Source: Sphingomonas faeni
GTDB taxonomy: Bacteria; Pseudomonadota; Alphaproteobacteria; Sphingomonadales; Sphingomonadaceae
Length of the DNA stretch: 64,000 nt
Assembly: GCF_030817315.1 (NCBI RefSeq)
Contig: NZ_JAUSZF010000001.1
Location: 444,001-508,000, forward strand
Direction: 5' to 3'
A program made the translations under genes and the position numbers. Position 1 is the first letter of the stretch; every line of letters begins with the position of its first letter. The notes beneath the pieces were generated by a model that saw only the letters and a program-made list of their open reading frames with translations, did not search any database and was not told where the DNA came from. This document shows positions 1-64,000 of this stretch, piece after piece.

Positions 1-1
1 C

Positions 2-373
2 GGTGATCCTGAGACTCATGTCGGTCAGATCTCGAACGCTCTGTTGCGGGATTGCCGGTATCTGTCGGCGATCCGGATGCACGCCAAGGGGATGACGCAG
101 GAGCAGTCTTTCCGGATGTTCGTCGACGAGTGTTACCAGGACGAAGGGAATGCGAAGCAGCAGGCTGCGCGGGGGACGTATGATCCTGCGTATCTGAATT
201 ATACGATGGGTAAGTTGATGATCCGGAAACTGCGGGCGGACTGGACCGCGACGCGGGGTGGGCGGAAGGCTTGGAAGGCGTTCCATGACCAGTTCTTGAG
301 TTATGGGGGGCCGCCGATTCCGTTGGTGCGGAAGGCTATGATGGGGGAGGCTGAGGCTGGCGCGGCGTTTTGA
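2..373 (+). CDS. DUF885 family protein, C-terminal part (gene enters from the left edge)
   Basis: The reading frame is open from base 2 to a TGA at 371-373, so only the last 123 codons are present. Residues such as HAKGMTQEQ, the DEG stretch, and YTMGKLMIRKLR followed by a short FHDQFLSYGGPPIPL tail match the end of DUF885 proteins, a helical family often predicted to be metal-dependent peptidases. The catalytic part lies outside the window, so activity cannot be judged. An internal TTG at 44 is not the true start because the family signature begins upstream of it. The gene converges on the MFS gene, with a hairpin between them. Confidence 0.75.
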   Translation, partial: GDPETHVGQISNALLRDCRYLSAIRMHAKGMTQEQSFRMFVDECYQDEGNAKQQAARGTYDPAYLNYTMGKLMIRKLRADWTATRGGRKAWKAFHDQFLSYGGPPIPLVRKAMMGEAEAGAAF

Positions 374-382
374 TTTGGGGCT

Positions 383-407
383 AATCCTCCCCGGGACGGG
401 GAGGATT
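383..407. terminator. Hairpin after the DUF885 gene, possible bidirectional terminator
   Basis: An 11-bp perfect inverted repeat (AATCCTCCCCG / CGGGGAGGATT) surrounds a 3-base loop. It starts 10 bases after the DUF885 stop and lies between convergent genes. There is no clear T-run, so termination is inferred from stem strength and position. A similar hairpin lies at 22721-22744 between two other convergent genes. Confidence 0.5.
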
Positions 408-420
408 GGCTTCTTGCTGC

Positions 421-526
421 TCCCTCTCCCCTTTGGGGGGGGGGCTGGGGTGAGGGGTTGTTTCCGGGGGGAGCATTGCTGGGCTGCCCCTCTCCCCGAC
501 CCTCTCCCCGGGGGGGAGAGGGAGTA
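421..526. repeat. Palindromic repeat, family A, copy 1
   Basis: About 105 bp with G/C-rich arms (TCCCTCTCCCC... and ...GGGGAGAGGGA) at both ends and a less symmetric middle. Its reverse complement closely matches the element inside valS at 59042-59144, including the GAGGGGCAGCC and AACCCCTCACCCC blocks. It fills the space just downstream of the MFS stop codon. Confidence 0.75.
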
Positions 527-530
527 GGAG

Positions 531-1946
531 TTACCGCGTCTGTTGTGCGGGTTGAACGTCTTGGGTTTCCTCGGTCGGCGGGTTGCGGATCGAGGGGCGG
601 AGGCGGCTTAGGCTGCATAGGCCTGCCACTAGTGCTAGGCCGGCAGCGACCAGCGGCGGGGTCATACCGGCGCCTACGCCCATGGCCAGGAGGGCGGCTA
701 CCAAGGTGGCGCCGGTGGTCTGGCCTACCAGGCGGACCGTCGAGACCAACCCGCCCGCTGCCGCGGCGCGTTCGCGGGGGGCGGAGCCGATGATGAGGCG
801 CGCGTTCGGGGCCATGAACATGCCGAAGCCCGACCCACACACAGCCATTCGCCAGGCGATGTCGAAATAGCCGGGGTCTGCGGGCATGTACGCGATCAGC
901 AGCAGCGCGCAGATCGATACGCCCATGCCGATGCCGCCGAGCAGGCCTGCGGGGTAGCGATCCGATAACCAGCCGGAGAGTGGCGCGACGAACATGTTGG
1001 CCAGCGGCCACGGCGCGATCGCTGCGCCGACTTCCGCCGCGCTGAACCCGTAGGCGTGCGTCAGGCGGAAAGGCGTCGAGAGCAACAGCGTCATCTGCGC
1101 GATGAACGCGGTGTAGGCACCGATCGCCGACAGCGCGAGCACCGGGCGCGCGAGCAGGTCGATCGGCAGGATCGGCTTGGTCTCGCCCTGTTCGCGCTTC
1201 ACGAAGAACCAGCCGATCACCGCGCCGGTCAGCACGATCGCGGCGGAGACGATCGGGCTGTCGCCGTGGACCGCGCTTTCCGCGCCGCCGATGACGAGGC
1301 CGATCATCGCCGCGCACATCACTGCGCCGAGGACGTCGAAGGGTTCGTCACGGCGTTGCGGTTCGGGCAGCGCGCGGCCGAGTAGCAGGCTGGCGATCGC
1401 GAACGGTACTGCGCTGGCGAACACCCAGGGCCAGGGGGCGATAGCCAGCACTAAGCCGCCGATCGTCGGTGCGAGGGCCGCCGAACTGGAAACGACGACC
1501 GAGTTGATGCCGAGCCCGCGGCCGAGCTGCTTGGTCGGGTAGATCGAGCGGATCAGTGCGGATGAGACGCTTAGTGCGGCCGCAGCGCCGAGCGCTTGTG
1601 CCGCGCGGACGACCAGGAGGAACGGCAGGCTCTTCGCGAAGAAGCAGAGCAACGTCGCCACCGTGAAGAGCAGCTGGCCGTATTGGTACATCCGCTTCAG
1701 CCCGATCCGGTCGCCGAGTCCCGAGAACGGGAGCAGCGCCATTGCCAGGATCAGCTGGTAGACCGTGACGACGGTCACCACCGCGCTGCTGCCGACGTTC
1801 AGGTCGCGCGCGATCGTCGGGAGCGCGACGGTGGCGATACCGCCGTCGATAATCGTCAGCGCCGTGCCCGCCGAGATCGCGGCGATGGCGATGAAGCGGC
1901 GGGGTTTGGGCAGGCCGTCGGCCGCCGATATCTGGTCCGGTTGCAT
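531..1946 (-). CDS. MFS transporter, DHA2-like drug exporter
   Basis: This 471-residue protein has about 12-14 hydrophobic segments and the opening DGGIATVALPTIARDL of the drug:proton antiporter-2 group (EmrB/QacA type). The loop GDRIGLKRMY is the MFS motif between TM2 and TM3. It would sit in the inner membrane and export a small hydrophobic compound by proton exchange; the substrate cannot be read from sequence. It starts at an ATG 57 bp from the divergent peptidase gene, so the two share a promoter region. The C-terminal 20 residues are polar (TEETQDVQPAQQ) and cytoplasmic. No MFP adaptor or TolC gene is adjacent. Confidence 0.85.
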   Translation of the reverse strand: MQPDQISAADGLPKPRRFIAIAAISAGTALTIIDGGIATVALPTIARDLNVGSSAVVTVVTVYQLILAMALLPFSGLGDRIGLKRMYQYGQLLFTVATLLCFFAKSLPFLLVVRAAQALGAAAALSVSSALIRSIYPTKQLGRGLGINSVVVSSSAALAPTIGGLVLAIAPWPWVFASAVPFAIASLLLGRALPEPQRRDEPFDVLGAVMCAAMIGLVIGGAESAVHGDSPIVSAAIVLTGAVIGWFFVKREQGETKPILPIDLLARPVLALSAIGAYTAFIAQMTLLLSTPFRLTHAYGFSAAEVGAAIAPWPLANMFVAPLSGWLSDRYPAGLLGGIGMGVSICALLLIAYMPADPGYFDIAWRMAVCGSGFGMFMAPNARLIIGSAPRERAAAAGGLVSTVRLVGQTTGATLVAALLAMGVGAGMTPPLVAAGLALVAGLCSLSRLRPSIRNPPTEETQDVQPAQQTR

Positions 1947-2003
1947 TGCGGACGGCGATAGACCCCGGCATGAAGCTCGCCAAGCAATTCAGGGAGATAC
2001 GGT

Positions 2004-4133
2004 ATGCGGGTTCTGACTTCGATGCTTGCGGCGACGATATTGAGCGGGACGACCGGCCTTGCAGGCGCCGCTGCGCTTGCCCAAGTCGCGCCGATGACCA
2101 AAACCGATACAGCCGCTGACCCGTATATCTGGCTCGAGGACAAGGACGGCGCGAAGCCGCTGGCCTGGGTCGAGGCGGAGAATGCGAAGACTCTCCCGCG
2201 GCTGCAGAACGATCCGCGCTACAAGACCTTCTACGCCGAGGCGCTGGCGATCGCGTCGGCGAAGGATCGCATTCCGATGCCGAACCAGATGTTCGGGCGG
2301 ATCTATAATTTCTGGCGCGACGCCGAGCATCCGCATGGGCTTTGGCGCTGGACCAGCGCGGCGGATTACGCGAGCGCAACGCCGAAATGGACGACCGCGC
2401 TCGATCTCGATGCGCTGGGCAAGGCCGAGGGCAAGCAGTGGGTGTGGAAGGGTTCGACTTGCCTCCAGCCCGAGGAGCGGCTGTGCCTGGTCGCGCTGTC
2501 GGAGGGTGGCGAGGATGCGGTGACGTACCGCGAGTTCGACCTGTCGACGGGAGCGTTCGTCGCGAACGGCTTCATGTTGCCGAAGTCGAAGCAGGATGCG
2601 AGCTGGGTCGACAAGGATACGCTGCTGGTCGCGCGCGATTGGGGCGCGGGGACGACGACGCAGTCGGGCTATGCGTTCGTGTTGAAGCAGGTGAAGCGCG
2701 GCCAGCCGCTGACCGCCGCTATCGAGGTGTATCGCGGCGCGGCGACCGACCAGGGGCCGACCGGCGCCGACGTGCTGACCGACGAGAAGGGCAACCGGCT
2801 GGTCGTGATCCAGCGGCGGAAGACGTTCTTCGGTGCGGACAAGCTGGTGTGGACGCCGGCGGGGACGCGGCCGCTCGCGTTGCCCGACCGGACGTTTCCG
2901 GCGGGAATGATCGACGGGCAGGTAATTTTCTCGACCAGCGATCCCTGGGGCAAGATTCCCGAGGGGGCGGTTGCCTCTGCACCGCTTGCCGAGGTCGAAA
3001 AGGGGACGATCAATCCGACGATCGTCTTCGCACCGGGGCCGCGCCAGTCGGTCGACGGGATGGCGTTGACCAAATCGAAGCTGCTGCTGGTGGTGTCGGA
3101 CAACGTCCGCGGCCGCGCGTCGGTCTATACGCACGGGGCGGGGGGCTGGACTGCGAAGCCGATCGCGTTGCCAGACAATGCCTCGATCGACGTCGCGAGC
3201 ACGACCGATCGTAGCGACGATGCGTATCTGACGGTGACGGGGTTCCTGACGCCGACGTCGCTCTATTCGCTGGATGCGGCGTCTTTCGCTGCACCAAAAC
3301 CGATCAAGACGTTGCCGCCGAAATTCGATGCGTCGAACGACGTGGTCGAGCAGTTCGAGGCGACCTCCACCGACGGGACGAAGGTGCCGTACTTCGTGGT
3401 CCACAAGAAGGGCATCACGCTCGGCGGGACCACGCCGACGATCATGACGGCGTATGGCGGCTTCCAGGTGTCGATGACGCCGAGCTATTCGGGGAGCACC
3501 GGCAAGCTGTGGCTGGAGCGGGGCGGGTCTTATGTGCTTGCCAACATCCGCGGTGGCGGGGAGTTCGGGCCTAAATGGCATGATGCTGGGCGGAAGACCA
3601 AGCGGCAGGTCATCTACGACGACTTCGCCGCGGTGGCGAAGGACCTGTTTGCGCGGAAGCTGACGAGTCCGGCCAAGCTCGGCATTTATGGCGGGTCGAA
3701 CGGTGGGCTGCTGATGGGGGTCGAGTTCAACCAGCATCCGGACCTGTGGAAGGCGGTGACGATCCAGGTGCCGTTGCTCGATATGATCCGGTATGAGGGG
3801 ATCGCGGCTGGCGCGTCGTGGGTCGACGAATATGGCTCGGTGACGGTGCCGGAGGAGAAGGCGTTCCTCGAAAAGATCTCGCCGTATCAGAACATCAAGA
3901 AGGGCGTCGCGTATCCGGAGCCGTATATCTGGACGACGACCAAGGACGACCGCGTCGGGCCGCAGCATGCGCGGAAGTTCGCGGCGCGGTTGAAGGAATA
4001 TGGGCTGCCGTATCTTTACTATGAGGATACCGCGGGTGGTCATTCGGGGGATGCGGATATCGAGCAGGGGGCTCGGTTGCAGGCTCTGCAGATGACGTAT
4101 TTTACGCAGAAGCTGGTCGGGCCGGCGAAGTAG
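2004..4133 (+). CDS. Exported prolyl oligopeptidase family serine peptidase (S9)
   Basis: This 709-residue protein starts with a signal peptide (about residues 1-26, ending AALAQ). A beta-propeller-like region follows, then an alpha/beta-hydrolase domain. The catalytic triad is visible: Ser565 in GGSNGG, Asp648 in KDDRVGP and His680 in GGHSGD. The stretch ANIRGGGEFGPKWH is typical of prolyl oligopeptidases. It would cleave short proline-containing peptides in the periplasm. ATG at 2004 follows AGGGAG at 1991-1996. The gene stands alone, divergent from the MFS gene. Prolyl endopeptidase is the likeliest activity; an S9A relative with another preference is possible. Confidence 0.9.
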   Translation: MRVLTSMLAATILSGTTGLAGAAALAQVAPMTKTDTAADPYIWLEDKDGAKPLAWVEAENAKTLPRLQNDPRYKTFYAEALAIASAKDRIPMPNQMFGRIYNFWRDAEHPHGLWRWTSAADYASATPKWTTALDLDALGKAEGKQWVWKGSTCLQPEERLCLVALSEGGEDAVTYREFDLSTGAFVANGFMLPKSKQDASWVDKDTLLVARDWGAGTTTQSGYAFVLKQVKRGQPLTAAIEVYRGAATDQGPTGADVLTDEKGNRLVVIQRRKTFFGADKLVWTPAGTRPLALPDRTFPAGMIDGQVIFSTSDPWGKIPEGAVASAPLAEVEKGTINPTIVFAPGPRQSVDGMALTKSKLLLVVSDNVRGRASVYTHGAGGWTAKPIALPDNASIDVASTTDRSDDAYLTVTGFLTPTSLYSLDAASFAAPKPIKTLPPKFDASNDVVEQFEATSTDGTKVPYFVVHKKGITLGGTTPTIMTAYGGFQVSMTPSYSGSTGKLWLERGGSYVLANIRGGGEFGPKWHDAGRKTKRQVIYDDFAAVAKDLFARKLTSPAKLGIYGGSNGGLLMGVEFNQHPDLWKAVTIQVPLLDMIRYEGIAAGASWVDEYGSVTVPEEKAFLEKISPYQNIKKGVAYPEPYIWTTTKDDRVGPQHARKFAARLKEYGLPYLYYEDTAGGHSGDADIEQGARLQALQMTYFTQKLVGPAK

Positions 4134-4169
4134 GGGGCGGCTCCTACCGTCTCCCGCTACTCCATGCCG

Positions 4170-4245
4170 TTCTCCCGCGAACGCGGGAGCCCAGGGTTAC
4201 GAACGGTACCGCTTGTGATCCTGGGCCCCCGCTTTCGCGGGGGAA
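4170..4245. repeat. Palindromic repeat, family C, copy 1
   Basis: Left arm TTCTCCCGCGAACGCGGGAG with CCCAG, right arm CTGGG with CCCCGCTTTCGCGGGGGAA, separated by about 25 bases. The same arm pattern recurs at 37025, 40918, 41091, 45401 and 60530. It lies between the peptidase gene and a convergent small gene. Confidence 0.75.
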
Positions 4246-4267
4246 CCGTGAGGCGTTAGTTTCAACG

Positions 4268-4819
4268 TCAGCGGCAGCGGACCTGGTTGTTGCTCTGCTC
4301 GACCGCACGTCCGGCCAGGCCGCCCGCTGCTGCACCGAGCAGCGAACCGACGATGCGCGAACGGCCGCCGTCGATGACGTTGCCGAGAATGCCGCCACCC
4401 GCTGCACCGACGATCAGCCCGGTCGTGCCGTCGTTGCGCTTGCAGTAATATTGGCCGTCCTGGCCCGCATAGACGCGGTCGTTGGTTGCCAGCGTGCGTT
4501 CCTGGTAGTTCGGGCCTGCGCGGTAATAGCGTGATGGATCGTAATTGCCTTCGTCGCGCTCGTCCGGATAGGCTTCCTGATAGCCACCGCTCCGATCGGG
4601 TGCGGTGCGGTAGCCGCCCTGTGGCGCATAGCCGCCGCGATTGCCGCGGAGCGACTGGTAGCGATCGAATTCCTGGCGGAAGATCTGCAATTCGCTGTCG
4701 AGGCGTGACTGGGCGGCGGCGAAACGCGCGTCGTCGGCTTGCGACTGGGCGAGCGCGGGGGTGGCGGCGGAGAGGCAGGTAGCGGCGATCAGTGCGGCCG
4801 TACCGAGGAAACGCTTCAT
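4268..4819 (-). CDS. Glycine zipper 2TM domain protein, exported
   Basis: This 183-residue protein begins with a signal peptide (MKRFLGTAALIAATCL..., ending TPALAQ). A polar, Tyr/Arg/Gly-rich middle follows. The C-terminal glycine zipper reads GLIVGAAGGGILGNVIDG, then IVGSLLGAAAGGLAGRAVEQ, the pattern of the Rickettsia 17-kDa antigen-like 2TM family. It likely sits in or near the outer membrane. I chose ATG at 4819 rather than a longer upstream frame because the signal peptide starts there and AGAAGGA lies just upstream. No lipobox cysteine is evident at the cleavage site. Its function is unknown. Confidence 0.8.
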   Translation of the reverse strand: MKRFLGTAALIAATCLSAATPALAQSQADDARFAAAQSRLDSELQIFRQEFDRYQSLRGNRGGYAPQGGYRTAPDRSGGYQEAYPDERDEGNYDPSRYYRAGPNYQERTLATNDRVYAGQDGQYYCKRNDGTTGLIVGAAGGGILGNVIDGGRSRIVGSLLGAAAGGLAGRAVEQSNNQVRCR

Positions 4820-4850
4820 GATCCGGATCCTTCTGGGGGAGTCACAACGA

Positions 4851-4883
4851 GAGTGGGCGGCAGCATCGCGCCACCGCCCACTC
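4851..4883 (-). terminator. Hairpin between two small exported-protein genes
   Basis: A perfect 10-bp stem (GAGTGGGCGG / CCGCCCACTC) with a 13-base loop lies just after the stop of the basic small protein gene and before the glycine-zipper gene on the same strand. It lacks a T-run, so it may be an attenuator or an mRNA-stabilising stem rather than a full terminator. Confidence 0.4.
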
Positions 4884-4897
4884 GATTTCAAGACCTA

Positions 4898-5188
4898 TCA
4901 GCGGCAGATCTGCACGCGGCGGTTATGGCGCCATTCGGTGCGGCAGCGGCGATTGTTGTTGTTCCAGTTGCGACGGTCGTTGTCGCGGCCACGATAGCGG
5001 CGGTTGTCGTGGCGATCGCCGCGGTGATCGTTCCGGCGATAGTCGCGACGGTCGCCACGATGATCCCCGCGGTGGTCGTTGTCGCGATACTGCTGGCTGT
5101 ACCCGCGCTGCGCTTCTGCGGGAGCGGCGGCGCCGAGGCCGAGCGTTGCGAAAGCCAACCCGGCGGCGATGAGATGCGTAAACTTCAT
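4898..5188 (-). CDS. Small exported Arg/Asp/His-rich protein
   Basis: This 96-residue protein has a signal peptide (MKFTHLIAAGLAFATLGLGA, cleavage after AEAQ). The mature part is made largely of Asp-Arg-His-Gly-Arg units (DHRGDHRGDRRDYRRND and similar) and ends CRTEWRHNRRVQICR, with two cysteines that could pair. ATG at 5188 is supported by AGAGGA upstream. Low-complexity basic periplasmic proteins of this sort are common in sphingomonads; no function is known to me. The repeats are visible in the DNA as GGCGATCGCC-like blocks. It lies 78 bp upstream of the glycine-zipper gene on the same strand. Confidence 0.7.
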   Translation of the reverse strand: MKFTHLIAAGLAFATLGLGAAAPAEAQRGYSQQYRDNDHRGDHRGDRRDYRRNDHRGDRHDNRRYRGRDNDRRNWNNNNRRCRTEWRHNRRVQICR

Positions 5189-5316
5189 GAGATGTCCTCT
5201 CGAACCCGACAATCGGGATGCGCCGTTGTACGGCTATCGAAAGACATCGTTCCTGAACAGGGTTGTCGGCTGGCGTACAGGTTGGGCGCGCCAGCCGAGG
5301 ATCGATTGGCCCGAAG

Positions 5317-5610
5317 TTAGCTGGGGAGGCCTTCGATCACGAACACCCGGTAATCGGCGCCCTTGAGACGGTGCTGCAATGCGTCCTGATAGGCGGGGCT
5401 GTCGTACCAGGCATGCGCCTCGGCCACGTCCGGGAATTCGAGGATCACGGCGCCGTCGACGGTCGGACCTTCGAGCGTCTCGATCGCGCCGTAGAACGCC
5501 AGCGGGGTCAGCGTGCGTCCTTCGCGGGCCAGCGGTGCCTTGGCCTGATACTGCTTCATCTCGGCGGCATCGGTGATCTCGTTGCGCACGAATACGACAT
5601 AGGCGGTCAT
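5317..5610 (-). CDS. DUF1330 domain protein
   Basis: This 97-residue protein fits the whole DUF1330 fold, a ferredoxin-like dimeric alpha+beta barrel: it opens TAYVVFVRNEITD, has the central block DGAVILEFPDVAEAHAWYDSPAYQDAL, and ends YRVFVIEG. The biochemical role of the family is unsettled. It starts at ATG 5610 with GAGAA upstream. The GH29 fucosidase gene ends 51 bp upstream on the same strand, so it could be the last gene of the glycosidase operon, but nothing in its sequence points to sugars. Confidence 0.85.
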   Translation of the reverse strand: MTAYVVFVRNEITDAAEMKQYQAKAPLAREGRTLTPLAFYGAIETLEGPTVDGAVILEFPDVAEAHAWYDSPAYQDALQHRLKGADYRVFVIEGLPS

Positions 5611-5661
5611 CTGGATTCTCCTTCTGCGGCGGCAGGGTGGCGGTGGATATACCTATGCCCG

Positions 5662-7587
5662 TCACAATGCGCCTGGTTTCGGCCTGAACGCGCCGAGGCC
5701 TGCGATCGCGAGGCGTTGCGCGGGGATGGCGGTCTCGGCGAACGAGAAGCGCAGGTAGCGCGCGGCGGTCGGTCGGGCGAAGGCGATACGCTGGGCGGCA
5801 AGCGCGTAGGCGATGTTGGGGAGTTCACCCTTGGCGATGTCCTGCCAGGTCTTGCCGTCGGCGCTCGCCTCGACCCGGTAGCCCTTGGGCGGGGCGGTCT
5901 TCGCCATCACCGCGCGGGATGGGATGAGGACGAACCCGGCGAGTGTCTCGGTCGCGCCGAGGTCGATCGTGACCGAGGCGGGTATGCCGGGTGCGGGTGC
6001 GGGCATGGTCCAGGCGGTTGCGCTGTCGTCGTCGAGCAGCGCCTTGGCGCCCGGTGCGGTGGCGGTGACGATCGACCAGCGGCTGGTGACGACGGTGGTC
6101 GTGTCGGTGTTCCGGACCGGTGCGACCGGAGCGGGCGCGACCTGGCGGAACAGCGCGACTTCGCTGATCGCGGGGCAGGCTGTGCCTTCGAGGATTCGCA
6201 GGCGGAGGCGGCGGGGGGCGATCGGTTTTTCGAGACGAACGATCCGTTGGGGGCCGATTCCCGAATGCTCGGCGAGCTTTTCCCATCGTCCGTTGATCTC
6301 CGCATCAATAGCGAAGCGGGTGACGCGTATGCCGAGCGGGAGATACTCGCGGAGGCGGATGAGATCGAACGATCGGCCCGGCGGGAGGTCGAGCGTAAGC
6401 GTCGGGGTGGTGATGGCGTCGGGCGTCGACCAATAGGTGTCGCGGTTGCCGTCGAGCACCGTGCTGGCCGCATAGGTCTTCCCGCGGACGTGGGTTGCCG
6501 ATGCGACCGCACCTTTTGCGAGATCGGTGGCGAAGGTCGCGGCCTGCGCGGTGCCGAACGACTTCAGCGTCTCGACGTCGATGTCGGCGAGGCGACCGCG
6601 GCGGTCCGGCGGCAGGTTGAGGTTGAGGTTGGTGCCGCGGCCGACCGACTCGTCGTGGAGCTTGATGAGGCGCGCGGGCGTCTTGACCTTCGAATCCTCG
6701 TCGGCGTGATAGAACCAGCCGGGCCGGATCGAGACGTCGGTCTCGGCGGGCCACCAGAGCGGCGCGCCGCGCACGCCCGAATTGCCCTCGGACTGGACAT
6801 AGGGATGGTTCGGCATCGTCGGCCAGCACGGATCGCCGGCGACGCCATCCTCGTTCCCGACCCAGCGCAGGTCCGCGCCGAGCGGGTCGAAGGTGCAGGC
6901 CATCGGCTGATGCTGGTGGACCAGCGCGACGATCGACGGCCAATTATAGTATTTCGGGGCGTCGATCTTCCGCGTGTCGCGCGCGCCGCCGTAATAGCCG
7001 TCACCGCCGTTCGCGCCGTCGAACCAGAATTCGAACAGCGTGCCATAGCGCGTGCAGAGCTCGACCACCTGCTTGCGGAAATATTCGACATAGGCTGGGC
7101 GGCCGTACTCGGCGTGGTTGCGATCCCAAGGCGAGAGATAGAGGCCGAAATCGAGGCCGGCGCGGCGGGTCGCGCGCTCCATCTCGCCGACGATGTCGCC
7201 CTTACCGTCCTTGTAGGGACTGTTGCGGATGCAGTGTTCGGTCAGCATCGTCGGCCAGAGGCAGAAGCCGTCATGATGCTTGGCGGTCAGGATGATGCCG
7301 CGCATCCCGCCCGCCTTGGCTGCCGCGACGATCTGGTCGGGCGAGAAGTCGGTCGGGTCGAAGAGCTTCGGATCCTCGTCGCCGTATCCCCATTCGCGAT
7401 CGGTGAAGGTGTTGATCGAGAAATGGACGAACGCGTATTGCTCTCGCGCGTGCCAGGCGAGTTGGCGCTTCGAGGGTGTCGCACCCCAGGGTTTCGGCGC
7501 GGTGTCGCGGCCGGCACCTATCGCTGGCGTGGCGGTGGCGGCTAGACCCGAGGCGAGCAGCAGGCGGCGGGAAACTTCGGTCATCAT
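5662..7587 (-). CDS. Alpha-L-fucosidase (GH29) with a C-terminal carbohydrate-binding region
   Basis: This 641-residue protein has an N-terminal export signal with a twin-arginine look (SRRLLLASG). The GH29 barrel follows (ILTAKHHDGFCLWP at about 100-112), with the likely nucleophile Asp190 in FEFWFDGANGG. After the barrel come two beta-rich stretches resembling F5/8-type C (CBM32) modules, about residues 350-470 and 490-635. It would remove alpha-linked fucose from glycans. The FWFDGA form resembles GH29 members acting on alpha-1,3/1,4-fucose, but linkage is an inference. The gene follows the GH92 stop by 16 bp with CGGAGA as ribosome site and ends the glycosidase chain. Confidence 0.9.
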   Translation of the reverse strand: MMTEVSRRLLLASGLAATATPAIGAGRDTAPKPWGATPSKRQLAWHAREQYAFVHFSINTFTDREWGYGDEDPKLFDPTDFSPDQIVAAAKAGGMRGIILTAKHHDGFCLWPTMLTEHCIRNSPYKDGKGDIVGEMERATRRAGLDFGLYLSPWDRNHAEYGRPAYVEYFRKQVVELCTRYGTLFEFWFDGANGGDGYYGGARDTRKIDAPKYYNWPSIVALVHQHQPMACTFDPLGADLRWVGNEDGVAGDPCWPTMPNHPYVQSEGNSGVRGAPLWWPAETDVSIRPGWFYHADEDSKVKTPARLIKLHDESVGRGTNLNLNLPPDRRGRLADIDVETLKSFGTAQAATFATDLAKGAVASATHVRGKTYAASTVLDGNRDTYWSTPDAITTPTLTLDLPPGRSFDLIRLREYLPLGIRVTRFAIDAEINGRWEKLAEHSGIGPQRIVRLEKPIAPRRLRLRILEGTACPAISEVALFRQVAPAPVAPVRNTDTTTVVTSRWSIVTATAPGAKALLDDDSATAWTMPAPAPGIPASVTIDLGATETLAGFVLIPSRAVMAKTAPPKGYRVEASADGKTWQDIAKGELPNIAYALAAQRIAFARPTAARYLRFSFAETAIPAQRLAIAGLGAFRPKPGAL

Positions 7588-7603
7588 CGTCTCCGGGAGA
7601 GGC

Positions 7604-9901
7604 TCAGGCAGCGGGCTGGCCGAACGAGGGCGGTCGGTCGGCGAGCTTCGCGCCGAATGCAGGGTTCGGCGTGGCGGACATGGTGAAACGGAGCGTGCCG
7701 CCAGTCGCGAGATCGGCGTGGGATATCCAGCTCTTGGTCCACGGCTTGCCGTTCCACTGGACCGCCGCGACGTAGGGCGTGTCGGCGCGGTTGCCGGGGG
7801 CTTCGACGACCAGCTTGCGACCCTTGCCGACGCGGACTTCGGCGTGGGTGAACAGCGGCGAACCGAACACGTAGACCGCCGCCACCGGATCGACCGGGTA
7901 GAAGCCGAGTGCGGACATCACGAACCACGCGCTCATCTGGCCGCAATCGTCGTTGCCGATGATCCCGTCGGGTGCGTTGCGGTACATCGTGTCGAGCAGC
8001 TTGCGGACCAGCGCCTGCGTCTTCCACGGCTGGCCGACATAGGCGTAGAGATAGGGCACGTGCTGATCGGGTTCGTTGCCGTGCGCGTATTGGCCGAGCA
8101 GCCCGGAGATGTCCGGCGGCGCGTCCTTCGGCAGCGTCGACGGTGCGGTGAACAGCGCGTCGAGCCGTGCAGCGAATTTCGCGTCGCCGCCGAAATGCGC
8201 GATCTGGCCGTAGAGGTCGTGCTGGTTCAGGAACGTGGTCTGCCAGCCGTTCGCCTCGGTGAAGTCGCGGTAGCGCTTGGTGTGGCTGAGCTGGATCGGG
8301 TCGTAGGGCGTCAGCCAACTGCCGTCGGCGAGCTTTGGCCGCGCTAAGCCGATCGTGGGATCGAGCACGTTGCGGTAGTTGCGGCTGCGGAGACGCAGGC
8401 GGTCGGCGTCGTCTTTCGCGCCGGCCTTCTGCGCGAGCGTGGCCATCGCCCAGTCGTCATAGGCGTATTCCTGAGTCCGGCTGACCGACTCGTCGACCGT
8501 ATCGGCAGGGAGGTAGCCGCGCTCGATATACGTGCCACGTGCGCGACTGTTGACCAGATCGGGCGCCGCGGGATCGAACGCGCGCGTACGGATCGCGGGC
8601 CATGCCGCGGCATAGTCGGCGTCGATGCCCTTTGACGCGGCCTCGGCCATGATCGCGACCGAATGCCAGCCGATCATCGTGCCGGTCTCTACCCCCTGGA
8701 GCGGCCAGCAGGGCGGGCCGTACGCACTTTGCTGCGTCTGGCGGATCAGGTCGCGGACCAGCGATTTCGCGCGGTCGGGGGCGACCAGCGTCAGCAGCGG
8801 GTGGAGCGTGCGATACGTGTCCCAGGTCGAATAGGTGCTGTACGCCTGTTCGCCGGCGGGCACGCTATGGATCTCGCGATCGAGCCCGATATAGCGGCCG
8901 TCGACGTCGGAGAAGAGCGTCGGGGCGATCATCGCGTGATAGAGCGCGGTGGTCATGATGACGCGCGCATCGTCGGTGCCGCCCTCGACCTTCACGACCT
9001 TCAGCGTGTCGGCCCAGGTTCGGATCGCCTGACGCCGCGCGATGTCGAAGTCGCGGAAATAGGACGCGGCGAGGTTGGTGCGGGCGCCGGCCATGTCGAC
9101 TGCCGAGACGGCGGTGCGGACGACGATCGGCGCTTTTCCGGCGTCGTCATAGTGCAGAACTGCCCGGACGCGGTCTGCGGTGACGATCGCGCCGTTGACG
9201 CTTTGCTCGCCGGCGTGGAGCGTGATCCGGTCGGGCTTGGGTGAGACGTGCATCGCGAAATGGATGCGGCGGCCCTTGGCCCAGCGGAACGTGCGGCGGC
9301 TGCCGGTGAGCGTGCCGTCGGTATCGAGTTCGATCCGGCTCTCGTCGATCAGCGGACCCTCGCCGGGGCGGCTGTCGCGGTAGTTGCCGAGGTCGACCAG
9401 GAGATGGCCGGGGCCGGCGGGGAAGTGGTGACGCTGCCACCCGACGCGCGTCTCGGCGGTCAGTTCGGAGCGGACGCCGTTGCCGAGCGTGACGGCGTAA
9501 TAGCCGGGCTCGGTGACCTCCTGCGTGTAGGTCTGGCGATAGCCTTCGCCGGGCTTGTCGGGTGCGCCGGGCAACAGCTTCACGGCGCCGCGACCGGGGA
9601 CGACCAGCACGTCCATCAGGTCGGCGATGCCGGTGCCCGACAGATGCGTGTGCGAGAAGCCCATCATGGTCGGGTCGCCGTGATGATAGCCTGAGCAGTT
9701 CGCCCAATTCTCGGTATCGGTATCGGGGCTGACCTGGACCATGCCGAACGGCATCGTCGCGCCGGGATAGGTATGGCCGTCGCCGCCGGTGCCGATCCAG
9801 AGGTCGGGTTTTGCTTGTGCCGAGCGCGCGGCGGCGGGGACCGCACCGGCGATCGCCAGCGCACCGCTGGAGCCTAGCAGGGCGCGCCTGGTAATCTTCA
9901 T
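7604..9901 (-). CDS. GH92 alpha-mannosidase
   Basis: This 765-residue protein begins with a twin-arginine-type signal ([18 protein letters not shown]). The hallmark GH92 opening [20 protein letters not shown] lies at about residues 37-56. [11 protein letters not shown], and near the end [21 protein letters not shown], are typical of the family. GH92 enzymes are calcium-dependent exo-mannosidases that clip alpha-1,2, -1,3 or -1,6 mannose; which linkage is cut here is not visible. ATG at 9901 overlaps the GH125 stop codon (ATGA), indicating translational coupling. A longer upstream frame is a shadow of GH125. In context it trims the mannose arms of N-glycans. Confidence 0.93.
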
Positions 9902-11343
9902 AATGCGCTCGCCAATAGTGCGGGGCGGGTGTTGGCAAGCTGAACGATCAGTTCTCCGAACAGCCCGTTGGCCCAGGCGAACCAGGAGCGGGTGAACTTG
10001 GCGGGATCGTCCTTGTCGAACGCCTCGTGGATGAAGCCGGTGTCGGCATCGGTGTCGCGCAGCATACGCAGGCACGCGCGGACCGTGGCATCGTCGGCGC
10101 CCGCCAGCGCGCGGACAATCAGCGACATCGGCCAGATCTGGCCGAGCCCGACATGCGGTCCGCCGATTCCCTCGGCCTTGCTGCCCTTAAAGAAATACGG
10201 GTTTGCGTCGCTCCAAGCGGCTTGCGCGGTGCGGCGCCAGAGCGGATCGGTGGCGGGGACGCAGCCCATATAGGCGAGCGCGGAGAGCGACGGCACGTTG
10301 GCGTCGTCCATGAAGATCGCGTTGCCGAAGCCGTCGACTTCGTATGCCCAGACCTCGCGGCCGTCACGCAACCGCATGCGGCCGTGTGCGACGAGGGCCG
10401 CCTCGACTTCGTTCGCGAGCGCGGTCGCATCGGCGGCGAGCGCGGTGTCGTGACGCGCTTCGCTCGCGACGACCGCAAGTTCGCGCAGGGTGGTGACCGC
10501 GAACAGGTTGGACGGGATCAGATACGGGTAGACGCAGGAATCGTCCGACGGGCGGAAGCCGCACTGGATCAGGCCGTTGGGCTTGGCGGGATTGCCCCAG
10601 CCTTCGAGCGCCATCGTCTCGGTGTTGCGGTTCGAGGATCGGAGGAAGCTGTAGGGGCCGCGACCGTCCTTGCGCTGTTGCTCACGGTAGGTGCGGATGC
10701 TCGCGCGCGCCGCCTCGGCCCAGGTCGCGTCGAACGGCGTCGCGTCGCGCGTCGCCTGCCAATAACCGTATGCTAGCCGCATCGGATAGCAGAGCGAGTC
10801 GATCTCCCATTTGCGCTCCGCCACGCCGGGTTTCATCTCGGTCTGGTCCTTCAGCGCCCAGCTGAGGTCGGTCTTGGCGGTCGGGCTTTCCATGAACGCG
10901 TTGGCGTAGGGGTCGATCAGGATCGACCGCGACTGGCGTGCGATCAGGCCGCGGAAGAGCGTGCGCAACGCGGGATCGTCGCGGACGAGATGGAGATACG
11001 GACGGACTTGCGCGGAGGAGTCGCGGAGCCAGAGGCAGGGGATGTCGCCGGTGATGACGAACGCATCGGGCGCGCCGCCGATGGTCGACATGCGGACGGT
11101 GGTGTCGAGCGTGTTCGGGTAGCAGTTGCCGAACATCCAGCGCAGCTTCGGGTCGCCGATACGGGCCGAGACGCGCGCGATCTCGCGTTCGACCGAGCGG
11201 CTGGTGAAGTTGCGGTCGGCGAGCGCGGGGCGCTTGCTGGGGAGCGAGGGGCGGGCGGCGAAGGCGGGCGTGCCGACGAGCGCGAGGCCCCCGGCCACGC
11301 CGCCCGCCATGACGGTGCGGCGGTCCATGGTCGACGCGCTCAC
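9898..11343 (-). CDS. GH125 exo-alpha-1,6-mannosidase
   Basis: This 481-residue protein carries a twin-arginine-type leader ([17 protein letters not shown]...FAA). Its GH125 blocks include [14 protein letters not shown], the metal-free acid pocket region [29 protein letters not shown] and [18 protein letters not shown]. Characterised GH125 enzymes hydrolyse alpha-1,6-mannose by inversion. Two starts are possible: GTG at 11343, which overlaps the frame-corrected GH3 stop (GTGA), and ATG at 11328, right before the signal peptide. I used the GTG because the neighbouring genes are coupled in the same way. It sits between GH3 and GH92 in the glycosidase operon. Confidence 0.92.
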
Positions 11344-13876
11344 TTTGGCAACTCCACCGTCGTGCCGGTGATCGTCAGGTCACTCCACTGGCCTGCGCCG
11401 TCGCCGGGCTGGCCGCCGCCGATGTAGAGGCGATAGGCGCCGGGGACGATCGTCCGCGTGCCGTCGCGGGCGACGCTGCTCATCGATCGCGGATCGATCG
11501 TGATCGGCAAACGCTGCGCGACTGGCCGGGCTTCAGCGCGACGCGGCCGAAGCCGACGAGCTGGCGCTGGAGGACGGGGGTGGTCGATCCGCCGGCCTTC
11601 GCGGCGGGCGCTATGAGATAGGCCTGGACCACTTCTTCGCCGGCGCGGTTGCCCGAGTTGGAGAGCTTGGCGGTAACGGTGAGCGGTTGTCCGGCCGCAA
11701 CGCTGAGGGCTGGCTTCGTCGCGGAATAGGCGAAGTTGGTGTAGCTCAGGCCGTGCCCGAAGCCCCAGAGCGGTGTACCGGTGAAGTAGCGGTAGGTGCG
11801 CTCCTTCATGGTGTAATCGGTGAAGGCGGGCAGGTCGCTGGTGGTCTTGTAGAAGGTGACGGGGAGGCGGCCGGACGGGTTGTTGAGCCCCGCCAGCGTC
11901 TCGGCGATCGCGGTGCCGCCGGACTGGCCGGGATACCAGGCGGCGAGGATTGCGTCGGCCGATGCCGGGTCGACCGCGACTGCGCTGCCGCTGGTGAGGA
12001 CGAGGACGATGGGCTTGCCGGTGGCCTTCAGCGCTTCGAGCAGGCGGACCTGTGCGAGCGGCAGGCCGATGTCGGTGCGGTCGCCGCCGACGAAGCCGGG
12101 GACGCTGACCGAGAGCGCTTCGCCTTCGAGATCGGGTGACAGGCCCATCACCGCGACGATGACGTCGGCGTCGCGGGCGGTCGCTACGGCCTGGTCGAGC
12201 AACGGCTGTGCGGGGGGGCTCCAGAGCAGGCGGATGCCTTCGTCGTCGCTGCGGTGATCGAGTTCGAGGCGGAACGGGACGGGCTTGCCGTCGCTGGTCA
12301 GCGTGACCTCGACACGGCCCTTCTTGACCTCGCCGGCGGAGAGCTGGCGATCGCCGATCCAGAGCCGGACCGCGTCGTGCGTCGAGCAATCCTTCCAGCA
12401 GGCGGGGACATCGACGACCAGCGGATAGGTGCCGGCGGCGGGGGGCGTGAACGTGCCGGTCCAGCGGACGCCGAACGTCTTGGCGAGGCCGGGGGCGGGG
12501 CTCGCGCGGTTGTGGTCGATGTCGATGTGGCGATCGGTGCGCGTCAGGGTCGGGGCGCCGACGCCGGCCTGCGCCGCGAAATACTCGGTCTTCAGGCCGC
12601 CGGCGAAGACGGTTTCGGGGACGGGTACGGCGGCGCCATCGGCGAGCGAGGAGCCTTGCGCGTACCGGACGTTGGCGGCGCCGAACTGCTTGCGGATGCC
12701 CTCCAGCGGGGTGACGGGCGCGACCGCGGTGCCATGGTAATTGCCTTGCAGCACGCCGAGATCGTCCGCGTCCGCGCCGATCACCGCGATCCGGCTGCCG
12801 GGTTTCAGCGGCAGGCGGTTCGCGTCGTTCTTCAGCAGGACGATCGATTTCCGCGCGGCGTCGAGTGCGAGCGCGCGGTGCGCGGGGGTGTCGACCTGGT
12901 CGGTGCCGATGCTGCGCCACGGATTGGCCGCGCCGAAGACGGTGCCGAGCGCGCGGCGGGCTTCGAGCGAGCGGATCAGTGCGGTGTCGACTTCGGCTTC
13001 GGTGACGAGGCCCTGGCGGACCGCGGCGGGGAGGCCGGCATAGGCGTTGCCGCAATTCAGGTCGGTGCCGCCCTTGATCGCGGCGGCGGCGGCGGCCGGG
13101 CCGTCGAGGCGGTAGTGGTGGTAGAGGTAGATGTTGGCGACCGCGTCGCAATCCGACACGGTGAAGCCCTTGAACCCCCAATCGCGCCGCAACCGGTCGA
13201 TCATCAACGGTGCGGAGGCGCAGGCCGGGACGCCGTGGATCGAGTTGTATGCGCACATCAGCGACTGCGCCTTGCCCTCGGTGACGGCGAGCCGGAACGC
13301 GGGGAAGTAGGTCGCCTCCAGGTCATACGGGCTTGGATCGACGTCGAAGCTGTCGCGTCCGGCTTCGGGGCCGCTATGCACCGCGAAATGCTTGGGGGTG
13401 GCGATGACCTTGGGGTGGAGCGGGTCGGGCCCCTGCAACCCGCCGATGAACGCGACGCCCAGCCGGCCGGTGAGGTACGGGTCCTCGCCATAGGTCTCCT
13501 GGCCGCGGCCCCAACGTGGATCGCGGAAGATGTTGATGTTGGGCGACCAGATCGTCAGCCCCTCGTAGATCTTTCGGTTCGCGCCGACGTCCTGCGCGTT
13601 GAAGCGCGCGCGTGCCTCGGTCGCCACGACGTCGCCGATCTTTGCGACCAGCGCCGTGTCCCAGGTCGCGGCCATGCCGATCGCCTGCGGGAAGACGGTG
13701 GCGTGGCCGTTGCGCGCGAGACCGTGCAGCCCCTCGTTCCACCAATCATAGGCGGGCAGACCGGCCTTGGGATCGGCGGGGACGGTGCTCTGCAACTGCG
13801 CCGCCTTTTGTTCGAGCGACATTTGCGCGACGGCTGTTGCGACGGGATCGGCGGAGGCGAGCAGGAGCCAGATCAT
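11340..13876 (-). CDS. GH3 beta-glycosidase with PA14 insert; frameshifted near the C-terminus
   Basis: As read, the frame stops at 11480 after 798 codons. It has GH3 domain 1 with [10 protein letters not shown] and nucleophile Asp242 in [10 protein letters not shown], domain 2 from about 340, a PA14-type insert at about 425-555, then a fibronectin-III-like domain. That domain breaks off at residue 789 (LKPGQSRSV) in an AAA run at 11509-11511. One extra base there restores LPITIDPRS... to a TGA at 11340, about 845 residues in all, which overlaps the GH125 start. I give the restored extent. The start ATG overlaps the beta-mannosidase stop. The likely target is a beta-linked sugar, perhaps core xylose of plant N-glycans (inference from context). 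No clear signal peptide is seen. Confidence 0.85.
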
Positions 13877-16458
13877 CGGGCGAGGGTCCTCAGGGTAAGC
13901 GCCTTGCGCAAGGTGGCGGCGGAGGCGTCGGAGACGACATGGATGGTGACGCTCTCGCCGGGCAACAGGTCGAAGCCGTCGTCGGACGGCTGGGCGGCGA
14001 CCGCGCCGAAATCGAGCATGACCGCGCGGGCAAAGTTCTTTGCGGTGATCGTCGCATCGTTGCCGGTCCAGCGGACGCTCAGGCCTGGGTCGGGATAGGC
14101 CATGTCCTTCGGGAGCGCGCGTTCGATGATCGCACGGCTGGCGACCGTATCGCCGACCAGCAGTTCGGCGACTGCATAGCTCGCGGCCGGCGGCGCGGCA
14201 CCGAACAGGGCTTCGTCCGATAGCGTCGCAGCCAAGGTCGAGGATAGCGGCGGTAGCGACAGGGCGGCTGTGGTGTCCTTCGACACGGTGCCGTCCATCG
14301 CCATCGTCCGCACTCGCCAGCGCGCGGCGATCGGCGTCGTCGCGTCGGAGATCAGGGAGATGCGGGTGGCGCCGTCCTTATGCTCGGCGACGATCGCTTG
14401 CGGCGCGAAGAAGCGGCGGGCGGCGTAGTTGAGCAGTTTCCACCGGCCGGCATGATCGATGCTGGCCCAACTGATCGAGGGCCAGACGTCGTTCAGCTGC
14501 CAGTAGAGCGAGCCCATCGTCACCGGGCGACAGGCGCGGTGATGCGAGGCTGCGATGCGGATCGCCTCGGCCTGGTTGACCTGCGTCAGGTAGACGAGAT
14601 CGGCGAAGTCGCGCGCGGGGCGCAACCGATCGCGCAGGTACATCATCAGGCGCTCATTGCCTTCGCCGGCGAGGAATTTCTGGTGCGCCTTCATCACCGG
14701 GCTGTCCGCGGTGAGCGTACCCTTGCCGGCGAATTCGCGGATCGTCGACAGGTCGGGCATCGACTGGAAGCCGTATTCGGACATGAAGCGCGGGCAGCTG
14801 TCGAGATAGCGCTCGACCGGCTTGGAGCCCGACCAGACGTCCCAGAAATGGCGGTCGCCGTCCTTGTCGGTGTCGGTCGGCCCCTCGTAATCGCTCGACG
14901 GCGAGCCCGGCCAATAGGGCGTGCCCGGCGATTTCTTCAGGACCGCATCGCGCAGCACGCGGTCGAACAACACGGTCATGCCGGTGCCGATCCGCTCCTG
15001 CTCGTCGGGGCCGACAGCCTTCTTGAACGCCTTCCGATCGGACCAATTGTCCCAGCCGGCCTGCACTTCGTTGTTGCCCGCCCATAGCACGATCGACGGA
15101 TGCGCCTGCAGCCGCGCGACCTGTTCCTCGGCCTCGATCCGGACGTTCTCGCGGAAGGCGGCGTCGGGCGGCGTGACGGAGCCGCCGAACATGAAGTCCT
15201 GCCACACCATCAGGCCCATGCGGTCGGCGATGTCGTAGAACGCGTCGTCGAGATAATAGCCGCCGCCCCAGATGCGGACCATGTTCATGTTGGCGTCGCG
15301 CGCGCCCTTCAGGATCGTCTCCATATAGGCGGGCGTGACGCGCGACGGGAAACTGTCGAACGGAATGATGTTCGCGCCCTTGGCGAAAATGGGCGTGCCG
15401 TTGACCTTGAACCCGAAGCTGCCGTCCTTGCGGATCAGCTCGACCGTGCGGAGGCCGATCCGCTTGGTCACGCTGTCCTCGGGCGTCGGCTCCGCGCCGC
15501 CGAGCGATGCGGTTACGGTGTAGAGCGGCTGCGCGCCGTAGCCGATCGGCTGCCAGCGCTTGGGATCGGCGATCGTCAGCGGGATCGTCACCGCGTTGGC
15601 GCCCGCGGCCAGCGTCACCGTCCGGTCGACCGAGACCGTCTTGCCGTCCGGCCCGGTGACCGCGGCGCGGATCGTCGCGACGCCGGGCGTCTCGACGGCG
15701 ATGTCGAGCTTGGCCGTCAGCCGCGCCTCGGTTGGCGTGAGCGCCTCCTGGTCGACGCGGAGCGTGTCGATCCGCGCGTCGTCCCAGATCTCCAGCCGGA
15801 CCGGCCGCCAGATACCGGTGTTGACGATGCGGGGACCCCAGTCCCAGCCATAATGATATTTGGGTTTGCGGATATAGGGCGAGGTCTGCTTGCCCTTCGG
15901 CTCGTCGCCGAACGCGCTGTCATATTCACCGGGCAGCGTGTTTTTCTGCGCAAGCACCATCGGCTGGAGCGTGCGGATCGGCGAGGCGATCGTCACCAGC
16001 ACCTCGTTGCGGCCGACCTTCAGCGCGGACTTCGCATCCACGCGCCAGCGCCGGTGCGCGTTGTCGGTGGTGAGCAACGTCGTGCCGTTGACGCTGACCG
16101 TCGCGAACGTGTCGAGCCCGTCGAACACGAGGTCGAGATGATTGCGCTCGAGCATCGCCGGGGTGACGTCGAGCACGCGGCGGAACTGCCATTTGGTCAG
16201 CCCGGCCCACTGGATCGCGGCTTCGTTGGTGCCCTTGAACGGATCGGGCACGCGGTGCGCGGCTATCAGGTCCTGCTGCACCGAGCCGGGGACGGTCGCC
16301 GTCAGCCACTTGGCCTCGCGCTTGTGTGCGGCGGTCGCGGCGGTGTCGGTCGGATCGATCCGCACCTGCCACGCGCCGTCGAGCGGGACGACGGTCTTGG
16401 GCGATGCGAGCGCGGGCGCCGCGAGAGCGATCAGGGGAAGGACGAACCAGCGACGCAT
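13873..16458 (-). CDS. Beta-mannosidase (GH2)
   Basis: This 861-residue exported protein has a Sec signal (MRRWFVLPLIALAAPALA). It has the GH2 layout: sugar-binding jelly roll (VFDGLDTFATVSVNG), the beta-mannosidase mark YHYGWDWGPR at about 201-210, an immunoglobulin-like domain, and a TIM barrel. The acid/base Glu464 lies in LWAGNNEVQ and the nucleophile Glu561 in MSEYGFQS. The GNNE form with the GWDWGP block separates beta-mannosidases from beta-galactosidases in GH2. It would cut the single beta-1,4-mannose of the N-glycan core. Its start overlaps the GH20 stop by one base (TGATG). Confidence 0.94.
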   Translation of the reverse strand: MRRWFVLPLIALAAPALASPKTVVPLDGAWQVRIDPTDTAATAAHKREAKWLTATVPGSVQQDLIAAHRVPDPFKGTNEAAIQWAGLTKWQFRRVLDVTPAMLERNHLDLVFDGLDTFATVSVNGTTLLTTDNAHRRWRVDAKSALKVGRNEVLVTIASPIRTLQPMVLAQKNTLPGEYDSAFGDEPKGKQTSPYIRKPKYHYGWDWGPRIVNTGIWRPVRLEIWDDARIDTLRVDQEALTPTEARLTAKLDIAVETPGVATIRAAVTGPDGKTVSVDRTVTLAAGANAVTIPLTIADPKRWQPIGYGAQPLYTVTASLGGAEPTPEDSVTKRIGLRTVELIRKDGSFGFKVNGTPIFAKGANIIPFDSFPSRVTPAYMETILKGARDANMNMVRIWGGGYYLDDAFYDIADRMGLMVWQDFMFGGSVTPPDAAFRENVRIEAEEQVARLQAHPSIVLWAGNNEVQAGWDNWSDRKAFKKAVGPDEQERIGTGMTVLFDRVLRDAVLKKSPGTPYWPGSPSSDYEGPTDTDKDGDRHFWDVWSGSKPVERYLDSCPRFMSEYGFQSMPDLSTIREFAGKGTLTADSPVMKAHQKFLAGEGNERLMMYLRDRLRPARDFADLVYLTQVNQAEAIRIAASHHRACRPVTMGSLYWQLNDVWPSISWASIDHAGRWKLLNYAARRFFAPQAIVAEHKDGATRISLISDATTPIAARWRVRTMAMDGTVSKDTTAALSLPPLSSTLAATLSDEALFGAAPPAASYAVAELLVGDTVASRAIIERALPKDMAYPDPGLSVRWTGNDATITAKNFARAVMLDFGAVAAQPSDDGFDLLPGESVTIHVVSDASAATLRKALTLRTLAR

Positions 16459-18779
16459 CAGCGTGTCTCCGACAGGGTCATGCGTTCGACCGCGTAGAAC
16501 GGGTCGGACGTGGGGGAGGTGAATTGGAGGCAGATGTCACGGTCTCCGGTTATCGCCGGAAGCGCGCCCTTCACGGTGAAGCGGGTCGGCGCGGTCTTCG
16601 GATCGGGCAGCGGGAAGGTGCCCGCGATCACCGGTTTTGCGCCCTTTACGGTGCAGTCGACCAGCACGAGCAATTCGCCGTGCGGCGTCACGTTGTAGTG
16701 CTGGCGGACCTTTTTGAAGTCGTGCGCTAGGCCCCAGTTGCGCGGCAGGCGGGCGATATCGATCGTGAACCCCTTTGCGACATCTATCGGCGCGGCGGGG
16801 TAGGCGGTGCAGGTGTCGAAGATGTCGGCGTTGAACACCGGGGCATTGCCTTGCGCTTCGGACGTCAACGGCAGGCGCAGGCCGAGAGATCCCTCGGGGC
16901 AGGCGATCATGTCGGACGCGGTGCGGGTCAGCAGCGCTTGGCGCCCGGTCTCGAACAGCCGGGGCTCGGCGACCGGCTGGCCACTCGCATCGAACGCGGC
17001 GGCGCGGATCGACACGCCGGGCTTCACCGAGAGCGGCGCGGTGTAGGCGGGCGAGCGTGCGGTCGGCACCTTGCCGTCGAGCGTGTAGCGGATCGTGCCG
17101 TAGGGTGCCTGCGTGGCGAGGACGACTTTCGCGCGGTTGGTGCGGAGCGCATCGCCGTGCGTGCCGTCGAGCGTATAGCCGACCGCGAACGCACTGTCCG
17201 CGACCTCTAGCCCGGACTTGCGCCAGCGCTGGATCTGCGGCTGGACCCGGTCGAGGAAGCCGGCGAAATCGCGCTTGTCCTTGCCCGACCAGGTGATCTC
17301 CGCGAGCGCGGCGGCGCGCGGGAAGATCAGGTGCTGCATCTGGTACGGGGTGACGATGTATTCGCTCCACAGATTGGCCTGTGCGCCGAGCACGTGCTGC
17401 GCCTTGTCCGGGCCGATCCCCGCCGGCATCGGCTCGTAGTTATAGACCGTTGCGAGCGACTGGATCGAAAGGCGGCCGGGCGGTTCGTCGCGCCGGTCGC
17501 TTTGCAGGCTGTCGAAATACAGCGTCGGTGCGGGCGACAGCACGACGTCGTGGTTCTGGTTGGCGGCCTCGACCGCGCCCTTTTCACCACGCCACGACAT
17601 CACCGACGCGGACGCGGGCAGGCCGCCTTCGAGGATCTCGTCCCAGCCGATCAGGCGACGCTTCTTGCTGGCCAGATAGGTGCCGAACTGGTCGATCATC
17701 CAACTTTGCAGGCCGTTCTCGTCCTTGATGCCGAGCTTGGCCATCTGCGCCTGGACCTCGGGGCTGCGTTCCCACTGGTCCTTGACCGCCTCGTCACCGC
17801 CGAGGTGGATATAGGTGCCGGGGAACACCGCCATGAGTTCGTCGAGCACCGTCTTGACGAAGGCGATGCCCTTGGGGCCGGGATTGAAGAGGTAGGGGTT
17901 CACGCCCCATGCGTTGCTGACCTCGGGCGTGTCGCCGATCACGCCGAGGTCTGGATAGGCTGCGACGAGTGCCTGCGCATGGCCGGGGAGGTCGATCTCG
18001 GGGACGATCACGATCCCGCGTTCGGCGGCGTAGGCGACGAGCTTGCGCAGTTCGTCCTGCGTATAGAAGCCGCCGACGCGCGTGCCGGGCTTTTCGCCGG
18101 TCGAGGGGCTGGTGCGGATGCTGCCGATCTCGGTGAGCTTGGGATAGGCCTTCACTTCGAAGCGCCAGCCCTGGTCGTCCGACAGATGGAGGTGCAGCGT
18201 GTTGAGCTTCACCGACGCCATCTGGTCGACGATCGCGTAGATCGACGGCAGCGACTGGAAATGCCGCGCGGTGTCGACCATCAGCCCGCGCCAGCCGAAG
18301 CGCGGGGCGTCGTCGATCGTGACCGCCGGGATGCGGAACGGCTGGCCGAACGCGCGATCGGGACTGATGAGCTGGGCGAGCGTCATCGCGCCGTAAAGGA
18401 GCCCAGCGTCGCCCGATGCGGTGATCTTGGCGCCGGACGCGTCGACGGTCAGCCGGTACGCTTCGGCGCCCTTGATCGCGGCATCGCGGACGAAACGGAT
18501 CGTGCCCTTCGGCGACGTCTGGAGAGCAAGTCCGCGCTCGGTCTTGACGTGTGCGATGAGCAGGCGCGCTGCGGCGGCGGCACCGGTGTCGGACGCATCC
18601 GCTGTGATCGTCGCGCCGTTGGCGATCGTGAAGCTGCCGGCGGTGCGCGTGATTGCCGAAGGTTGCGGTACCAGTGGAAGGCGATCCTGCGCCCGTGCCG
18701 GGATCGCGCAGAGAAGGGCGGGAAGCAGCGCCGTCGCCGCCAGCAAGCGCCCGGCATTTCGGTTCGCGGTTGCACGCAT
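16458..18779 (-). CDS. Beta-N-acetylhexosaminidase (GH20)
   Basis: This 773-residue protein has a signal peptide ending PARAQ, then an N-terminal GH20b-type domain. The catalytic barrel holds the Asp-Glu pair at about 329-330 (TYIHLGGDEAVKDQW), and HLHLSDDQGWR lies upstream. After the barrel come a chitobiase-like Fn3 segment (GTIRYTLDGKVPT) and a beta-rich tail. It removes terminal GlcNAc (or GalNAc) with substrate assistance. I chose ATG at 18779 over a longer frame because AGGGAGCA precedes it and the signal peptide begins there. It is the first gene of the leftward glycosidase chain, reading from the control region shared with gntR. Confidence 0.94.
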   Translation of the reverse strand: MRATANRNAGRLLAATALLPALLCAIPARAQDRLPLVPQPSAITRTAGSFTIANGATITADASDTGAAAAARLLIAHVKTERGLALQTSPKGTIRFVRDAAIKGAEAYRLTVDASGAKITASGDAGLLYGAMTLAQLISPDRAFGQPFRIPAVTIDDAPRFGWRGLMVDTARHFQSLPSIYAIVDQMASVKLNTLHLHLSDDQGWRFEVKAYPKLTEIGSIRTSPSTGEKPGTRVGGFYTQDELRKLVAYAAERGIVIVPEIDLPGHAQALVAAYPDLGVIGDTPEVSNAWGVNPYLFNPGPKGIAFVKTVLDELMAVFPGTYIHLGGDEAVKDQWERSPEVQAQMAKLGIKDENGLQSWMIDQFGTYLASKKRRLIGWDEILEGGLPASASVMSWRGEKGAVEAANQNHDVVLSPAPTLYFDSLQSDRRDEPPGRLSIQSLATVYNYEPMPAGIGPDKAQHVLGAQANLWSEYIVTPYQMQHLIFPRAAALAEITWSGKDKRDFAGFLDRVQPQIQRWRKSGLEVADSAFAVGYTLDGTHGDALRTNRAKVVLATQAPYGTIRYTLDGKVPTARSPAYTAPLSVKPGVSIRAAAFDASGQPVAEPRLFETGRQALLTRTASDMIACPEGSLGLRLPLTSEAQGNAPVFNADIFDTCTAYPAAPIDVAKGFTIDIARLPRNWGLAHDFKKVRQHYNVTPHGELLVLVDCTVKGAKPVIAGTFPLPDPKTAPTRFTVKGALPAITGDRDICLQFTSPTSDPFYAVERMTLSETR

Positions 18780-19030
18780 GTCGACTGCTCCCTGTATCGG
18801 CTCCTGACGGCCGCTGGTCGAGGAATGTAACCAATATAAGTCCAGACACAACCCCGTCATTTGACAGCTAGGTCGTCCTGCTATGACTGAAGATTGCAGT
18901 CGACGCGGTCTCGAGACGTACCAATATGGCCCATGGATTTAGTCTGGTTGCCCAGCGAGCGGTCCTTGGCTAGGCTGCCGCAAGGGACACGGCAAGGCTC
19001 GCTTTGAGCTGCCGGTCGGAGGGGGAATAC
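18780..19030. promoter_or_regulatory. Divergent control region between the glycosidase chain and gntR
   Basis: This 251-bp gap separates GH20 (leftward) from the GntR gene (rightward). It holds two copies of a short word, GTAACCAATAT (18827-18837) and CGTACCAATAT (18917-18927), about 90 bp apart. CCAGAC occurs in one orientation at 18842-18847 and its complement GTCTGG at 18942-18947. Such paired sites would suit a dimeric GntR repressor controlling both directions. TACCAAT also occurs in the opposite orientation before nagB-II (29314-29320). Operator function is inferred. Confidence 0.45.
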
Positions 19031-19768
19031 ATGGCGTTTTCCGATGACATCGGACGCTTTCGCAAGGGAAATCCATCGCCGCTATACCTCCAGTTGCAGG
19101 AACTGATCCGCAACGCGATCGGCGAGAAGCTGTTGGTACAAGGCAATGCGATTCCGGCCGAGCGCGATCTCGCGATCGAGTACGACGTTTCGCGGATTAC
19201 CGTGCGCAAAGCGATCGGCGGGCTGGTCGAGGAGGGGCTTCTCACGCGCAGGCGTGGCGCAGGGACGTTCGTCGCCGGGCGCGTCGAGAAGAGCTTCTCG
19301 AAACTGTCGTCGTTCAGCGAGGACATGGCGGCGCGTGGGCGCACGTCGAGCAGCAGCTGGATCTCGCGTTCGGCGGGGCAGGTGAACCCGGAGGAAGCAA
19401 TGGCGCTGGGGTTGTCGCCGGGCGCGGCGGTGTTCCGCTTCAACCGCATCCGCTATGCCGACGAAGAGGCGATGGCGCTCGAATTCTCGACCATCGCGGG
19501 ATATTGCCTGCCGTCGATCGAAGTGGTCGACGACTCGCTCTACACCGCGCTCGAGACTGCGGGCAGTCGTCCGGTACGCGCATTGCAACGGTTGAGGGCG
19601 GTCCCGTTCGGAAGCGAACATGCGCGGATGCTGGGCGTCGACGCGGGCCATGCCGGTCTGCTGATCGAGCGTCGCGGGTTCCTGCGCGATGGCCGGGCGG
19701 CGGAGTTCACGCGCTCCTATTACCGCGGCGATGCGTACGACTTCGTCGCCGAACTCGCCGATATCTGA
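19031..19768 (+). CDS. GntR family regulator, HutC/UTRA type
   Basis: This 245-residue protein has an N-terminal winged helix (PLYLQLQELIRNAIGE; PAERDLAIEYDVSRITVRKAI; LLTRRRGAGTFV) followed by a UTRA effector domain (SPGAAVFRFNRIRYADEEAMALE; FTRSYYRGDAYDFV). UTRA regulators of this group commonly sense phosphorylated amino sugars and repress GlcNAc genes (NagR/YvoA type). ATG at 19031 follows GGAGGGGGA. The beta-galactosidase gene starts 22 bp downstream, so they are probably co-transcribed, and the glycosidase chain diverges. A GlcNAc-6-P or GlcN-6-P effector is an inference from the nag genes nearby. Confidence 0.88.
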   Translation: MAFSDDIGRFRKGNPSPLYLQLQELIRNAIGEKLLVQGNAIPAERDLAIEYDVSRITVRKAIGGLVEEGLLTRRRGAGTFVAGRVEKSFSKLSSFSEDMAARGRTSSSSWISRSAGQVNPEEAMALGLSPGAAVFRFNRIRYADEEAMALEFSTIAGYCLPSIEVVDDSLYTALETAGSRPVRALQRLRAVPFGSEHARMLGVDAGHAGLLIERRGFLRDGRAAEFTRSYYRGDAYDFVAELADI

Positions 19769-19790
19769 CCTTCAATACCGAGAGCATTCG

Positions 19791-22703
19791 ATGAACCGAC
19801 GTGAGCTTCTTGTTGGCACGGCGGGTGCGGGTGCTTCTTTGGTCGTGGGGCCGATCGAGACCGGGTTCGCGGCCAGCGTCAAGGCGCAGGGTTCGGCTGG
19901 CGCGCTGCCGATGCCGCAGCCGTCGCGGACCTTGCCGACGCGCGCGTTGGTGCAGGATCCGTCGCGGACGCTGATCGAGCGCGGGTGGCTGTTCCACGAA
20001 GGCGACGTGATCGCGCCTGCGCCCGACGGTCACAACGCGACGTATCTGAGCGTAAAGGCGGGCAATGCGCTGGGTGCGGCGGCGATGGCGTATGACGATT
20101 CAGACTGGCAGTCGGTGCGCTTGCCGCACGATTGGGCGTCCGCACAGCCGTTCGTGAAGACCGCCAATATCTCGCAAGGCTATCGTGTGCGGGGGATCGG
20201 TTGGTACCGGCGGACGCTTAGGCTCGACCCAGCGGACCGTGGCAAGACGATCGGGCTGCAGTTCGACGGGATCGCGACCAACGCGACGGTCTGGGTCAAC
20301 GGCAGCGTCGTCGCGCATAATTGGTCGGCGTATAACAGCGTCGAGATCGACCTGACGCCGTTCGCGCGGTTCGGCGACGACCTGAACGTGATCGCGGTGC
20401 GCGTCGATGCGCAGGCGATGGAGGGCTGGTGGTACGAAGGCGCGGGGATCTATCGCCATGCGTGGCTGATCCGCCGTGCGCCTGTGGCGATCATGACCGA
20501 CGGGGTGCACTGCGATCCGAGGCGCGGTGCTGACGGTGCGTGGAGCGTGCCGGTGGCGGTGACGCTCAGCAGCATCGATCGTGCGGCGGTCGGCGTGACG
20601 GTGGACGTCGCGCTGCTCGCTCCTGACGGTAAGCGCGTGGCGGGGGCGCAGGCTGCCGCGACGGTCCTGCCATTGGAGCACGCCACCGCAACCCTGACGC
20701 TGGCTGTTCCAGCTCCGCGCGCGTGGTCGATCGAGACGCCGACGCTCTATACCGTCGTGACGCACGTCCTGCGCGACGGGGCGATCGTCGATGAGCGGCG
20801 TATTCCGGTCGGGTTCCGCACGATCCGCTTCGATGCCGACAAGGGCTTCCTGCTCAACGACAAGTCGGTGAAGCTGAAGGGCGTGTGCCTGCACCAGGAT
20901 CATGCCGGCGTCGGCACCGCAATTCCCGATGCACTGCTGCGCTGGCGGTTGGAGCGGTTGAAGGCGATGGGCTGCAACGCGATCCGCTGTTCGCATAACG
21001 CGCCTGCCGCCGAACTGCTCGACCTGTGCGACGAGATGGGATTCGTCGTGATGGACGAGAACCGGCAGTTCAATCCGGCACCCGATTACATGGCGCAGCT
21101 CGAATGGATGGTCCGCCGCGACCGCAACCACCCGAGCGTCATCCTGTGGTCGGTGTTCAACGAGGAGCCGATGCAGGGCACCGAGGCGGGGGTCGAGATG
21201 CTGCGGCGAATGGCGCACGCGGCGCATGCGCTCGACGACAGCCGGCCGGTGACGGGCGCGATGAACGGCGCGTTCTTCGATCCGATCAACGTATCGAGCA
21301 TTTTCGACGTGGTCGGCTTCAACTATTACCAGGGCGATTACGATCGCTTCCACCAGCTCAACCCGACCAAGCCGATGACGAGCTCGGAGGATACCAGCGC
21401 CTACGAAACGCGGGGTGCATTCGCGAGTAATCCGGCCGCTCATGTCCAGTCGTCCTACGACGTTGAGGCGGCGAGCTGGGGCGACACGCACCGCGCGACG
21501 TGGAAGAAGATCGCCGATCGCCCGTTCGTCGCGGGCGGGTTCGTGTGGACCGGGTTCGATTATCACGGCGAACCGACGCCGCATGAATGGCCCACGATCT
21601 CCAGTTTCTTCGGCATCTTGGACCTGTGTGGGTTCCCGAAGACCGCCTTCGATATCCACCGCGCGCATTGGGTCGACGATGTGCCGGTCGTGAGCCTGAC
21701 GCCGCACTGGACGTGGCCGGGGCGCGAAGGGCAGCCGGTTGTCGTGCTCGTGATGAGCAACGCCGAGCGGGTCGAGTTGCGGCTCAACGGGCGGAAGATC
21801 GGCGAGCAGGCGGTCGACCGGATCATGGGGAACGAGTTCAGCGTGCCTTACGCAGCGGGGCGAATCGAGGTTGTCGCGATGCGCGGCGGCAAGGTCGTCG
21901 CGACGGCGGCGCACGAGACTGTGGGCAAGCCGGTCGCGCTGCGACTGACCCCGGCGCGGACGGTGATGGCGGGCGACGACGAGGATACGCAGCCGGTGAC
22001 GATCGATGCGATCGATGCGGCCGGGCGTCATGTGCCGACTGCCAATCTGCCGACGCGGTTCTCGGTCGACGGCGCGGCGATCATCGGGGTCGGCAATGGC
22101 GATCCGAACAGCCATGAGTCGGAGAAGGGCAATGCGCGGTCGTTGTTCAACGGGCTGGCGCAGGTCATCGTGCAGGCCGGGGCGGGGCGAGGGTGGATCG
22201 TGATGTCCGCGACCGCGCCGGGGCTCAAGCCGGCGCGGCTGGTGATCGACCGGGCCGCGATCGTACCGCGTACGCAGGTTCCTGCGACCTATGGTGGGCA
22301 GGCGATCCGCGAGTGGCGACGCTCGCCCGCGTTCGCCGCGCGGCCGGATCCTGCGCTGGCGCCGATCGATGGGGATAATAACAGCTGGGCGTTCGTGCGG
22401 AGCGGCACGCCGGTGCAGGCGGCGGCGGAGGGGCGTTGGCGGCTCTACCGCGCGAGCGTGACGCCGTGGCGGCGGATCGGTGCGGAGGGCGGCACGATCC
22501 GTTTCGCCTCGATCGCGGGGAAGGCGGAGTTGTGGGTCGACGGCCGGCGGCTTGCGTCGAAGGCCGGCGCCGAGACGGGGCCGCTCGAGGCGGCGTTGCC
22601 GGCGGGCAGCGGGGTGCGCCAGATCGTGCTTGTGGTGGAAGCCGCCGCGGACGGGGTTTCGGGGATTCTCGGTGGGGTTGCGATGGAGCCGTTAGCGCGC
22701 TGA
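19791..22703 (+). CDS. GH2 beta-galactosidase-like enzyme, exported
   Basis: This 970-residue protein has a twin-arginine-type leader (NRRELLVGTAGAGASLV). It follows the GH2 plan with jelly roll (NATVWVNGSVVAHN), the mark WWYEGAGIYRHAWL, a barrel with acid/base Glu458 in FNEEP and likely nucleophile Glu533 in TSSED, then GGFVWTGFDYHGEPTP. A DUF4982-like segment and GH2 C-terminal domains follow (about 640 onward, including GVGNGDPNSHESEK), and the last 150 residues form another jelly roll. Beta-galactosidase is likeliest; beta-glucuronidase is less so. It is transcribed with gntR, opposite to the other glycosidases. Confidence 0.88.
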   Translation: MNRRELLVGTAGAGASLVVGPIETGFAASVKAQGSAGALPMPQPSRTLPTRALVQDPSRTLIERGWLFHEGDVIAPAPDGHNATYLSVKAGNALGAAAMAYDDSDWQSVRLPHDWASAQPFVKTANISQGYRVRGIGWYRRTLRLDPADRGKTIGLQFDGIATNATVWVNGSVVAHNWSAYNSVEIDLTPFARFGDDLNVIAVRVDAQAMEGWWYEGAGIYRHAWLIRRAPVAIMTDGVHCDPRRGADGAWSVPVAVTLSSIDRAAVGVTVDVALLAPDGKRVAGAQAAATVLPLEHATATLTLAVPAPRAWSIETPTLYTVVTHVLRDGAIVDERRIPVGFRTIRFDADKGFLLNDKSVKLKGVCLHQDHAGVGTAIPDALLRWRLERLKAMGCNAIRCSHNAPAAELLDLCDEMGFVVMDENRQFNPAPDYMAQLEWMVRRDRNHPSVILWSVFNEEPMQGTEAGVEMLRRMAHAAHALDDSRPVTGAMNGAFFDPINVSSIFDVVGFNYYQGDYDRFHQLNPTKPMTSSEDTSAYETRGAFASNPAAHVQSSYDVEAASWGDTHRATWKKIADRPFVAGGFVWTGFDYHGEPTPHEWPTISSFFGILDLCGFPKTAFDIHRAHWVDDVPVVSLTPHWTWPGREGQPVVVLVMSNAERVELRLNGRKIGEQAVDRIMGNEFSVPYAAGRIEVVAMRGGKVVATAAHETVGKPVALRLTPARTVMAGDDEDTQPVTIDAIDAAGRHVPTANLPTRFSVDGAAIIGVGNGDPNSHESEKGNARSLFNGLAQVIVQAGAGRGWIVMSATAPGLKPARLVIDRAAIVPRTQVPATYGGQAIREWRRSPAFAARPDPALAPIDGDNNSWAFVRSGTPVQAAAEGRWRLYRASVTPWRRIGAEGGTIRFASIAGKAELWVDGRRLASKAGAETGPLEAALPAGSGVRQIVLVVEAAADGVSGILGGVAMEPLAR

Positions 22704-22720
22704 AAATCGCTAAACGCTCA

Positions 22721-22744
22721 ATCCTCCCCCTGGCGGGGGAGGAT
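22721..22744. terminator. Hairpin between the GH2 and nagE genes
   Basis: A perfect 10-bp stem (ATCCTCCCCC / GGGGGAGGAT) with a TGGC loop lies 17 bp after the beta-galactosidase stop and 7 bp from the nagE stop, between convergent genes. There is no T-run. It resembles the hairpin at 383-407. Confidence 0.5.
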
Positions 22745-22751
22745 CAGCGGA

Positions 22752-24455
22752 TTATCGGGCCAGCGTCGTCAGGACTGCGTCGGTCGCCAGCATATGAAGC
22801 TGGCCGGGCGTGGGCCGAGCGATCGCGCGGATACCGAGCTGCACCAGCGCCGCCTCGTCCGCCAGCGCGATATCGCCCAGTTCGACGCGCAGTCGCCCGG
22901 TATGGCGGCTAGCGGCCAGGACATTCGTCGCCCCTCCCAGTGCATTCTCGGTTGCCGACGAAAGGCTGACCGTATCCTCCGCGACAGCTGGCGCGGGCTT
23001 GGTTGCCACTTCGCCACCCAGCGCCAGAGCATCGCGGATCTCCATCGAGACGACGTCTGCGATCGGCCCGAGCACGACCTGGAGCGCGGAGTTCGACGGG
23101 CGCAGGATACCGCGTGCGCCGAGTGCCTTCAGCGCGGCATCGTCGACCGCGGACTGGTCGACCACGATCAGCCGCAACCGCGTCGTGCAGGCGCTCACCG
23201 TCGTTAGATTCGCCTGGCCGCCGAGCGCCTGCGCGAATGCCGCACCGCGACCGCCTGCTGCGGGAGGCGCTACGGCCGCGACGGTCTCGGCTTCACGTCC
23301 GGGGGTTGCGAGGTCGAACTTGCGAATGAAGAAGCGGAACAGCCCGTAGTACAGCACGAAATACACCGCGCCGACCGGTAGCAGGACGAGCGGTCGCGTC
23401 GCCTTGCCGAAGTTCAGGACATAGTCGAGCAGTCCCGCCGAGAAGCCGAAGCCCATCTTGACGCCGAGCAGGTCCATCAACGCCATCGACAGGCCGGTCA
23501 GCACCGCGTGAACCGCGTACAGCACGGGCGCGAGGAACATGAAGCTGAACTCGATCGGCTCGGTCACGCCGGTCAGCGCGGAGGTGAGCGCGAGGCTGAG
23601 CAACATGCCGCCTACCGCTTTGCGCCGCTCGGGCTTCGCGGCGTGGTACATGGCGAGGCACGCGGCGGGCAGGCCGAACATCATCACCGGGAAGAATCCG
23701 GCCATGAAGATCCCGGCCGTGGGATCGCCTGCGAAGAACCGGCGAAGGTCGCCCGAGGTGCCCTGGTAATCGCCGGCCACGAACCAGACGATGTTGTTGA
23801 GCAGATGATGCAGCCCGGTGACGAGCAGCAGGCGGTTGAGCAGCCCGAACACGAACACGCCGATCGCGCCGCTGCCGGTGATCGCGACGCTCAATAGGTC
23901 GACGCCCTGACTCAGCAGCGTGAAGCCGAAGCCGAACACCGCCGCGAGCACGAGACCCGCCACGCCGCTGACGATCGGCACGAACCGGCGTCCGCCGAAG
24001 AAGGCGAGATATTCGGGGAGCTTGATCGTCGAATAGCGATTGTAGAGCAGTCCCCCCGCGAGCCCCGACAGGATGCCGATCGGCACGTCGAGCCGCGCCA
24101 TCGCCTTGGCCTTCCACGCCGCGATGGCGAGGTCGGCGGAGACGCCGGTCAGGCCTGCAGATACTTCGGGTGCGACGGTGATGAGGACTTTGCCCGCCTC
24201 CGTCGCGACCAGGAAGCAGACGACGCCGGCGAGACACGCGGCACCGTTGCCGTCGCGCGCGAACCCGGTGGCGACGCCGATCGCGAAGAGCAGTCCGAGA
24301 TGCGAGAAGATCGCGTCGCCCGCCGCGCCGACGAAGGCGATGTCGAGCAGGTCGGGCTGGCCCAGACGGAGCAGCAGACCGGCGATCGGCAGCACCGCGA
24401 TCGGCAGCATCAGCGCGCGGCCGAGCGGCTGGAGGGCTTCGAGGATCGATTTCAT
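22752..24455 (-). CDS. nagE: PTS GlcNAc-type permease, EIIC-EIIB with a second, degenerate EIIB
   Basis: This 567-residue protein has an EIIC membrane part at about 1-380 with TGVTEPIEF at 296-304. An active EIIB domain follows with phospho-acceptor Cys423 in SACTTRLRL. The last 65 residues are a second EIIB-like copy (GGATNVLAASRHTGRLRV) in which the cysteine position is His518. There is no EIIA domain here; it is supplied by the fused protein encoded just upstream. It would take up GlcNAc across the inner membrane as GlcNAc-6-P. ATG at 24455 overlaps the upstream stop (ATGA). GlcNAc is preferred over glucose because nagA and nagB-II precede it. Confidence 0.9.
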   Translation of the reverse strand: MKSILEALQPLGRALMLPIAVLPIAGLLLRLGQPDLLDIAFVGAAGDAIFSHLGLLFAIGVATGFARDGNGAACLAGVVCFLVATEAGKVLITVAPEVSAGLTGVSADLAIAAWKAKAMARLDVPIGILSGLAGGLLYNRYSTIKLPEYLAFFGGRRFVPIVSGVAGLVLAAVFGFGFTLLSQGVDLLSVAITGSGAIGVFVFGLLNRLLLVTGLHHLLNNIVWFVAGDYQGTSGDLRRFFAGDPTAGIFMAGFFPVMMFGLPAACLAMYHAAKPERRKAVGGMLLSLALTSALTGVTEPIEFSFMFLAPVLYAVHAVLTGLSMALMDLLGVKMGFGFSAGLLDYVLNFGKATRPLVLLPVGAVYFVLYYGLFRFFIRKFDLATPGREAETVAAVAPPAAGGRGAAFAQALGGQANLTTVSACTTRLRLIVVDQSAVDDAALKALGARGILRPSNSALQVVLGPIADVVSMEIRDALALGGEVATKPAPAVAEDTVSLSSATENALGGATNVLAASRHTGRLRVELGDIALADEAALVQLGIRAIARPTPGQLHMLATDAVLTTLAR

Positions 24456-26947
24456 GCGGTGAACTCCCGGGCGAGCGAGCGGACGTCGGCGGCGGACCCG
24501 CATTGCAGCGCGGCGGCGGCATGCGCGCGGCACGCCTCCATCGTCAGCGTGGCGACCAGCGCCTTGATCTCGGGCACCAGCGCCGGTGCAGACGAGAGTT
24601 CGGTGACGCCCAGCCCGATCAGGATAGGGACGGCGAGCGGGTCGGAGGCGAGCCCTCCGCATACCCCGGTCCAGCGACCGTGGACTGCGCCACCCTTGCA
24701 GGTCTGCGCGATCAGCCGAAGGACGGCGGGGTGGAGCCCGTCGATCCCGCTCGCGACGGCTGCGTTGCCGCGGTCCATCGCGAGTGTGTATTGGGTAAGG
24801 TCGTTGGTACCGACCGACAGGAAATCGGCTTCCGCGGCGATCAGGTCGGCGGTGACGGCGGCGGCCGGGGTCTCGATCATCACGCCTACGGGCACGCGGT
24901 CGGCGATGCCGATCTCTGCGGCGACGCGATCGACCACCGCGCGAACGGCGCGCAGTTCGTCGAGGCTGGCGATCATCGGCACCATGATCCGGCATTGCCC
25001 GGCGGGCTTTACCGACAGGATCGCACGGACCTGATCCTCCAGGAGCTGCGGATGCGCGAGGCCGACGCGAATGCCGCGCAGGCCGAGTGCGGGGTTTTCT
25101 TCCGGCGCCATCGGCAGATACGGCGCGGGCTTGTCGCCGCCGATGTCGAGCAGGCGGACGATCAGCGGGCGACCATCAAGTGCGTCGGCGATCGCCTGGT
25201 AATCGGCGGTCTGTTCGGCGACCGTCGGTGCGGCGTCGCGTTCGAGGAACAGGAATTCGGTGCGCAACAGGCCCGAGCCTTCCGCGCCGTTTTCGACCGC
25301 GAGATGGGCATCGCCGAGCGCGCCGAGATTGGCGAACGCCTCAATCCGGGTGCCGTCGGCCATGCGGCAGGGTTCGCCGGCGCGGGCGAGGGCTTCGGTG
25401 CGGCGGACTTGCGCCTGGACGATCCGGACCTGCGTTTCGACCAGCGTGTCGGCGTCGGGATCGATCCGCAACAGGCCTTCGCTGGCGTCTAGAATGACTG
25501 ACGTGTCGTCGGCGATGGCGTTCAACGACGACCCGATTGCGACCAGCGCGGGGAGGCCCATCGTCGCGGCGAGGATCGCGACGTGCGAGGTCGGGCCGCC
25601 GCGCTCGACGCAGAAGCCGACGATGTTTGCGCGGTCGAGCGAGAGGACGTGCGACGGCAGCAGATCGTCCGCGAGCAGGATCGTGTCGGGCGGGAACGAC
25701 AAGGGCGTGGTCTCGACGCCCGCGATCAGCGCGAGCAACTGGCGTTCGAGATCGAGCATGTCGTCGGCCCGCTCCGCAAGCCGCGGGTCGGTACTGGTGC
25801 GCAACACGTCGGCCTGTGGGCGGATCGCAGCGCGCCAGGCATGACCTGCGCTCTCGCCGCGAGCGATGCCGCCGCGCGTCGTATCGTGGAGCATGGGGTC
25901 GTCGAGCATCGCCGCATGCGCCTCGACGATCGCGCGCTCGGGACCGGTCGCCGTGCGGGCGCGGTCTGCGAACCGGGTCGACAGCGTGGTGACGGCCGCA
26001 TCGAAGCGTGCCTCCTCGACGGCGATGCCTTCGCCCTGTTCGGGGACGACGATGTCGGCGGGACGGAACCAGCGTGCCCGGCCGATTGCCAGGCCGGGCG
26101 CCGCGGTGACACCAGTGAGCGCGCCGTCGACCGCGGAACTGGGCGGCAGGGGAGCGACGGCGGGCGCGCGGACAGGCGCCTCGGCTGGTTCGTCCATGCC
26201 GCTCTCGATCAGGTCGCAGATTGCGGCGAGTGCGGCGGCGGCATCGGCGCCCGCTGTGGTCACGACGATCGTGTCGTCGCGGCGGATCGCGAGCGCGAGC
26301 AGGGCGATCGGGCTGCGGACATTCGCGGTCTTGTCACCGCAGGCGAGCGTCACGTCGGCGTCGAAGTGCTTGGCGGTCGCGGCAAGGCGCGCGGCGGGGC
26401 GTGCGTGGATGCCATGGGGCAGGGGCACGACGACCGTGCGTTCGTGTGTCGTGCCGTCCTCGCTCGTCTCGCGGTGCGCGACCGCATCGCTGGGTTCCAG
26501 CGTCATCAGCGGATCGCCTATCGCGACCAGTTCGCTGGAGACGGCGTGGACGATTCTGAACCGGTCGGGGTTCACGACGACGATCGGCGTGACGACCGCG
26601 CGGGCCTCTCGCACCAGCAAATCTAGATCGAAGCGGATCAGCGGCGCGCCGCGCTCGACCGTGTCGCCGACCGCGACGCATGGGCTGAACCCGCGTCCGC
26701 CGAGCGCGACCGTGTCGAGGCCGATATGGATCAGGATCTCAGCCCCCTCTGGGGTGGCGAGCGTGATCGCGTGGCCGCTCGGCAACAAAGTCAGCACGGT
26801 GGCGGCGCAGGGAGCGTAGAGGCAGTCGCCGGTCGGATCGATCGCGACGCCGTCCCCCAGCATCCGCTCCGAGAACACCGCGTCGGGCACCTCGTCGATC
26901 GGCGTTGCCCAGCCCTGCATCGGCGCGGTCAGGAGTATGGAGGCCAT
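24452..26947 (-). CDS. ptsP: Fused PTS protein EIIA-HPr-Enzyme I
   Basis: This 831-residue cytoplasmic protein has three phosphotransfer modules. EIIA (glucose type) lies at about 1-150 with His74 in ILIHIG and His59. HPr is at about 168-250 with His181 in HGIHARPAARL. Enzyme I is at about 275-831 with His455 in GGPTSHVAIL, and the PEP-binding barrel follows. It would carry phosphate from PEP all the way to the EIIB of NagE, so this uptake system needs no separate general PTS proteins. Such fusions next to nag genes are known (NagF type). I chose ATG at 26947 because the EIIA domain begins there; the frame stays open upstream into nagA. Confidence 0.92.
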   Translation of the reverse strand: MASILLTAPMQGWATPIDEVPDAVFSERMLGDGVAIDPTGDCLYAPCAATVLTLLPSGHAITLATPEGAEILIHIGLDTVALGGRGFSPCVAVGDTVERGAPLIRFDLDLLVREARAVVTPIVVVNPDRFRIVHAVSSELVAIGDPLMTLEPSDAVAHRETSEDGTTHERTVVVPLPHGIHARPAARLAATAKHFDADVTLACGDKTANVRSPIALLALAIRRDDTIVVTTAGADAAAALAAICDLIESGMDEPAEAPVRAPAVAPLPPSSAVDGALTGVTAAPGLAIGRARWFRPADIVVPEQGEGIAVEEARFDAAVTTLSTRFADRARTATGPERAIVEAHAAMLDDPMLHDTTRGGIARGESAGHAWRAAIRPQADVLRTSTDPRLAERADDMLDLERQLLALIAGVETTPLSFPPDTILLADDLLPSHVLSLDRANIVGFCVERGGPTSHVAILAATMGLPALVAIGSSLNAIADDTSVILDASEGLLRIDPDADTLVETQVRIVQAQVRRTEALARAGEPCRMADGTRIEAFANLGALGDAHLAVENGAEGSGLLRTEFLFLERDAAPTVAEQTADYQAIADALDGRPLIVRLLDIGGDKPAPYLPMAPEENPALGLRGIRVGLAHPQLLEDQVRAILSVKPAGQCRIMVPMIASLDELRAVRAVVDRVAAEIGIADRVPVGVMIETPAAAVTADLIAAEADFLSVGTNDLTQYTLAMDRGNAAVASGIDGLHPAVLRLIAQTCKGGAVHGRWTGVCGGLASDPLAVPILIGLGVTELSSAPALVPEIKALVATLTMEACRAHAAAALQCGSAADVRSLAREFTA

Positions 26948-26956
26948 GGGTGCGTT

Positions 26957-26998
26957 CTCGATACCAGAAGGGATGGGCTCGATGCCGGAAGGAGTGGG
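26957..26998. repeat. Two tandem 21-bp units before the PTS fusion gene
   Basis: CTCGATACCAGAAGGGATGGG-type units occur twice in a row, differing at 5 positions, in the 77-bp gap between nagA and the PTS fusion. In the upstream extension of the fusion frame they would read PTPSGIE-PIPSGIE. The length, a multiple of three, keeps that frame open. No role is known. Confidence 0.7.
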
Positions 26999-27024
26999 CG
27001 CGGGAATGGGTTGGGCGCGACCGG

Positions 27025-28167
27025 TCAGGCCGCGCTCGTCCCGCCGATCCACGTGCCGACCGGATGCAGGTCGCGCGTGAGCACGACCCAATCGGCGGCG
27101 CGGCCGACCTGCAACGTGCCGCGCTCTTGCGACAGCCGCAGGAACGCCGCGGGATAGGTCGCTGCCATCGCCGCGGCGATCTCGGGGGCTACGCCGAGGC
27201 GGTCGACGGTGTTGCGCACCGCCGCTGCCATGTCGAGATCGGAGCCCGCCAGCGTGCCGTCGGCGCCGACGCAGCGGCCACCCTCGACGTAAATCTCGCG
27301 ACCCTGCAGCACGAACGACTTCTCGGCCGCACCGACGCAGGGCATCGCGTCGGATACCAGCATGAACCGGTCATGCGGCCGTGCGCGCAACGCGATCCGC
27401 AGAACCGCGTCATCGACATGGAAGCCGTCGACGATGATTCCGCAATACACCGCCTGATCGTCGAGCACCGCGCCGACCACGCCGGGGGCACGGTGGACGA
27501 GCGGTGACATGGCGTTGAACAGATGCGTCACGCCGGTGATGCCAGCGGCCATGCCGGCGCTCGCGGTGGCGTGATCGGCGTCGCTATGGCCGATGCTGAT
27601 GAGCACGCCCGCCGCGGTCAGCGTCGCGATCTGCGCCGCAGTCACGCGCTCGGGCGCGAGCGTCACCATGACCCGGCCGAGGCGGGGACGAGTCAGCAGC
27701 GCGAGCAGCTCGTCGTCGAGATCCTGGAAGCGCGTGGGGTCGTGGATGCCCTTGCGCGCGGGGCTGATCACCGGCCCCTCGATATGGATGCCGAGCACGC
27801 CGGGGACGCCCGCGAGGATCGCCGCGTCGACCGCGTCGAGCGCGAGCGCGATCACGTCGGGCGTGTCGCTGATCAGTGTCGGCAGGAACGCGGTGGTGCC
27901 GAACGGACGATGCGCCGCGCCGATCGCGGCGATGCCCTCGACCGTGGGCGTATCGTTGAACAGCACGCCGCCGCCGCCGTTGACCTGCGTATCGACGAAC
28001 CCCGGCATCAGCCAGCCGCCGTCGAGATCGATCGCCGTGGCGGACGAATCCTGGCTGTCGGACGCACCGATCCGCGCGATCCGCCCGTCCTCGACGACGA
28101 TCGTCGCGTCGTTCAGCACGCCTGTGGGAGTGACCACATGGCCATTCGAAAACCGGAAGATCGTCAT
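27025..28167 (-). CDS. nagA: N-acetylglucosamine-6-phosphate deacetylase
   Basis: This 380-residue amidohydrolase begins HVVTPTGVLNDATIVVEDGRI and shows the metal and substrate blocks GFVDTQVNGGGG, HIEGPVISPARKGIHDP, IGHSDA and VTHLFNAMS, with the catalytic Asp in VSDAMP. It converts GlcNAc-6-P to GlcN-6-P plus acetate in the cytoplasm, feeding the deaminase encoded directly upstream. ATG at 28167 overlaps the stop of that gene (ATGA). Its length is normal for the family. All key motifs are intact. Confidence 0.96.
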   Translation of the reverse strand: MTIFRFSNGHVVTPTGVLNDATIVVEDGRIARIGASDSQDSSATAIDLDGGWLMPGFVDTQVNGGGGVLFNDTPTVEGIAAIGAAHRPFGTTAFLPTLISDTPDVIALALDAVDAAILAGVPGVLGIHIEGPVISPARKGIHDPTRFQDLDDELLALLTRPRLGRVMVTLAPERVTAAQIATLTAAGVLISIGHSDADHATASAGMAAGITGVTHLFNAMSPLVHRAPGVVGAVLDDQAVYCGIIVDGFHVDDAVLRIALRARPHDRFMLVSDAMPCVGAAEKSFVLQGREIYVEGGRCVGADGTLAGSDLDMAAAVRNTVDRLGVAPEIAAAMAATYPAAFLRLSQERGTLQVGRAADWVVLTRDLHPVGTWIGGTSAA

Positions 28168-29240
28168 AGCGTGCGCGTCACCTTGCTGAGATGCGACGGT
28201 GCGTCGGGGTTGAACCCGCGCGCGAGGGAGAGGGCGTTGACCATGCGATAGAAGCTTTGGATCATCAGGATCGGCTCGATCGCCGGATGGGCCTTCAGCG
28301 CAGGCAGGACGCCGTCGTCGCTGCTGCCGTCGAGCCCGGCATCGGCGAGCAAAACCGCCGCGCCACGCTCGGCGAACTCGCGGGCCGCCTCGCGCACGCC
28401 GTTGCCGGCCGCGTCGGAGGTCGCGAGCGCCAGTAGCGGGAAGCCGTCCTCGACCAACTGCATCGGGCCGTGGCGGACTTCGGCCGAACTGAACGATTCG
28501 GCGTGCAGCGCGCAGGTTTCCTTCATCTTCAGCGCTGCCTCGTTGGCGATGCCGAAGCCCACGCCGCGCGCGATCACGAACAGATTGGTCGCGGTCCGCA
28601 GCGGCGCGACGGCGTCCGACCAGTCGAGTGCCCAGGCGCGGCCGAGATCGGCGGGGAGCGCTGCGACCGCACTACGCAGCACGTCGTCGTCGGCCCATTC
28701 GGCGGTCAATGCGGCGAAGGCGGCGAGCGAGCAGATATAGGATTTGGTCGCCGCGACCGACTTTTCCGGTCCGGCGCACAGCGGGATGAGCGTATCGGCG
28801 GTTTCGGCGAGCGGCGAAGTCTCGTCGTTCACGAACGCGACGACATGCGCGCCGGCGGCCTTCTGCGCGGCGACCGCGGCGAGCAGGTCGGGGCTGCGAC
28901 CGCTCTGCGATACCGCGATGCACAGCGTGTTCCGCGCGCCGAGCGGTGCGTCATAGATCGACACGACCGAGGGCGCGGCGGCGGCGACCGGGATGCCGGT
29001 CTTCGTCCAGATCAGGTATTTGCCGTAGACCGCCGAGTGATCCGACGAGCCGCGCGCGCAGGTCACGACGACCGCGGGCGGTGCGGCGCGAAGGCGTGCA
29101 CCGAGCGCCGCGAACGCCGCCGCGTTGGTAGCGAGCATACGCGCGACCGCTTCGGACGATTCCGCAGCCTCACGGAACATCAGCGTTGCCGCTTCCGCAA
29201 TCGGCGGGGGTGTGATCGGAGGCGGGGAGGCTTCGTGCAT
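28164..29240 (-). CDS. SIS-domain glucosamine-6-phosphate deaminase (NagB-II type)
   Basis: This 358-residue protein has two SIS domains (TCARGSSDHSAVYGKYL; VSQSGRSPDLLAA; EKSVAATKSYICSLAAF; ARGVGFGIANEAALKMKETC; EVRHGPMQLVEDG). It lacks the glutaminase half of GlmS, as in NagB-II enzymes that turn GlcN-6-P into fructose-6-P and ammonia. It is the first gene of the nag run. ATG at 29240 gives a 20-residue proline-rich extension before the usual MFREAAESSEAV start; a second ATG there (29180) is possible. The 81-bp gap to cutC upstream probably holds a promoter. Confidence 0.92.
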   Translation of the reverse strand: MHEASPPPITPPPIAEAATLMFREAAESSEAVARMLATNAAAFAALGARLRAAPPAVVVTCARGSSDHSAVYGKYLIWTKTGIPVAAAAPSVVSIYDAPLGARNTLCIAVSQSGRSPDLLAAVAAQKAAGAHVVAFVNDETSPLAETADTLIPLCAGPEKSVAATKSYICSLAAFAALTAEWADDDVLRSAVAALPADLGRAWALDWSDAVAPLRTATNLFVIARGVGFGIANEAALKMKETCALHAESFSSAEVRHGPMQLVEDGFPLLALATSDAAGNGVREAAREFAERGAAVLLADAGLDGSSDDGVLPALKAHPAIEPILMIQSFYRMVNALSLARGFNPDAPSHLSKVTRTL

Positions 29241-29328
29241 AGCGGCTCGCTTCGATTGGCGTTCGGCGAGGAGCGAGAGGCCCCCCGACCCAGACCGGTT
29301 TGAGTAAGTTATGGATTGGTATTATTCA
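29241..29328 (-). promoter_or_regulatory. Likely control site before the nag genes
   Basis: The gap between cutC and nagB-II is 81 bp, the only sizeable break in this leftward run. It holds AGACCGGTTTGAG (29292-29304) and GGATTGGTATTATTC (29313-29327), which contains the complement of TACCAAT seen before gntR, and TGGTATT. AGACCGGT also occurs at 31237-31244 ahead of the TonB receptor. From memory, NagQ boxes in Xanthomonas contain TGGTATT half-sites, so the local GntR protein may act here. Confidence 0.35.
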
Positions 29329-30122
29329 AGCGCTGGATGTCCGGCTACCATGTTCGCCAGTCGCTCTACCGCGTCGCGATCTGTCGCTGACCGTCCAGCC
29401 GATGTGAAACCGAAGCGTAGTTCGGCCGGATCGGCGGGGGTCGTTATGGGCGCGCGACAGGAGGCGTGGACTTCGCGGACACCGGTGACGAGTATCGCGG
29501 GCAGCGTTTCCGGGGAGACGCCGCTGCCTGCGAGCACGATGATCCGACCGGCGGCTTGTCGGTGCAGTGCCGCCAGCATCTTCACTCCGTCGATCGCCTT
29601 GGGTGTGCCGCCCGAGGTCAAAATTCGGTCGAAGCCGAGCGTGACGGCGGACTCGAGCGCGTCGGGCATGTCGCGGCACAGGTCGAAGACGCGGTGTAGC
29701 GTCAGCGATAGCGGACGTCCGCGAGCATCGCCCAGCGACTTGGCGTGCGCGGCCCAGCCGGCGAGGGCGGGCAGGTCGAGACGGTGGTCGGCATCGAGCG
29801 CACCGATGACGATTCCCGCCAATCCGGCGTCGGCCGCGGTGCGGATGTCGTCGGCGATCAGCGCTTGCTCACGCGTCGTATAGACGAAGCCGCCTTCGCG
29901 TGGCCGCGCCAGGAGGTGGACGGGCACGCCCGAAGCGTCCGACGCCGACGCCGCGACCCGGATCAGGGACGCGGGCGGCGTGAGTCCGCCGACCGCCAGC
30001 GCCGCGCACAGTTCGATGCGATCCGCACCGCCGGCGATCGCCGCGTCGACACCTTGGAGGTCCTCGACGCAGACTTCGAGGATCGGTCGTGCGCCGCGCG
30101 CCATGTCTTCCGGACCGCTCAC
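29322..30122 (-). CDS. cutC: CutC family protein
   Basis: This 266-residue protein matches CutC along its length: ILEVCVEDLQGVDAAIAGGADRIELC, VHLLARPREGGFVYT, GIVIGALDADHRLD, LTLHRVFD, and FDRILTSGGTPKAIDG. CutC is a TIM-barrel protein first linked to copper tolerance in E. coli, a role later questioned. Here it is locked between a GlcNAc-asparaginase (GTGA overlap at 30119-30122) and the nag genes, which suggests a sugar-related role (inference). The start is GTG 30122 or ATG 30104. No other copper gene is present. Confidence 0.9.
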   Translation of the reverse strand: MSGPEDMARGARPILEVCVEDLQGVDAAIAGGADRIELCAALAVGGLTPPASLIRVAASASDASGVPVHLLARPREGGFVYTTREQALIADDIRTAADAGLAGIVIGALDADHRLDLPALAGWAAHAKSLGDARGRPLSLTLHRVFDLCRDMPDALESAVTLGFDRILTSGGTPKAIDGVKMLAALHRQAAGRIIVLAGSGVSPETLPAILVTGVREVHASCRAPITTPADPAELRFGFTSAGRSATDRDAVERLANMVAGHPALE

Positions 30123-31141
30123 GCCTGGAACAGCGACCGCGCCTTCAGCACCGTCGTCTTGCCGCGCGCGTCGGTGACCGCATAGGTGAAGCCGGGCAAC
30201 AGGCAGAACGCGCCGACATTCCCCTTGGTATCCAGCGCGAGGAAGCCAACCTGCACGCCGCGGATCGCATCGCCGCGCAACTTGGCGATGTGGCGAACGA
30301 CTTCCTCACAGGCCTGTTGCGGCGTCGATCCGCCGCGCATCGACGCTACGACGCGCGCCGAGCCTGCGACGCGGGTCACTTCTTCGCCGAGCCCGGTCGA
30401 GGTGGCACCGCCGACACCCGCCTCGACGTACAGCCCCGATCCGACCTGGGGCGAATCGCCGACGCGGCCGCGCATCTTGAACGCCATGCCCGACGTCGTG
30501 CAGGCGCCGGCCATCCGCCCGTCGGCGGTGCGTGCGAGCAGACCGATGGTATCGTGGTCGAGCGCACCGCCCGGCGTGCGGGTGATGCGGTTTTCGCTAT
30601 TGGCTTCGGGTTGGTATTTCGCGGTCTTGAGCCAGTCGCGCCATGCCTTTTCCGATTCCGGGGTCAGCAGCGATTGTTGCGGGAAGCCCTGGTCGCGCGC
30701 GAACCGTGTCGCGCCTTCGCCGACGAGGAAGGTGTGCGGCGTCCGCTCCATCACGCGGCGCGCGACGGAAATCGCATGCATCGTGTTCTCCAGCGCGGCA
30801 ACGGCGCCGACTCCGCCGACATCGTCCATGATGACCGCGTCGAGCGTGACGTGGCCGTCGCGGTCGGGATAGCCGGAATAGCCGACGCTATGATTGGTAG
30901 GGTCGGCTTCGGGTACCATCGCGCCGGCCTCGACCGCGTCGATCAAGGATCCGCCCTTGGCGAGTTGCGCGAAGGCCACCGCGTTGGCGGCGGCGCCGAA
31001 GTCCCATGTCGACAGGACCATCGCACCGGTCGCCGAAGCGTCCGTGGCTGCGCCCGATCGGGCATGCGCTCGATTCGTTACGAATGGTATCATGCCCAGG
31101 CCGCCCAAGCCGGCGAGCAACGACCGTCGCGTGTTCTCCAT
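30119..31141 (-). CDS. N4-(beta-N-acetylglucosaminyl)-L-asparaginase (Ntn hydrolase)
   Basis: This 340-residue protein has a twin-arginine-type leader (ENTRRSLLAGLGGLGMIPF). The conserved STWDFG block follows, then LDAVIMDDVGGVGAVAAL and the autoprocessing site LDHDTIGLLART, where Thr198 would become the N-terminal nucleophile after self-cleavage. The later blocks SGMAFKMRGRVGDSP and GGATSTGLGEE bind substrate in the family. Aspartylglucosaminidases cut GlcNAc-Asn, the last bond of N-glycan breakdown; isoaspartyl peptidase activity is the alternative. ATG at 31141 is preceded by AAGGGGGAT. It is first of the leftward cutC/nag run. Confidence 0.9.
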   Translation of the reverse strand: MENTRRSLLAGLGGLGMIPFVTNRAHARSGAATDASATGAMVLSTWDFGAAANAVAFAQLAKGGSLIDAVEAGAMVPEADPTNHSVGYSGYPDRDGHVTLDAVIMDDVGGVGAVAALENTMHAISVARRVMERTPHTFLVGEGATRFARDQGFPQQSLLTPESEKAWRDWLKTAKYQPEANSENRITRTPGGALDHDTIGLLARTADGRMAGACTTSGMAFKMRGRVGDSPQVGSGLYVEAGVGGATSTGLGEEVTRVAGSARVVASMRGGSTPQQACEEVVRHIAKLRGDAIRGVQVGFLALDTKGNVGAFCLLPGFTYAVTDARGKTTVLKARSLFQA

Positions 31142-31229
31142 CAGATCCCCCTTGCGTTCTTGTACGCACGCTATCGCAAGGAGATGGCGACCGCCAGTAG
31201 TGACGCCGATTTGCAACATTCCGACGCAA

Positions 31230-31335
31230 ATGTTCTAGACCGGTATTGCTTCGGCATTGACTGACGGCGCGTTTTGACCAAACCAGTACGGGCAACCGGT
31301 ATAGCGCTATCACGCAACCGAGCTTTTTTAGGGGT
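31230..31335 (+). promoter_or_regulatory. Upstream region of the TonB receptor with a 10-bp palindrome
   Basis: ATAGCGCTAT (31301-31310), a perfect palindrome with a central CG, lies 30 bp before the receptor start. This is the shape of LacI-family operators. Further upstream are CTAGACCGGTATTG (31235-31248), sharing AGACCGGT with the nag promoter region, and a T-run just before the ribosome site AGGGGTAGG. The 198-bp gap also serves the divergent asparaginase gene. Confidence 0.4.
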
Positions 31336-31339
31336 AGGT

Positions 31340-34300
31340 ATGAACTTCGGCCATTCTGTTTCGCGGATCGCGCTCGTCGGATCTCTCGTGTTTTCCGCTA
31401 CCACGGCGTTCGCACAGGATGTGCCCGCGCAGGCCGTGACGCCCGCCCAGGCTGCCGCGAGCACGCCCGCGGAAGCCAAGGTCGAGGCGGATGCGACCAC
31501 CGCAACCACCGCTGTCGATCGCAACACGCCGACGGACGACACGATCGTCGTCACCGGATCGCGCATCCAGCGTCCGAACATGACGTCGGCCGCGCCGATC
31601 ACCTCGGTCACCGCGCAGGACATTCGCGCGCAGGCTGCGGTCAATGTCGAGGACGTGCTGAACCGCCTTCCGCAGATCGCGCCGGACAGCCAGCAGACCT
31701 ATAACGACTCCGACGGCCGCCAGCGCATCAAGCTGCGCAGCCTCGGGTTCGAGCGCACGCTGGTCCTGATCGACGGCAAGCGCCTCGGCACGCAGAACGG
31801 CCAGGACGTCGGCATCATCCCGCCGTCGCTGCTCGAGCGGGTCGACGTGCTGACCGGCGGCGCATCGTCGGTCTACGGCTCGGACGCAGTCGCGGGCGTC
31901 GTCAACTTCGTCCTGAAGAAGGATTTCGAAGGCGTTCAGATCGACGGCAACTACAATTTCTACAACCATAACAACAAGGACACGGTGGTGTCCTCGCTGG
32001 CACGCGCGTCGGGCTTCAACAGCCCGCGCGGCCTGACCAACGACGGCGGTCGTGCCGACGTGACGGTGACCGCGGGCAAGAAGCTGTTCGACGGCGCGCT
32101 GCGGATCAACGGCTTCGTCAACTACAAGCACACCGATCCGGTGCTGTTGTCGGAGCGCTCGAACTCGGGCTGCTACCTGACGCAAACGACGCTGAACGCG
32201 CCGCTGTCGTGCGGGCTCACCCCGAACAGCTCGACGAGCGGCCTCATTTCGCCTCTGGACGCGAAGGGCAATCAGCTGGGGCCGCAGTACGTCAATAATC
32301 CGAATGGGACGCGGGATTTCGTGCCCTTCGGTCCGGGCGCCGGCAACGCCTCAAACTACTTCAGCAATTATGCCTATCAGCGTCCGTCCGAACGCATAAA
32401 TGCGGGTGGCTTTGTGAGCTTGGACATCGCGCCAGACGCCGAAGTCTATGCATCAGGTATCTGGTTCCGTGACAAATCGTACAACAATTACCCGGCGATC
32501 GCGGGCGGGAAGGTTCAGGTAAACTGCAGCAACCCATTCCTGTCGGGTTCTCAGGCTACCGCGCTTTGCGGCGCCAATGCGGGCACGGGGACGTCCGTTC
32601 CGATCGACCTGCGCTATCGTCTCGGCGAGGGCAACGATCAGCCCGATTCTTATTTGAACACCGGTGTTCGCCTGACAGGCGGCGTTCGCGGTAAGGTCGG
32701 CAGCGCGTGGACGTACGACGTGGGCGGCGTCTACGCTCGCAATCATCAGGACTACACGCCCAGCTTCGTCAATGCGGCCAACCTGCAGAACTCGATCAAC
32801 GTCGGTGGCACGCGTGCAGCACCGACCTGCGCCACTACCACGGATGCCGCCTGCGTTCCCTTCGACATTTTCAGCGCAGGCAACACCAATCCTGCTCTGA
32901 TCGACTATCTGTATGACCAGGGCACGTCGGCGACCACCGGCACGCTGTACGACGTGCAGGCCAACCTCACCGGCGACCTCGGCAAATACGGCATCACGTC
33001 GCCGTTCGCTGAGCAGGGCGTCGCGATCGCGCTGGGTACGGAATATCGCAAGGACACACTCAAATCGACGGCCGACAGCGTGTATCGCGCAGGACTTGGC
33101 GGCACCGACAGCTATCTGAAGCAGGACGTCTGGGAGGCCAACATCGAGGTTCAGGCGCCGCTGGTCGAGCATAAGCGCTTTGCCGACCTGTTGCAGGTGA
33201 ACGGCGGCTACCGCGTGTCGAAGTACAACAGCAATTCGAGCACGTTCAACACGTGGAAGGTCGAGGGCATCTACGCGCCCATCAGCGACCTGACGTTCCG
33301 CGCGTCGTTCAACAAGGCGCAGCGCGCACCGACGGTGACCGAAATCCGGCAGGCGACCAACGTCGACTTCGCGTCCGGCGGTGCAGGCACGTTCAACGAT
33401 TTCTGCGCACCCACCGCCATCCGGAACACCGATGGTACTGTCGTCAACAACCCGGATGGTACGATCCGATACGGCGCGCCGATCGCGTCGCGTGAAGTGT
33501 GTCGTGCAACCGGCCTGTCCGATGCGCTCTACGGCAGCCAGACTTTGCTGTGCAGCAACGGCACGACCCCGAACGGCTCGGCGGCGTGCACGGTACGCTC
33601 GGGTGGCTTCACCGCCGATCCGGAGACTGCCTACACGCAGACTTACGGCCTGATCGTGAAGCCGCGGTTCGTGCGGGGGCTGGTGTTCTCGGTCGATCGC
33701 TACCAGATCAAGATCAACGACTCGCTCGGCTATAACGACTTCAGCTATTACACCGATGGCTGCCAGCGTTCGAACGGCGATGCGTTCTTCTGCCAGGGCA
33801 TCGTCCGAAATCCCGGCACCGGTACGCTGTATTCGACCGCCGGAAGCAACCCGACCACCGGTTTCATCCGCCAGGGCACGACGAACTACTACACGTCGAT
33901 CGCGCGGGGCTATGATTTCCAGGCGCAGTACACGCTCGACCTTGCCGGCGCCGGCAAGATCGACTGGAACTTCAACGGGTCGCTGGCGACCTTCGCCGGT
34001 GGCCAGGACTCGCCGGTCCAGCCGGAGCGCAACTGCGCGGGCTACTACGGCAACGGTTGCGGTCAGCTGCTCCCGAAATGGTCGCACGGCCTGCGCGCGA
34101 CCTACACGACGGTCGACCGCGGCTTCAGCGCTTCGTTCAACTGGCGTTACGTCGGTTCGCTGACCAACGCGGACAATTCGGGTGATCCGGCGATCGGTGG
34201 CACGCCGGAGCGGGAGCGGACCAGCTACTACCGGGTTTCGCCGAAGAGCTACTTCGACCTCGCGCTCAACTTCGCGATCGACAAGCAGTTCTCGTTGCGC

Positions 34301-34444
34301 CTGATCGCCAACAACCTGCTCGACAAGAGCGCGCCGATCGTTCCGGACTCGTACAACGTCGCCCTCGCGCGCACGAACACGATCCCGCAGCGCTACGACT
34401 CGCTGGGCCGCAACCTCGCGGTCGGTGCGACCGTTCGGTTCTGA
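31340..34444 (+). CDS. TonB-dependent receptor, probable glycan transporter
   Basis: This 1034-residue outer-membrane protein has a signal peptide (MNFGHSVSRIALVGSLVFSA...AFAQ) and an Ala/Thr-rich linker. The TonB box region reads DDTIVVTGSRIQRP and the plug domain includes VEDVLNRLPQI, RSLGFERTLVLIDGKR and GGASSVYGSDAVAGVVNFVLKK. A 22-strand-type barrel ends GATVRF. Several cysteine pairs occur in predicted outer loops (SGCYLTQ/LSCGLT; DGCQRSNGDAFFCQ; RNCAGYYGNGCG). It follows AGGGGTAGG. Divergent placement from the GlcNAc-asparaginase suggests import of glyco-asparagines or N-glycan pieces; the substrate is inferred. No SusD partner is present, as usual in sphingomonads. Confidence 0.92.
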   Translation: MNFGHSVSRIALVGSLVFSATTAFAQDVPAQAVTPAQAAASTPAEAKVEADATTATTAVDRNTPTDDTIVVTGSRIQRPNMTSAAPITSVTAQDIRAQAAVNVEDVLNRLPQIAPDSQQTYNDSDGRQRIKLRSLGFERTLVLIDGKRLGTQNGQDVGIIPPSLLERVDVLTGGASSVYGSDAVAGVVNFVLKKDFEGVQIDGNYNFYNHNNKDTVVSSLARASGFNSPRGLTNDGGRADVTVTAGKKLFDGALRINGFVNYKHTDPVLLSERSNSGCYLTQTTLNAPLSCGLTPNSSTSGLISPLDAKGNQLGPQYVNNPNGTRDFVPFGPGAGNASNYFSNYAYQRPSERINAGGFVSLDIAPDAEVYASGIWFRDKSYNNYPAIAGGKVQVNCSNPFLSGSQATALCGANAGTGTSVPIDLRYRLGEGNDQPDSYLNTGVRLTGGVRGKVGSAWTYDVGGVYARNHQDYTPSFVNAANLQNSINVGGTRAAPTCATTTDAACVPFDIFSAGNTNPALIDYLYDQGTSATTGTLYDVQANLTGDLGKYGITSPFAEQGVAIALGTEYRKDTLKSTADSVYRAGLGGTDSYLKQDVWEANIEVQAPLVEHKRFADLLQVNGGYRVSKYNSNSSTFNTWKVEGIYAPISDLTFRASFNKAQRAPTVTEIRQATNVDFASGGAGTFNDFCAPTAIRNTDGTVVNNPDGTIRYGAPIASREVCRATGLSDALYGSQTLLCSNGTTPNGSAACTVRSGGFTADPETAYTQTYGLIVKPRFVRGLVFSVDRYQIKINDSLGYNDFSYYTDGCQRSNGDAFFCQGIVRNPGTGTLYSTAGSNPTTGFIRQGTTNYYTSIARGYDFQAQYTLDLAGAGKIDWNFNGSLATFAGGQDSPVQPERNCAGYYGNGCGQLLPKWSHGLRATYTTVDRGFSASFNWRYVGSLTNADNSGDPAIGGTPERERTSYYRVSPKSYFDLALNFAIDKQFSLRLIANNLLDKSAPIVPDSYNVALARTNTIPQRYDSLGRNLAVGATVRF

Positions 34445-34458
34445 TGCTTGCGTGACAC

Positions 34459-34482
34459 GGCGCGTGTCGATCGACACGCGCC
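34459..34482. repeat. Perfect 24-bp palindrome after the TonB receptor
   Basis: GGCGCGTGTCGA followed directly by its reverse complement, with no spacer, 14 bases after the receptor stop codon. It can form a hairpin with a tight loop or act as a protein-binding dyad. A conventional terminator follows 16 bases later, so it may protect the mRNA end. Confidence 0.7.
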
Positions 34483-34498
34483 ATGGGCGTCGAATGAA

Positions 34499-34533
34499 GA
34501 TCCCCCGTGCCTCCGGGCGCGGGGGATTTTTCG
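34499..34533 (+). terminator. Rho-independent terminator of the TonB receptor gene
   Basis: The stem GATCCCCCGTGC / GCGCGGGGGAT has a short loop and is followed by TTTTTC, the clearest intrinsic terminator in the window. It lies 55 bases after the receptor stop. Confidence 0.8.
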
Positions 34534-34618
34534 TGCCTGTCGATATTGGCGTTACGGCATGGACACCGAGGCGCTCGGCTACGCGCGGTAGCGGTCGTGC
34601 TGCGTCATGTATCGGAAA

Positions 34619-34694
34619 TGGTGCCGGTTGCAGGAATCGAACCCGCGACATCCAGTTTACAAAACTGGCGCTCTACCAACTGAGCTAAACCGGC
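34619..34694 (-). tRNA. tRNA-Thr (anticodon UGU)
   Basis: The minus strand reads GCCGGTTTAGCTCAGTTGG at the 5' end, an anticodon arm CCAGT-TTTGTAA-ACTGG, a T arm with GGTTCGAATCC, and acceptor AACCGGC-A with an encoded CCA. The acceptor arms pair fully. The anticodon TGT gives threonine. It is 76 nt with CCA. Confidence 0.97.
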
Positions 34695-34735
34695 CCTTGC
34701 GTCGGGCGCTGCCCGGTGCGTCGCGCCCCAATGCT

Positions 34736-35608
34736 TCAAGAAACGCCGAAGGTCCAGCCCTCGGTTCGGGCAATATGCGGTGTCATTGCCTGCGGGCGCC
34801 AGAGTTCGGCGCGATCGGCGTTTGCACGCAGCCAGGCGGCGGTGAGTATCGCGTCGGTGGCATGATCGTCGTAGCGGGCGAGCGGCCGGTGCGGTTGGCT
34901 GCCGAGGTTCGCGAGCGCCGTATCAAGCGAGACCGCGTCGCGCATCTTGCTGAGGCCCTTGCGGATGCCGGCGGCGCGGGCGGCGATCGTGGTGTAGATT
35001 TCGACGATTGCTGGACCATGCGGTGGCAGCGGATCGAATGGCCAGACGGGCAAGCGGCCGGCGAGGCGGTGCAGTACGCGCATGCCGGTGAGGCTCGACT
35101 TGCCGACCTGCGCCGCACCGACGAGGTTGAAGCAGCTCGTCGGCGACAGGCCCATTGTGCGCTGGCCGTGTTCGCAGACGCGCATGCGGCCTGCGCCGCC
35201 GGGGAACAGGTCGCCGCAATCGCGATGCTGGCGGAAATGACGACGGATTTCCGGGTCGGTCAGCAGGCTGGAGACGGCGAGATGCGGATCGGCGGCTGAG
35301 GCATCGTCGACCATCTTCCATAGCGCACGGGCGTCGAGCGGACTGTCGGGCGCGCCGGGGAAGTACCCGTCCTGGTCTACGAACGGGAAGGCGGGGGAGA
35401 GGTCGAGCCCGATCAGCGTCGACGTATCCTGACAGAGCAACCAGTCCAGGACGTCGTCGCGCGACCATGCGCTGGCGCCTGGCGGGGCGACCAAAGTCGG
35501 CGCGGCGTCGCCCGTCGCACAAACCGCGACCGCTATGCCCTTGTGACGATGCCCCTGCGCGCCGGACCAATCGATCGCCGCAAACCGCGAAAACCGTGGT
35601 TCAGCCAT
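34736..35608 (-). CDS. DUF429-like protein (RNase H fold)
   Basis: This 290-residue protein has the N-terminal strand FAAIDWSGAQ with acidic residue and the matching GIAVAVCA strand. A second acidic strand reads STLIGLDLSPAFPF, and the C-terminal YDDHATDAILTAAWLR is typical of DUF429-type predicted nucleases with an RNase H-like core. The middle contains a cysteine-bearing stretch (HRDCGDLFPGG). Substrate and role are unknown. ATG at 35608 lies 8 bases inside the rarA stop region, so the gene is coupled to rarA and may be co-expressed with it. Confidence 0.7.
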   Translation of the reverse strand: MAEPRFSRFAAIDWSGAQGHRHKGIAVAVCATGDAAPTLVAPPGASAWSRDDVLDWLLCQDTSTLIGLDLSPAFPFVDQDGYFPGAPDSPLDARALWKMVDDASAADPHLAVSSLLTDPEIRRHFRQHRDCGDLFPGGAGRMRVCEHGQRTMGLSPTSCFNLVGAAQVGKSSLTGMRVLHRLAGRLPVWPFDPLPPHGPAIVEIYTTIAARAAGIRKGLSKMRDAVSLDTALANLGSQPHRPLARYDDHATDAILTAAWLRANADRAELWRPQAMTPHIARTEGWTFGVS

Positions 35609-36920
35609 TCTTCTCGGCGCGCAGGCCGTCCCAATAGGCGAGCCGCTCGGACAGCCGCTTTTCGAAGCCGCGTTCGGTCGGTGTGTAGAATGTCTGCGGG
35701 GTCATCTCTTCTGGCCAATAGTCCGAGCCGGAGAACGCATCCTCCGCATCGTGATCGTACGCGTAACCCTTGCCGTAGCCGATATCGCGCATGAGCTTGG
35801 TCGGCGCGTTGCGGATCGATGCGGGTGGCATCAGCGACCCCGTCTCGCGCGCCGATTTCCACGCCGCCTTCTGCGCCTGATAGACCGCGTTCGATTTGGG
35901 CGCCGTGGCGAGATACAGGCAGGCCTGCGCGATCGCGAGTTCACCTTCGGGGCTGCCGAGAAAGTCGTAGGTGTCCTTGGCGGCGATGCACTGGACCAGC
36001 GCCTGCGGGTCGGCGAGGCCGATATCCTCGACCGCCGCCCGCGTCAGGCGACGAAGCAGGAACAGCGGTTCCTCGCCCGCCGTCAGCATCCGCGCGAGAT
36101 AATAGAGCGCAGCCTGTGGATCGCTCCCGCGGATCGATTTGTGGAGCGCGGAGATGAGGTTGTAATGCCCCTCGCGATCCTTGTCGTACACCGCGACGCG
36201 GCGTTGCAGGAAGTTCGAGAGACCTGCGGGATCGAGTGGTTCGGGCATGTTCACCGAGAACAGCGTCTCAGCCTGGTTAAGCAGGAAGCGGCCGTCGCCA
36301 TTGGCGCTGGCGATCAGCGCGTCCTTGGCAGGCGGGGTGAGGGGCAGGGGGCGCTCCATCTCCGTCTCGGCCCGGTCGAGCAGCAGTTCGAGCGCACCGC
36401 GGCCGAGGCGTTCGAGGATCAAAACCTGCGCGCGGCTGAGCAGTGCGGCGTTGAGTTCGAACGACGGGTTCTCGGTGGTCGCGCCAACGAGCGTGACGGT
36501 ACCGTCCTCGACATAGGGCAGGAAACCGTCCTGCTGCGCGCGGTTGAAGCGGTGGATCTCGTCCACGAACAATAAGGTGCGCTTGCCGATCTTGGCGTGC
36601 TCGCGCGCTTCGGCGAACGATTTCTTGAGGTCCGCGACGCCGGAGAACACCGCCGAGATCGCGACGAACCGCAGGTCGACCGCGTCGGCGAGCAACCGCG
36701 CGATCGTGGTCTTGCCGGTGCCGGGCGGGCCCCAGAGGATGATCGAGGACAAACGTCCCGCGGACACCATCCTGCCGATCGCGCCTTCGGGGCCGGTGAT
36801 GTGATCCTGCCCGACCACCTCGTCCAGCGTGCGCGGGCGCAGGCGGTCGGCGAGCGGCGCGTTTTCGGGGTGCGTTTCGGTGGGGGCGGCGGGTTCGAAG
36901 CCCGCGAAGAGGTCGGCCAT
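35601..36920 (-). CDS. rarA: Replication-associated recombination protein A (AAA+ ATPase)
   Basis: This 439-residue protein opens MADLFAG and has LADRLRPRTLDEVVGQDH, Walker A GPPGTGKT at 64-71, Walker B LLFVDEIHRF with Asp120-Glu121, the sensor region GATTENPSFELNAALLSRA, and the tetramerisation C-terminus (GYGKGYAYDHD...YWPEEM). RarA/MgsA acts at stalled forks with clamp-loader-like activity. I chose ATG at 36920 because the family start lies there; an upstream frame has no matching residues. The overlap with the DUF429-like gene suggests an operon. Confidence 0.95.
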   Translation of the reverse strand: MADLFAGFEPAAPTETHPENAPLADRLRPRTLDEVVGQDHITGPEGAIGRMVSAGRLSSIILWGPPGTGKTTIARLLADAVDLRFVAISAVFSGVADLKKSFAEAREHAKIGKRTLLFVDEIHRFNRAQQDGFLPYVEDGTVTLVGATTENPSFELNAALLSRAQVLILERLGRGALELLLDRAETEMERPLPLTPPAKDALIASANGDGRFLLNQAETLFSVNMPEPLDPAGLSNFLQRRVAVYDKDREGHYNLISALHKSIRGSDPQAALYYLARMLTAGEEPLFLLRRLTRAAVEDIGLADPQALVQCIAAKDTYDFLGSPEGELAIAQACLYLATAPKSNAVYQAQKAAWKSARETGSLMPPASIRNAPTKLMRDIGYGKGYAYDHDAEDAFSGSDYWPEEMTPQTFYTPTERGFEKRLSERLAYWDGLRAEKNG

Positions 36921-37024
36921 GCTTGGAAGATAGGGGCGGGGGGCCGGTTTGCCCATCCATCCGCACTCCACGCGCGCTCGTCATTCTCCCACGCCTCATA
37001 ATCGTGTCGTCACCCTGAACCAGC

Positions 37025-37120
37025 CGTCATCCCCGCCCAGGCGGGGATCCATACTGGCTGACGGCAATGCCAGTTTGCTCGGTCCGAGGGTCTGGGTTCC
37101 CGCCTCCGCGGGGATGACGG
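37025..37120. repeat. Palindromic repeat, family C, copy 2
   Basis: Left arm GTCATCCCCGCCCAGGCGGGGAT and right arm CTGGGTTCCCGCCTCCGCGGGGATGAC, with about 45 bases between, in the 299-bp gap between rarA and the PadR gene. The remaining gap holds the PadR promoter. Confidence 0.7.
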
Positions 37121-37173
37121 ACTCAAGCAGGCGGATGTTTTCGCGCCCGCCCCCTTGACCCCGAAACAGTCTG

Positions 37174-37208
37174 CGATATATCGGCACCTACGAACGAAGA
37201 TATATCGG
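37174..37208 (+). promoter_or_regulatory. Probable PadR operator, two GATATATCGG repeats
   Basis: GATATATCGG occurs at 37175-37184 and 37199-37208, 24 bp apart, just before the PadR gene. The first is part of the perfect palindrome CGATATATCG. The second runs into the ribosome site GGAG. PadR proteins usually repress their own promoter; this would block both transcription start and ribosome access. Confidence 0.5.
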
Positions 37209-37219
37209 AGAACACTCAA

Positions 37220-37804
37220 ATGCGTTTTGGTATGGGATATGGAGCCTGGACCGGCGGCCCGCGCGCCGACGGTGAAGGCCGCGGCCGGGGAAGCCACGAA
37301 GGTCATGGTCGCCACGGCCATCGCGGCGGCCCCGGTGGTCGGCGGCGGCTGTTCGACGGCGGCGAATTGAAGCTCGTCATGCTGAAGCTGATCGCGGATG
37401 CGCCGCGCCACGGCTACGACTTGATCCGCGAGATCGAGGGGCTCACGGGCGGTGGCTATGCGCCGAGCCCGGGCGTCGTCTACCCGACGCTCAGCATGCT
37501 CGACGAAATGGGGATGATCGAGGAGCAGCAGTCGGAAGGCGCGAAGAAGCGCTTTGCGGCGAGCGACGAGGGGCGAGCGCACCTGGCCGAGAACGCGGCC
37601 GTGGTGGACGGTTTGTTTGCGCGGTTGGCCGCAGTCGGGGCGGAGTCCGAGCGGACCGATGGTGCGCCGATTCGGCGGGCGATGGGCAATCTTCGGCAGG
37701 TGCTCCAGCACCGGCTGATGAGCGAAGACGTCAACGAGGACACGCTGCACGACGTCGCAGCGCTGCTCGACGAGGCCGCGCAGAAGATCGAGCGCCTCAA
37801 ATGA
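37220..37804 (+). CDS. PadR family transcriptional regulator
   Basis: This 194-residue protein starts with a 45-residue Gly/Arg/His-rich extension (including HEGHGRHGHRGGPGG). The PadR winged helix follows: ELKLVMLKLIADAPRHGYDLIREIE, GYAPSPGVVYPTLSMLDEMGMIEE, KKRFAASDEGRAHL. A helical dimerisation tail completes it. The His-rich head could bind metal; this is an inference from composition. ATG at 37220 follows GGAG. Its stop overlaps the DUF2218 start (ATGA), so the pair is one transcript. Confidence 0.92.
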   Translation: MRFGMGYGAWTGGPRADGEGRGRGSHEGHGRHGHRGGPGGRRRLFDGGELKLVMLKLIADAPRHGYDLIREIEGLTGGGYAPSPGVVYPTLSMLDEMGMIEEQQSEGAKKRFAASDEGRAHLAENAAVVDGLFARLAAVGAESERTDGAPIRRAMGNLRQVLQHRLMSEDVNEDTLHDVAALLDEAAQKIERLK

Positions 37805-38091
37805 GCGTCTCGGTCGCACGCGTGCCGACGCATTCGGCCAGCAAGTATCTCCAGCAACTGGCGAAGCACTGGAGCCACAAGATGGAGGTCACCTCCTCGG
37901 AGGAAGAGGGCCGCATCGCCTTCCCGAACGGCGCGGTGCTGGAGATGCGTGCCGACAGCGAAACGCTCGACGTCGCGCTGACGGTGCCGGAGGGCGAGGA
38001 CGTCGACCGGATGCGCGGGGTGGTATCGAGCCACCTCGACCGGTTTGCGTTTCGCGAGGCGCCGCTGACGTTCGATTGGGCGACCGTCTGA
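37801..38091 (+). CDS. DUF2218 domain protein
   Basis: This 96-residue protein reads SVARVPTHSASKYLQQLAKHWSHK, then a beta-rich half (GRIAFPNGAVLEMRADSETLDVAL), and ends HLDRFAFREAPLTFDW. This matches DUF2218 across its length. The family is often encoded beside PadR regulators or siderophore genes, and its activity is not known. Four-base overlap with padR indicates coupled translation. Local metal or iron control is possible given the His-rich regulator, but unproven. Confidence 0.88.
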   Translation: MSVSVARVPTHSASKYLQQLAKHWSHKMEVTSSEEEGRIAFPNGAVLEMRADSETLDVALTVPEGEDVDRMRGVVSSHLDRFAFREAPLTFDWATV

Positions 38092-38101
38092 GGCACAACC
38101 T

Positions 38102-38212
38102 GCTCCCCTCCCTGAAAGGGAGGGGCTGGGGGTGGGTAGGCCGGTCTGAGCCACCAAGCCTCGAATTCGCGGAACCCGACCCACCCCCAACCCCTCCCTT
38201 CCAGGGGGGAGC
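38102..38212. repeat. Palindromic repeat, family B, copy 1
   Basis: Left arm GCTCCCCTCCCTGAAAGGGA with GGGGCTGGGGGTGGGTAGG, right arm ACCCACCCCCAACCCCTCCC with a terminal GGGGGGAGC. Its left 40 bases match copy 3 at 62242 almost exactly. It fills the gap between convergent DUF2218 and glycosyltransferase genes. Confidence 0.8.
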
Positions 38213-38220
38213 AACGTGAG

Positions 38221-39372
38221 CTACGCTCCCCGCCGCGTCATCACCTCTAGATACGTGTCCAGCACGGTCTGGTTGATCGTATCCCACAGATACCCGGCCG
38301 CCTTGTCGTGCCCGGCCCAGCCCATCGTCTCGCGCAGCCCCGGCTCAAAAACGATCCGCCCGATCGCGTCAGCATATCCGGAGATGTCGGTCGGCGGTAC
38401 CAGAAACCCGGTCACCCCGTCGTCGACTAGCCCGACCGCGCCAGACGCGCGCGCCGCGACGACAGGAACGCCTGCCGCCATCGCCTCCAGTGTCACGTTG
38501 CCGAACGTCTCGGTAACGCTCGGGTTGAAGAACACATCCATCGACGCGACGGCGCGACCGAGATCGTCACCCGACTGGAACCCGGCGAACACCGCGCCGG
38601 GCACGCGGGCGGCGAACCAGTCGCGCGCGGGGCCTTCGCCGATCACCAGCACCTTGTGCGGCACGCCACGCTGCTCCAACTCCCGGATCACGTCGGCGAA
38701 GACGTCGAGACCCTTCTCCTTCACCAGCCGCCCTAGAAACCCGACCGCGACTTCGCCATCGGCAATCCCGCGCGCGCGTCGCCACGCCAGGTCGCGACGC
38801 GTCGGCGTGAAGCGATCGTGGTTCACACCGCGTGACCAGATCGCGGTCGGCGTCGTCACGCCCCAGTCGCGGACGATCTCCGCCATGCCGCGCCCCGGCA
38901 CCAGCACTTCGTCGACGCGGTTGTAGAAGCGCGTCAGGATCTTCACCATGATCGGTTCGAAGAACGCCATCTTGTAATAGCGGAAATACGTCTCGAAGCG
39001 CGTGTGCAACGACGCGACCGTGGCGATGCCGTTGCGCCGGCCATAACTGATCGCGCGATGGCCGAGGAAATCGGGCGCCGACACATGGACGATGTTCGGT
39101 GCGAACGCATCAAGATCGCGCCGGATCGCCGCAGGAAGCCCACGCGCCATCTTGTATTCACCTCGCCCCGCCGGCAGCGGCAGCGACGGCACCGCGACCA
39201 GATCGCCGGTCGGCGGGAAGGCCGGCTTGGCGTTGGTCGGCGAATAGACACGCACCGTCACGCCCTTCGACAGCAGATGACCGACGAGCAGATTCAACGC
39301 CTGGTTTGCGCCATCGCGAACGTAATTATAGTTGCCGCTGAACAGGGCGATGCGCAGGTCGGTGGCGTGCAT
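38221..39372 (-). CDS. Glycosyltransferase family 4 protein
   Basis: This 383-residue protein has a GT-B fold. The N-terminal domain opens RIALFSGNYNYVRDGANQALNLL and includes HVSAPDFLGHRAISYGRRNGI. The C-terminal nucleotide-sugar domain has VGFLGRLVKEKGLDVFADV, VIGEGPARDWF and the EX7E motif in FNPSVTETFGNVTLEAMAAGVPVVA. It resembles MgtA/SqdX-like enzymes that glycosylate lipids, so a membrane glycolipid is a reasonable guess. ATG at 39372 is chosen because the Rossmann strand follows at once. It is divergent from radA. Confidence 0.88.
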   Translation of the reverse strand: MHATDLRIALFSGNYNYVRDGANQALNLLVGHLLSKGVTVRVYSPTNAKPAFPPTGDLVAVPSLPLPAGRGEYKMARGLPAAIRRDLDAFAPNIVHVSAPDFLGHRAISYGRRNGIATVASLHTRFETYFRYYKMAFFEPIMVKILTRFYNRVDEVLVPGRGMAEIVRDWGVTTPTAIWSRGVNHDRFTPTRRDLAWRRARGIADGEVAVGFLGRLVKEKGLDVFADVIRELEQRGVPHKVLVIGEGPARDWFAARVPGAVFAGFQSGDDLGRAVASMDVFFNPSVTETFGNVTLEAMAAGVPVVAARASGAVGLVDDGVTGFLVPPTDISGYADAIGRIVFEPGLRETMGWAGHDKAAGYLWDTINQTVLDTYLEVMTRRGA

Positions 39373-39445
39373 CGTCGCGCGGATAACGCGGTGTGCCGTC
39401 AAGCGCCACTGAATCTGTAACATAGCCCGGCGGGCTGCCATTGAT

Positions 39446-39460
39446 GTTCCCGTATCGTTC
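39446..39460 (+). promoter_or_regulatory. LexA (SOS) box before radA
   Basis: GTTC-CCGTATC-GTTC exactly fits the alphaproteobacterial LexA operator GTTC-N7-GTTC. It lies 16 bp upstream of the radA start, and on the other side it is 73 bp from the divergent glycosyltransferase. Confidence 0.7.
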
Positions 39461-39475
39461 TCGTACATCGGGCGC

Positions 39476-40846
39476 ATGGCGAAACCCCAGAAACGTTACG
39501 TGTGTCAGTCCTGCGGATCGGTTTCGCACCGCTGGGCGGGGCAGTGCGCCGATTGCAACGAGTGGAACACGATGGTCGAGGAGGCGAACACCGCCGCTAC
39601 GCCGTTCCATTCGAAGCATAATCTCCAGACAGGGGGGCGTGCGATCCAGCTCGTCGGGCTCGATGCGGAGATCAAGCTGCCCGACCGGATGGCCACCGGC
39701 ATCGCCGAACTCGATCGGGCGCTGGGCGGCGGTTTCGTCGAGGGTTCGGCGACGCTGATCGGCGGCGATCCCGGGATCGGCAAGTCGACCTTGTTGTTGC
39801 AGGCGGCGGCGAAGATGGCACTGGCGGGGCAGTCGGTCGCGTACGTCTCCGGGGAGGAAGCAGCGGACCAAGTTCGTTTGCGTGCGCGAAGGCTTGGCCT
39901 CGGCAACGCGCCGGTCCAGTTGGCGGCGGCGACCTCGACGCGAGACATCCTGACGACGTTGCAGACGAAGCCGCCGGCAATGCTGGTGATCGATTCGATC
40001 CAGACGATGCACTCCGACCTGATCGAGGGTGCGCCGGGGACGGTCAGCCAGGTGCGGGCGTCGGCGCAGGAGCTGATCCGTTTCGCCAAGGAGCGCGGCA
40101 CGGCGGTAGTGCTGGTCGGGCACGTGACGAAGGACGGCTCGATCGCCGGACCGCGCGTGCTGGAGCACATGGTCGACACGGTGCTGTCGTTCGAAGGCGA
40201 GCGCAGTCACCAGTACCGAATCCTTCGCGCGATCAAGAACCGCTTCGGCGGGACGGACGAGATCGGCGTGTTCTCGATGCAAACCGAAGGACTGGCGGAG
40301 GTCGGCAACCCCTCCTCGCTGTTCCTGACGCACCGCGACGATGCGATGACCGGGGCGACGGTGTTTCCGGCGCTGGAGGGGACGCGGCCGGTGCTGGTCG
40401 AGATCCAGGCGTTGACCGTGCGATTGGCGTCGGGCGCGACGCCACGGCGCGCAGTGGTCGGCTGGGATTCGGGAAGGCTCGCGATGATCCTCGCGGTGCT
40501 GGAAGCGCGGTGCGGGCTGAGCTTTTCCAACGCCGAAGTGTATCTCAACATCGCGGGCGGCTACCGCGTCCAGGACCCCGCGGCGGACCTCGCGGTGGCG
40601 GCGGCGTTGATCTCGGCGATGTCGGAGCGGCCGGTACCGGTCGACGCGGTCGCGTTCGGCGAGGTTGCGCTGTCGGGCGAGATTCGTCCGGTAGCGCATG
40701 GCCCGCTGCGGTTGAAGGAGGCGAGCAAGCTCGGCTTCGAACGTGCTTTGGTGCCGGCGTCTATGACCGGGGAGAAGAGCGGGATGAAACTCTCGGGGTT
40801 CAAGACGCTGGCGTCGTTCGTCGATCACATGATGGGGCGTGGGTAG
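39476..40846 (+). CDS. radA: DNA repair protein RadA
   Basis: This 456-residue protein has all RadA/Sms parts: a zinc finger with Cys10, Cys13, Cys24 and Cys27, a RecA-like ATPase with Walker A GDPGIGKS at 97-104, the RadA mark IKNRFGGTDEIGVF, and a C-terminal Lon protease-like domain (NVAGG-type YLNIAGGYRVQDPAADLAVAAAL). It helps process recombination intermediates through branch migration. It is preceded by an SOS box, so damage induction is likely. Length and motifs are normal. Confidence 0.96.
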   Translation: MAKPQKRYVCQSCGSVSHRWAGQCADCNEWNTMVEEANTAATPFHSKHNLQTGGRAIQLVGLDAEIKLPDRMATGIAELDRALGGGFVEGSATLIGGDPGIGKSTLLLQAAAKMALAGQSVAYVSGEEAADQVRLRARRLGLGNAPVQLAAATSTRDILTTLQTKPPAMLVIDSIQTMHSDLIEGAPGTVSQVRASAQELIRFAKERGTAVVLVGHVTKDGSIAGPRVLEHMVDTVLSFEGERSHQYRILRAIKNRFGGTDEIGVFSMQTEGLAEVGNPSSLFLTHRDDAMTGATVFPALEGTRPVLVEIQALTVRLASGATPRRAVVGWDSGRLAMILAVLEARCGLSFSNAEVYLNIAGGYRVQDPAADLAVAAALISAMSERPVPVDAVAFGEVALSGEIRPVAHGPLRLKEASKLGFERALVPASMTGEKSGMKLSGFKTLASFVDHMMGRG

Positions 40847-40917
40847 GCGGGGGCGTCGGCGGCGGCGGCGCGGGATTGGTATTCTTGGAGCGGGTACCCT
40901 CTCCTATGGGCAAAGCG

Positions 40918-40972
40918 TGTTTCCCCGCGAAGGCGGGGATCCAGACTGGGCTCCCGCCTTCGCGGGAGAACA
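40918..40972. repeat. Palindromic repeat, family C, copy 3
   Basis: Arms GTTTCCCCGCGAAGGCGGGGATCCAG and CTGGGCTCCCGCCTTCGCGGGAGAAC meet around a central A. This compact copy lies 71 bp after radA. With the next copy it occupies much of the 443-bp space before the hypothetical gene at 41290; the rest shows no gene. Confidence 0.75.
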
Positions 40973-41090
40973 GGGGGGCGGTCGTGACTGTGTTGAGCTT
41001 CGGGCACATTTCCGATCCGAATAGATGCGTTCCAAACCAGCGTACCGCATCATCGCGGACGTGATTGGCAAGGATACGAAAAGAAAAGCA

Positions 41091-41195
41091 CTTCCCCGGC
41101 GGAGGCCGGGGCCCAATTGGGGGACGTTGCTGGCGACCGCTGCGCTTAATTACCACGACCTTTCCAACTGGGCCCCGGCCTCCGCCGGGGTGGAG
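41091..41195. repeat. Palindromic repeat, family C, diverged copy 4
   Basis: Left arm CTTCCCCGGCGGAGGCCGGGGCCCAATTGG, right arm CCAACTGGGCCCCGGCCTCCGCCGGGG, with about 50 bases between. The arms pair almost fully but differ from the other copies (GGCCGGGG instead of GGCGGG). Confidence 0.65.
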
Positions 41196-41289
41196 CATTA
41201 GGGGTGGTGCACTGACTGCGTTCGTCAGGCACCGGTCGATCATGCACACAACGGCATCCCAGTCGGCAAATCCGCGAGAACCCGAACGC

Positions 41290-41646
41290 ATGGCCTCTCG
41301 CGACAGCTATGCTATGGCCACCCGCATGGCGAACACGCGAAGCAATACCGGTACCGTCGAGGTCGACGGCACCCGATACGACTGGCACCTCCAGCGCGAG
41401 CCGCAGCACACGGATGCCGATGGCTGGAAGGGCATGACGATCTCGCTGTTGCAGGACGATGCCAAACGCGAAGCCCTGCTCGAGTTCCCCGCGCCGAAAC
41501 GCCTGTTGAAGGGCTTGCCGCGCGGACGGCTCCAGATCGACGACGCGACGATTTCCCGCGGGGTGCGGGCAGCGTTGGCCGCGGGTTGGGAGCCGATGTC
41601 GCGGGGCAAGCCGATGGTCTTCACGGTGGATTCCGAAGGGAATTGA
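41290..41646 (+). CDS. Hypothetical protein
   Basis: I do not recognise this 118-residue protein. It is soluble and basic, with a regular beta-like start (NTGTVEVDGTRYDWHLQREP), a middle WKGMTISLLQDDAKREALLEFP, and the tail SRGVRAALAAGWEPMSRGKPMVFTVD, suggesting one small alpha/beta domain. ATG at 41290 is likely; ATG 41242 and 41326 are alternatives. It precedes the YkgJ-type gene by 3 bp, so the two are probably co-translated. It uses GC-rich codons like its neighbours. Confidence 0.65.
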   Translation: MASRDSYAMATRMANTRSNTGTVEVDGTRYDWHLQREPQHTDADGWKGMTISLLQDDAKREALLEFPAPKRLLKGLPRGRLQIDDATISRGVRAALAAGWEPMSRGKPMVFTVDSEGN

Positions 41647-41649
41647 ACC

Positions 41650-42255
41650 GTGGATCGGCGTGAAACCCCGACCCCGACGGACGCGCGCACGCGGATGCAG
41701 CCCCACACCGATCTGGAAACCACGCTGCTGGGGCCGATCCTGCCAGATCGGGAGTGCGGGGATTGCACCGCGTGCTGCACCGAACTGACGGTAGATACGC
41801 CCGAGTTCGCCAAACCCGCGGGAACGCCGTGCGTCCATCTGTCCGGCCAGGGGTGCGGAATCCACGCAATCCGGCCGCGCATCTGCCGAACTTGGTTCTG
41901 TGCCTGGCGACGGGTAGCGAGCCTGCCTGACGAAGCACGGCCCGATCGGTCCGGGCTGCTCGTCTCGCTCAATTTCGTCAGCCAACCGCAGAATTGCCTG
42001 GAAGGCGTCTCGATCAACGTCCGCGTGCTCGCTGGCAGCGACGCGATCGCGAACGGCATGGCGGCGACCGTATTGGACAGCGTGTGCGACCAGTTGGTCC
42101 CGGTCTGGTTCAGCGACGGGTCGAAGAAAATGCTGATGCATCCCGATAGCGACGTCGCTCGCTTCGTTCTCTCGGGCGACCCCGCCCCCGCGCATCTGCA
42201 GGACGAAGTCGCCGCATGGCGCGAACGCTACGGTGTTTTCGGGGCGAACGGCTAA
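41650..42255 (+). CDS. YkgJ family cysteine cluster protein
   Basis: This 201-residue protein has the CxxCxxCC-type block ECGDCTACCTELTV, then CVHLSGQGCGIHAIRPRICRTWFC. This is the cysteine set of the YkgJ/CxxCxxCC family, which probably binds zinc or an Fe-S cluster. The role is unknown. The second half is not conserved in a way I recognise. The start is GTG 41650, 3 bp after the preceding gene, with ATG 41695 as alternative. Confidence 0.8.
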   Translation: MDRRETPTPTDARTRMQPHTDLETTLLGPILPDRECGDCTACCTELTVDTPEFAKPAGTPCVHLSGQGCGIHAIRPRICRTWFCAWRRVASLPDEARPDRSGLLVSLNFVSQPQNCLEGVSINVRVLAGSDAIANGMAATVLDSVCDQLVPVWFSDGSKKMLMHPDSDVARFVLSGDPAPAHLQDEVAAWRERYGVFGANG

Positions 42256-42311
42256 GCCCTGGTTTCGGCATGCACTAGCGGTTCGCCGCCCGCGTCCCTA
42301 TTCCAGAGCGC

Positions 42312-42878
42312 ATGAACCTCACTGCCCTAGACATCGTCGTCCTGATCGCCGTCGCCGGCTCCGCGGTGCTGGGGCTCGTGCGCGGGTTCGTGACCGAGGT
42401 GCTGTCGATGTTCGCCTGGGTGGCGATGGTCGCTATGTTGAAGCTGTTCCACATCCCGCTCGCCGCCGCGCTGTCGTCGGTGGTCGGCACCGTCGGCGGC
42501 GCCGCGGTGCTCGCCTTCGCGATCATCACCGGCGTCACCTATATCGGCGGGCGGCTGGTCGCCAACGCGATCGGCGCGCGGACGCGGACCTCGATCCTGG
42601 GCCCGGTCGATCGTGCGCTCGGGTTCGGGTTCGGCGCGCTGAAGGGGCTGATCCTCGCCAGTCTCGTCTTCCTGCTCGCGACGCTCGTCATCGACACGAT
42701 GGGCGGCGGAGCCTCGCGCCGGCCCGGCTGGATGACGACATCGCGCACCTACCCGCTGCTCAACGCGACCAGCGCGAGCATCGCCGATTTCGTCGACCGC
42801 CGCCGTCGCGGCAAACCCGTCTTCGGCGCCAATACACCGCCTTCCTCTTCCGATAATGCAAGCGAGCCGAAGCCATGA
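42312..42878 (+). CDS. CvpA family membrane protein
   Basis: This 188-residue protein has four hydrophobic segments in its first 135 residues (VVLIAVAGSAVLGLVRGFVTEVL is the first) and a polar tail, the CvpA layout. CvpA is linked to colicin V export, envelope stress and, in some bacteria, biofilms; the molecular role is unclear. It lies in the same direction as radA a few genes earlier, a common neighbourhood. Its stop overlaps the Fe-S scaffold gene start (ATGA). Confidence 0.88.
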   Translation: MNLTALDIVVLIAVAGSAVLGLVRGFVTEVLSMFAWVAMVAMLKLFHIPLAAALSSVVGTVGGAAVLAFAIITGVTYIGGRLVANAIGARTRTSILGPVDRALGFGFGALKGLILASLVFLLATLVIDTMGGGASRRPGWMTTSRTYPLLNATSASIADFVDRRRRGKPVFGANTPPSSSDNASEPKP

Positions 42879-43306
42879 GCGCGCCCCTCTACAATGCCGA
42901 TATCCTGCGCCTTGCCGCGACGATCCCGCACCACGAACGCCTGCCCGAGCCGATGGCGACCGCGGAGAAACGCTCGCCGATTTGCGGCAGTCGCGTCACA
43001 ATCGACGTCGCGGTCGATGATGAGGGGCGCGTCAGCGAGGTTGGCTTGCTGGTCCGCGCGTGTGCGCTCGGGCAGGCGTCGTCGTCGTTGTTGGCGTCCA
43101 ACATCCTAGGCCGCACGCCCGCCGAACTCGCCGCCACCCGCGATGCGTTGACCGCGTGGCTTGCGCGCGAGGGCGATGCGCCCGATTGGCCGGGAATGGA
43201 CATCTTCACCCCCGCGCTCGACTACACCGCGCGCCACCCCTCGATCCGGCTCGCGTTCGAAGCCGCGGCCGAGGCTGCCGACACCGCTGCAAAGGCGAAA
43301 GTCTGA
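42875..43306 (+). CDS. IscU/NifU-like iron-sulfur scaffold protein
   Basis: This 143-residue protein has the scaffold fold opening LYNADILRLAATIPHHERL, with Cys37 in SPICGSRVTIDV and Cys63 in RACALGQASSSLLA, the first two ligands of IscU. The third cysteine is absent; the matching region reads FTPALDYTARHPSIRLAFEAA. It may therefore bind or carry a cluster differently from IscU. It overlaps both neighbours (cvpA and the antiporter gene), so it is part of a coupled operon. Confidence 0.85.
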   Translation: MSAPLYNADILRLAATIPHHERLPEPMATAEKRSPICGSRVTIDVAVDDEGRVSEVGLLVRACALGQASSSLLASNILGRTPAELAATRDALTAWLAREGDAPDWPGMDIFTPALDYTARHPSIRLAFEAAAEAADTAAKAKV

Positions 43307-45069
43307 TGGCTGAGGGCACGGCACCGTCGCTGCTTCGCGACGGCGTCGTACTGCTCGGTTTCGGACTGATGTTCGTGCTGTTGTTCCGGCGGCTCGGGCT
43401 CGGCGCAACACTCGGGTATCTGGTCGCAGGCGCGGTCGTTGGGCCGCATGTGCTCGGGCTGGTTGGCGATGCCGAGTCCAAACTCGGGTTCGCCGAACTC
43501 GGTATTACGCTCCTGCTGTTCATCGTCGGGCTCGAACTCAATCCGTCACGCCTGTGGAAGATGAAGGAGGAGATCTTCGGTCTCGGCCTGCTCCAGGTCG
43601 TGATCTGCGGGCTGGCGATCACTGCGATCGTCTGGGTCGGCGCGAAGTTTTCGCTTCCCGCAGCGCTCGCGCTCGGACTCCCGCTCGCGCTGTCGTCGAC
43701 CGCGCAGGTTCTGCCGATGCTGCGGTCTTCGGGCCGGATGCGGACGCCGTTCGGCGAGCGCGCCTTCTCGATCCTGTTGTTCCAGGACCTGTCGATCGTG
43801 CCGTTGATCACGATCGTCGCGGCGATGAGCCGCAACCCCGCCGATGCCAACGCGCCTCCCGGCTGGTTGCTGGCGATCTACACCGTGCTCGCAGTTGTCG
43901 GGCTGGTCGTCGCGGGGCGCTTCCTGTTGCGTCCGTTCTTCCGGCTGATCGGCAATCTTGGCGAGCGCGAGATGTTCGTGTTCGCCGGCCTCTTCACGGT
44001 GATCGCCAGCGCCGCGATCATGGAATGGCTCGGGCTGTCGACCGCGCTCGGTGCGTTCATCGCCGGCGTGATGCTCGCGGACAGTCCGTATCGTCATGAA
44101 CTGGAGGCCGATGTCGAGCCGTTCCGCTCGATTCTGCTGGGCCTGTTCTTCCTGGCGGTCGGCATGGTGCTCGATCTGAACGCGATCGCCGAGCGGCCAA
44201 TTTTCGTGATGGCGATGGCGGCGGCGCTGATCGCGACCAAGACTAGCGTGATCACGCTGATCGGCATGGCGTTCAAGATGACGTGGCGGCAGGCGTTCGC
44301 GCTTGGCCTGTTACTGAGCCAGGGCGGCGAGTTCGGCTTCGTCCTGTTCGCGCAGGCGCAGGCCGGGCTGCTGATCGAACCGCAGGCGGCGAGCCTGTTC
44401 GGCGCGATCATCACGCTGTCGATGGCGACGACGCCGTTCCTGATGGGGATCACGAAGCGCTTCCGCACCGAGCCGATCGCCGAGGGGCAGGAGCGCGACG
44501 GCCCCAAGGTGGACGGCGCGAATGCGATCATCGTCGGCTATGGGCGGTTCGGCCAGACGGTCGGCCAGATGCTGCTCGCGCAAGATATCCCGGTGACGCT
44601 GATCGACACCGATATCGAGATGATCGACATCGCCGGCGAGTTCGGCGCAAAGGTCTACTACGGCGACGGCACGCGGCTGGACCTGTTGCGGCAGGCGGGT
44701 GCGGCCGAGGCCGAGATCATCTGCTTCTGCATGGACGGCGACCAGCTCGATCCAGACACGATCGAGGGTGTGCACGAGGCATTTCCGAACGCCGCGATAT
44801 ATGTCCGTGCGTTCGATCGCCGCGCGCTGGTGAAGCTGAAGAACACGTCCGCGACCGCGGTTGTGCGCGAGGTGCTCGAATCGGCGGTGAAAATGGCGCG
44901 CCTGATCATGCGCGGGCTCGAGATCGCGCCTGCCGATATCGATCGTGCGGAGGAAACGTACCGCGCGCGCGACAAGGAGCGGTTGCAGCTCCAGATCGAT
45001 TCGGGCGACATGCGGGCGGCACGTGCCGAGACCGCCAAGCGCTTTCCCTGGGGAAATGATTCGCAATGA
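43306..45069 (+). CDS. Kef-type cation:proton antiporter (CPA2) with TrkA-N domain
   Basis: This 587-residue protein has about 12 membrane segments at 1-385 (LGYLVAGAVVGPHVLGL; LLLFIVGLELNP; LALSSTAQVLPML; FSILLFQDLSIVPL; SQGGEFGFVLFAQA). An NAD-binding RCK/TrkA-N domain follows from about 400 (ANAIIVGYGRFGQTVGQML). It resembles KefB/KefC and would exchange potassium or sodium for protons in the inner membrane under NADH or thiol control. ATG at 43306 overlaps the scaffold stop by one base. Confidence 0.92.
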   Translation: MAEGTAPSLLRDGVVLLGFGLMFVLLFRRLGLGATLGYLVAGAVVGPHVLGLVGDAESKLGFAELGITLLLFIVGLELNPSRLWKMKEEIFGLGLLQVVICGLAITAIVWVGAKFSLPAALALGLPLALSSTAQVLPMLRSSGRMRTPFGERAFSILLFQDLSIVPLITIVAAMSRNPADANAPPGWLLAIYTVLAVVGLVVAGRFLLRPFFRLIGNLGEREMFVFAGLFTVIASAAIMEWLGLSTALGAFIAGVMLADSPYRHELEADVEPFRSILLGLFFLAVGMVLDLNAIAERPIFVMAMAAALIATKTSVITLIGMAFKMTWRQAFALGLLLSQGGEFGFVLFAQAQAGLLIEPQAASLFGAIITLSMATTPFLMGITKRFRTEPIAEGQERDGPKVDGANAIIVGYGRFGQTVGQMLLAQDIPVTLIDTDIEMIDIAGEFGAKVYYGDGTRLDLLRQAGAAEAEIICFCMDGDQLDPDTIEGVHEAFPNAAIYVRAFDRRALVKLKNTSATAVVREVLESAVKMARLIMRGLEIAPADIDRAEETYRARDKERLQLQIDSGDMRAARAETAKRFPWGNDSQ

Positions 45070-45395
45070 TCATCGTTGTTCTTGCAGCCTTGTCGGGCGC
45101 GGTCGCGGTCGCGGCGGGAGCGTTCGGAGCGCACGGTGCCAGCGGATCGGCGGCGGAGTGGCTGAAGACCGGTGCGCAGTATCAGCTTGTGCACGTGGTT
45201 GCGGCGCTGGTGGCGGTCCGGATGGACGCGCGGGGGCCGGCGTGGCTGTTCGTGGTTGGGGCGGCGATCTTTGCGCTGACGCTCTACGCGATGGCGCTGG
45301 GGGCACCACGCTGGTTCGGGGCGATCACGCCGATTGGCGGGGCGCTGCTGATCGGCGGCTGGCTTTGGCTGGCTTGGAGTGCGGCGCGACCCTGA
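45066..45395 (+). CDS. DUF423 (YgdD/TMEM256-like) membrane protein
   Basis: This 109-residue protein has four predicted membrane helices and the family marks VAAGAFGAHGASG near the start, QYQLVHVVAALVAV in the middle, and TPIGGALLIGGWLWLA at the end. The function of the family is unknown. Its ATG overlaps the antiporter stop (ATGA), making it the last gene of the run. A perfect palindrome follows 5 bases after the stop and may end transcription. Confidence 0.9.
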   Translation: MIIVVLAALSGAVAVAAGAFGAHGASGSAAEWLKTGAQYQLVHVVAALVAVRMDARGPAWLFVVGAAIFALTLYAMALGAPRWFGAITPIGGALLIGGWLWLAWSAARP

Positions 45396-45400
45396 CCTTC

Positions 45401-45457
45401 TTGTTCACCGGCGAAGGCGGGTGCCCAGACTGGGCACCCGCCTTCGCCGGTGAACAA
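45401..45457. repeat. Perfect 57-bp palindrome, family C, copy 5
   Basis: Two 28-base arms (TTGTTCACCGGCGAAGGCGG and onward) are exact reverse complements around one central A. It lies between convergent DUF423 and DUF2256 genes, 5 bases after the DUF423 stop, so it could work as a bidirectional terminator. This is the most regular copy of the family. Confidence 0.85.
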
Positions 45458-45477
45458 TATACTTTACTAGTTCAACG

Positions 45478-45618
45478 TCAGCGCTTCTTCCGACAAGCGT
45501 CGGAGCAGTAGATCACGCTGTCCCAATCCCGGGCCCATTTCTTCCGCCACGTGAACGGCCGCTCGCACGCCGGGCACACCTTGGTCGGCAGGTTCTGCTT
45601 GGCGACCCCGTTCGGCAT
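45478..45618 (-). CDS. DUF2256 small zinc-ribbon-like protein
   Basis: This 46-residue protein matches DUF2256 along its full length: [20 protein letters not shown] followed by [14 protein letters not shown], with four cysteines in CxxC...CxxxC spacing that probably bind zinc. The function is unknown. Its ATG overlaps the aroB stop by one base (TGATG), so it is translated with aroB. It is short and easily missed, but the motif is unmistakable. Confidence 0.92.
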
Positions 45619-46718
45619 CAGCGGGGCTGCGCGTCGAGGAACGCTTCGACATCGGCGAGGTCGACGGTCTTGTCGAGATAGGTCTGGCCGATCCCGCGCG
45701 CTAGCAGGAAGGGCAGCGTCCCCGCCGCCATCTTCTTGTCGTGCCGCATGTGATCGACGAGCCGCGCACCGCTCGCGCTGATACCCGCCGCCGCGAGACC
45801 GTCCGGCAGACCCGCGTCACGCCAATGCGCCGCGACACGCTGTGCATCCTGGCCCGAACAAATCCCCTGCGATGCGGAAAACGCGAACGCCAGCGAACAG
45901 CCTGCCGCGACACCTTCGCCGTGGATCAGCGCCTGCGAGAACCCGGTCTCCGCCTCCAGCGCATGTCCGAACGTATGCCCCAGATTGAGCAATGCGCGCG
46001 TCCCATTCGTCTCATGCTCGTCCGCCGCGACGATCCGTGCCTTCGCCAAAACGCTATGCGCGATCGCGTATTCGCGCAGCGCCAGGTCGCCCGCCAGCAA
46101 CGCGGCCCCGTTCGCCTCACACCATTCGAAGAACGCGAAGTCGTCGATCAGTCCGTATTTCACGACCTCTGCATACCCCGCACGCAACTCGCGGATCGGC
46201 AGCGTGTCGAGCACCTCCGGGTCGATCAGCACCATCACCGGCTGGTGGAACGCGCCGATCAGGTTCTTGCCGGCCTTCGTGTTGATCGCGGTCTTGCCGC
46301 CGACCGAGCTGTCGACCTGTGCCAGCAGGCTCGTCGGGATCTGCACGAAGTTGCAGCCGCGCTTCAGGACCGAACACGCGAACCCGACGAGGTCCCCCAT
46401 CACGCCGCCGCCCAGCGCCACGACATGATCGCCGCGCTCGACACCCAGTTCGAGCAGCCGGTCGCACAGCATCTCCAGCGTCGCCCAGCTCTTGCTGCCT
46501 TCGCCCGGCGCCAGGACGATCGCCTCGGACGCAATTCCGGCCTCCGTCAGCGACGTCTGCAACGTCACCAGGTGGATCGCCAGATTCTTGTCGGTAACGA
46601 TCGCTACGCGGCGACTCTTCGCAAGCGGCGCAAGGAACTCGCCGGCCCGCGCGAGCAAGCCGGCCTCGATATGGATCGGATAGGTCCGCGCACCCAGTTC
46701 GACGGTAACGGTCTTCAT
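45618..46718 (-). CDS. aroB: 3-dehydroquinate synthase
   Basis: This 366-residue protein has the full AroB signature: [82 protein letters not shown], and metal ligands in [12 protein letters not shown] and HGEGVAAG. It makes 3-dehydroquinate from DAHP in the shikimate pathway. ATG at 46718 overlaps the aroK stop (ATGA); the longer frame upstream is aroK in shadow. Confidence 0.97.
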
Positions 46719-47278
46719 CGGCCTAGCGCCTTCAGGATAGCGGCGACGGTCGCTTCGTGCGGCGTCTTGTTGCTGACAATATGGATGTGCGCCTGCGCGT
46801 AGATCGGGTTGCGGACGCGCGCCAGTTCGGCGAGCACCTTGCCCGGATCGCGGTTGCGGAGCAGCGGCCGCGTGTCGCGCCGCCCGACGCGCTCGACCAG
46901 GATGTCGGGATGCGCACTGAGCCACACCGACACCGCGTCGCGCAGGATCAGCTCGCGCGTGTCGTCGTTGATGAACGCGCCGCCGCCGGTTGCGATGACC
47001 TTCGGCGTGCCGTCGATCAGCCGTGCGATCACGCGGCGCTCGCCGTCGCGGAAATATTCCTCGCCGTATTTGGCAAAGATTTCGGCGACGGTCATGCCCG
47101 ACGCTGCCTCGATCTCATGGTCGGCATCGACGAACGGCAGGTTCATGCGCAGCGCGAGGCGCCGGCCGACGGTGGTCTTGCCGACGCCCATCAACCCGAC
47201 GAGCACGATCGGGCGATCGATCGGGGCAGGGCGGCGACCGCCTGAAGGCCCGCCGGAAGGGTTGTGGCTTTGCAACAT
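46715..47278 (-). CDS. aroK: Shikimate kinase
   Basis: This 187-residue protein has Walker A GLMGVGKTT at 28-36, the shikimate-binding DADHEIEAASGMTV, EEYFRDGERRV, ATGGGAF, and the lid region RRDTRPLL. It phosphorylates shikimate at O3. The first 20 residues are an unstructured Pro/Gly extension. It starts the leftward aroK-aroB-DUF2256 operon. Divergent small gene at 47359 leaves 80 bp for promoters. Confidence 0.96.
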   Translation of the reverse strand: MLQSHNPSGGPSGGRRPAPIDRPIVLVGLMGVGKTTVGRRLALRMNLPFVDADHEIEAASGMTVAEIFAKYGEEYFRDGERRVIARLIDGTPKVIATGGGAFINDDTRELILRDAVSVWLSAHPDILVERVGRRDTRPLLRNRDPGKVLAELARVRNPIYAQAHIHIVSNKTPHEATVAAILKALGR

Positions 47279-47358
47279 CGTAGCCCGCGCTATACAGCGG
47301 CTCCGCGCGAGGGCAAAAGCTCTTGGCGCCTGTTTTGTCCACTACAAGGTTACGTCGT

Positions 47359-47493
47359 ATGTCCCGTTTCATCGTCTCGGTCGTCGTCGTTCTTGTCGTG
47401 GTGGTCGGCGGCCTGTTCCTGCTAGCCGGGCGCGCGACCGAGCGTCCGCAGAGCCGCGTCGAGAAGGCCGTGACGCTTGCGAACCTCTCTTAA
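47359..47493 (+). CDS. Small single-pass membrane protein
   Basis: This 44-residue frame, ATG to TAA, has an N-terminal SRF, a long Val/Leu helix (VSVVVVLVVVVGGLFLL) and a polar tail ending VEKAVTLANLS. The helix composition and intact frame suggest a real inner-membrane peptide. Its last 17 bases overlap the TTG start of the next gene, so the two may be coupled. I know of no characterised homologue. Confidence 0.6.
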   Translation: MSRFIVSVVVVLVVVVGGLFLLAGRATERPQSRVEKAVTLANLS

Positions 47494-49312
47494 GGCATCC
47501 CTCGCGGCGGCGGTTGCCGTCGGAGCCTTAGTCGCGCTGGCACCCGCGATCGGGCAGGATCGCCCCGAATCGATCCTGCCACCGGGGTTCGGCGAGCCGA
47601 CCCCTGCGCCTGCACCACGACCCACGCCTCCGACGGGTACGCAGCCGGCGCGTCCGACTGGTCCGACCCAGCCGAATGCCCCATCGCCGGCACCCGCACA
47701 GCCGGGTGCGATGATCCAGCCGTTGCCGCCGACGACACCGACAGACGCGCCGTTGGCGCCACCCGTCGCGGCGCCCGCGCCGATCGATCCAGCCGTGCTG
47801 GCACGGTACGAGATGCCGGAGTTCGCGCGTCGCTCGCTTGCGACGGTGGGGCCGGTCACGGCCAGCCAGGGCGGGCTCGATATCGATGCGTTCGGTGAGG
47901 CGGACGGCCAATATGTCGAGACGCTGATGCGCCGCCTCAGTGCGCCGCTGCCGTCGCGCTGGATGTCGATCCTGTTGCGCCGCGCGCTGGCGTCGCATGT
48001 CGATACGCCCAGTCGCACCAACGGCGCCGACTTCGCCGCCGAGCGCGCGTGGCTGTTGCTAAGGATGGGCGAATCAGTCGCCGCGCGGGCTGTCGCGCAG
48101 AGCGTCGACACCGATAATTATACGCCCAAACTCTATCAGGTCGCGATGAACACCGCGCTGGCGACCGGCGATCCGGCTGGCCTGTGCCCGCTGGTGACCG
48201 GCGCGATGCGGTACGCTCCGGCACGCGGCTGGACGATGGCACAGGCGATGTGCGCCGGGCTGTCGGGCAATCCCGCACAGGCGAGCCCGCTGGTCGCGAC
48301 CGCAAAGCGCCGCAACGTCGCCAGCGGCGTCGACCTGCTGCTCGCGCAGAAGGTCGTCGGCGCCGGCGCGCAGGGGCGTCAGGCCGTGACGATCGAATGG
48401 GACGGCGTCGACCGGCTGACCGCATGGCGGTTCGGGCTCGCGATGGCGACCGGAGTCACGGTGCCCGACGAGCTGTACGGCACAGCGGGGCCGCAGGTGA
48501 AATACTGGCAGGCGCTGTCGCCGTCGGTCGCGCTCGGCGACCGACTGGCCCCAGCAGAAGCTGCGGCGGGGCAGGGGGTGCTATCCAGCGCCGCGCTCGT
48601 CGATCTCTACGCTGCCGCTGCGGCCGACGACGATGCGCAGAGCAATGCGACCGCGACCGCCAACGATCTCCAGACCGCCTACGCCGATCGCAATCCGGAC
48701 TCCCGACTGAATGCCCTGCGTCAATTGTGGGGCGGCGCGAATGCCCGGCCGAGCTATGCGCGGCTCGTCCTGACGGCACGCGCAGCCTCCCGGTTGAATC
48801 CAAATCTTGCGAAAGCCGAAGCCGATCGTCTGGTGGCATCGATGCTGTCCGCCGGGCTCGACCGCACCGCGGCTCGCTGGCTGGGCTCGGTACCCGTCGG
48901 CAGCGACGCCTGGGCGATGATCGCGCTCAGCGACCCCGACGCCTATCGCCGCCTCAGCTATTCCGACCTTGCCTCCTACACTGGCGGCGCAGGTGATTCG
49001 GCCTTGAAACAGCGCATGTTGTTCGCGGGCCTCGCAGGCCTCGGCCGTCTCAGCCAAGGCGATATCGAACGCGCGGCGCAGTCGCTCGGCGTCCGTATCA
49101 GCGCGGACAATGCATGGACCCGCGCGCTCGATCGTGCTGCACGCGACGGCCAAGCCGGGACGGTCGTCCTGCTCGCGGCGGTCGGCATGCAGGCGGCGAG
49201 CTGGAAGGACATCCCCCCGGAAGCCTTGTACCGGATCGTCGGCGCACTCCGCGGCGTCGGTCTCGACGGCGAGGCGCGTATGATCGCGGCCGAGGCGATC
49301 GCGCGGGCGTGA
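47477..49312 (+). CDS. Hypothetical exported Pro-rich protein
   Basis: I cannot name this 611-residue protein. It has a signal peptide (RTSLKASLAAAVAVGALVAL...APAIGQ), then a Pro/Thr-rich linker to about residue 100. A long Ala/Leu-rich helical region follows, with paired-helix units (AERAWLLLRMGESVAARAVAQ; TAARWLGSVPVGSDAWAMIAL) that look like tetratricopeptide-type repeats, suggesting a periplasmic scaffold. The start is TTG 47477 with GAGAAGG upstream. Its stop overlaps the xerD start (GTGA). Confidence 0.75.
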   Translation: MRTSLKASLAAAVAVGALVALAPAIGQDRPESILPPGFGEPTPAPAPRPTPPTGTQPARPTGPTQPNAPSPAPAQPGAMIQPLPPTTPTDAPLAPPVAAPAPIDPAVLARYEMPEFARRSLATVGPVTASQGGLDIDAFGEADGQYVETLMRRLSAPLPSRWMSILLRRALASHVDTPSRTNGADFAAERAWLLLRMGESVAARAVAQSVDTDNYTPKLYQVAMNTALATGDPAGLCPLVTGAMRYAPARGWTMAQAMCAGLSGNPAQASPLVATAKRRNVASGVDLLLAQKVVGAGAQGRQAVTIEWDGVDRLTAWRFGLAMATGVTVPDELYGTAGPQVKYWQALSPSVALGDRLAPAEAAAGQGVLSSAALVDLYAAAAADDDAQSNATATANDLQTAYADRNPDSRLNALRQLWGGANARPSYARLVLTARAASRLNPNLAKAEADRLVASMLSAGLDRTAARWLGSVPVGSDAWAMIALSDPDAYRRLSYSDLASYTGGAGDSALKQRMLFAGLAGLGRLSQGDIERAAQSLGVRISADNAWTRALDRAARDGQAGTVVLLAAVGMQAASWKDIPPEALYRIVGALRGVGLDGEARMIAAEAIARA

Positions 49313-50229
49313 CGCACGCGGCCGACCGTGCGCTGATCGACCGGTTCCTGGAGATGATGGCGGCGGAGGCTGGGGCGGCGCCCAACACCGTCGCCGCTTA
49401 TCGCAGCGACCTGACGCTTGCCTCGCAGGCGCTCGACGGCGGCCTGGTCGATGCGGATGCGGATGCGCTGGCCAAGCTGGCGAGCGGATGGTCGGCGTTG
49501 TCCCGGTCGACCGTGGGTAGAAAGTCCGCTTCGCTCCGCCGTTTCTTCGCGTTCCTGGTGGAAGAAGGCCACCGCGTCGACGATCCCGGCAAGGCGCTGC
49601 CCCGGCCCGGCACCGCGCGCACCTTGCCGAAGATTCTTAGCCACGCGGATGTGGATCGCCTGTTCGCTGCGATCGCCGAACGCGCCGCGCGCGATCCGCT
49701 GGATCCCAACGACCTCCGCCTCTCCGCATTGTTCGAACTTCTCTACGGCTCCGGCCTGCGCGCGACCGAACTCGTCAGCCTGCCGCGCAACGCGGTCCAC
49801 CCCGATCGCCCGTTCCTGATCCTGCGCGGCAAGGGCGGACGCGAGCGCCTCGTCCCCATCTCCGACCGCGCGCGCGCTGCCGTCGCGGTGTGGCGCACCT
49901 ATGTCGCGGCCGACCGGCTCTGGCTGTTCCCCTCGGGCAAGGGCCATTTGTCCCGCATCCGCCTGTACCAGCTCGTCAAGGCAATCGCCGCCGAAGCCGG
50001 CATTCCCCCCGATCGCGTCAGCCCGCACGTCCTGCGCCACGCCTTCGCAACGCATCTGCTGGCAGGCGGCGCCGACCTGCGCGCGCTGCAATCGATGCTC
50101 GGCCACGCCGATATCGCCACAACCGAGATCTACACGCACGTCGATTCAAGCCGTCTCGTCGAACTCGTCAACACGCGTCACCCGCTGGCAGCCTGCCACC
50201 TCGTTGACGCGGACGCGCCCGCGCCGTAA
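49309..50229 (+). CDS. xerD: Tyrosine recombinase XerD
   Basis: This 306-residue protein has the SAM-like DNA-binding domain at about 1-90 and a catalytic domain with the full set Arg151 (GSGLRATEL), Lys175 (RGKGGRER), His240/Arg243 (HVLRHAFATHLL), His266 (MLGHADI) and nucleophile Tyr275 (TEIYTHVD). It resolves chromosome dimers at dif with XerC. It starts at GTG 49309, overlapping the previous stop. Between aroK and accA it is in a typical sphingomonad place, so it is chromosomal, not a phage integrase. XerC cannot be fully excluded. Confidence 0.9.
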   Translation: MTHAADRALIDRFLEMMAAEAGAAPNTVAAYRSDLTLASQALDGGLVDADADALAKLASGWSALSRSTVGRKSASLRRFFAFLVEEGHRVDDPGKALPRPGTARTLPKILSHADVDRLFAAIAERAARDPLDPNDLRLSALFELLYGSGLRATELVSLPRNAVHPDRPFLILRGKGGRERLVPISDRARAAVAVWRTYVAADRLWLFPSGKGHLSRIRLYQLVKAIAAEAGIPPDRVSPHVLRHAFATHLLAGGADLRALQSMLGHADIATTEIYTHVDSSRLVELVNTRHPLAACHLVDADAPAP

Positions 50230-50238
50230 CCGCCGCTG

Positions 50239-51186
50239 ATGCCAAGCTTCCTCGACTTCGAGAAACCGATCGCCGAACTCCAGGGCCGGATCGACGAACT
50301 CCGCGACACCGCCTCCGAAGGCAGCGTCGACCTCGCCGCCGACATCGCCCGCTTGCAGGCGAAGTCCGACAAGCTGCTGAAGGACACCTTCGCGCGCCTG
50401 ACCCCGTGGCAGAAGACGCAGGTCGCGCGCCATCCCGAGCGTCCGCACTTCAAGGATTACGTCGCCGCGTTGTTCGACGAATTCGTGCCGCTCGCGGGCG
50501 ATCGCGCATTCGGCGACGATCAGGCGATCATCGGCGGCTTCGCGACGTTCCGGGGCCGCAAGATCATGGTGCTCGGCCATGAGAAGGGCGACGACACCGC
50601 CAGCCGCCTTCGCCATAATTTCGGCATGGGCAAGCCCGAGGGCTATCGCAAGGCGATCCGTCTGGTCGAACTCGCCGACCGGTTCGGCCTGCCGATCGTG
50701 ACCTTGGTCGACACCTCCGGCGCGTTCCCCGGCATCCAGGCCGAAGAGCGCGGCCAGGCCGAGGCGATCGCCCGCTCCACCGAAGCATGCCTCAATGCAG
50801 GCGTCCCGATCGTCTCGGCGATCGTCGGCGAGGGCGGTTCGGGTGGCGCGGTCGCGCTCGCCGCGGGCAACCGCGTGCTGATGTTCGAACACGCGGTCTA
50901 TTCGGTGATCAGCCCCGAAGGCTGCGCCTCGATCCTGTGGCGTACCGCCGACAAGGCACCCGAGGCGGCGGAAGCGATGCGAATTACCGCGCAGGACTTG
51001 CTGGCGTTCGGCGTTATCGACGACATCGTACCCGAGCCCCTGGGTGGCGCGCACCGCGACCGTGCGGCCGCGATTGAATCGCTCGCCTCAGCGCTGACGT
51101 CCGCGCTGAGGGACCTCACCCCGCTCACCCCGACCGAACTGCGCAAAGACCGTCAGGCCAAGTTCCTCAAGATGGGTCGTCTCTGA
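50239..51186 (+). CDS. accA: Acetyl-CoA carboxylase carboxyltransferase subunit alpha
   Basis: This 315-residue protein opens FLDFEKPIAELQGRIDEL and has the AccA blocks ERPHFKDYVAALFDEFVPLAGDRAFGDD, GHEKGDD, NFGMGKPEGYRKA, DTSGAFPGIQAEERGQAEAIA, and GEGGSGGAVALA. With AccD it transfers carboxyl from biotin to acetyl-CoA in fatty-acid synthesis. It lies 9 bp after xerD and ends at a strong hairpin. Confidence 0.97.
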   Translation: MPSFLDFEKPIAELQGRIDELRDTASEGSVDLAADIARLQAKSDKLLKDTFARLTPWQKTQVARHPERPHFKDYVAALFDEFVPLAGDRAFGDDQAIIGGFATFRGRKIMVLGHEKGDDTASRLRHNFGMGKPEGYRKAIRLVELADRFGLPIVTLVDTSGAFPGIQAEERGQAEAIARSTEACLNAGVPIVSAIVGEGGSGGAVALAAGNRVLMFEHAVYSVISPEGCASILWRTADKAPEAAEAMRITAQDLLAFGVIDDIVPEPLGGAHRDRAAAIESLASALTSALRDLTPLTPTELRKDRQAKFLKMGRL

Positions 51187-51197
51187 CCTACGCAGAA

Positions 51198-51227
51198 AGG
51201 GCGGCGGAACCGAGGTTCCGCCGCCCT
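51198..51227 (+). terminator. Terminator hairpin after accA
   Basis: A perfect 14-bp stem (AGGGCGGCGGAACC / GGTTCCGCCGCCCT) with a two-base loop begins 11 bases after the accA stop. Only a short ATT follows, but stem strength and place make termination likely. Confidence 0.7.
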
Positions 51228-51252
51228 ATTCGATCCGGAGGCCGTTCGTTTA

Positions 51253-51408
51253 CTATTTGATCGACGTGTTGAGCTTCGTGCTGACGTTATTGAACGTTCC
51301 GCCCACGCTCGTACCGAGGTTCGTCATTGCGGCGATTGCAGCAACGGCGATCAGCGCGGCGATCAGGCCGTATTCGATCGCGGTAGCGCCGCGTTTGTCG
51401 CGCAGCAC
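51253..51408 (-). CDS. Flp family type IVb pilin
   Basis: The prepilin signature RGATAIEYGLIAALIAV is clear, followed by a tail ending NVSTKLNTSIK. Cleavage after the Gly would give a mature pilin of about 45 residues. The in-frame start is uncertain: GTG at 51408 gives 51 residues and a very short leader, and no ATG lies close upstream in frame. Other tad/flp assembly genes are absent from the window, so this is an orphan copy. It is convergent with accA. Confidence 0.8.
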   Translation of the reverse strand: MLRDKRGATAIEYGLIAALIAVAAIAAMTNLGTSVGGTFNNVSTKLNTSIK

Positions 51409-51489
51409 GCGGACGATCGTTCGGATGACGGCATGCGTCGCGACGGATATAGGGCTTATGGATGCGATGTAATCGCGGGGAAATTGAGA

Positions 51490-51930
51490 ATGACCAATGA
51501 TCCGTCCGTACCCGGACCGATGCCCGCGGCACCGTTGCTGCTGCCCGTCGTAGCGGCTGCGCTGGTCGATCTCGAAGGCCGCGTGCTTCTCCAGCAGCGT
51601 CCGGAGGCCAAGTCGCTTGCGGGCCTCTGGGAGTTTCCCGGCGGCAAGGTCGAGCCCGGCGAAACGCCCGAGGCGGCGCTGATTCGCGAACTCGAGGAGG
51701 AGTTGGCGATCGCGGTGCCGCACGCCTGCCTTGCGCCCGCCGCCTTCGCCAGCGCACCGCTCGGCGACCGCCACTTGCTGCTGCTGCTCTACATCACGCG
51801 CAAATGGACCGGCGTGCCGCGTGCACTCGAAGCGACCGCGCTGCGGTGGGTAAAGCCGAACGAGATGCACGCCCTGCCGATGCCGCCCGCCGATCGCCCG
51901 CTCATCGGCTTGCTCGACGCCCTGATCTGA
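51490..51930 (+). CDS. mutT: Nudix hydrolase, MutT-type
   Basis: This 146-residue protein has the Nudix box from residue 51 (GGKVEPGETPEAALIRELEEEL), with the REL-EEE metal ligands intact. The flanking WEFPGGKVEPGE and the 8-oxo-dGTP-type QQRPEAKSLAGLWEF are seen in MutT. It would hydrolyse oxidised dGTP to the monophosphate. ATG 51490 is preceded by a weak GA-rich site. It is divergent from the Flp pilin gene, 81 bp away. Confidence 0.88.
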   Translation: MTNDPSVPGPMPAAPLLLPVVAAALVDLEGRVLLQQRPEAKSLAGLWEFPGGKVEPGETPEAALIRELEEELAIAVPHACLAPAAFASAPLGDRHLLLLLYITRKWTGVPRALEATALRWVKPNEMHALPMPPADRPLIGLLDALI

Positions 51931-52304
51931 CCTTTTTGTCCGTTCGGTAGGCGAGCACGCTGCAAAGCACTCAAATCCCCGGATAATGCGCCCGACATGC
52001 CCGTCCGGTAGTTGATGCGCGGGTATGCCGGCACGCCATTACTCTTTGGCTCGTCACCAAGGCGTGTCGGCATACTCTGTGTTCGAAAAAGCGCTTGATC
52101 CCGGGTGCTTGCTGGTGCATAATTTTTCGGCTGGTTACGTCCCAAGACCGTATCCGGCCATCCGGACTGCGGCTCGCACGCGTTATTCCCTTTTCTCGAG
52201 CGAGCCGTTTCCGTCGGTAACGGGACATCGCGCGCAGCGACGCTCGATACCATATCCAAACGAACCGCGGTGTCGCGTCGTTCGGCATGACGCCGACCGC
52301 CTTG
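51931..52304. other. 374-bp spacer with no gene seen
   Basis: Open frames here have neither plausible start context nor recognisable motifs, and base composition looks less GC-rich than the neighbours (runs such as CATAATTTTTCGG and TTATTCCCTTTTC). No repeat of families A-C, tRNA or clear hairpin was found. It may be decayed sequence. Confidence 0.5.
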
Positions 52305-52628
52305 TCAGTCCGCGATCCGATCTCGTCGCACCATGGGACGCAATCTCACGCCCAGGCTGATTACCAGGGGCCAGAATATGGTGTTGCCGATATCGGAAAG
52401 CGTATCGGCCCAGCGCATGCCGTAGTTCAGGTAGTCGAGCGTCTCGTTCCCAAGTTCCGCAAGGACCACGAACGACAAGGGGATGAACGTGCCCAATGAT
52501 CGGCCGCTGACGAGCCGTACGAGCATGAGAATGATGAGCCCGGCATGGATATGAAGAATCGCATCCGGAAGGCCGGTGCCGTCTCCAATCCAAATAATAA
52601 CCGAATGATACGCCGCGGGAATATTCAT
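52305..52628 (-). CDS. Small membrane protein, possibly VanZ-like
   Basis: This 107-residue protein has about three hydrophobic helices (LHIHAGLIILMLVRLV; SLGTFIPLSFVVLAELGNE; SDIGNTIFWPLVISLGV) with conserved-looking polar residues ELGNETLDYLNYG and WADTLSDIGNT, which recall VanZ-like proteins. ATG at 52628 is one option; a TTG at 52682 adds 18 residues. It has no near partner on its strand. Confidence 0.55.
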   Translation of the reverse strand: MNIPAAYHSVIIWIGDGTGLPDAILHIHAGLIILMLVRLVSGRSLGTFIPLSFVVLAELGNETLDYLNYGMRWADTLSDIGNTIFWPLVISLGVRLRPMVRRDRIAD

Positions 52629-52956
52629 GTCCGAGCCACAGCCGAGATCCGCATCGAATGCAAGGATGCGCCAGTGCGACAACCGACGTCGCGCCGTGGT
52701 GCGGTACGCAAGCCCCGAGGTCCACGGTAGCGCCGGTACTCGATGCGGGATCGAGCGTTTAGAGCGGCAAGCGATGGATTGATTGCAAACGTCTGGCTGG
52801 ATCGCGACCCGCCGCCGAGTTGATATCGCACCGCGTGCGAGTTCCGTATTGCAGCCCAGGGTCGAACCACCACGGAAATACGCGACAAACCGGTGAACTT
52901 ATGCTGTTCTGATGCATCGGCACAGCGCCGAACGGCCGGGTTGCACGGAAATTCAC
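52629..52956. other. 328-bp spacer with no gene seen
   Basis: Between the small membrane protein and tRNA-Cys. Frames on both strands lack family motifs. The region presumably contains the promoter of the membrane protein gene; no clear -35/-10 pair was identified. Confidence 0.5.
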
Positions 52957-53030
52957 TGGAGGCCCGACCGGGAATCGAACCCGGGTGCGAGGATTTGCAG
53001 TCCTCTACGTCACCACTCCGCCATCGGGCC
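52957..53030 (-). tRNA. tRNA-Cys (anticodon GCA)
   Basis: The minus strand reads GGCCCGATGGCGGAGTGG, anticodon arm GAGGA-CTGCAAA-TCCTC, T arm with GGTTCGATTCC, and acceptor TCGGGCC-T with encoded CCA. All arms pair. The anticodon GCA gives cysteine. It is 74 nt including CCA. Confidence 0.97.
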
Positions 53031-53261
53031 CCGATTGCGTGAAGGCGGCGCAAATGCTTCGTTTTTTGGCTGCGGTCAACCGCCGTTGTCGCTCGCGACG
53101 GAATAATCCTGCGCTGGTGGCCATGCCACGGCCGCTTCGTCAGAACCTGCCGTGTTGTGTCGCGCCGGGCGCGGCGATGGTGACTCGCGCCGCTATGCGA
53201 CTTTGCCTAAGGTTAAGTGCAATTGCGGCAATGGCTTGGGGGCAGGCACTTGAAGACGAAT

Positions 53262-54308
53262 ATGATTGCGGGCGGAACGAATACGACGGGCGTGGACGAG
53301 GATGTGTTTGCGATGCCGTTCGGCATGGCGATCCGGTATGACCGCCCCGCGGCGGCGCTCGCGGACTATATCACCGGGTATCACGTCTATCGCTCCGACG
53401 CCGATCGGGGCACGGGGCCGGGGACGGGGCAGGTGGACTGGTTCCTCCCCGCGACCGCCAACGTCCGGATCGCGATCGATGCCGGACCGATCGCGGTGTC
53501 GATCGGTCGGCGGACCTACGATCCCCTCCCGGTGGCGAGCTTGTTCGGGCCGACCAGCCAGGCGTTGAAGGCCGTGACCCACGGCGGCGTGATGATCGGT
53601 TTCGGCGTCAGTGCGCTGGGGTGGGCGCGACTGTTTCGCCGATCGGCCGTCGATTTCCGCAACCGGGTCGTCCCGCTGGAGGATGTTTTGGGCAAGGCCT
53701 TCACGCGCGATCTCGTATCCGCGTTGCAGGGTGCGTCGAGCGATGCCGCTGTCGCGCCGATTCTAGATGCGATGCTGCTCGCGCGGCTGGGGCCGCCGCA
53801 CGCCGATGCGCCGCAGATCAGGCGACTGATGGAAGTATTGGCGACCGACGGTCCGACCGACATCGCGTCGGCCGCCGCCCGGCTCGACATGCCGACGCAC
53901 GCGCTGCGTCGATTGTCGGTGCGCCATTTCGGCTTTCCGCCCAAGATGTTGCTGCTGCGCGCGCGCTTCCTGCGCTCGTTCGTCCGGTTGATGATGGCTG
54001 GCGGCGAGGCCGACTATGGCTCGATCGACCGTTCTTATTTCGACGCGTCGCATTTCCTGCGCGATGCGACGACGTTCCTGGGCATGACGCCGCGGCGGTT
54101 CATAGCGCTCACCAAACCCTTTCTCGAGGCGAGCCTGCGCGCACGAAACGCAGTGCTGGGGTCGCCAACCCAGGTGCTGCACGACATCGAGAAGGCCCCG
54201 GCTCGCGACGGACCCCGGGACGGATCTCGCGACGGACATCCGCGCGACTCGTCCGCCAACGCGCAACGACGGGTCATTTTGCACGACGAGTCCGAGCTAA
54301 GGTGCTAA
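53262..54308 (+). CDS. AraC family transcriptional regulator
   Basis: About 348 residues. The N-terminal part (GMAIRYDRPAAALADYITGYHVYRS) is a beta-rich sensor like those with DUF6597-type folds. The C-terminal AraC DNA-binding pair of helix-turn-helix units runs from about 195 (DIASAAARLDMPTHALRRL; SYFDASHFLRDATTFLGMTPRRF). The last 40 residues are low-complexity with RDG repeats. The start is uncertain: ATG 53262, TTG 53250 or GTG 53217. No target gene is adjacent. Confidence 0.82.
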   Translation: MIAGGTNTTGVDEDVFAMPFGMAIRYDRPAAALADYITGYHVYRSDADRGTGPGTGQVDWFLPATANVRIAIDAGPIAVSIGRRTYDPLPVASLFGPTSQALKAVTHGGVMIGFGVSALGWARLFRRSAVDFRNRVVPLEDVLGKAFTRDLVSALQGASSDAAVAPILDAMLLARLGPPHADAPQIRRLMEVLATDGPTDIASAAARLDMPTHALRRLSVRHFGFPPKMLLLRARFLRSFVRLMMAGGEADYGSIDRSYFDASHFLRDATTFLGMTPRRFIALTKPFLEASLRARNAVLGSPTQVLHDIEKAPARDGPRDGSRDGHPRDSSANAQRRVILHDESELRC

Positions 54309-54563
54309 GCCCGCAGCAGAGGTGTTGCCGGCGATTTCGCGTGCACCCTCGGCGCCCCGTCCGCGGCATCTCGGTGTCACACGGGCGGGCGGGGCGTCTT
54401 CCATACCGTTCACGGTCGCCAAACGTGGCGAAATCCGATCAACCGATGCTTGGCGTTGCCGCGCCCACACGGTAACAGACGCGTCATATCCGGCCGCGCG
54501 ATATCGGATTGATCCGAAACAAGTGTATTGCGTGGCTAAAACAGTTGTGCGACAGGATGCGCC

Positions 54564-55289
54564 ATGACGACGACGACTCTCGATACTCCCTCGCTCGCAG
54601 CCGATACCCATGACATCGGCGGGACCACCGTGTCCTTAGCCCCCGCGACCTTCGACACGATGCGTCATGCGATGGTGGCAAGCCAGTTGCGCACCAACGC
54701 GGTGAACGACCAGCGCGTCGTCGCGGCGATGGGACGCGTACCACGCGAGGTGTTCATGCCCGCCGACGTTCGCGCGCTGGCATATCGCGATGCGACGATC
54801 CCGCTGGGCGGCGGGCGCTACGCCAATCTGCCGATGGCGACCGGCCGGTTGCTGACCGAAGCCTATCTGACCGCGACGGACCGTGTCCTGCTGATCGGTG
54901 CCGCGACGGGCTACACCGCCGCGGTGCTGGCCGGGATCGTCGGCTCGGTCGTTGCGGTCGAGAGTGACCCCGCCTTGCTCGCGATCGCCCGAGAGGCACT
55001 CGCCGGGACCGGCAACGTCGAACTCGTCGAAGGTCCGATGCAGGACGGCCACGCCGCCGGCGCGCCTTATGACGTGCTGATCGTCGACGGCGCGATCGAG
55101 ACCGTACCCGACGCGTTGATCGCGCAGGTCAAGTCGGGCGGTCGCGTCACCGCTGGCATCGCCGAGCGCGGGCTGACCCGGCTTGCATCGGGGCGCAAGA
55201 CCGAGGGCGGGTTCGCGCTCGCGGCGTTCGTCGATGTCGAATGCGTGGGCCTTCCCGGCTTCGACGCTCCCAAACCCTTCCGGTTCTGA
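54564..55289 (+). CDS. Protein-L-isoaspartate O-methyltransferase-like protein
   Basis: This 241-residue protein has the PCMT pattern MVASQLRTNAVNDQRVVAAMGRVPREVFMP, the SAM-binding loop VLLIGAATGYTAAVLA, the acidic residue in VVAVESDPAL, and YDVLIVDGAIETVPDALIAQVKSGG. The loop lacks the usual GTGSGY glycines (here GAATGY), so it may be a sequence-divergent member. In sphingomonads this gene regularly precedes the TolC gene, here by 8 bp. It may aid protein repair or envelope biogenesis. Confidence 0.85.
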   Translation: MTTTTLDTPSLAADTHDIGGTTVSLAPATFDTMRHAMVASQLRTNAVNDQRVVAAMGRVPREVFMPADVRALAYRDATIPLGGGRYANLPMATGRLLTEAYLTATDRVLLIGAATGYTAAVLAGIVGSVVAVESDPALLAIAREALAGTGNVELVEGPMQDGHAAGAPYDVLIVDGAIETVPDALIAQVKSGGRVTAGIAERGLTRLASGRKTEGGFALAAFVDVECVGLPGFDAPKPFRF

Positions 55290-55297
55290 GTTAAGCC

Positions 55298-56827
55298 ATG
55301 GCCCGCGCCGCGCATATCCGTAGCCTGCTTCTCGGTGTTGCGCTGACGTATAGCGCTGCACCACTCCAGGCGGAAACGCTGCGAGAGGCGTTGGTCAAGG
55401 CGTACAATACCAACCCTACGATCACCGCTCAGCGGGCCACCCTGCGCGCGACGGACGAGAACGTGCCGATCGCGCGCGCTTCGGGGCTGCCGTCGGCCAA
55501 CGCGACCGGCGATCTCACCGAATTCCTCGTCACTGGCCAGAACAACTTCGTCGCGCCGCCTCGCCAGGCGGTGGCGCGTGCGAACGTGTCGGTCCCGCTG
55601 TACCTCGGCGGGCAGGTCCGCAATTCGGTTGCGGCGGCCAAGACCCGCGTCGAGGGTGGCCGCGCGACGCTGCGCGGTACCGAAGCCGATCTGTTCACGA
55701 ACGTCGTCGCGGCGTACATGGACGTGATCCGCGACGAGGCGATCGTCGGCTTGAACACGCAGAACGTCCGCGTCCTCGACGTCAATCTCCAAGCCAGCCG
55801 CGATCGTTTCCAGGTCGGCGACCTGACCCGTACCGACGTGGCGCAGTCCGAGGCGCGCCTCGCGCTCGCCCGCGCCCAGCTCCAGTCCGCGCAAGCCAAT
55901 CTGATCTCGAGCCGTGAAAGCTATATCCGGTTCGTCGGGACCCCGCCGGGCGCGCTCGATACCCCACCGACTCTGCCGCATCTGCCCGACAGTCCGGCCT
56001 CGGCCGTGACCGTGGCGATCGACAATAATCCGGTGCTGATCGCCGCCGCCAAGGAGAGGGACGCGAGCCGCTACGACGTCGGCGTCGCCCGCGCGAGCCG
56101 CCTGCCGCAGATCAGCGCGGTCGGTGGCGCGAGCTACACCAATTACCTCGGATCGATCGCGGCGCTGCCCAGTGGCGCCAACGGCATCCCCAACGCCAAC
56201 AAGGCGGTGCAGGCCGGACTTTCGCTAACGCTGCCGTTATTCCAGGGCGGGCGTCCCGCCGCGCAGGTTCGCCAGGCCGAGGCGTTCCAGTCGCGCGCGA
56301 TCGAGAACGTCACCGCGACCGAGCGCAACGTGATCGCACAGGCGCGCTCCGCCTATGCCGTGTGGCGCTCGTCGGAGCAGGTGATCCAGTCGTCCGAAAC
56401 CGCGGTCAACGCGAACAAGCTCAGCCTCGAGGGCGTCCGCGCCGAGAACAGCGTCGGCACGCGCACGATCCTCGACATCCTCAATGCCGAGCAGGAATTG
56501 CTCAACAGCCAAGTGACGCTCGTGACCGCGCGCCGCGACGCGTATGTCGCGGGCTTCGCGCTACTGGCCGCAATGGGACAGGCCGAGGCACGTGACCTGG
56601 GGCTCGACGGCGGTGTGCTGTACGACCCGGTCGCGAACTATAATCGCGTCCGTCACAAGATCTGGGATTTTGGCGGAGACGGCGAGCCGGTGCCGGTCGC
56701 GACCCGCACGGCGCAATCGCCCGCGCAGGACGCCACGGTCGCGCCACAAGCCGACCCGTTGCTCGATACGCCGGTTGACAGGAACCCCGCCTTGACGACA
56801 GGTAAGGATGCACCGAGCCGCCAATAG
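55298..56827 (+). CDS. TolC family outer-membrane channel protein
   Basis: This 509-residue protein has a signal peptide (ARAAHIRSLLLGVALTYSA, cleavage near LQA). The duplicated TolC layout follows: ETLREALVKAYNTNPTI, VPLYLGGQVRNSVAAAKTRV, then VGDLTRTDVAQSEARLALARAQL, and in the second half LPLFQGGRPAAQVRQAEAF and VGTRTILDILNAEQELLNSQV. It is the trimeric exit duct of type I secretion and tripartite efflux. The tail after about 430 is polar and disordered. Confidence 0.94.
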   Translation: MARAAHIRSLLLGVALTYSAAPLQAETLREALVKAYNTNPTITAQRATLRATDENVPIARASGLPSANATGDLTEFLVTGQNNFVAPPRQAVARANVSVPLYLGGQVRNSVAAAKTRVEGGRATLRGTEADLFTNVVAAYMDVIRDEAIVGLNTQNVRVLDVNLQASRDRFQVGDLTRTDVAQSEARLALARAQLQSAQANLISSRESYIRFVGTPPGALDTPPTLPHLPDSPASAVTVAIDNNPVLIAAAKERDASRYDVGVARASRLPQISAVGGASYTNYLGSIAALPSGANGIPNANKAVQAGLSLTLPLFQGGRPAAQVRQAEAFQSRAIENVTATERNVIAQARSAYAVWRSSEQVIQSSETAVNANKLSLEGVRAENSVGTRTILDILNAEQELLNSQVTLVTARRDAYVAGFALLAAMGQAEARDLGLDGGVLYDPVANYNRVRHKIWDFGGDGEPVPVATRTAQSPAQDATVAPQADPLLDTPVDRNPALTTGKDAPSRQ

Positions 56828-56853
56828 GGGCGCGCGGGGCAACGGGGTTTGGG

Positions 56854-57438
56854 ATGGTCCGGATGGGGGATGTCAACGGCGAGCCGTCGATGGAGGAAAT
56901 CCTCTCGTCGATCAAACGCATCATCGCGGAAGAGGGCGACACGCCGGGCCGTTCGCGTCGGCCTTCGCGCACGACGACTGCGCCGGTCGATCTCGATCCT
57001 GCGTTTCTCGACGGCGATCACGACGACGACGAGATTCTCGAGCTGAGCGACCCCATGCCCGATCGTACGCCGCGCTCGCCCAAGTCCCCGGTGCCTGCCT
57101 CCGTCGATACCCCGTCCGAACCACGCCACGCCGCTCCGCAGATGGCCCCCCAAGTGACACCGCCAAAGGCCGCGCCGAGCGCCAAGCCACAGCCAGCGAC
57201 CGATGCCACGGCCGAACCGATCGTCTCGCGCCATACCGCCGCTGCAACGCGCGCGCCGCTCGAAGCGTTGACGCGGATGATGGTAAAACCCGAGTCAGGC
57301 AATGACGGCACGCTCGAGGGCCTAGTCCGCGAGATGCTCCGCCCGATGCTGCGCGAATGGATCGATGCGAACCTTCCCAACATGGTCGAGGACATGGTCT
57401 CGCGCGAGATCGCCAAGATCATGAACCAGCAGCCCTGA
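56854..57438 (+). CDS. PopZ-family protein (DUF2497)
   Basis: This 194-residue protein has the two PopZ ends: an N-terminal helix EPSMEEILSSIKRIIAEEG and a C-terminal oligomerisation region LEGLVREMLRPMLREWIDAN followed by LPNMVEDMVSREI. The middle (about 35-130) is acidic, then Pro/Ala/Lys-rich and disordered. In Caulobacter, PopZ forms a polar matrix that anchors the chromosome origin. It lies between tolC and valS as in other sphingomonads. A later ATG at 56863 is equally possible as the start. Confidence 0.88.
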   Translation: MVRMGDVNGEPSMEEILSSIKRIIAEEGDTPGRSRRPSRTTTAPVDLDPAFLDGDHDDDEILELSDPMPDRTPRSPKSPVPASVDTPSEPRHAAPQMAPQVTPPKAAPSAKPQPATDATAEPIVSRHTAAATRAPLEALTRMMVKPESGNDGTLEGLVREMLRPMLREWIDANLPNMVEDMVSREIAKIMNQQP

Positions 57439-57446
57439 ACCAACCT

Positions 57447-57535
57447 GCTCCCCTCCCTGAAAGGGAGGGGTCGGGGGTGGGTAGGCCCGTTGTCGCGCCG
57501 CGACGCCAATTCCAAACCCCACACGCTCCCCTAAG
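57447..57535. repeat. Palindromic repeat, family B, decayed copy 2
   Basis: The left arm GCTCCCCTCCCTGAAAGGGA and GGGGTCGGGGGTGGGTAGGCC are intact, but the right side keeps only a vague CACACGCTCCCC. It fills the gap between the PopZ-family gene and valS. Confidence 0.65.
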
Positions 57536-57572
57536 GCTGGCCTAGCCCAGACACGCCCGCTAAGGCTCGGGC

Positions 57573-60377
57573 ATGAGCGAGCTTCCAAAAACCTTCGACC
57601 CGGCCTCCATCGAATCGCGCTGGTACGCGCATTGGGAGGCGAGCGGCCAGTTCCGGCCCGACCGTCCGAACGCCGAGCCGTGGACGATCGTCAACCCGCC
57701 GCCCAACGTCACGGGCAGCCTGCATATCGGCCACGCGCTCGACAACACGTTGCAGGATATCCTCACGCGTCACGCGCGGCTGAAGGGCAAGGACGCGCTG
57801 TGGGTGGTCGGCACCGATCACGCCGGCATCGCCACGCAGATGGTGGTCGAGCGCCAGATGGGCGCGCTGACCCCGCCGCAGAAGCGCACCGACCTCACGC
57901 GCGAGGAGTTCGTCGCGAAGGTCTGGGCGTGGAAGGAAGAGAGCGGCGGCGAGATCACGCAGCAGCTCCGCCGGCTCGGGTGCTCGATGGACTGGGCGAA
58001 CGAGCGCTTCACGATGGACGAGGGCTTTTCGAAGGCCGTCATCAAGGTGTTCGTCGACCTCCACAAAGAGGGGCTGCTGTACCGCGACAAACGCCTCGTG
58101 AACTGGGATCCGGGCCTCGGCACCGCTATCAGCGACCTCGAGGTCGAGACGCGCGAGATCAAGGGCAGCTTCTGGCACCTGCGCTATCCGCTCGCCGACG
58201 AGTCGGGCTTCATCGAGGTCGCGACCACGCGCCCCGAGACGATGCTCGCCGACATGGCGGTGGCGGTGAACGGCGCGGACGAGCGCTACACCGCGCTGAT
58301 CGGCAAGCAGGTGAAGCTGCCGATCACCGGCCGGCTGATCCCGATCATCGCCGACGACCATGCCGATCCGGAGCTCGGGTCGGGCGCGGTGAAGATCACG
58401 CCCGGGCACGACTTCAACGATTTCGAGGTCGGCAAGCGGGCAGGGATGGCTGCCGGGTCGATGCTCAACATGCTCGATGCCAAAGCGCGGGTGGTGCAGG
58501 TCTCGGACGGCCTGATCCCGGCCGACCTTCTCGGACTTACGACCGCAGAGGCGCGCAAGGCCATCGTTGCGCGGCTCAAGGACGAAGGCTTCCTTATCGC
58601 GCATGTCGACAAGGACGGCGTTGAGCACGACGCCGAACCGCGCACGATCCAGACCCCATATGGCGACCGCTCGGGCGTGGTGATCGAGCCGTGGCTGACC
58701 GACCAATGGTATGTCGATGCCAAGACGCTCGCCCAGCCGGCGATCGAGGCGGTCCAGACTGGCGCGATCGATATCGTCCCGAAGACCTGGGAGAAGACGT
58801 TCTTCAACTGGATGGACAACATCCAGCCTTGGTGCGTGTCCCGCCAGCTTTGGTGGGGGCACCAGATCCCGGCATGGTTCGGTCCGGACGGTACGCCGTA
58901 TGTGGCGGAAACCGAGGCCGAAGCGCAGGCTCTGGCGGGTGATGGCGTGACGCTAACGCGCGATCCCGACGTGCTCGACACGTGGTTCTCCAGCGCGCTC
59001 TGGCCCTTCGCTACACTCGGCTGGGCTGAGGAGGGTGCCGTTCCCTCTCCCCTCCGGGGAGAGGGCCAGGGTGAGGGGCAGCCAAGCAGCGCAACGCCCG
59101 GTACGACCCCTCACCCCGACCCTCTCCCCGCAGGGGAGAGGGAGCAGAAGCAGCTTGGCGGCCGCTACCCGAACGACGTGCTCATTTCCGGCTTCGACAT
59201 CCTGTTCTTCTGGAACGCGCGGATGATGATGCAGGGGCTGCACTTCATGAAGGACGTGCCGTTCCGCACGCTCTACCTCCACGGCCTGGTCCGCGCGGCG
59301 GATGGCGCGAAGATGTCGAAGTCGAAGGGCAATGTCGTCAACCCGCTCGGGCTGATCGACACCTATGGCGCCGACGCGCTGCGCTTCTTCATGGCGGCGA
59401 TGGAGAGCCAGGGGCGCGACATCAAGATGGATGAGAAGCGCGTCGAGGGCTATCGCAACTTCGCCACCAAGCTGTGGAACGCCGCCCGGTTCGCACAGGC
59501 CAACGGCATCGTCGCCAGCACTACCTTGGAGGCGCCGCGCGCCGAACTCGCCGTCAACAAGTGGATCATCGCCGAGACGATCGCGACCGTCCAGACGGTC
59601 GACCTCGCGCTCGCCGACTACCGCTTCGACGGCGCCGCCAACGCGATCTACCAGTTCGCGTGGAGCCGGTTCTGCGACTGGTATCTCGAGCTGATCAAGC
59701 CGCAGATGGTCGGCGAAGAGCGCGGCCAGATCGACGACGAATCGAAGGCGGTCGCGGGCTGGGTGCTCGACCAGATCCTGGTCATTCTCCACCCGTTCAT
59801 GCCGTTCATCACCGAAGAGCTGTGGCATGCGATGGCCGACCCCGCCCACCCGCGCGAGCACGACCTGATCGTCGCACAATGGCCGATGGCGGACGCGCGC
59901 TCGCTCGATCCCGAAGCGAGCAAGGAAGTCGACTGGCTGATCCGCCTGGTTCAGGAAATCCGCACCGCGCGCAACGAACTGAACGTGCCGCCGGGCGCGC
60001 GCCTGCCGCTCCACGTCCGCGATGCGAATGCGGCGACATTGGCGCGGCTTCAGCGCCAAGCCCCCGCGCTCGCCCGTCTCGCCCGTGTCACGCATGCCGA
60101 GGGCGAAGCCACCGGCGGCGCGGCGCAGGTGGTGGTCGACGAAGCGACGTTCGTCCTCCCCCTCGAAGGCGTCATCGACCTCGACTCCGAACGCGCCCGC
60201 CTGACCAAGGCGATCGCGGCAGCGGAGAAGGAGCGCGATGCTTTGTCCGGCCGTCTCGGCAACGCCAGCTTCGTCGAACGGGCCAAGCCCGAGGCGGTGG
60301 AAAAGGCCAAGGCCGACCACGCCGACAAGGCCGCCGAAGCTACACGGTTGCAGGCGGCACTCGGACGCCTGGGATGA
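57573..60377 (+). CDS. valS: Valyl-tRNA synthetase with in-frame repeat insertion
   Basis: This 934-residue class I synthetase has HIGH at 51-54 ([11 protein letters not shown]), the editing domain marks [16 protein letters not shown], and KMSKS at 580-584. A C-terminal coiled coil (about 865-930) is present. It charges tRNA-Val. Between [13 protein letters not shown] and [19 protein letters not shown], which are nearly adjacent in other ValRS, lies a stretch of about 35 residues (490-524, [17 protein letters not shown]...) encoded by a family A repeat. The frame is kept, so the enzyme is presumably functional with an extra surface loop. Confidence 0.95.
59042..59144. repeat. Palindromic repeat, family A, copy 2, inside valS
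   Basis: The ends TCCCTCTCCCC and GGGGAGAGGGA are inverted repeats. The middle holds GAGGGGCAGCC and ACCCCTCACCCC. It matches the reverse complement of the intergenic copy at 421-526. It is read through by the valS frame as [12 protein letters not shown]...[12 protein letters not shown]. Confidence 0.85.
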
Positions 60378-60379
60378 CC

Positions 60380-60490
60380 TGCTCCCCTCCCGCCTGCGGG
60401 AGGGGTTGGGGGAGGGGAGTGCCCCACTGACCGGACGCCAGTACGTACGTCGCGCTCTCCCCTGACCCCTCCCGCAAGCGGGAGGGGAAT
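60380..60490. repeat. Palindromic repeat, family B variant, copy 4
   Basis: Left arm GCTCCCCTCCCGCCTGCGGG with AGGGGTTGGGGGAGGGG, right arm CTCTCCCCTGACCCCTCCCG with CAAGCGGGAGGGGA. It differs from the other B copies by CGCCTGCGGG instead of TGAAAGGG. With copy 6 of family C it takes up most of the 339-bp valS-MATE gap; I see no gene there. Confidence 0.7.
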
Positions 60491-60529
60491 GCGTGTTTGG
60501 ACTGATCGGCAAATTATCTGCCCTACTTC

Positions 60530-60586
60530 TTGTTCTCCCGCGAAGGCGGGAGCCCAGTCTGGGTCCCCGCCTTCGCGGGAAAACAC
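60530..60586. repeat. Palindromic repeat, family C, copy 6
   Basis: Arms TTGTTCTCCCGCGAAGGCGG with GAGCCCAG and CTGGGTCCCCGCCTTCGCGG with GAAAACA, around a central T. Nearly perfect. It lies 40 bases after a family B copy, so two families are adjacent here. Confidence 0.8.
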
Positions 60587-60716
60587 GTGCGCTTGGTTTG
60601 GAGCAGCGGACCTACCAGCTTGTTCCGGCGTTCACTCCGCCGCTAGGACGAAGCTTGAGAGGGCGCCCGACCGTCCGCCGGTGGACACCGGAAAACCGGC
60701 CTGACGGAGAGACTGT

Positions 60717-62231
60717 GTGAGCGACCTGCCATCCAACGTCGAGACACGCGCCGACGATCGCGATCCTTCTAGCGGCAAGACCGAAACCCGCCCCCGCAGC
60801 AAACCCGGCCAGCGCGATCTCACCACCGGTCACATCGGCGGCACGCTCCTCGCGTTCGCACTCCCCACGCTCGGCTCGAACATCCTCCAATCCCTCAACG
60901 GTTCGATCAACGCGATCTGGGTCGGGCGCTATCTCGGCGAAGGCGCGCTCGCCGCGACCTCGAACGCGAACATCATCATGTTCCTCACCTTCGGGGCGGT
61001 GTTCGGGTTCGGCATGGCTGCGACGATCCTGGTCGGCCAGAGCTTCGGCCGGCACGATCTGGAGGGCGCACGCCGCGCGTTCGGATCTGCGGTCGGGCTC
61101 GTCCTCGGCGGAGCGATCGTGATCGCCGCGCTGGGCTGGGTATTCGCGCCCGAGATCCTCCACCTGCTCGCCACCCCCGGCAACGCGATGCCGCTGGCGC
61201 TTGCCTATCTGCGCGTGATCTTCCTCGGGTTGCCCGCGTCGATGATGATGGTGCTGCTGATGATGGGCCTGCGCGGCACCGGTGATTCGATGACGCCGCT
61301 CTGGTTCATGCTTCTCAGCGCGATCCTGGACAGCGCGCTCAACCCGTTGCTGATCGCCGGCATCGGCCCGTTCCCGCAGATGGGGATCGCCGGCTCGGCG
61401 ATGGCGACGCTGATCGCCAGCCACGTCTCGCTGCTCGGGCTGATCGTCTATATCTACAAACGCGACCTGCCGCTGAGGCTCCGCGGCAACGAACTCCGCT
61501 ACCTCATCCCCGAGCGCGCGCTGACCGGGACGATCGTCCGAAAGGGTCTGCCAATGGGCGCGCAGATGCTCGTCATGTCGACCGCGGGCCTCGCGATGGT
61601 CGGGCTGGTCAACCGACTCGGCGTCGACACCGCGGCGGCCTATGCGGTGTCGCAGCAGTTGTGGACCTATATCCAGATGCCCGCGCTGGCGATCGGCGCG
61701 GCGGTCAGTTCGATGGCGGCGCAGAATATCGGCGCGAGCCGCTGGGACCGGGTCGGCGACATCACTAAGTACGGCCTGTTCTTCAACGTCGCGCTAACCG
61801 GCGCGATGGTCGGCGTGGTGATCCTGTTCGACCGCCCGGTGATGACGTTGTTCATCGGCAGCGACAGCCCCGCGCTGCCGATCGCGCGGCATATCCAGCT
61901 GATCGCGAGCTGGAACTTCATCCTGTTCGGCATGACGATGGTGCTTTTCTCGACGGTCCGCGCGAACGGCGCGGTGATCGCGCCGCTGATCGCGCTGATC
62001 GTCGCGCTGTATCCGGTGCGGATCGGCTTTGCGTTGCTGGCGAAGCCGTGGCTCGGGGCGGATGCGTTGTGGTGGAGCTTCCCGCTCGGGTCGCTGGCGA
62101 CGCTGGCGATTGCGGCGTGGTATTATCGCTATGGGAACTGGCGGAAGGGGGCGCTGGTGGTGCCCGACGATAGCGAGGAACAGGCCCACGGGATGAGCGA
62201 GCCTGGCGGGCGGTTGCAGCCTACGGGGTGA
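60717..62231 (+). CDS. MATE family efflux transporter
   Basis: This 504-residue inner-membrane protein has 12 predicted helices in two halves. Half one opens GGTLLAFALPTLGSNILQSLNGSINAIWVGRYLGEGALAA; the second begins near IVRKGLPMGAQMLVMSTAG and has IQMPALAIGAAVSSMAAQNIGA. MATE proteins export drugs or metabolites with sodium or proton. It starts at GTG 60717 with GGAGAGA 5 bases upstream. A 14-bp dyad CCGGTGGACACCGG (60678-60691) sits in its promoter region and may be an operator. Substrate unknown. Confidence 0.92.
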   Translation: MSDLPSNVETRADDRDPSSGKTETRPRSKPGQRDLTTGHIGGTLLAFALPTLGSNILQSLNGSINAIWVGRYLGEGALAATSNANIIMFLTFGAVFGFGMAATILVGQSFGRHDLEGARRAFGSAVGLVLGGAIVIAALGWVFAPEILHLLATPGNAMPLALAYLRVIFLGLPASMMMVLLMMGLRGTGDSMTPLWFMLLSAILDSALNPLLIAGIGPFPQMGIAGSAMATLIASHVSLLGLIVYIYKRDLPLRLRGNELRYLIPERALTGTIVRKGLPMGAQMLVMSTAGLAMVGLVNRLGVDTAAAYAVSQQLWTYIQMPALAIGAAVSSMAAQNIGASRWDRVGDITKYGLFFNVALTGAMVGVVILFDRPVMTLFIGSDSPALPIARHIQLIASWNFILFGMTMVLFSTVRANGAVIAPLIALIVALYPVRIGFALLAKPWLGADALWWSFPLGSLATLAIAAWYYRYGNWRKGALVVPDDSEEQAHGMSEPGGRLQPTG

Positions 62232-62241
62232 GGTGAAACGC

Positions 62242-62354
62242 GCTCCCCTCCCTGAAAGGGAGGGGCTGGGGGTGGGTAGGCCGGCTTTGGTCGCCACGGT
62301 TTCACGATGCGGGAGCCGACCCACCCCCGACCCCTCCCTTCCAGGGAGGGGGGA
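62242..62354. repeat. Palindromic repeat, family B, copy 3
   Basis: Left arm GCTCCCCTCCCTGAAAGGGA with GGGGCTGGGGGTGGGTAGGCCGG, identical to copy 1 over about 43 bases; right arm ACCCACCCCCGACCCCTCCC with TTCCAGGGAGGGG. Between convergent MATE and NYN genes. Confidence 0.85.
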
Positions 62355-62358
62355 AAGT

Positions 62359-63123
62359 CTACCGCAACCGCTTCACGAAAGACCGGCCACCTTCGCGGCG
62401 CTCATGCTGGAAGTTCGGGATCGTCTCGATCAGGTCCGACAGCCGGTTGAACCCGTAATTCCGCGCATCGAAGCTCGATCGGTTGCCCGCCAGCTGGCCG
62501 AGTTCGGCGACGCTGGCATAGCCCTTCTCGTCGCGCTTCACGGCGTTGTACGCGTCGATCAGCAGCTTGATGACCTGCTCGTCGATCGGCTGCGCGGTCT
62601 TCGGTCGAGCGACCGGCGCCGGCGTCGCAGCCTTCTCACCCGCCACGGGAGCAGGGGCCGGCGCGGGCATCGCCTGAGATGTCTCGTTCAGCGCGCCAAC
62701 GTCGATGAACCGCGTGCAGGCCTGGCGGAAGCCCTCCGGCGTGCGGCTCGTGCCGAAGCCGTAAACCGGGATGCCGTCCTGCCGGATGCGCGTCGCCAGC
62801 GGCATGAAGTCGCTGTCCGACGACATGATGCCGAAGCCGTCGATGCGCCCGCGGAACAGCAGGTCCATCGCGTCGATCGTCATCTTCATGTCGGTCGCGT
62901 TCTTGCCCTTGGTGAGGTCGAACTGCTGCTGCGGCTCGATGCCATGCTTGATCGACATGTCGCTCCACGCCTTCAGTGCGGGCTTGGACCAGTTGCCATA
63001 CACCCGCCGGACGTTGACCGTGCCGAGCTCGGCGAGGACGGTCAGCACCGGGTCGAGGGTCGCGGCGGAGGCATTGTCCGCGTCGATCAGGAGGGCGACG
63101 TTGCGCGTTGTGGTATCGATCAT
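62359..63123 (-). CDS. NYN domain protein with C-terminal OST-HTH/LOTUS-like domain
   Basis: This 254-residue protein has an N-terminal PIN-like NYN nuclease domain with metal-binding acids (NVALLIDADNASA; NATDMKMTIDAMDLL; GFGIMSSDSDFMPLATRIRQDG). A Pro/Ala linker follows at about 155-185, then a winged-helix OST-HTH-like domain (KGYASVAELGQLAGNRSSFDARNYGFNRLSDLIE). Likely an RNA-processing enzyme of LabA/DUF88 type; target unknown. ATG at 63123. Confidence 0.9.
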   Translation of the reverse strand: MIDTTTRNVALLIDADNASAATLDPVLTVLAELGTVNVRRVYGNWSKPALKAWSDMSIKHGIEPQQQFDLTKGKNATDMKMTIDAMDLLFRGRIDGFGIMSSDSDFMPLATRIRQDGIPVYGFGTSRTPEGFRQACTRFIDVGALNETSQAMPAPAPAPVAGEKAATPAPVARPKTAQPIDEQVIKLLIDAYNAVKRDEKGYASVAELGQLAGNRSSFDARNYGFNRLSDLIETIPNFQHERREGGRSFVKRLR

Positions 63124-63133
63124 GCGCGCGAGG

Positions 63134-63514
63134 TTAGCCGCGCCCGCGCGTCGCGTCCACGCTCCAGGCGCCGCCACCGGCCGCTGCGAGATACAGGAAG
63201 ACGAAGCAGTAGAGCACCGCCGGCTCGCCACCATTGGCGATCGGGAATGGACCTTGCTGGAAATGCGCCATGAAATACGCGACCGCGGACATGCCTGACA
63301 GCACGAACGCCACCGGTCGCGTGAACAGGCCGATGATCAGCATGCCGCCGCCGACGACTTCGAGGATCCCCGCGACGTAGAGCAGCGGGTTCATCGGCAT
63401 CGGGAAGGGCGGCAGGCCAAAGAACTTCGAGATGCCGTGGCTGAAGAACACCAGCGCGACGACGATGCGCATGACGCTGAGCAGGCGGGCGGACCAGGTG
63501 GCGGGTATCGGCAT
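63134..63514 (-). CDS. DoxX family membrane protein
   Basis: This 126-residue protein has four helices and the DoxX marks VALVFFSHGISKFFGLP, PLLYVAGILEVVGGGMLIIGL and FVLSGMSAVAYFMAHFQQG. DoxX-type proteins are linked to redox or detoxification but poorly defined. ATG at 63514 follows GAGGAC; a longer frame upstream lacks the family start. It is 10 bp upstream of the NYN gene on the same strand and probably shares its transcript. Confidence 0.9.
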   Translation of the reverse strand: MPIPATWSARLLSVMRIVVALVFFSHGISKFFGLPPFPMPMNPLLYVAGILEVVGGGMLIIGLFTRPVAFVLSGMSAVAYFMAHFQQGPFPIANGGEPAVLYCFVFLYLAAAGGGAWSVDATRGRG

Positions 63515-63598
63515 GGCGGAGTCCTCGATGTCGTTGCGAAGGTGAAACGTCACACGGGGGCGGGGCAGCGTCAATCAACTGAAACCGAAACGGACCGT

Positions 63599-64000
63599 TT
63601 AGGGATAGCCGATCGCGATCACCTCGTATTCGCGCTCGCCTGCCGGCAGGTCCACCCGCCGCACATCGCCGATCGCAGCTCCGCGCAAGGCACGCGCGAA
63701 CGGCGAGTTCCAGCCGATCCGCCCGTTGCTGGCATCGGTCTCGTCATCGCCGACCAAGGTCAGCACGCGCTCCACGTCGTCCTCGTCGGCAACCGTCACG
63801 CAGGCTCCGAACCAAACGCGAGATCGGTCTTCCTGCGCGGCGGGATCGACGACCTTGGCCGCCTTCATCCGCTTCGAAAGCCACCCCAGCCGCCGGTCGA
63901 TCTCGCGCAACCGTTTGCGGCCGTAGATATAGTCGCCGTTCTCGGACCGGTCGCCGTTTCCCGCCGCCCAGGAGATGACCTCGACCAGCTTCGGTCGCTC
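63599..64000 (-). CDS. greB: Transcription elongation factor GreB (5' end beyond the window)
   Basis: 134 codons are present, running off the right edge. The coiled-coil half includes AAGNGDRSENGDYIYGRKRL and REIDRRLGWLSKRMKAAKVV, the GreB form of the tip (acidic ENGDY in the loop). The FKBP-like half follows (VWFGACVTVADEDDVERVLTLVG; IGWNSPFARALRGAAIGD). GreB rescues backtracked RNA polymerase by transcript cleavage. The N-terminus of about 25 residues is missing. Confidence 0.93.
   Translation of the reverse strand, partial: ERPKLVEVISWAAGNGDRSENGDYIYGRKRLREIDRRLGWLSKRMKAAKVVDPAAQEDRSRVWFGACVTVADEDDVERVLTLVGDDETDASNGRIGWNSPFARALRGAAIGDVRRVDLPAGEREYEVIAIGYP

Follow-up and report, generated by a model that had tools for sequence, protein, structure and literature searches.

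What does a dense run of glycosidase, sugar transport and amino-sugar genes in Sphingomonas faeni degrade, and what does a protein annotated for copper homeostasis do in its midst? The run lies in the window, the 64,000-nucleotide stretch of DNA that was analysed, and the initial annotation had read it as an exo-acting island for N-glycans.

Gene content of the island

Gene identities were assigned from Pfam and NCBIfam profiles and by sequence comparison with PDB entries, and export signals were judged by eye. All of the genes listed in the initial annotation, from the GH29 gene to the TonB receptor, are present, with profile scores far beyond chance. That list was correct as far as it went, but it omitted the CutC gene at 29322..30122, which tells more than any other gene of the island, and a gene for a 97-aa DUF1330 protein at 5317..5610 (minus strand; PF07045, 4e-22).

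The glycosidase operon is on the minus strand. It encodes a GH29 alpha-L-fucosidase with F5/8-type C domains (5662..7587; PF01120, 6e-34; best PDB match 8ayr, 1e-152), a GH92 alpha-mannosidase (7604..10075; PF07971, 2e-156; best PDB match 7zgm, 7e-143), a GH125 enzyme of the alpha-1,6-mannosidase type (9898..11343; PF06824, 3e-154; PDB 2p0v, 2e-153, and 5m7i, 5e-108), a GH3 glycosidase with PA14 (11480..13876; GH3 C-terminal domain PF01915, 7e-54; PDB 7vc7, 5e-98), a GH2 beta-mannosidase with Mannosidase_ig (13873..16458; PF22666, 1e-50; PDB 6bye, 2e-282) and a GH20 beta-N-acetylhexosaminidase (16458..18860; PF00728, 6e-113; PDB 6q63, 3e-131). The N-termini of the GH29 and GH125 proteins are twin-arginine-like, and the beta-mannosidase has a signal peptide. 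The listed open reading frame of GH92 starts too early, its first domain beginning at residue 91, and the real start is probably closer to 9.9 kb. The DUF1330 gene, 51 bases beyond the GH29 stop, is possibly the last member of this operon.

Running divergently to the operon on the plus strand is the gene for a GntR regulator with a UTRA domain (19004..19768; PF07702, 2e-32; PF00392, 5e-17), followed on the same strand by a GH2 beta-galactosidase of the GalA type (19689..22703; NCBIfam GalA, 1118 bits, cut-off 900) with a twin-arginine-like N-terminus, the listed start of which is too early and overlaps the GntR gene. The minus strand then carries a GlcNAc-specific PTS EIIBC (22752..24995; TIGR01998, 617 bits, cut-off 553), also listed with too early a start, which overlaps the EI gene; EIIA, HPr and EI fused in a single chain (24452..27091; PF00358, PF00381, PF05524, PF00391 and PF02896); the GlcNAc-6-phosphate deacetylase nagA (27025..28167; TIGR00221, 301 bits, cut-off 226); and nagB-II, a SIS-type glucosamine-6-phosphate deaminase (28164..29240; PF01380, 4e-26), for which the best NCBIfam match, NF046059, fell under its cut-off (339 vs 430 bits). 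Next on this strand are the TIM-barrel protein CutC (PF03932, 1e-61; 207.9 bits against a curated cut-off of 23.3) and a glycosylasparaginase (AGA; 30119..31219), translation of which likely starts at 31141, judging from the sequence. The start of CutC overlaps the stop of AGA by 4 bases, an arrangement of translational coupling. A TonB-dependent receptor (31274..34444, plus strand; PF07715, 3e-22) is transcribed divergently to AGA. One 12/16 match to a NagR/DasR-type operator was found in the gap between these two genes; it was common only to the nearest of seven compared relatives and was dropped, and a single common regulon for the island is not shown.

AGA had been named a GlcNAc-asparaginase, and by sequence the name is right. 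Its matches to glycosylasparaginases reach E ~1e-95 (PDB 3ljq/1p4k), whereas the highest-ranking isoaspartyl peptidase reaches 4e-30, and in the alignment its nucleophile Thr224 falls on the first residue of the mature glycosylasparaginase beta chain. An isoaspartyl peptidase was rejected on this comparison. AGA is by sequence a genuine glycosylasparaginase, with cleavage of GlcNAc-Asn as its predicted activity.

Probable N-glycan use and a plausible exo-acting route

Taken together, the genes indicate that the locus is very probably a nix-like island for the use of plant-type N-glycans or glyco-asparagines. The closest solved relative of its GH92 enzyme, 7zgm, is a plant N-glycan alpha-1,3-mannosidase, and that of its GH29 enzyme is an alpha-1,3/4-fucosidase. 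The gene set also recurs in related genomes: among 80 relatives, GH125 tracks AGA (18/5/4/53), and CutC is present in 20 of the 22 genomes that bear GH125. Were the island to serve other sugars, such as plant cell-wall or chitin oligosaccharides, the fit to N-glycans would be a coincidence of families. GH3, GH2, GH29 and GH20 are indeed broad families, and the PDB relatives of the island GH3 include xylan beta-xylosidases and beta-glucosidases (6r5i, a beta-glucosidase, 3e-91). However, an AGA that is genuine by sequence, GH92 and GH125 together with a beta-mannosidase, the affinity of GH92 to 7zgm and the tracking of AGA by GH125 make this improbable. The GH3 enzyme itself may be a beta-xylosidase and is a candidate beta-1,2-xylosidase.

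The absence of an endoglycosidase, claimed for the window, extends to the whole genome for GH85 and PNGaseA, neither of which gave a match. The genome has one GH18 domain, outside the window, in a 1122-aa GH18-deacetylase-glycosyltransferase fusion. Because of these results an exo-only route that terminates at GlcNAc-Asn is plausible, and the island is a compact source of plant-type N-glycan enzymes, apparently without an endoglycosidase. The fusion being the lone GH18 match, an ENGase among the GH18 matches was ruled out. It is rather unlikely that the glycan is released by a PNGaseF-type enzyme or by an endo-enzyme of some other family, in which case the pathway would not be exo-only. The lack of GH85 and PNGaseA matches and the fused state of the GH18 domain argue against such an enzyme; in its favour, the PNGaseF search gave no match in control genomes either, and one relative (G045) has GH85 about 13 kb from its own AGA and CutC, within the island. 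A GH85 match was found in 3 of the 80 relatives, two of the three being weak, and exo-only degradation is not a rule across the genus.

Linkage of CutC to AGA and to amino-sugar genes

In the 80 related genomes, CutC and AGA were both present in 22, one without the other in 4 and 1, and both absent in 53, and an isoaspartyl-peptidase control did not co-occur with CutC in the same genomes. In 296 Bacteroidota genomes, an AGA-strength match, which is a proxy for AGA, was found in at least 94 of the 95 genomes with CutC versus at least 70 of the 201 others, among the matches listed. AGA was near CutC in 36 of 60 Bacteroidota loci, a non-random set of mostly better-scoring CutC matches with room on the contig. 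The Fisher tests of the association ignore kinship. On a FastTree of 156 CutC proteins, which is quick and rough and has long branches, the state of having AGA adjacent requires at least 13 changes and so has been gained or lost many times; linkage by mere descent was ruled out on the same count.

CutC is also tied to GlcNAc genes other than AGA. Fusions of CutC with NagB-II form 16 protein clusters, and 11 of 27 loci of the relatives have nag-type neighbours and no AGA. In Kozakia, Paracoccus and Sinorhizobium its neighbours are nagA/ROK/nagB-type genes; in Asticcacaulis and Pseudoalteromonas they are BadF-type ATPases. GH20 lies within 1.5 kb of CutC in 23 of 80 loci, many of them in Flavobacteriales-type MAGs; the product of GH20 is not a glycosylamine, a point against a glycosylamine role for CutC.

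Other CutC genes stand alone. In a Pseudomonadota sample, 29 of 43 CutC loci were without an AGA or nag-type neighbour and 31 of 44 CutC genomes were without an AGA-class gene, and therefore some CutC proteins work without AGA. Unlinked loci also made up 20 of 80 in one sample, 19 of the 60 Bacteroidota loci and 3 of 10 plasmid loci. The 149 open reading frames beside the 29 unlinked Pseudomonadota loci included 8 YecM and 7 arginyl-tRNA synthetase genes within a mixture of families, LysR-type among them (25 commonest of 69 families). A neighbour recurs in 12 of 24 clustered Bacteroidota-type loci (21 unlinked and 3 linked); two of these were scanned, and both match dehydrogenase-E1/transketolase domains.

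A possible role for CutC

The position of CutC and its co-occurrence and fusion with sugar-breakdown genes suggest that the family is a pathway enzyme, and CutC in all likelihood belongs to the GlcNAc/AGA route. Its predicted model (pLDDT 93) has the TIM-barrel fold of solved CutC proteins, the fold class of sugar-phosphate TIM barrels. A signal peptide was absent from all 24 CutC N-termini that were read, and AGA has a twin-arginine-like signal.

The scheme towards which we lean is that of a nix-like island with CutC as an enzyme of a glycosylamine route. Glycopeptides or glyco-asparagines would reach the periplasm through the TonB receptor, and glycosidases exported to that compartment would remove one sugar after another until GlcNAc-Asn is left. 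AGA would break the amide bond to give Asp and 1-amino-GlcNAc, and the released sugar would enter via the GlcNAc PTS as its 6-phosphate. Cytosolic CutC would then split ammonia off 1-amino-GlcNAc, or off the 6-phosphate of this sugar, by hydrolysis and leave GlcNAc(-6-P), and NagA followed by NagB-II would complete the route. The substrates, the transport of the amino sugar and the chemistry of CutC are inferred. Without such an enzyme the step would rely on spontaneous breakdown of the glycosylamine, which is slow at neutral pH. The amino sugar would need to survive import, given that CutC is without a signal peptide and AGA has one of the twin-arginine-like type. A 2020 study described the breakdown of 1-amino-GlcNAc as non-enzymatic, and in its AGA assay at pH 7.0 released GlcNAc was measured (PMC6960285); spontaneous breakdown is therefore not negligible at that pH, and our estimate for the glycosylamine step, already under even, was lowered slightly on this account. 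That CutC hydrolyses the AGA-derived glycosylamine, probably as the 6-phosphate, is accordingly a tentative proposal. If it is true, CutC may fill a step of glycoprotein breakdown that the 2020 study took as enzyme-free. It is unlikely that the whole CutC family, the human protein included, is not a copper protein but a hydrolase of the 1-amino-GlcNAc or glycosylamine 6-phosphate that arises on release of amide-linked sugars, in which case the supposedly spontaneous step would be catalysed by an enzyme.

Somewhat doubtful, but a serious competitor, is a role of CutC in general GlcNAc-6-P or GlcN-6-P metabolism, such as anomer or isomer conversion or by-product repair, with the tie to AGA arising since AGA feeds that route. 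The NagB-II fusions, the nag-type and BadF-type neighbours, the nearby GH20 genes and the sugar-phosphate fold would all fit. Against it, CutC in the Bacteroidota sample is nearly restricted to genomes with AGA-strength matches, and a small set of NagA and ROK queries, some of them taken from other phyla, found nothing near CutC in the 60 Bacteroidota loci. Copper homeostasis, with the place in the island being incidental, is very improbable. The NCBIfam name and PDB titles carry this label, and conservation is 93% at Cys18 and 98% at Cys39. However, the most conserved residues include many of charged active-site types (E16, R35, E37, R73, H143, R144, D147 and H219), and linkage or fusion with AGA and nag genes is repeated. 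No copper genes were named in ten annotated plasmid neighbourhoods of CutC, an unsystematic set judged by annotated names only. The tie to AGA and the natural NagB-II fusions make the function of a family that occurs from bacteria to humans, and is still annotated for copper, directly testable.

Comparison with known systems

The suggested relation to the Xanthomonas nix cluster holds, the island being a variant of nix-type clusters. As described in the portions available of PMC5700972 and PMC10154615, nix has a TonB receptor, a GH29 fucosidase (NixE), other exo-hydrolases and a nearby asparaginase, and GH92 is likewise common to both; a GH92 from X. campestris reportedly acts on core alpha-1,3-mannose (PMC10154615). 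In PMC5700972, NixF is assigned to COG3858 as a glycosyl hydrolase for the GlcNAc-GlcNAc bond, and the beta-galactosidase NixL to COG1874. The Sphingomonas island, whose identified galactosidase is GH2 GalA, perhaps in the place that NixL holds in nix, is without a NixF-type endo-enzyme (the lone GH18 of the genome being fused and outside the window) and, unlike nix, joins a GlcNAc PTS, nagA, nagB-II, AGA and CutC to the glycosidases in one locus. We take NixF to be a GH18 and NixL a GH35 enzyme.

The plant N-glycan pathway of Bacteroides massiliensis, as far as the consulted text of PMC9522356 describes it, shares with the island a GH92 alpha-1,3-mannosidase, GH3, GH29, a GH2 galactosidase and trimming from the non-reducing end, but a PNGase acts first and the genes are spread over three separate loci; the word CutC is absent from the main text. 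Lactobacillus casei alf-2, in the excerpts used of PMC6960285, resembles the island in its glycosylasparaginase, GntR-family regulator, fucosidase and delivery of GlcNAc to glycolysis. It differs in importing the finished glyco-amino acid, in having a ROK kinase where the island has a PTS, in an AGA without a signal peptide and in the lack of CutC among its listed genes. Compared with the CutC family at large (PF03932; human 3iwp, Shigella 1twd), the island protein differs by its genomic context of glycan catabolism. An assignment of CutC to GlcNAc-Asn or GlcNAc catabolism was found in none of the open-licence titles and abstract beginnings searched, which is no proof of absence, and glycosylamine terms were not found in PMC13204146. 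The nearest text to a link between CutC and glycans, in the part of PMC5700972 consulted, is a remark on a STITCH prediction that ties VirK to CutC, NixI and an asparaginase.

Gene organization of the island

Every gene named in the initial annotation, which had proposed an N-glycan catabolic island here, was found in the window; the island is real and belongs with nix and other known N-glycan loci, of which it is a variant. What is new here is evidence placing CutC, a PF03932 protein annotated as copper homeostasis, in glycosylasparagine/GlcNAc catabolism. The island genes are grouped in three blocks. The first, on the minus strand, comprises in succession the genes for GH20, GH2 beta-mannosidase, GH3, GH125, GH92, GH29 and a DUF1330 protein, with gene ends that overlap in several places (GH20/GH2 at 16458; GH2/GH3 at 13873-13876). 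The DUF1330 gene (5317-5610, minus strand) lies directly after GH29 and may close the glycosidase operon. Divergent from this block are the genes for a GntR-UTRA regulator and a GalA-type GH2 galactosidase. Another minus-strand block holds the genes for glycosylasparaginase (AGA), CutC, NagB-II, NagA, EIIA-HPr-EI and EIIBC, in which the AGA stop and the CutC start overlap by 4 bases, and a TonB receptor gene is divergent from AGA. At 31220-31340, between AGA and the receptor gene, is a GGTATTGACC-like element that is common to several relatives and is a candidate promoter or operator.

When the N-termini were read by eye, those of AGA, GH29, GH125 and the galactosidase were twin-arginine-like, that of the beta-mannosidase was a signal peptide, and that of CutC had no signal peptide. 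A prolyl oligopeptidase-type S9 peptidase gene (2004-4133, plus strand) with a signal-like N-terminus adjoins the island, and its product could assist in exposing free GlcNAc-Asn.

Glycosidases and endoglycosidases

The best solved relative of the beta-mannosidase by sequence was 6bye (E 2e-282), which we take to be a Xanthomonas citri enzyme. Solved relatives of GH125 include alpha-1,6-mannosidases among others, and those of GH3 are both beta-xylosidases and beta-glucosidases, hence ambiguous. For GH92, the two best solved relatives were 7zgm (E 7e-143) and 6f8z, described in passages of PMC9522356 as a Bacteroides massiliensis alpha-1,3-mannosidase for plant N-glycans and the alpha-1,3-mannosidase BT3130, respectively; entries named alpha-1,2-mannosidase, such as 2wvx (3e-88), ranked far behind. 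The best relative of GH29 was 8ayr, an Akkermansia enzyme (E 1e-152). One passage of PMC10067855 gives the solved structure as AmGH29D, which acts on the alpha-1,3/4-fucose of Lewis epitopes, while its data statement assigns 8AYR to AmGH29A instead. Judged by sequence, the glycosidase set fits a complex N-glycan, probably of the plant type.

The island had also been proposed to work without an endoglycosidase. This stood for GH85 and PNGaseA, whose profiles had no match in the window's own genome. GH18 has one match there, in a 1122-aa protein that fuses GH18 with polysaccharide deacetylase and glycosyltransferase domains; its architecture indicates that it is not an endoglycosidase. The PNGaseF profile gave zero matches in all genomes scanned, with the positive-control genomes equally silent. 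Among 80 relatives, GH85 matches were found in three, two of them weak. In one of the same genus (G045), about 13 kb separate GH85 from CutC and AGA, and the stretch they share also has GH125, GH2 and GH92 genes and a ROK protein; the endo-free state is therefore not general. This stretch (L229 and L230, G045:C1:1940000-1977000), which includes an MFS-type transporter match, gives the genus a second kind of N-glycan island. A further alpha-mannoside cluster in the window's own genome (L231, G000:C1:2003000-2018000) comprises three GH92 genes, GH125, GH43, a LacI regulator, a transporter and an outer-membrane receptor.

Association of CutC with AGA

Matches to PF01112 (Asparaginase_2), which also covers isoaspartyl peptidases, split into two classes by score and profile start in the 80 relatives. 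Stronger matches starting at profile positions 1-3, or split or partial copies, were assigned to the isoaspartyl class (63 genes), and weaker matches starting later to the AGA class (26 genes, the window's AGA included); five rows that were second halves of split genes were excluded from these counts. AGA-class matches started at position 28 or later in 25 of 26 cases and at 19 in one, which is the gene of the single genome with AGA only. CutC was present in 26 of the 80 relatives. CutC and the AGA class occurred together in 22 genomes, CutC only in 4, AGA only in 1 and neither in 53 (p=1e-14, this and all other co-occurrence p values treating genomes as independent, though they are related). 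The corresponding counts were 20/4/0/25 within the genus (n=49), 20/6/2/52 for GH125, and 21/5/38/16 for the isoaspartyl class as a control (p=0.42). AGA genes lay within 1.5 kb of CutC in 15 of 26 cases, and isoaspartyl genes in 0 of 63. With proximity by tblastn set at 1.5 kb for AGA and 3 kb for other genes, AGA, nag-type or glycosidase genes were near CutC at 26 of the 27 loci read in relatives (window's own excluded). On a rough CutC tree, adjacency to AGA requires 13 or more changes of state.

In a sample of 249 Pseudomonadota genomes, CutC was present in 44, the AGA class, assigned by the same rule, in 17, and both in 13 (p=4e-8). Eight of the 17 AGA genes, counting that of the window, were within 3 kb of CutC; without the window's locus, 14 of 43 CutC loci were linked and 29 unlinked. 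CutC was also found in 95 of 296 Bacteroidota genomes. An AGA proxy, namely a PF01112 match weaker than the best 150 rows, which may include other members or fragments, was present in 94 of these 95 versus 70 of the 201 others (p=2e-30), while strong matches among the best 150 rows were found in 50 of 95 versus 89 of 201 (p=0.21). Sixty of the 99 listed Bacteroidota CutC rows, mostly better-scoring ones with contig room, were read. AGA was present at 36 of these loci (34 within 1.5 kb, 30 within 500 bp), GH20 at 8, GH2 beta-mannosidase at 7, NagB at 5, and NagA and ROK at none of the 60; 19 had no AGA, glycosidase or nag-type match.

A Hymenobacter CutC query against named genomes retained 80 of 113 loci. 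AGA was found at 32 (30 within 500 bp, all on the same strand) and GH20 at 26 (23 within 1.5 kb), and 20 loci were unlinked at the 1.5 kb (AGA) and 3 kb (others) thresholds. Of the 48 genomes lacking AGA at the CutC locus, 45 carried an AGA-class gene at another site (in one case a fragment), a tally made by eye on the basis of the profile start. At two Hymenobacter loci (L153:8767-11505 and L166:8767-11505, both plus strand), a 912-aa ORF comes after CutC, and its product in L153 matches D-Ala-D-Ala ligase domains that seem to be repeated.

Gene neighborhoods and fusions of CutC

Ten annotated plasmid regions were hand-picked from 67 records with a CutC match. AGA and CutC overlap on two Hymenobacter plasmids, one of which adds nagB and GH18. 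CutC is accompanied by nagA, ROK, GH20 and nagB on a Kozakia plasmid, by nagA, nagB, a phosphosugar isomerase and ROK in Paracoccus, and by an amidase, ROK, nagA, SIS and N-acetylglucosamine kinase in Sinorhizobium; on Asticcacaulis and Pseudoalteromonas plasmids it is followed by a BadF-type ATPase. A Palleronia plasmid has an M81 peptidase, peptide ABC genes and CutC, with ROK farther away, and counts as unlinked at the 1.5/3 kb thresholds. The Parabacteroides and Enterococcus regions showed no link. At the proteobacterial locus L122, the order is BadF-type kinase, AGA, GH85, CutC, GH2 beta-mannosidase, one further ORF and GH92, and among the six identified genes CutC alone has no assigned step.

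Two loci of a relative in the same genus (G001) encode single proteins of 627 and 625 aa with N-terminal CutC and C-terminal NagB-II (L040:8858-10741, minus strand; L056:9603-11480, plus strand), each followed by nagA. A protein search returned 16 clusters of 573-602 aa with PF03932 and the NagB-II SIS domain PF01380. An assembly slip is unlikely because the clusters come from several sources, including a 513-kb contig of Sphingomonas mucosissima. Twelve conserved CutC positions are all intact in 8 of the 16 clusters, and the others are altered at those positions, for example E37K with C39A. The L056 fusion, like several clusters, has K and A at the E37 and C39 positions, which suggests a paralogue whose CutC half may be altered or dead.

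Proposed role of CutC

AGA cleavage yields Asp and 1-amino-GlcNAc, and in the proposed route CutC would hydrolyze 1-amino-GlcNAc-6-phosphate to GlcNAc-6-P. We infer this hydrolase role because CutC is tied to AGA, has no signal peptide, has a phosphosugar fold, is fused to NagB-II, and lies adjacent to GlcNAc kinases or PTS genes. The main rival is that CutC acts in GlcNAc-6-P metabolism generally, which is favored by the many Pseudomonadota that carry CutC but no AGA and by the pairing of GH20 with CutC. The stability of the glycosylamine also bears on the hydrolase role. Passages of PMC6960285 describe 1-amino-GlcNAc as not metabolizable and as unstable, above all at acidic pH, and state that its spontaneous breakdown may be possible under conditions inside lactobacilli. 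The GlcNAc set free was quantified there following an AGA assay at pH 7.0, which points to some 1-amino-GlcNAc breakdown at that pH, weakens the case that an enzyme is strictly required, and makes a glycosylamine step slightly less probable.

Two loci with no AGA nearby pair CutC with a ROK protein, one near an amidase in Sinorhizobium (L094:5720-7081) and one near an M81 peptidase with peptide transporters in Palleronia (L097:4570-6003). The amidase or the peptidase is perhaps another amide-cleaving enzyme that feeds CutC.
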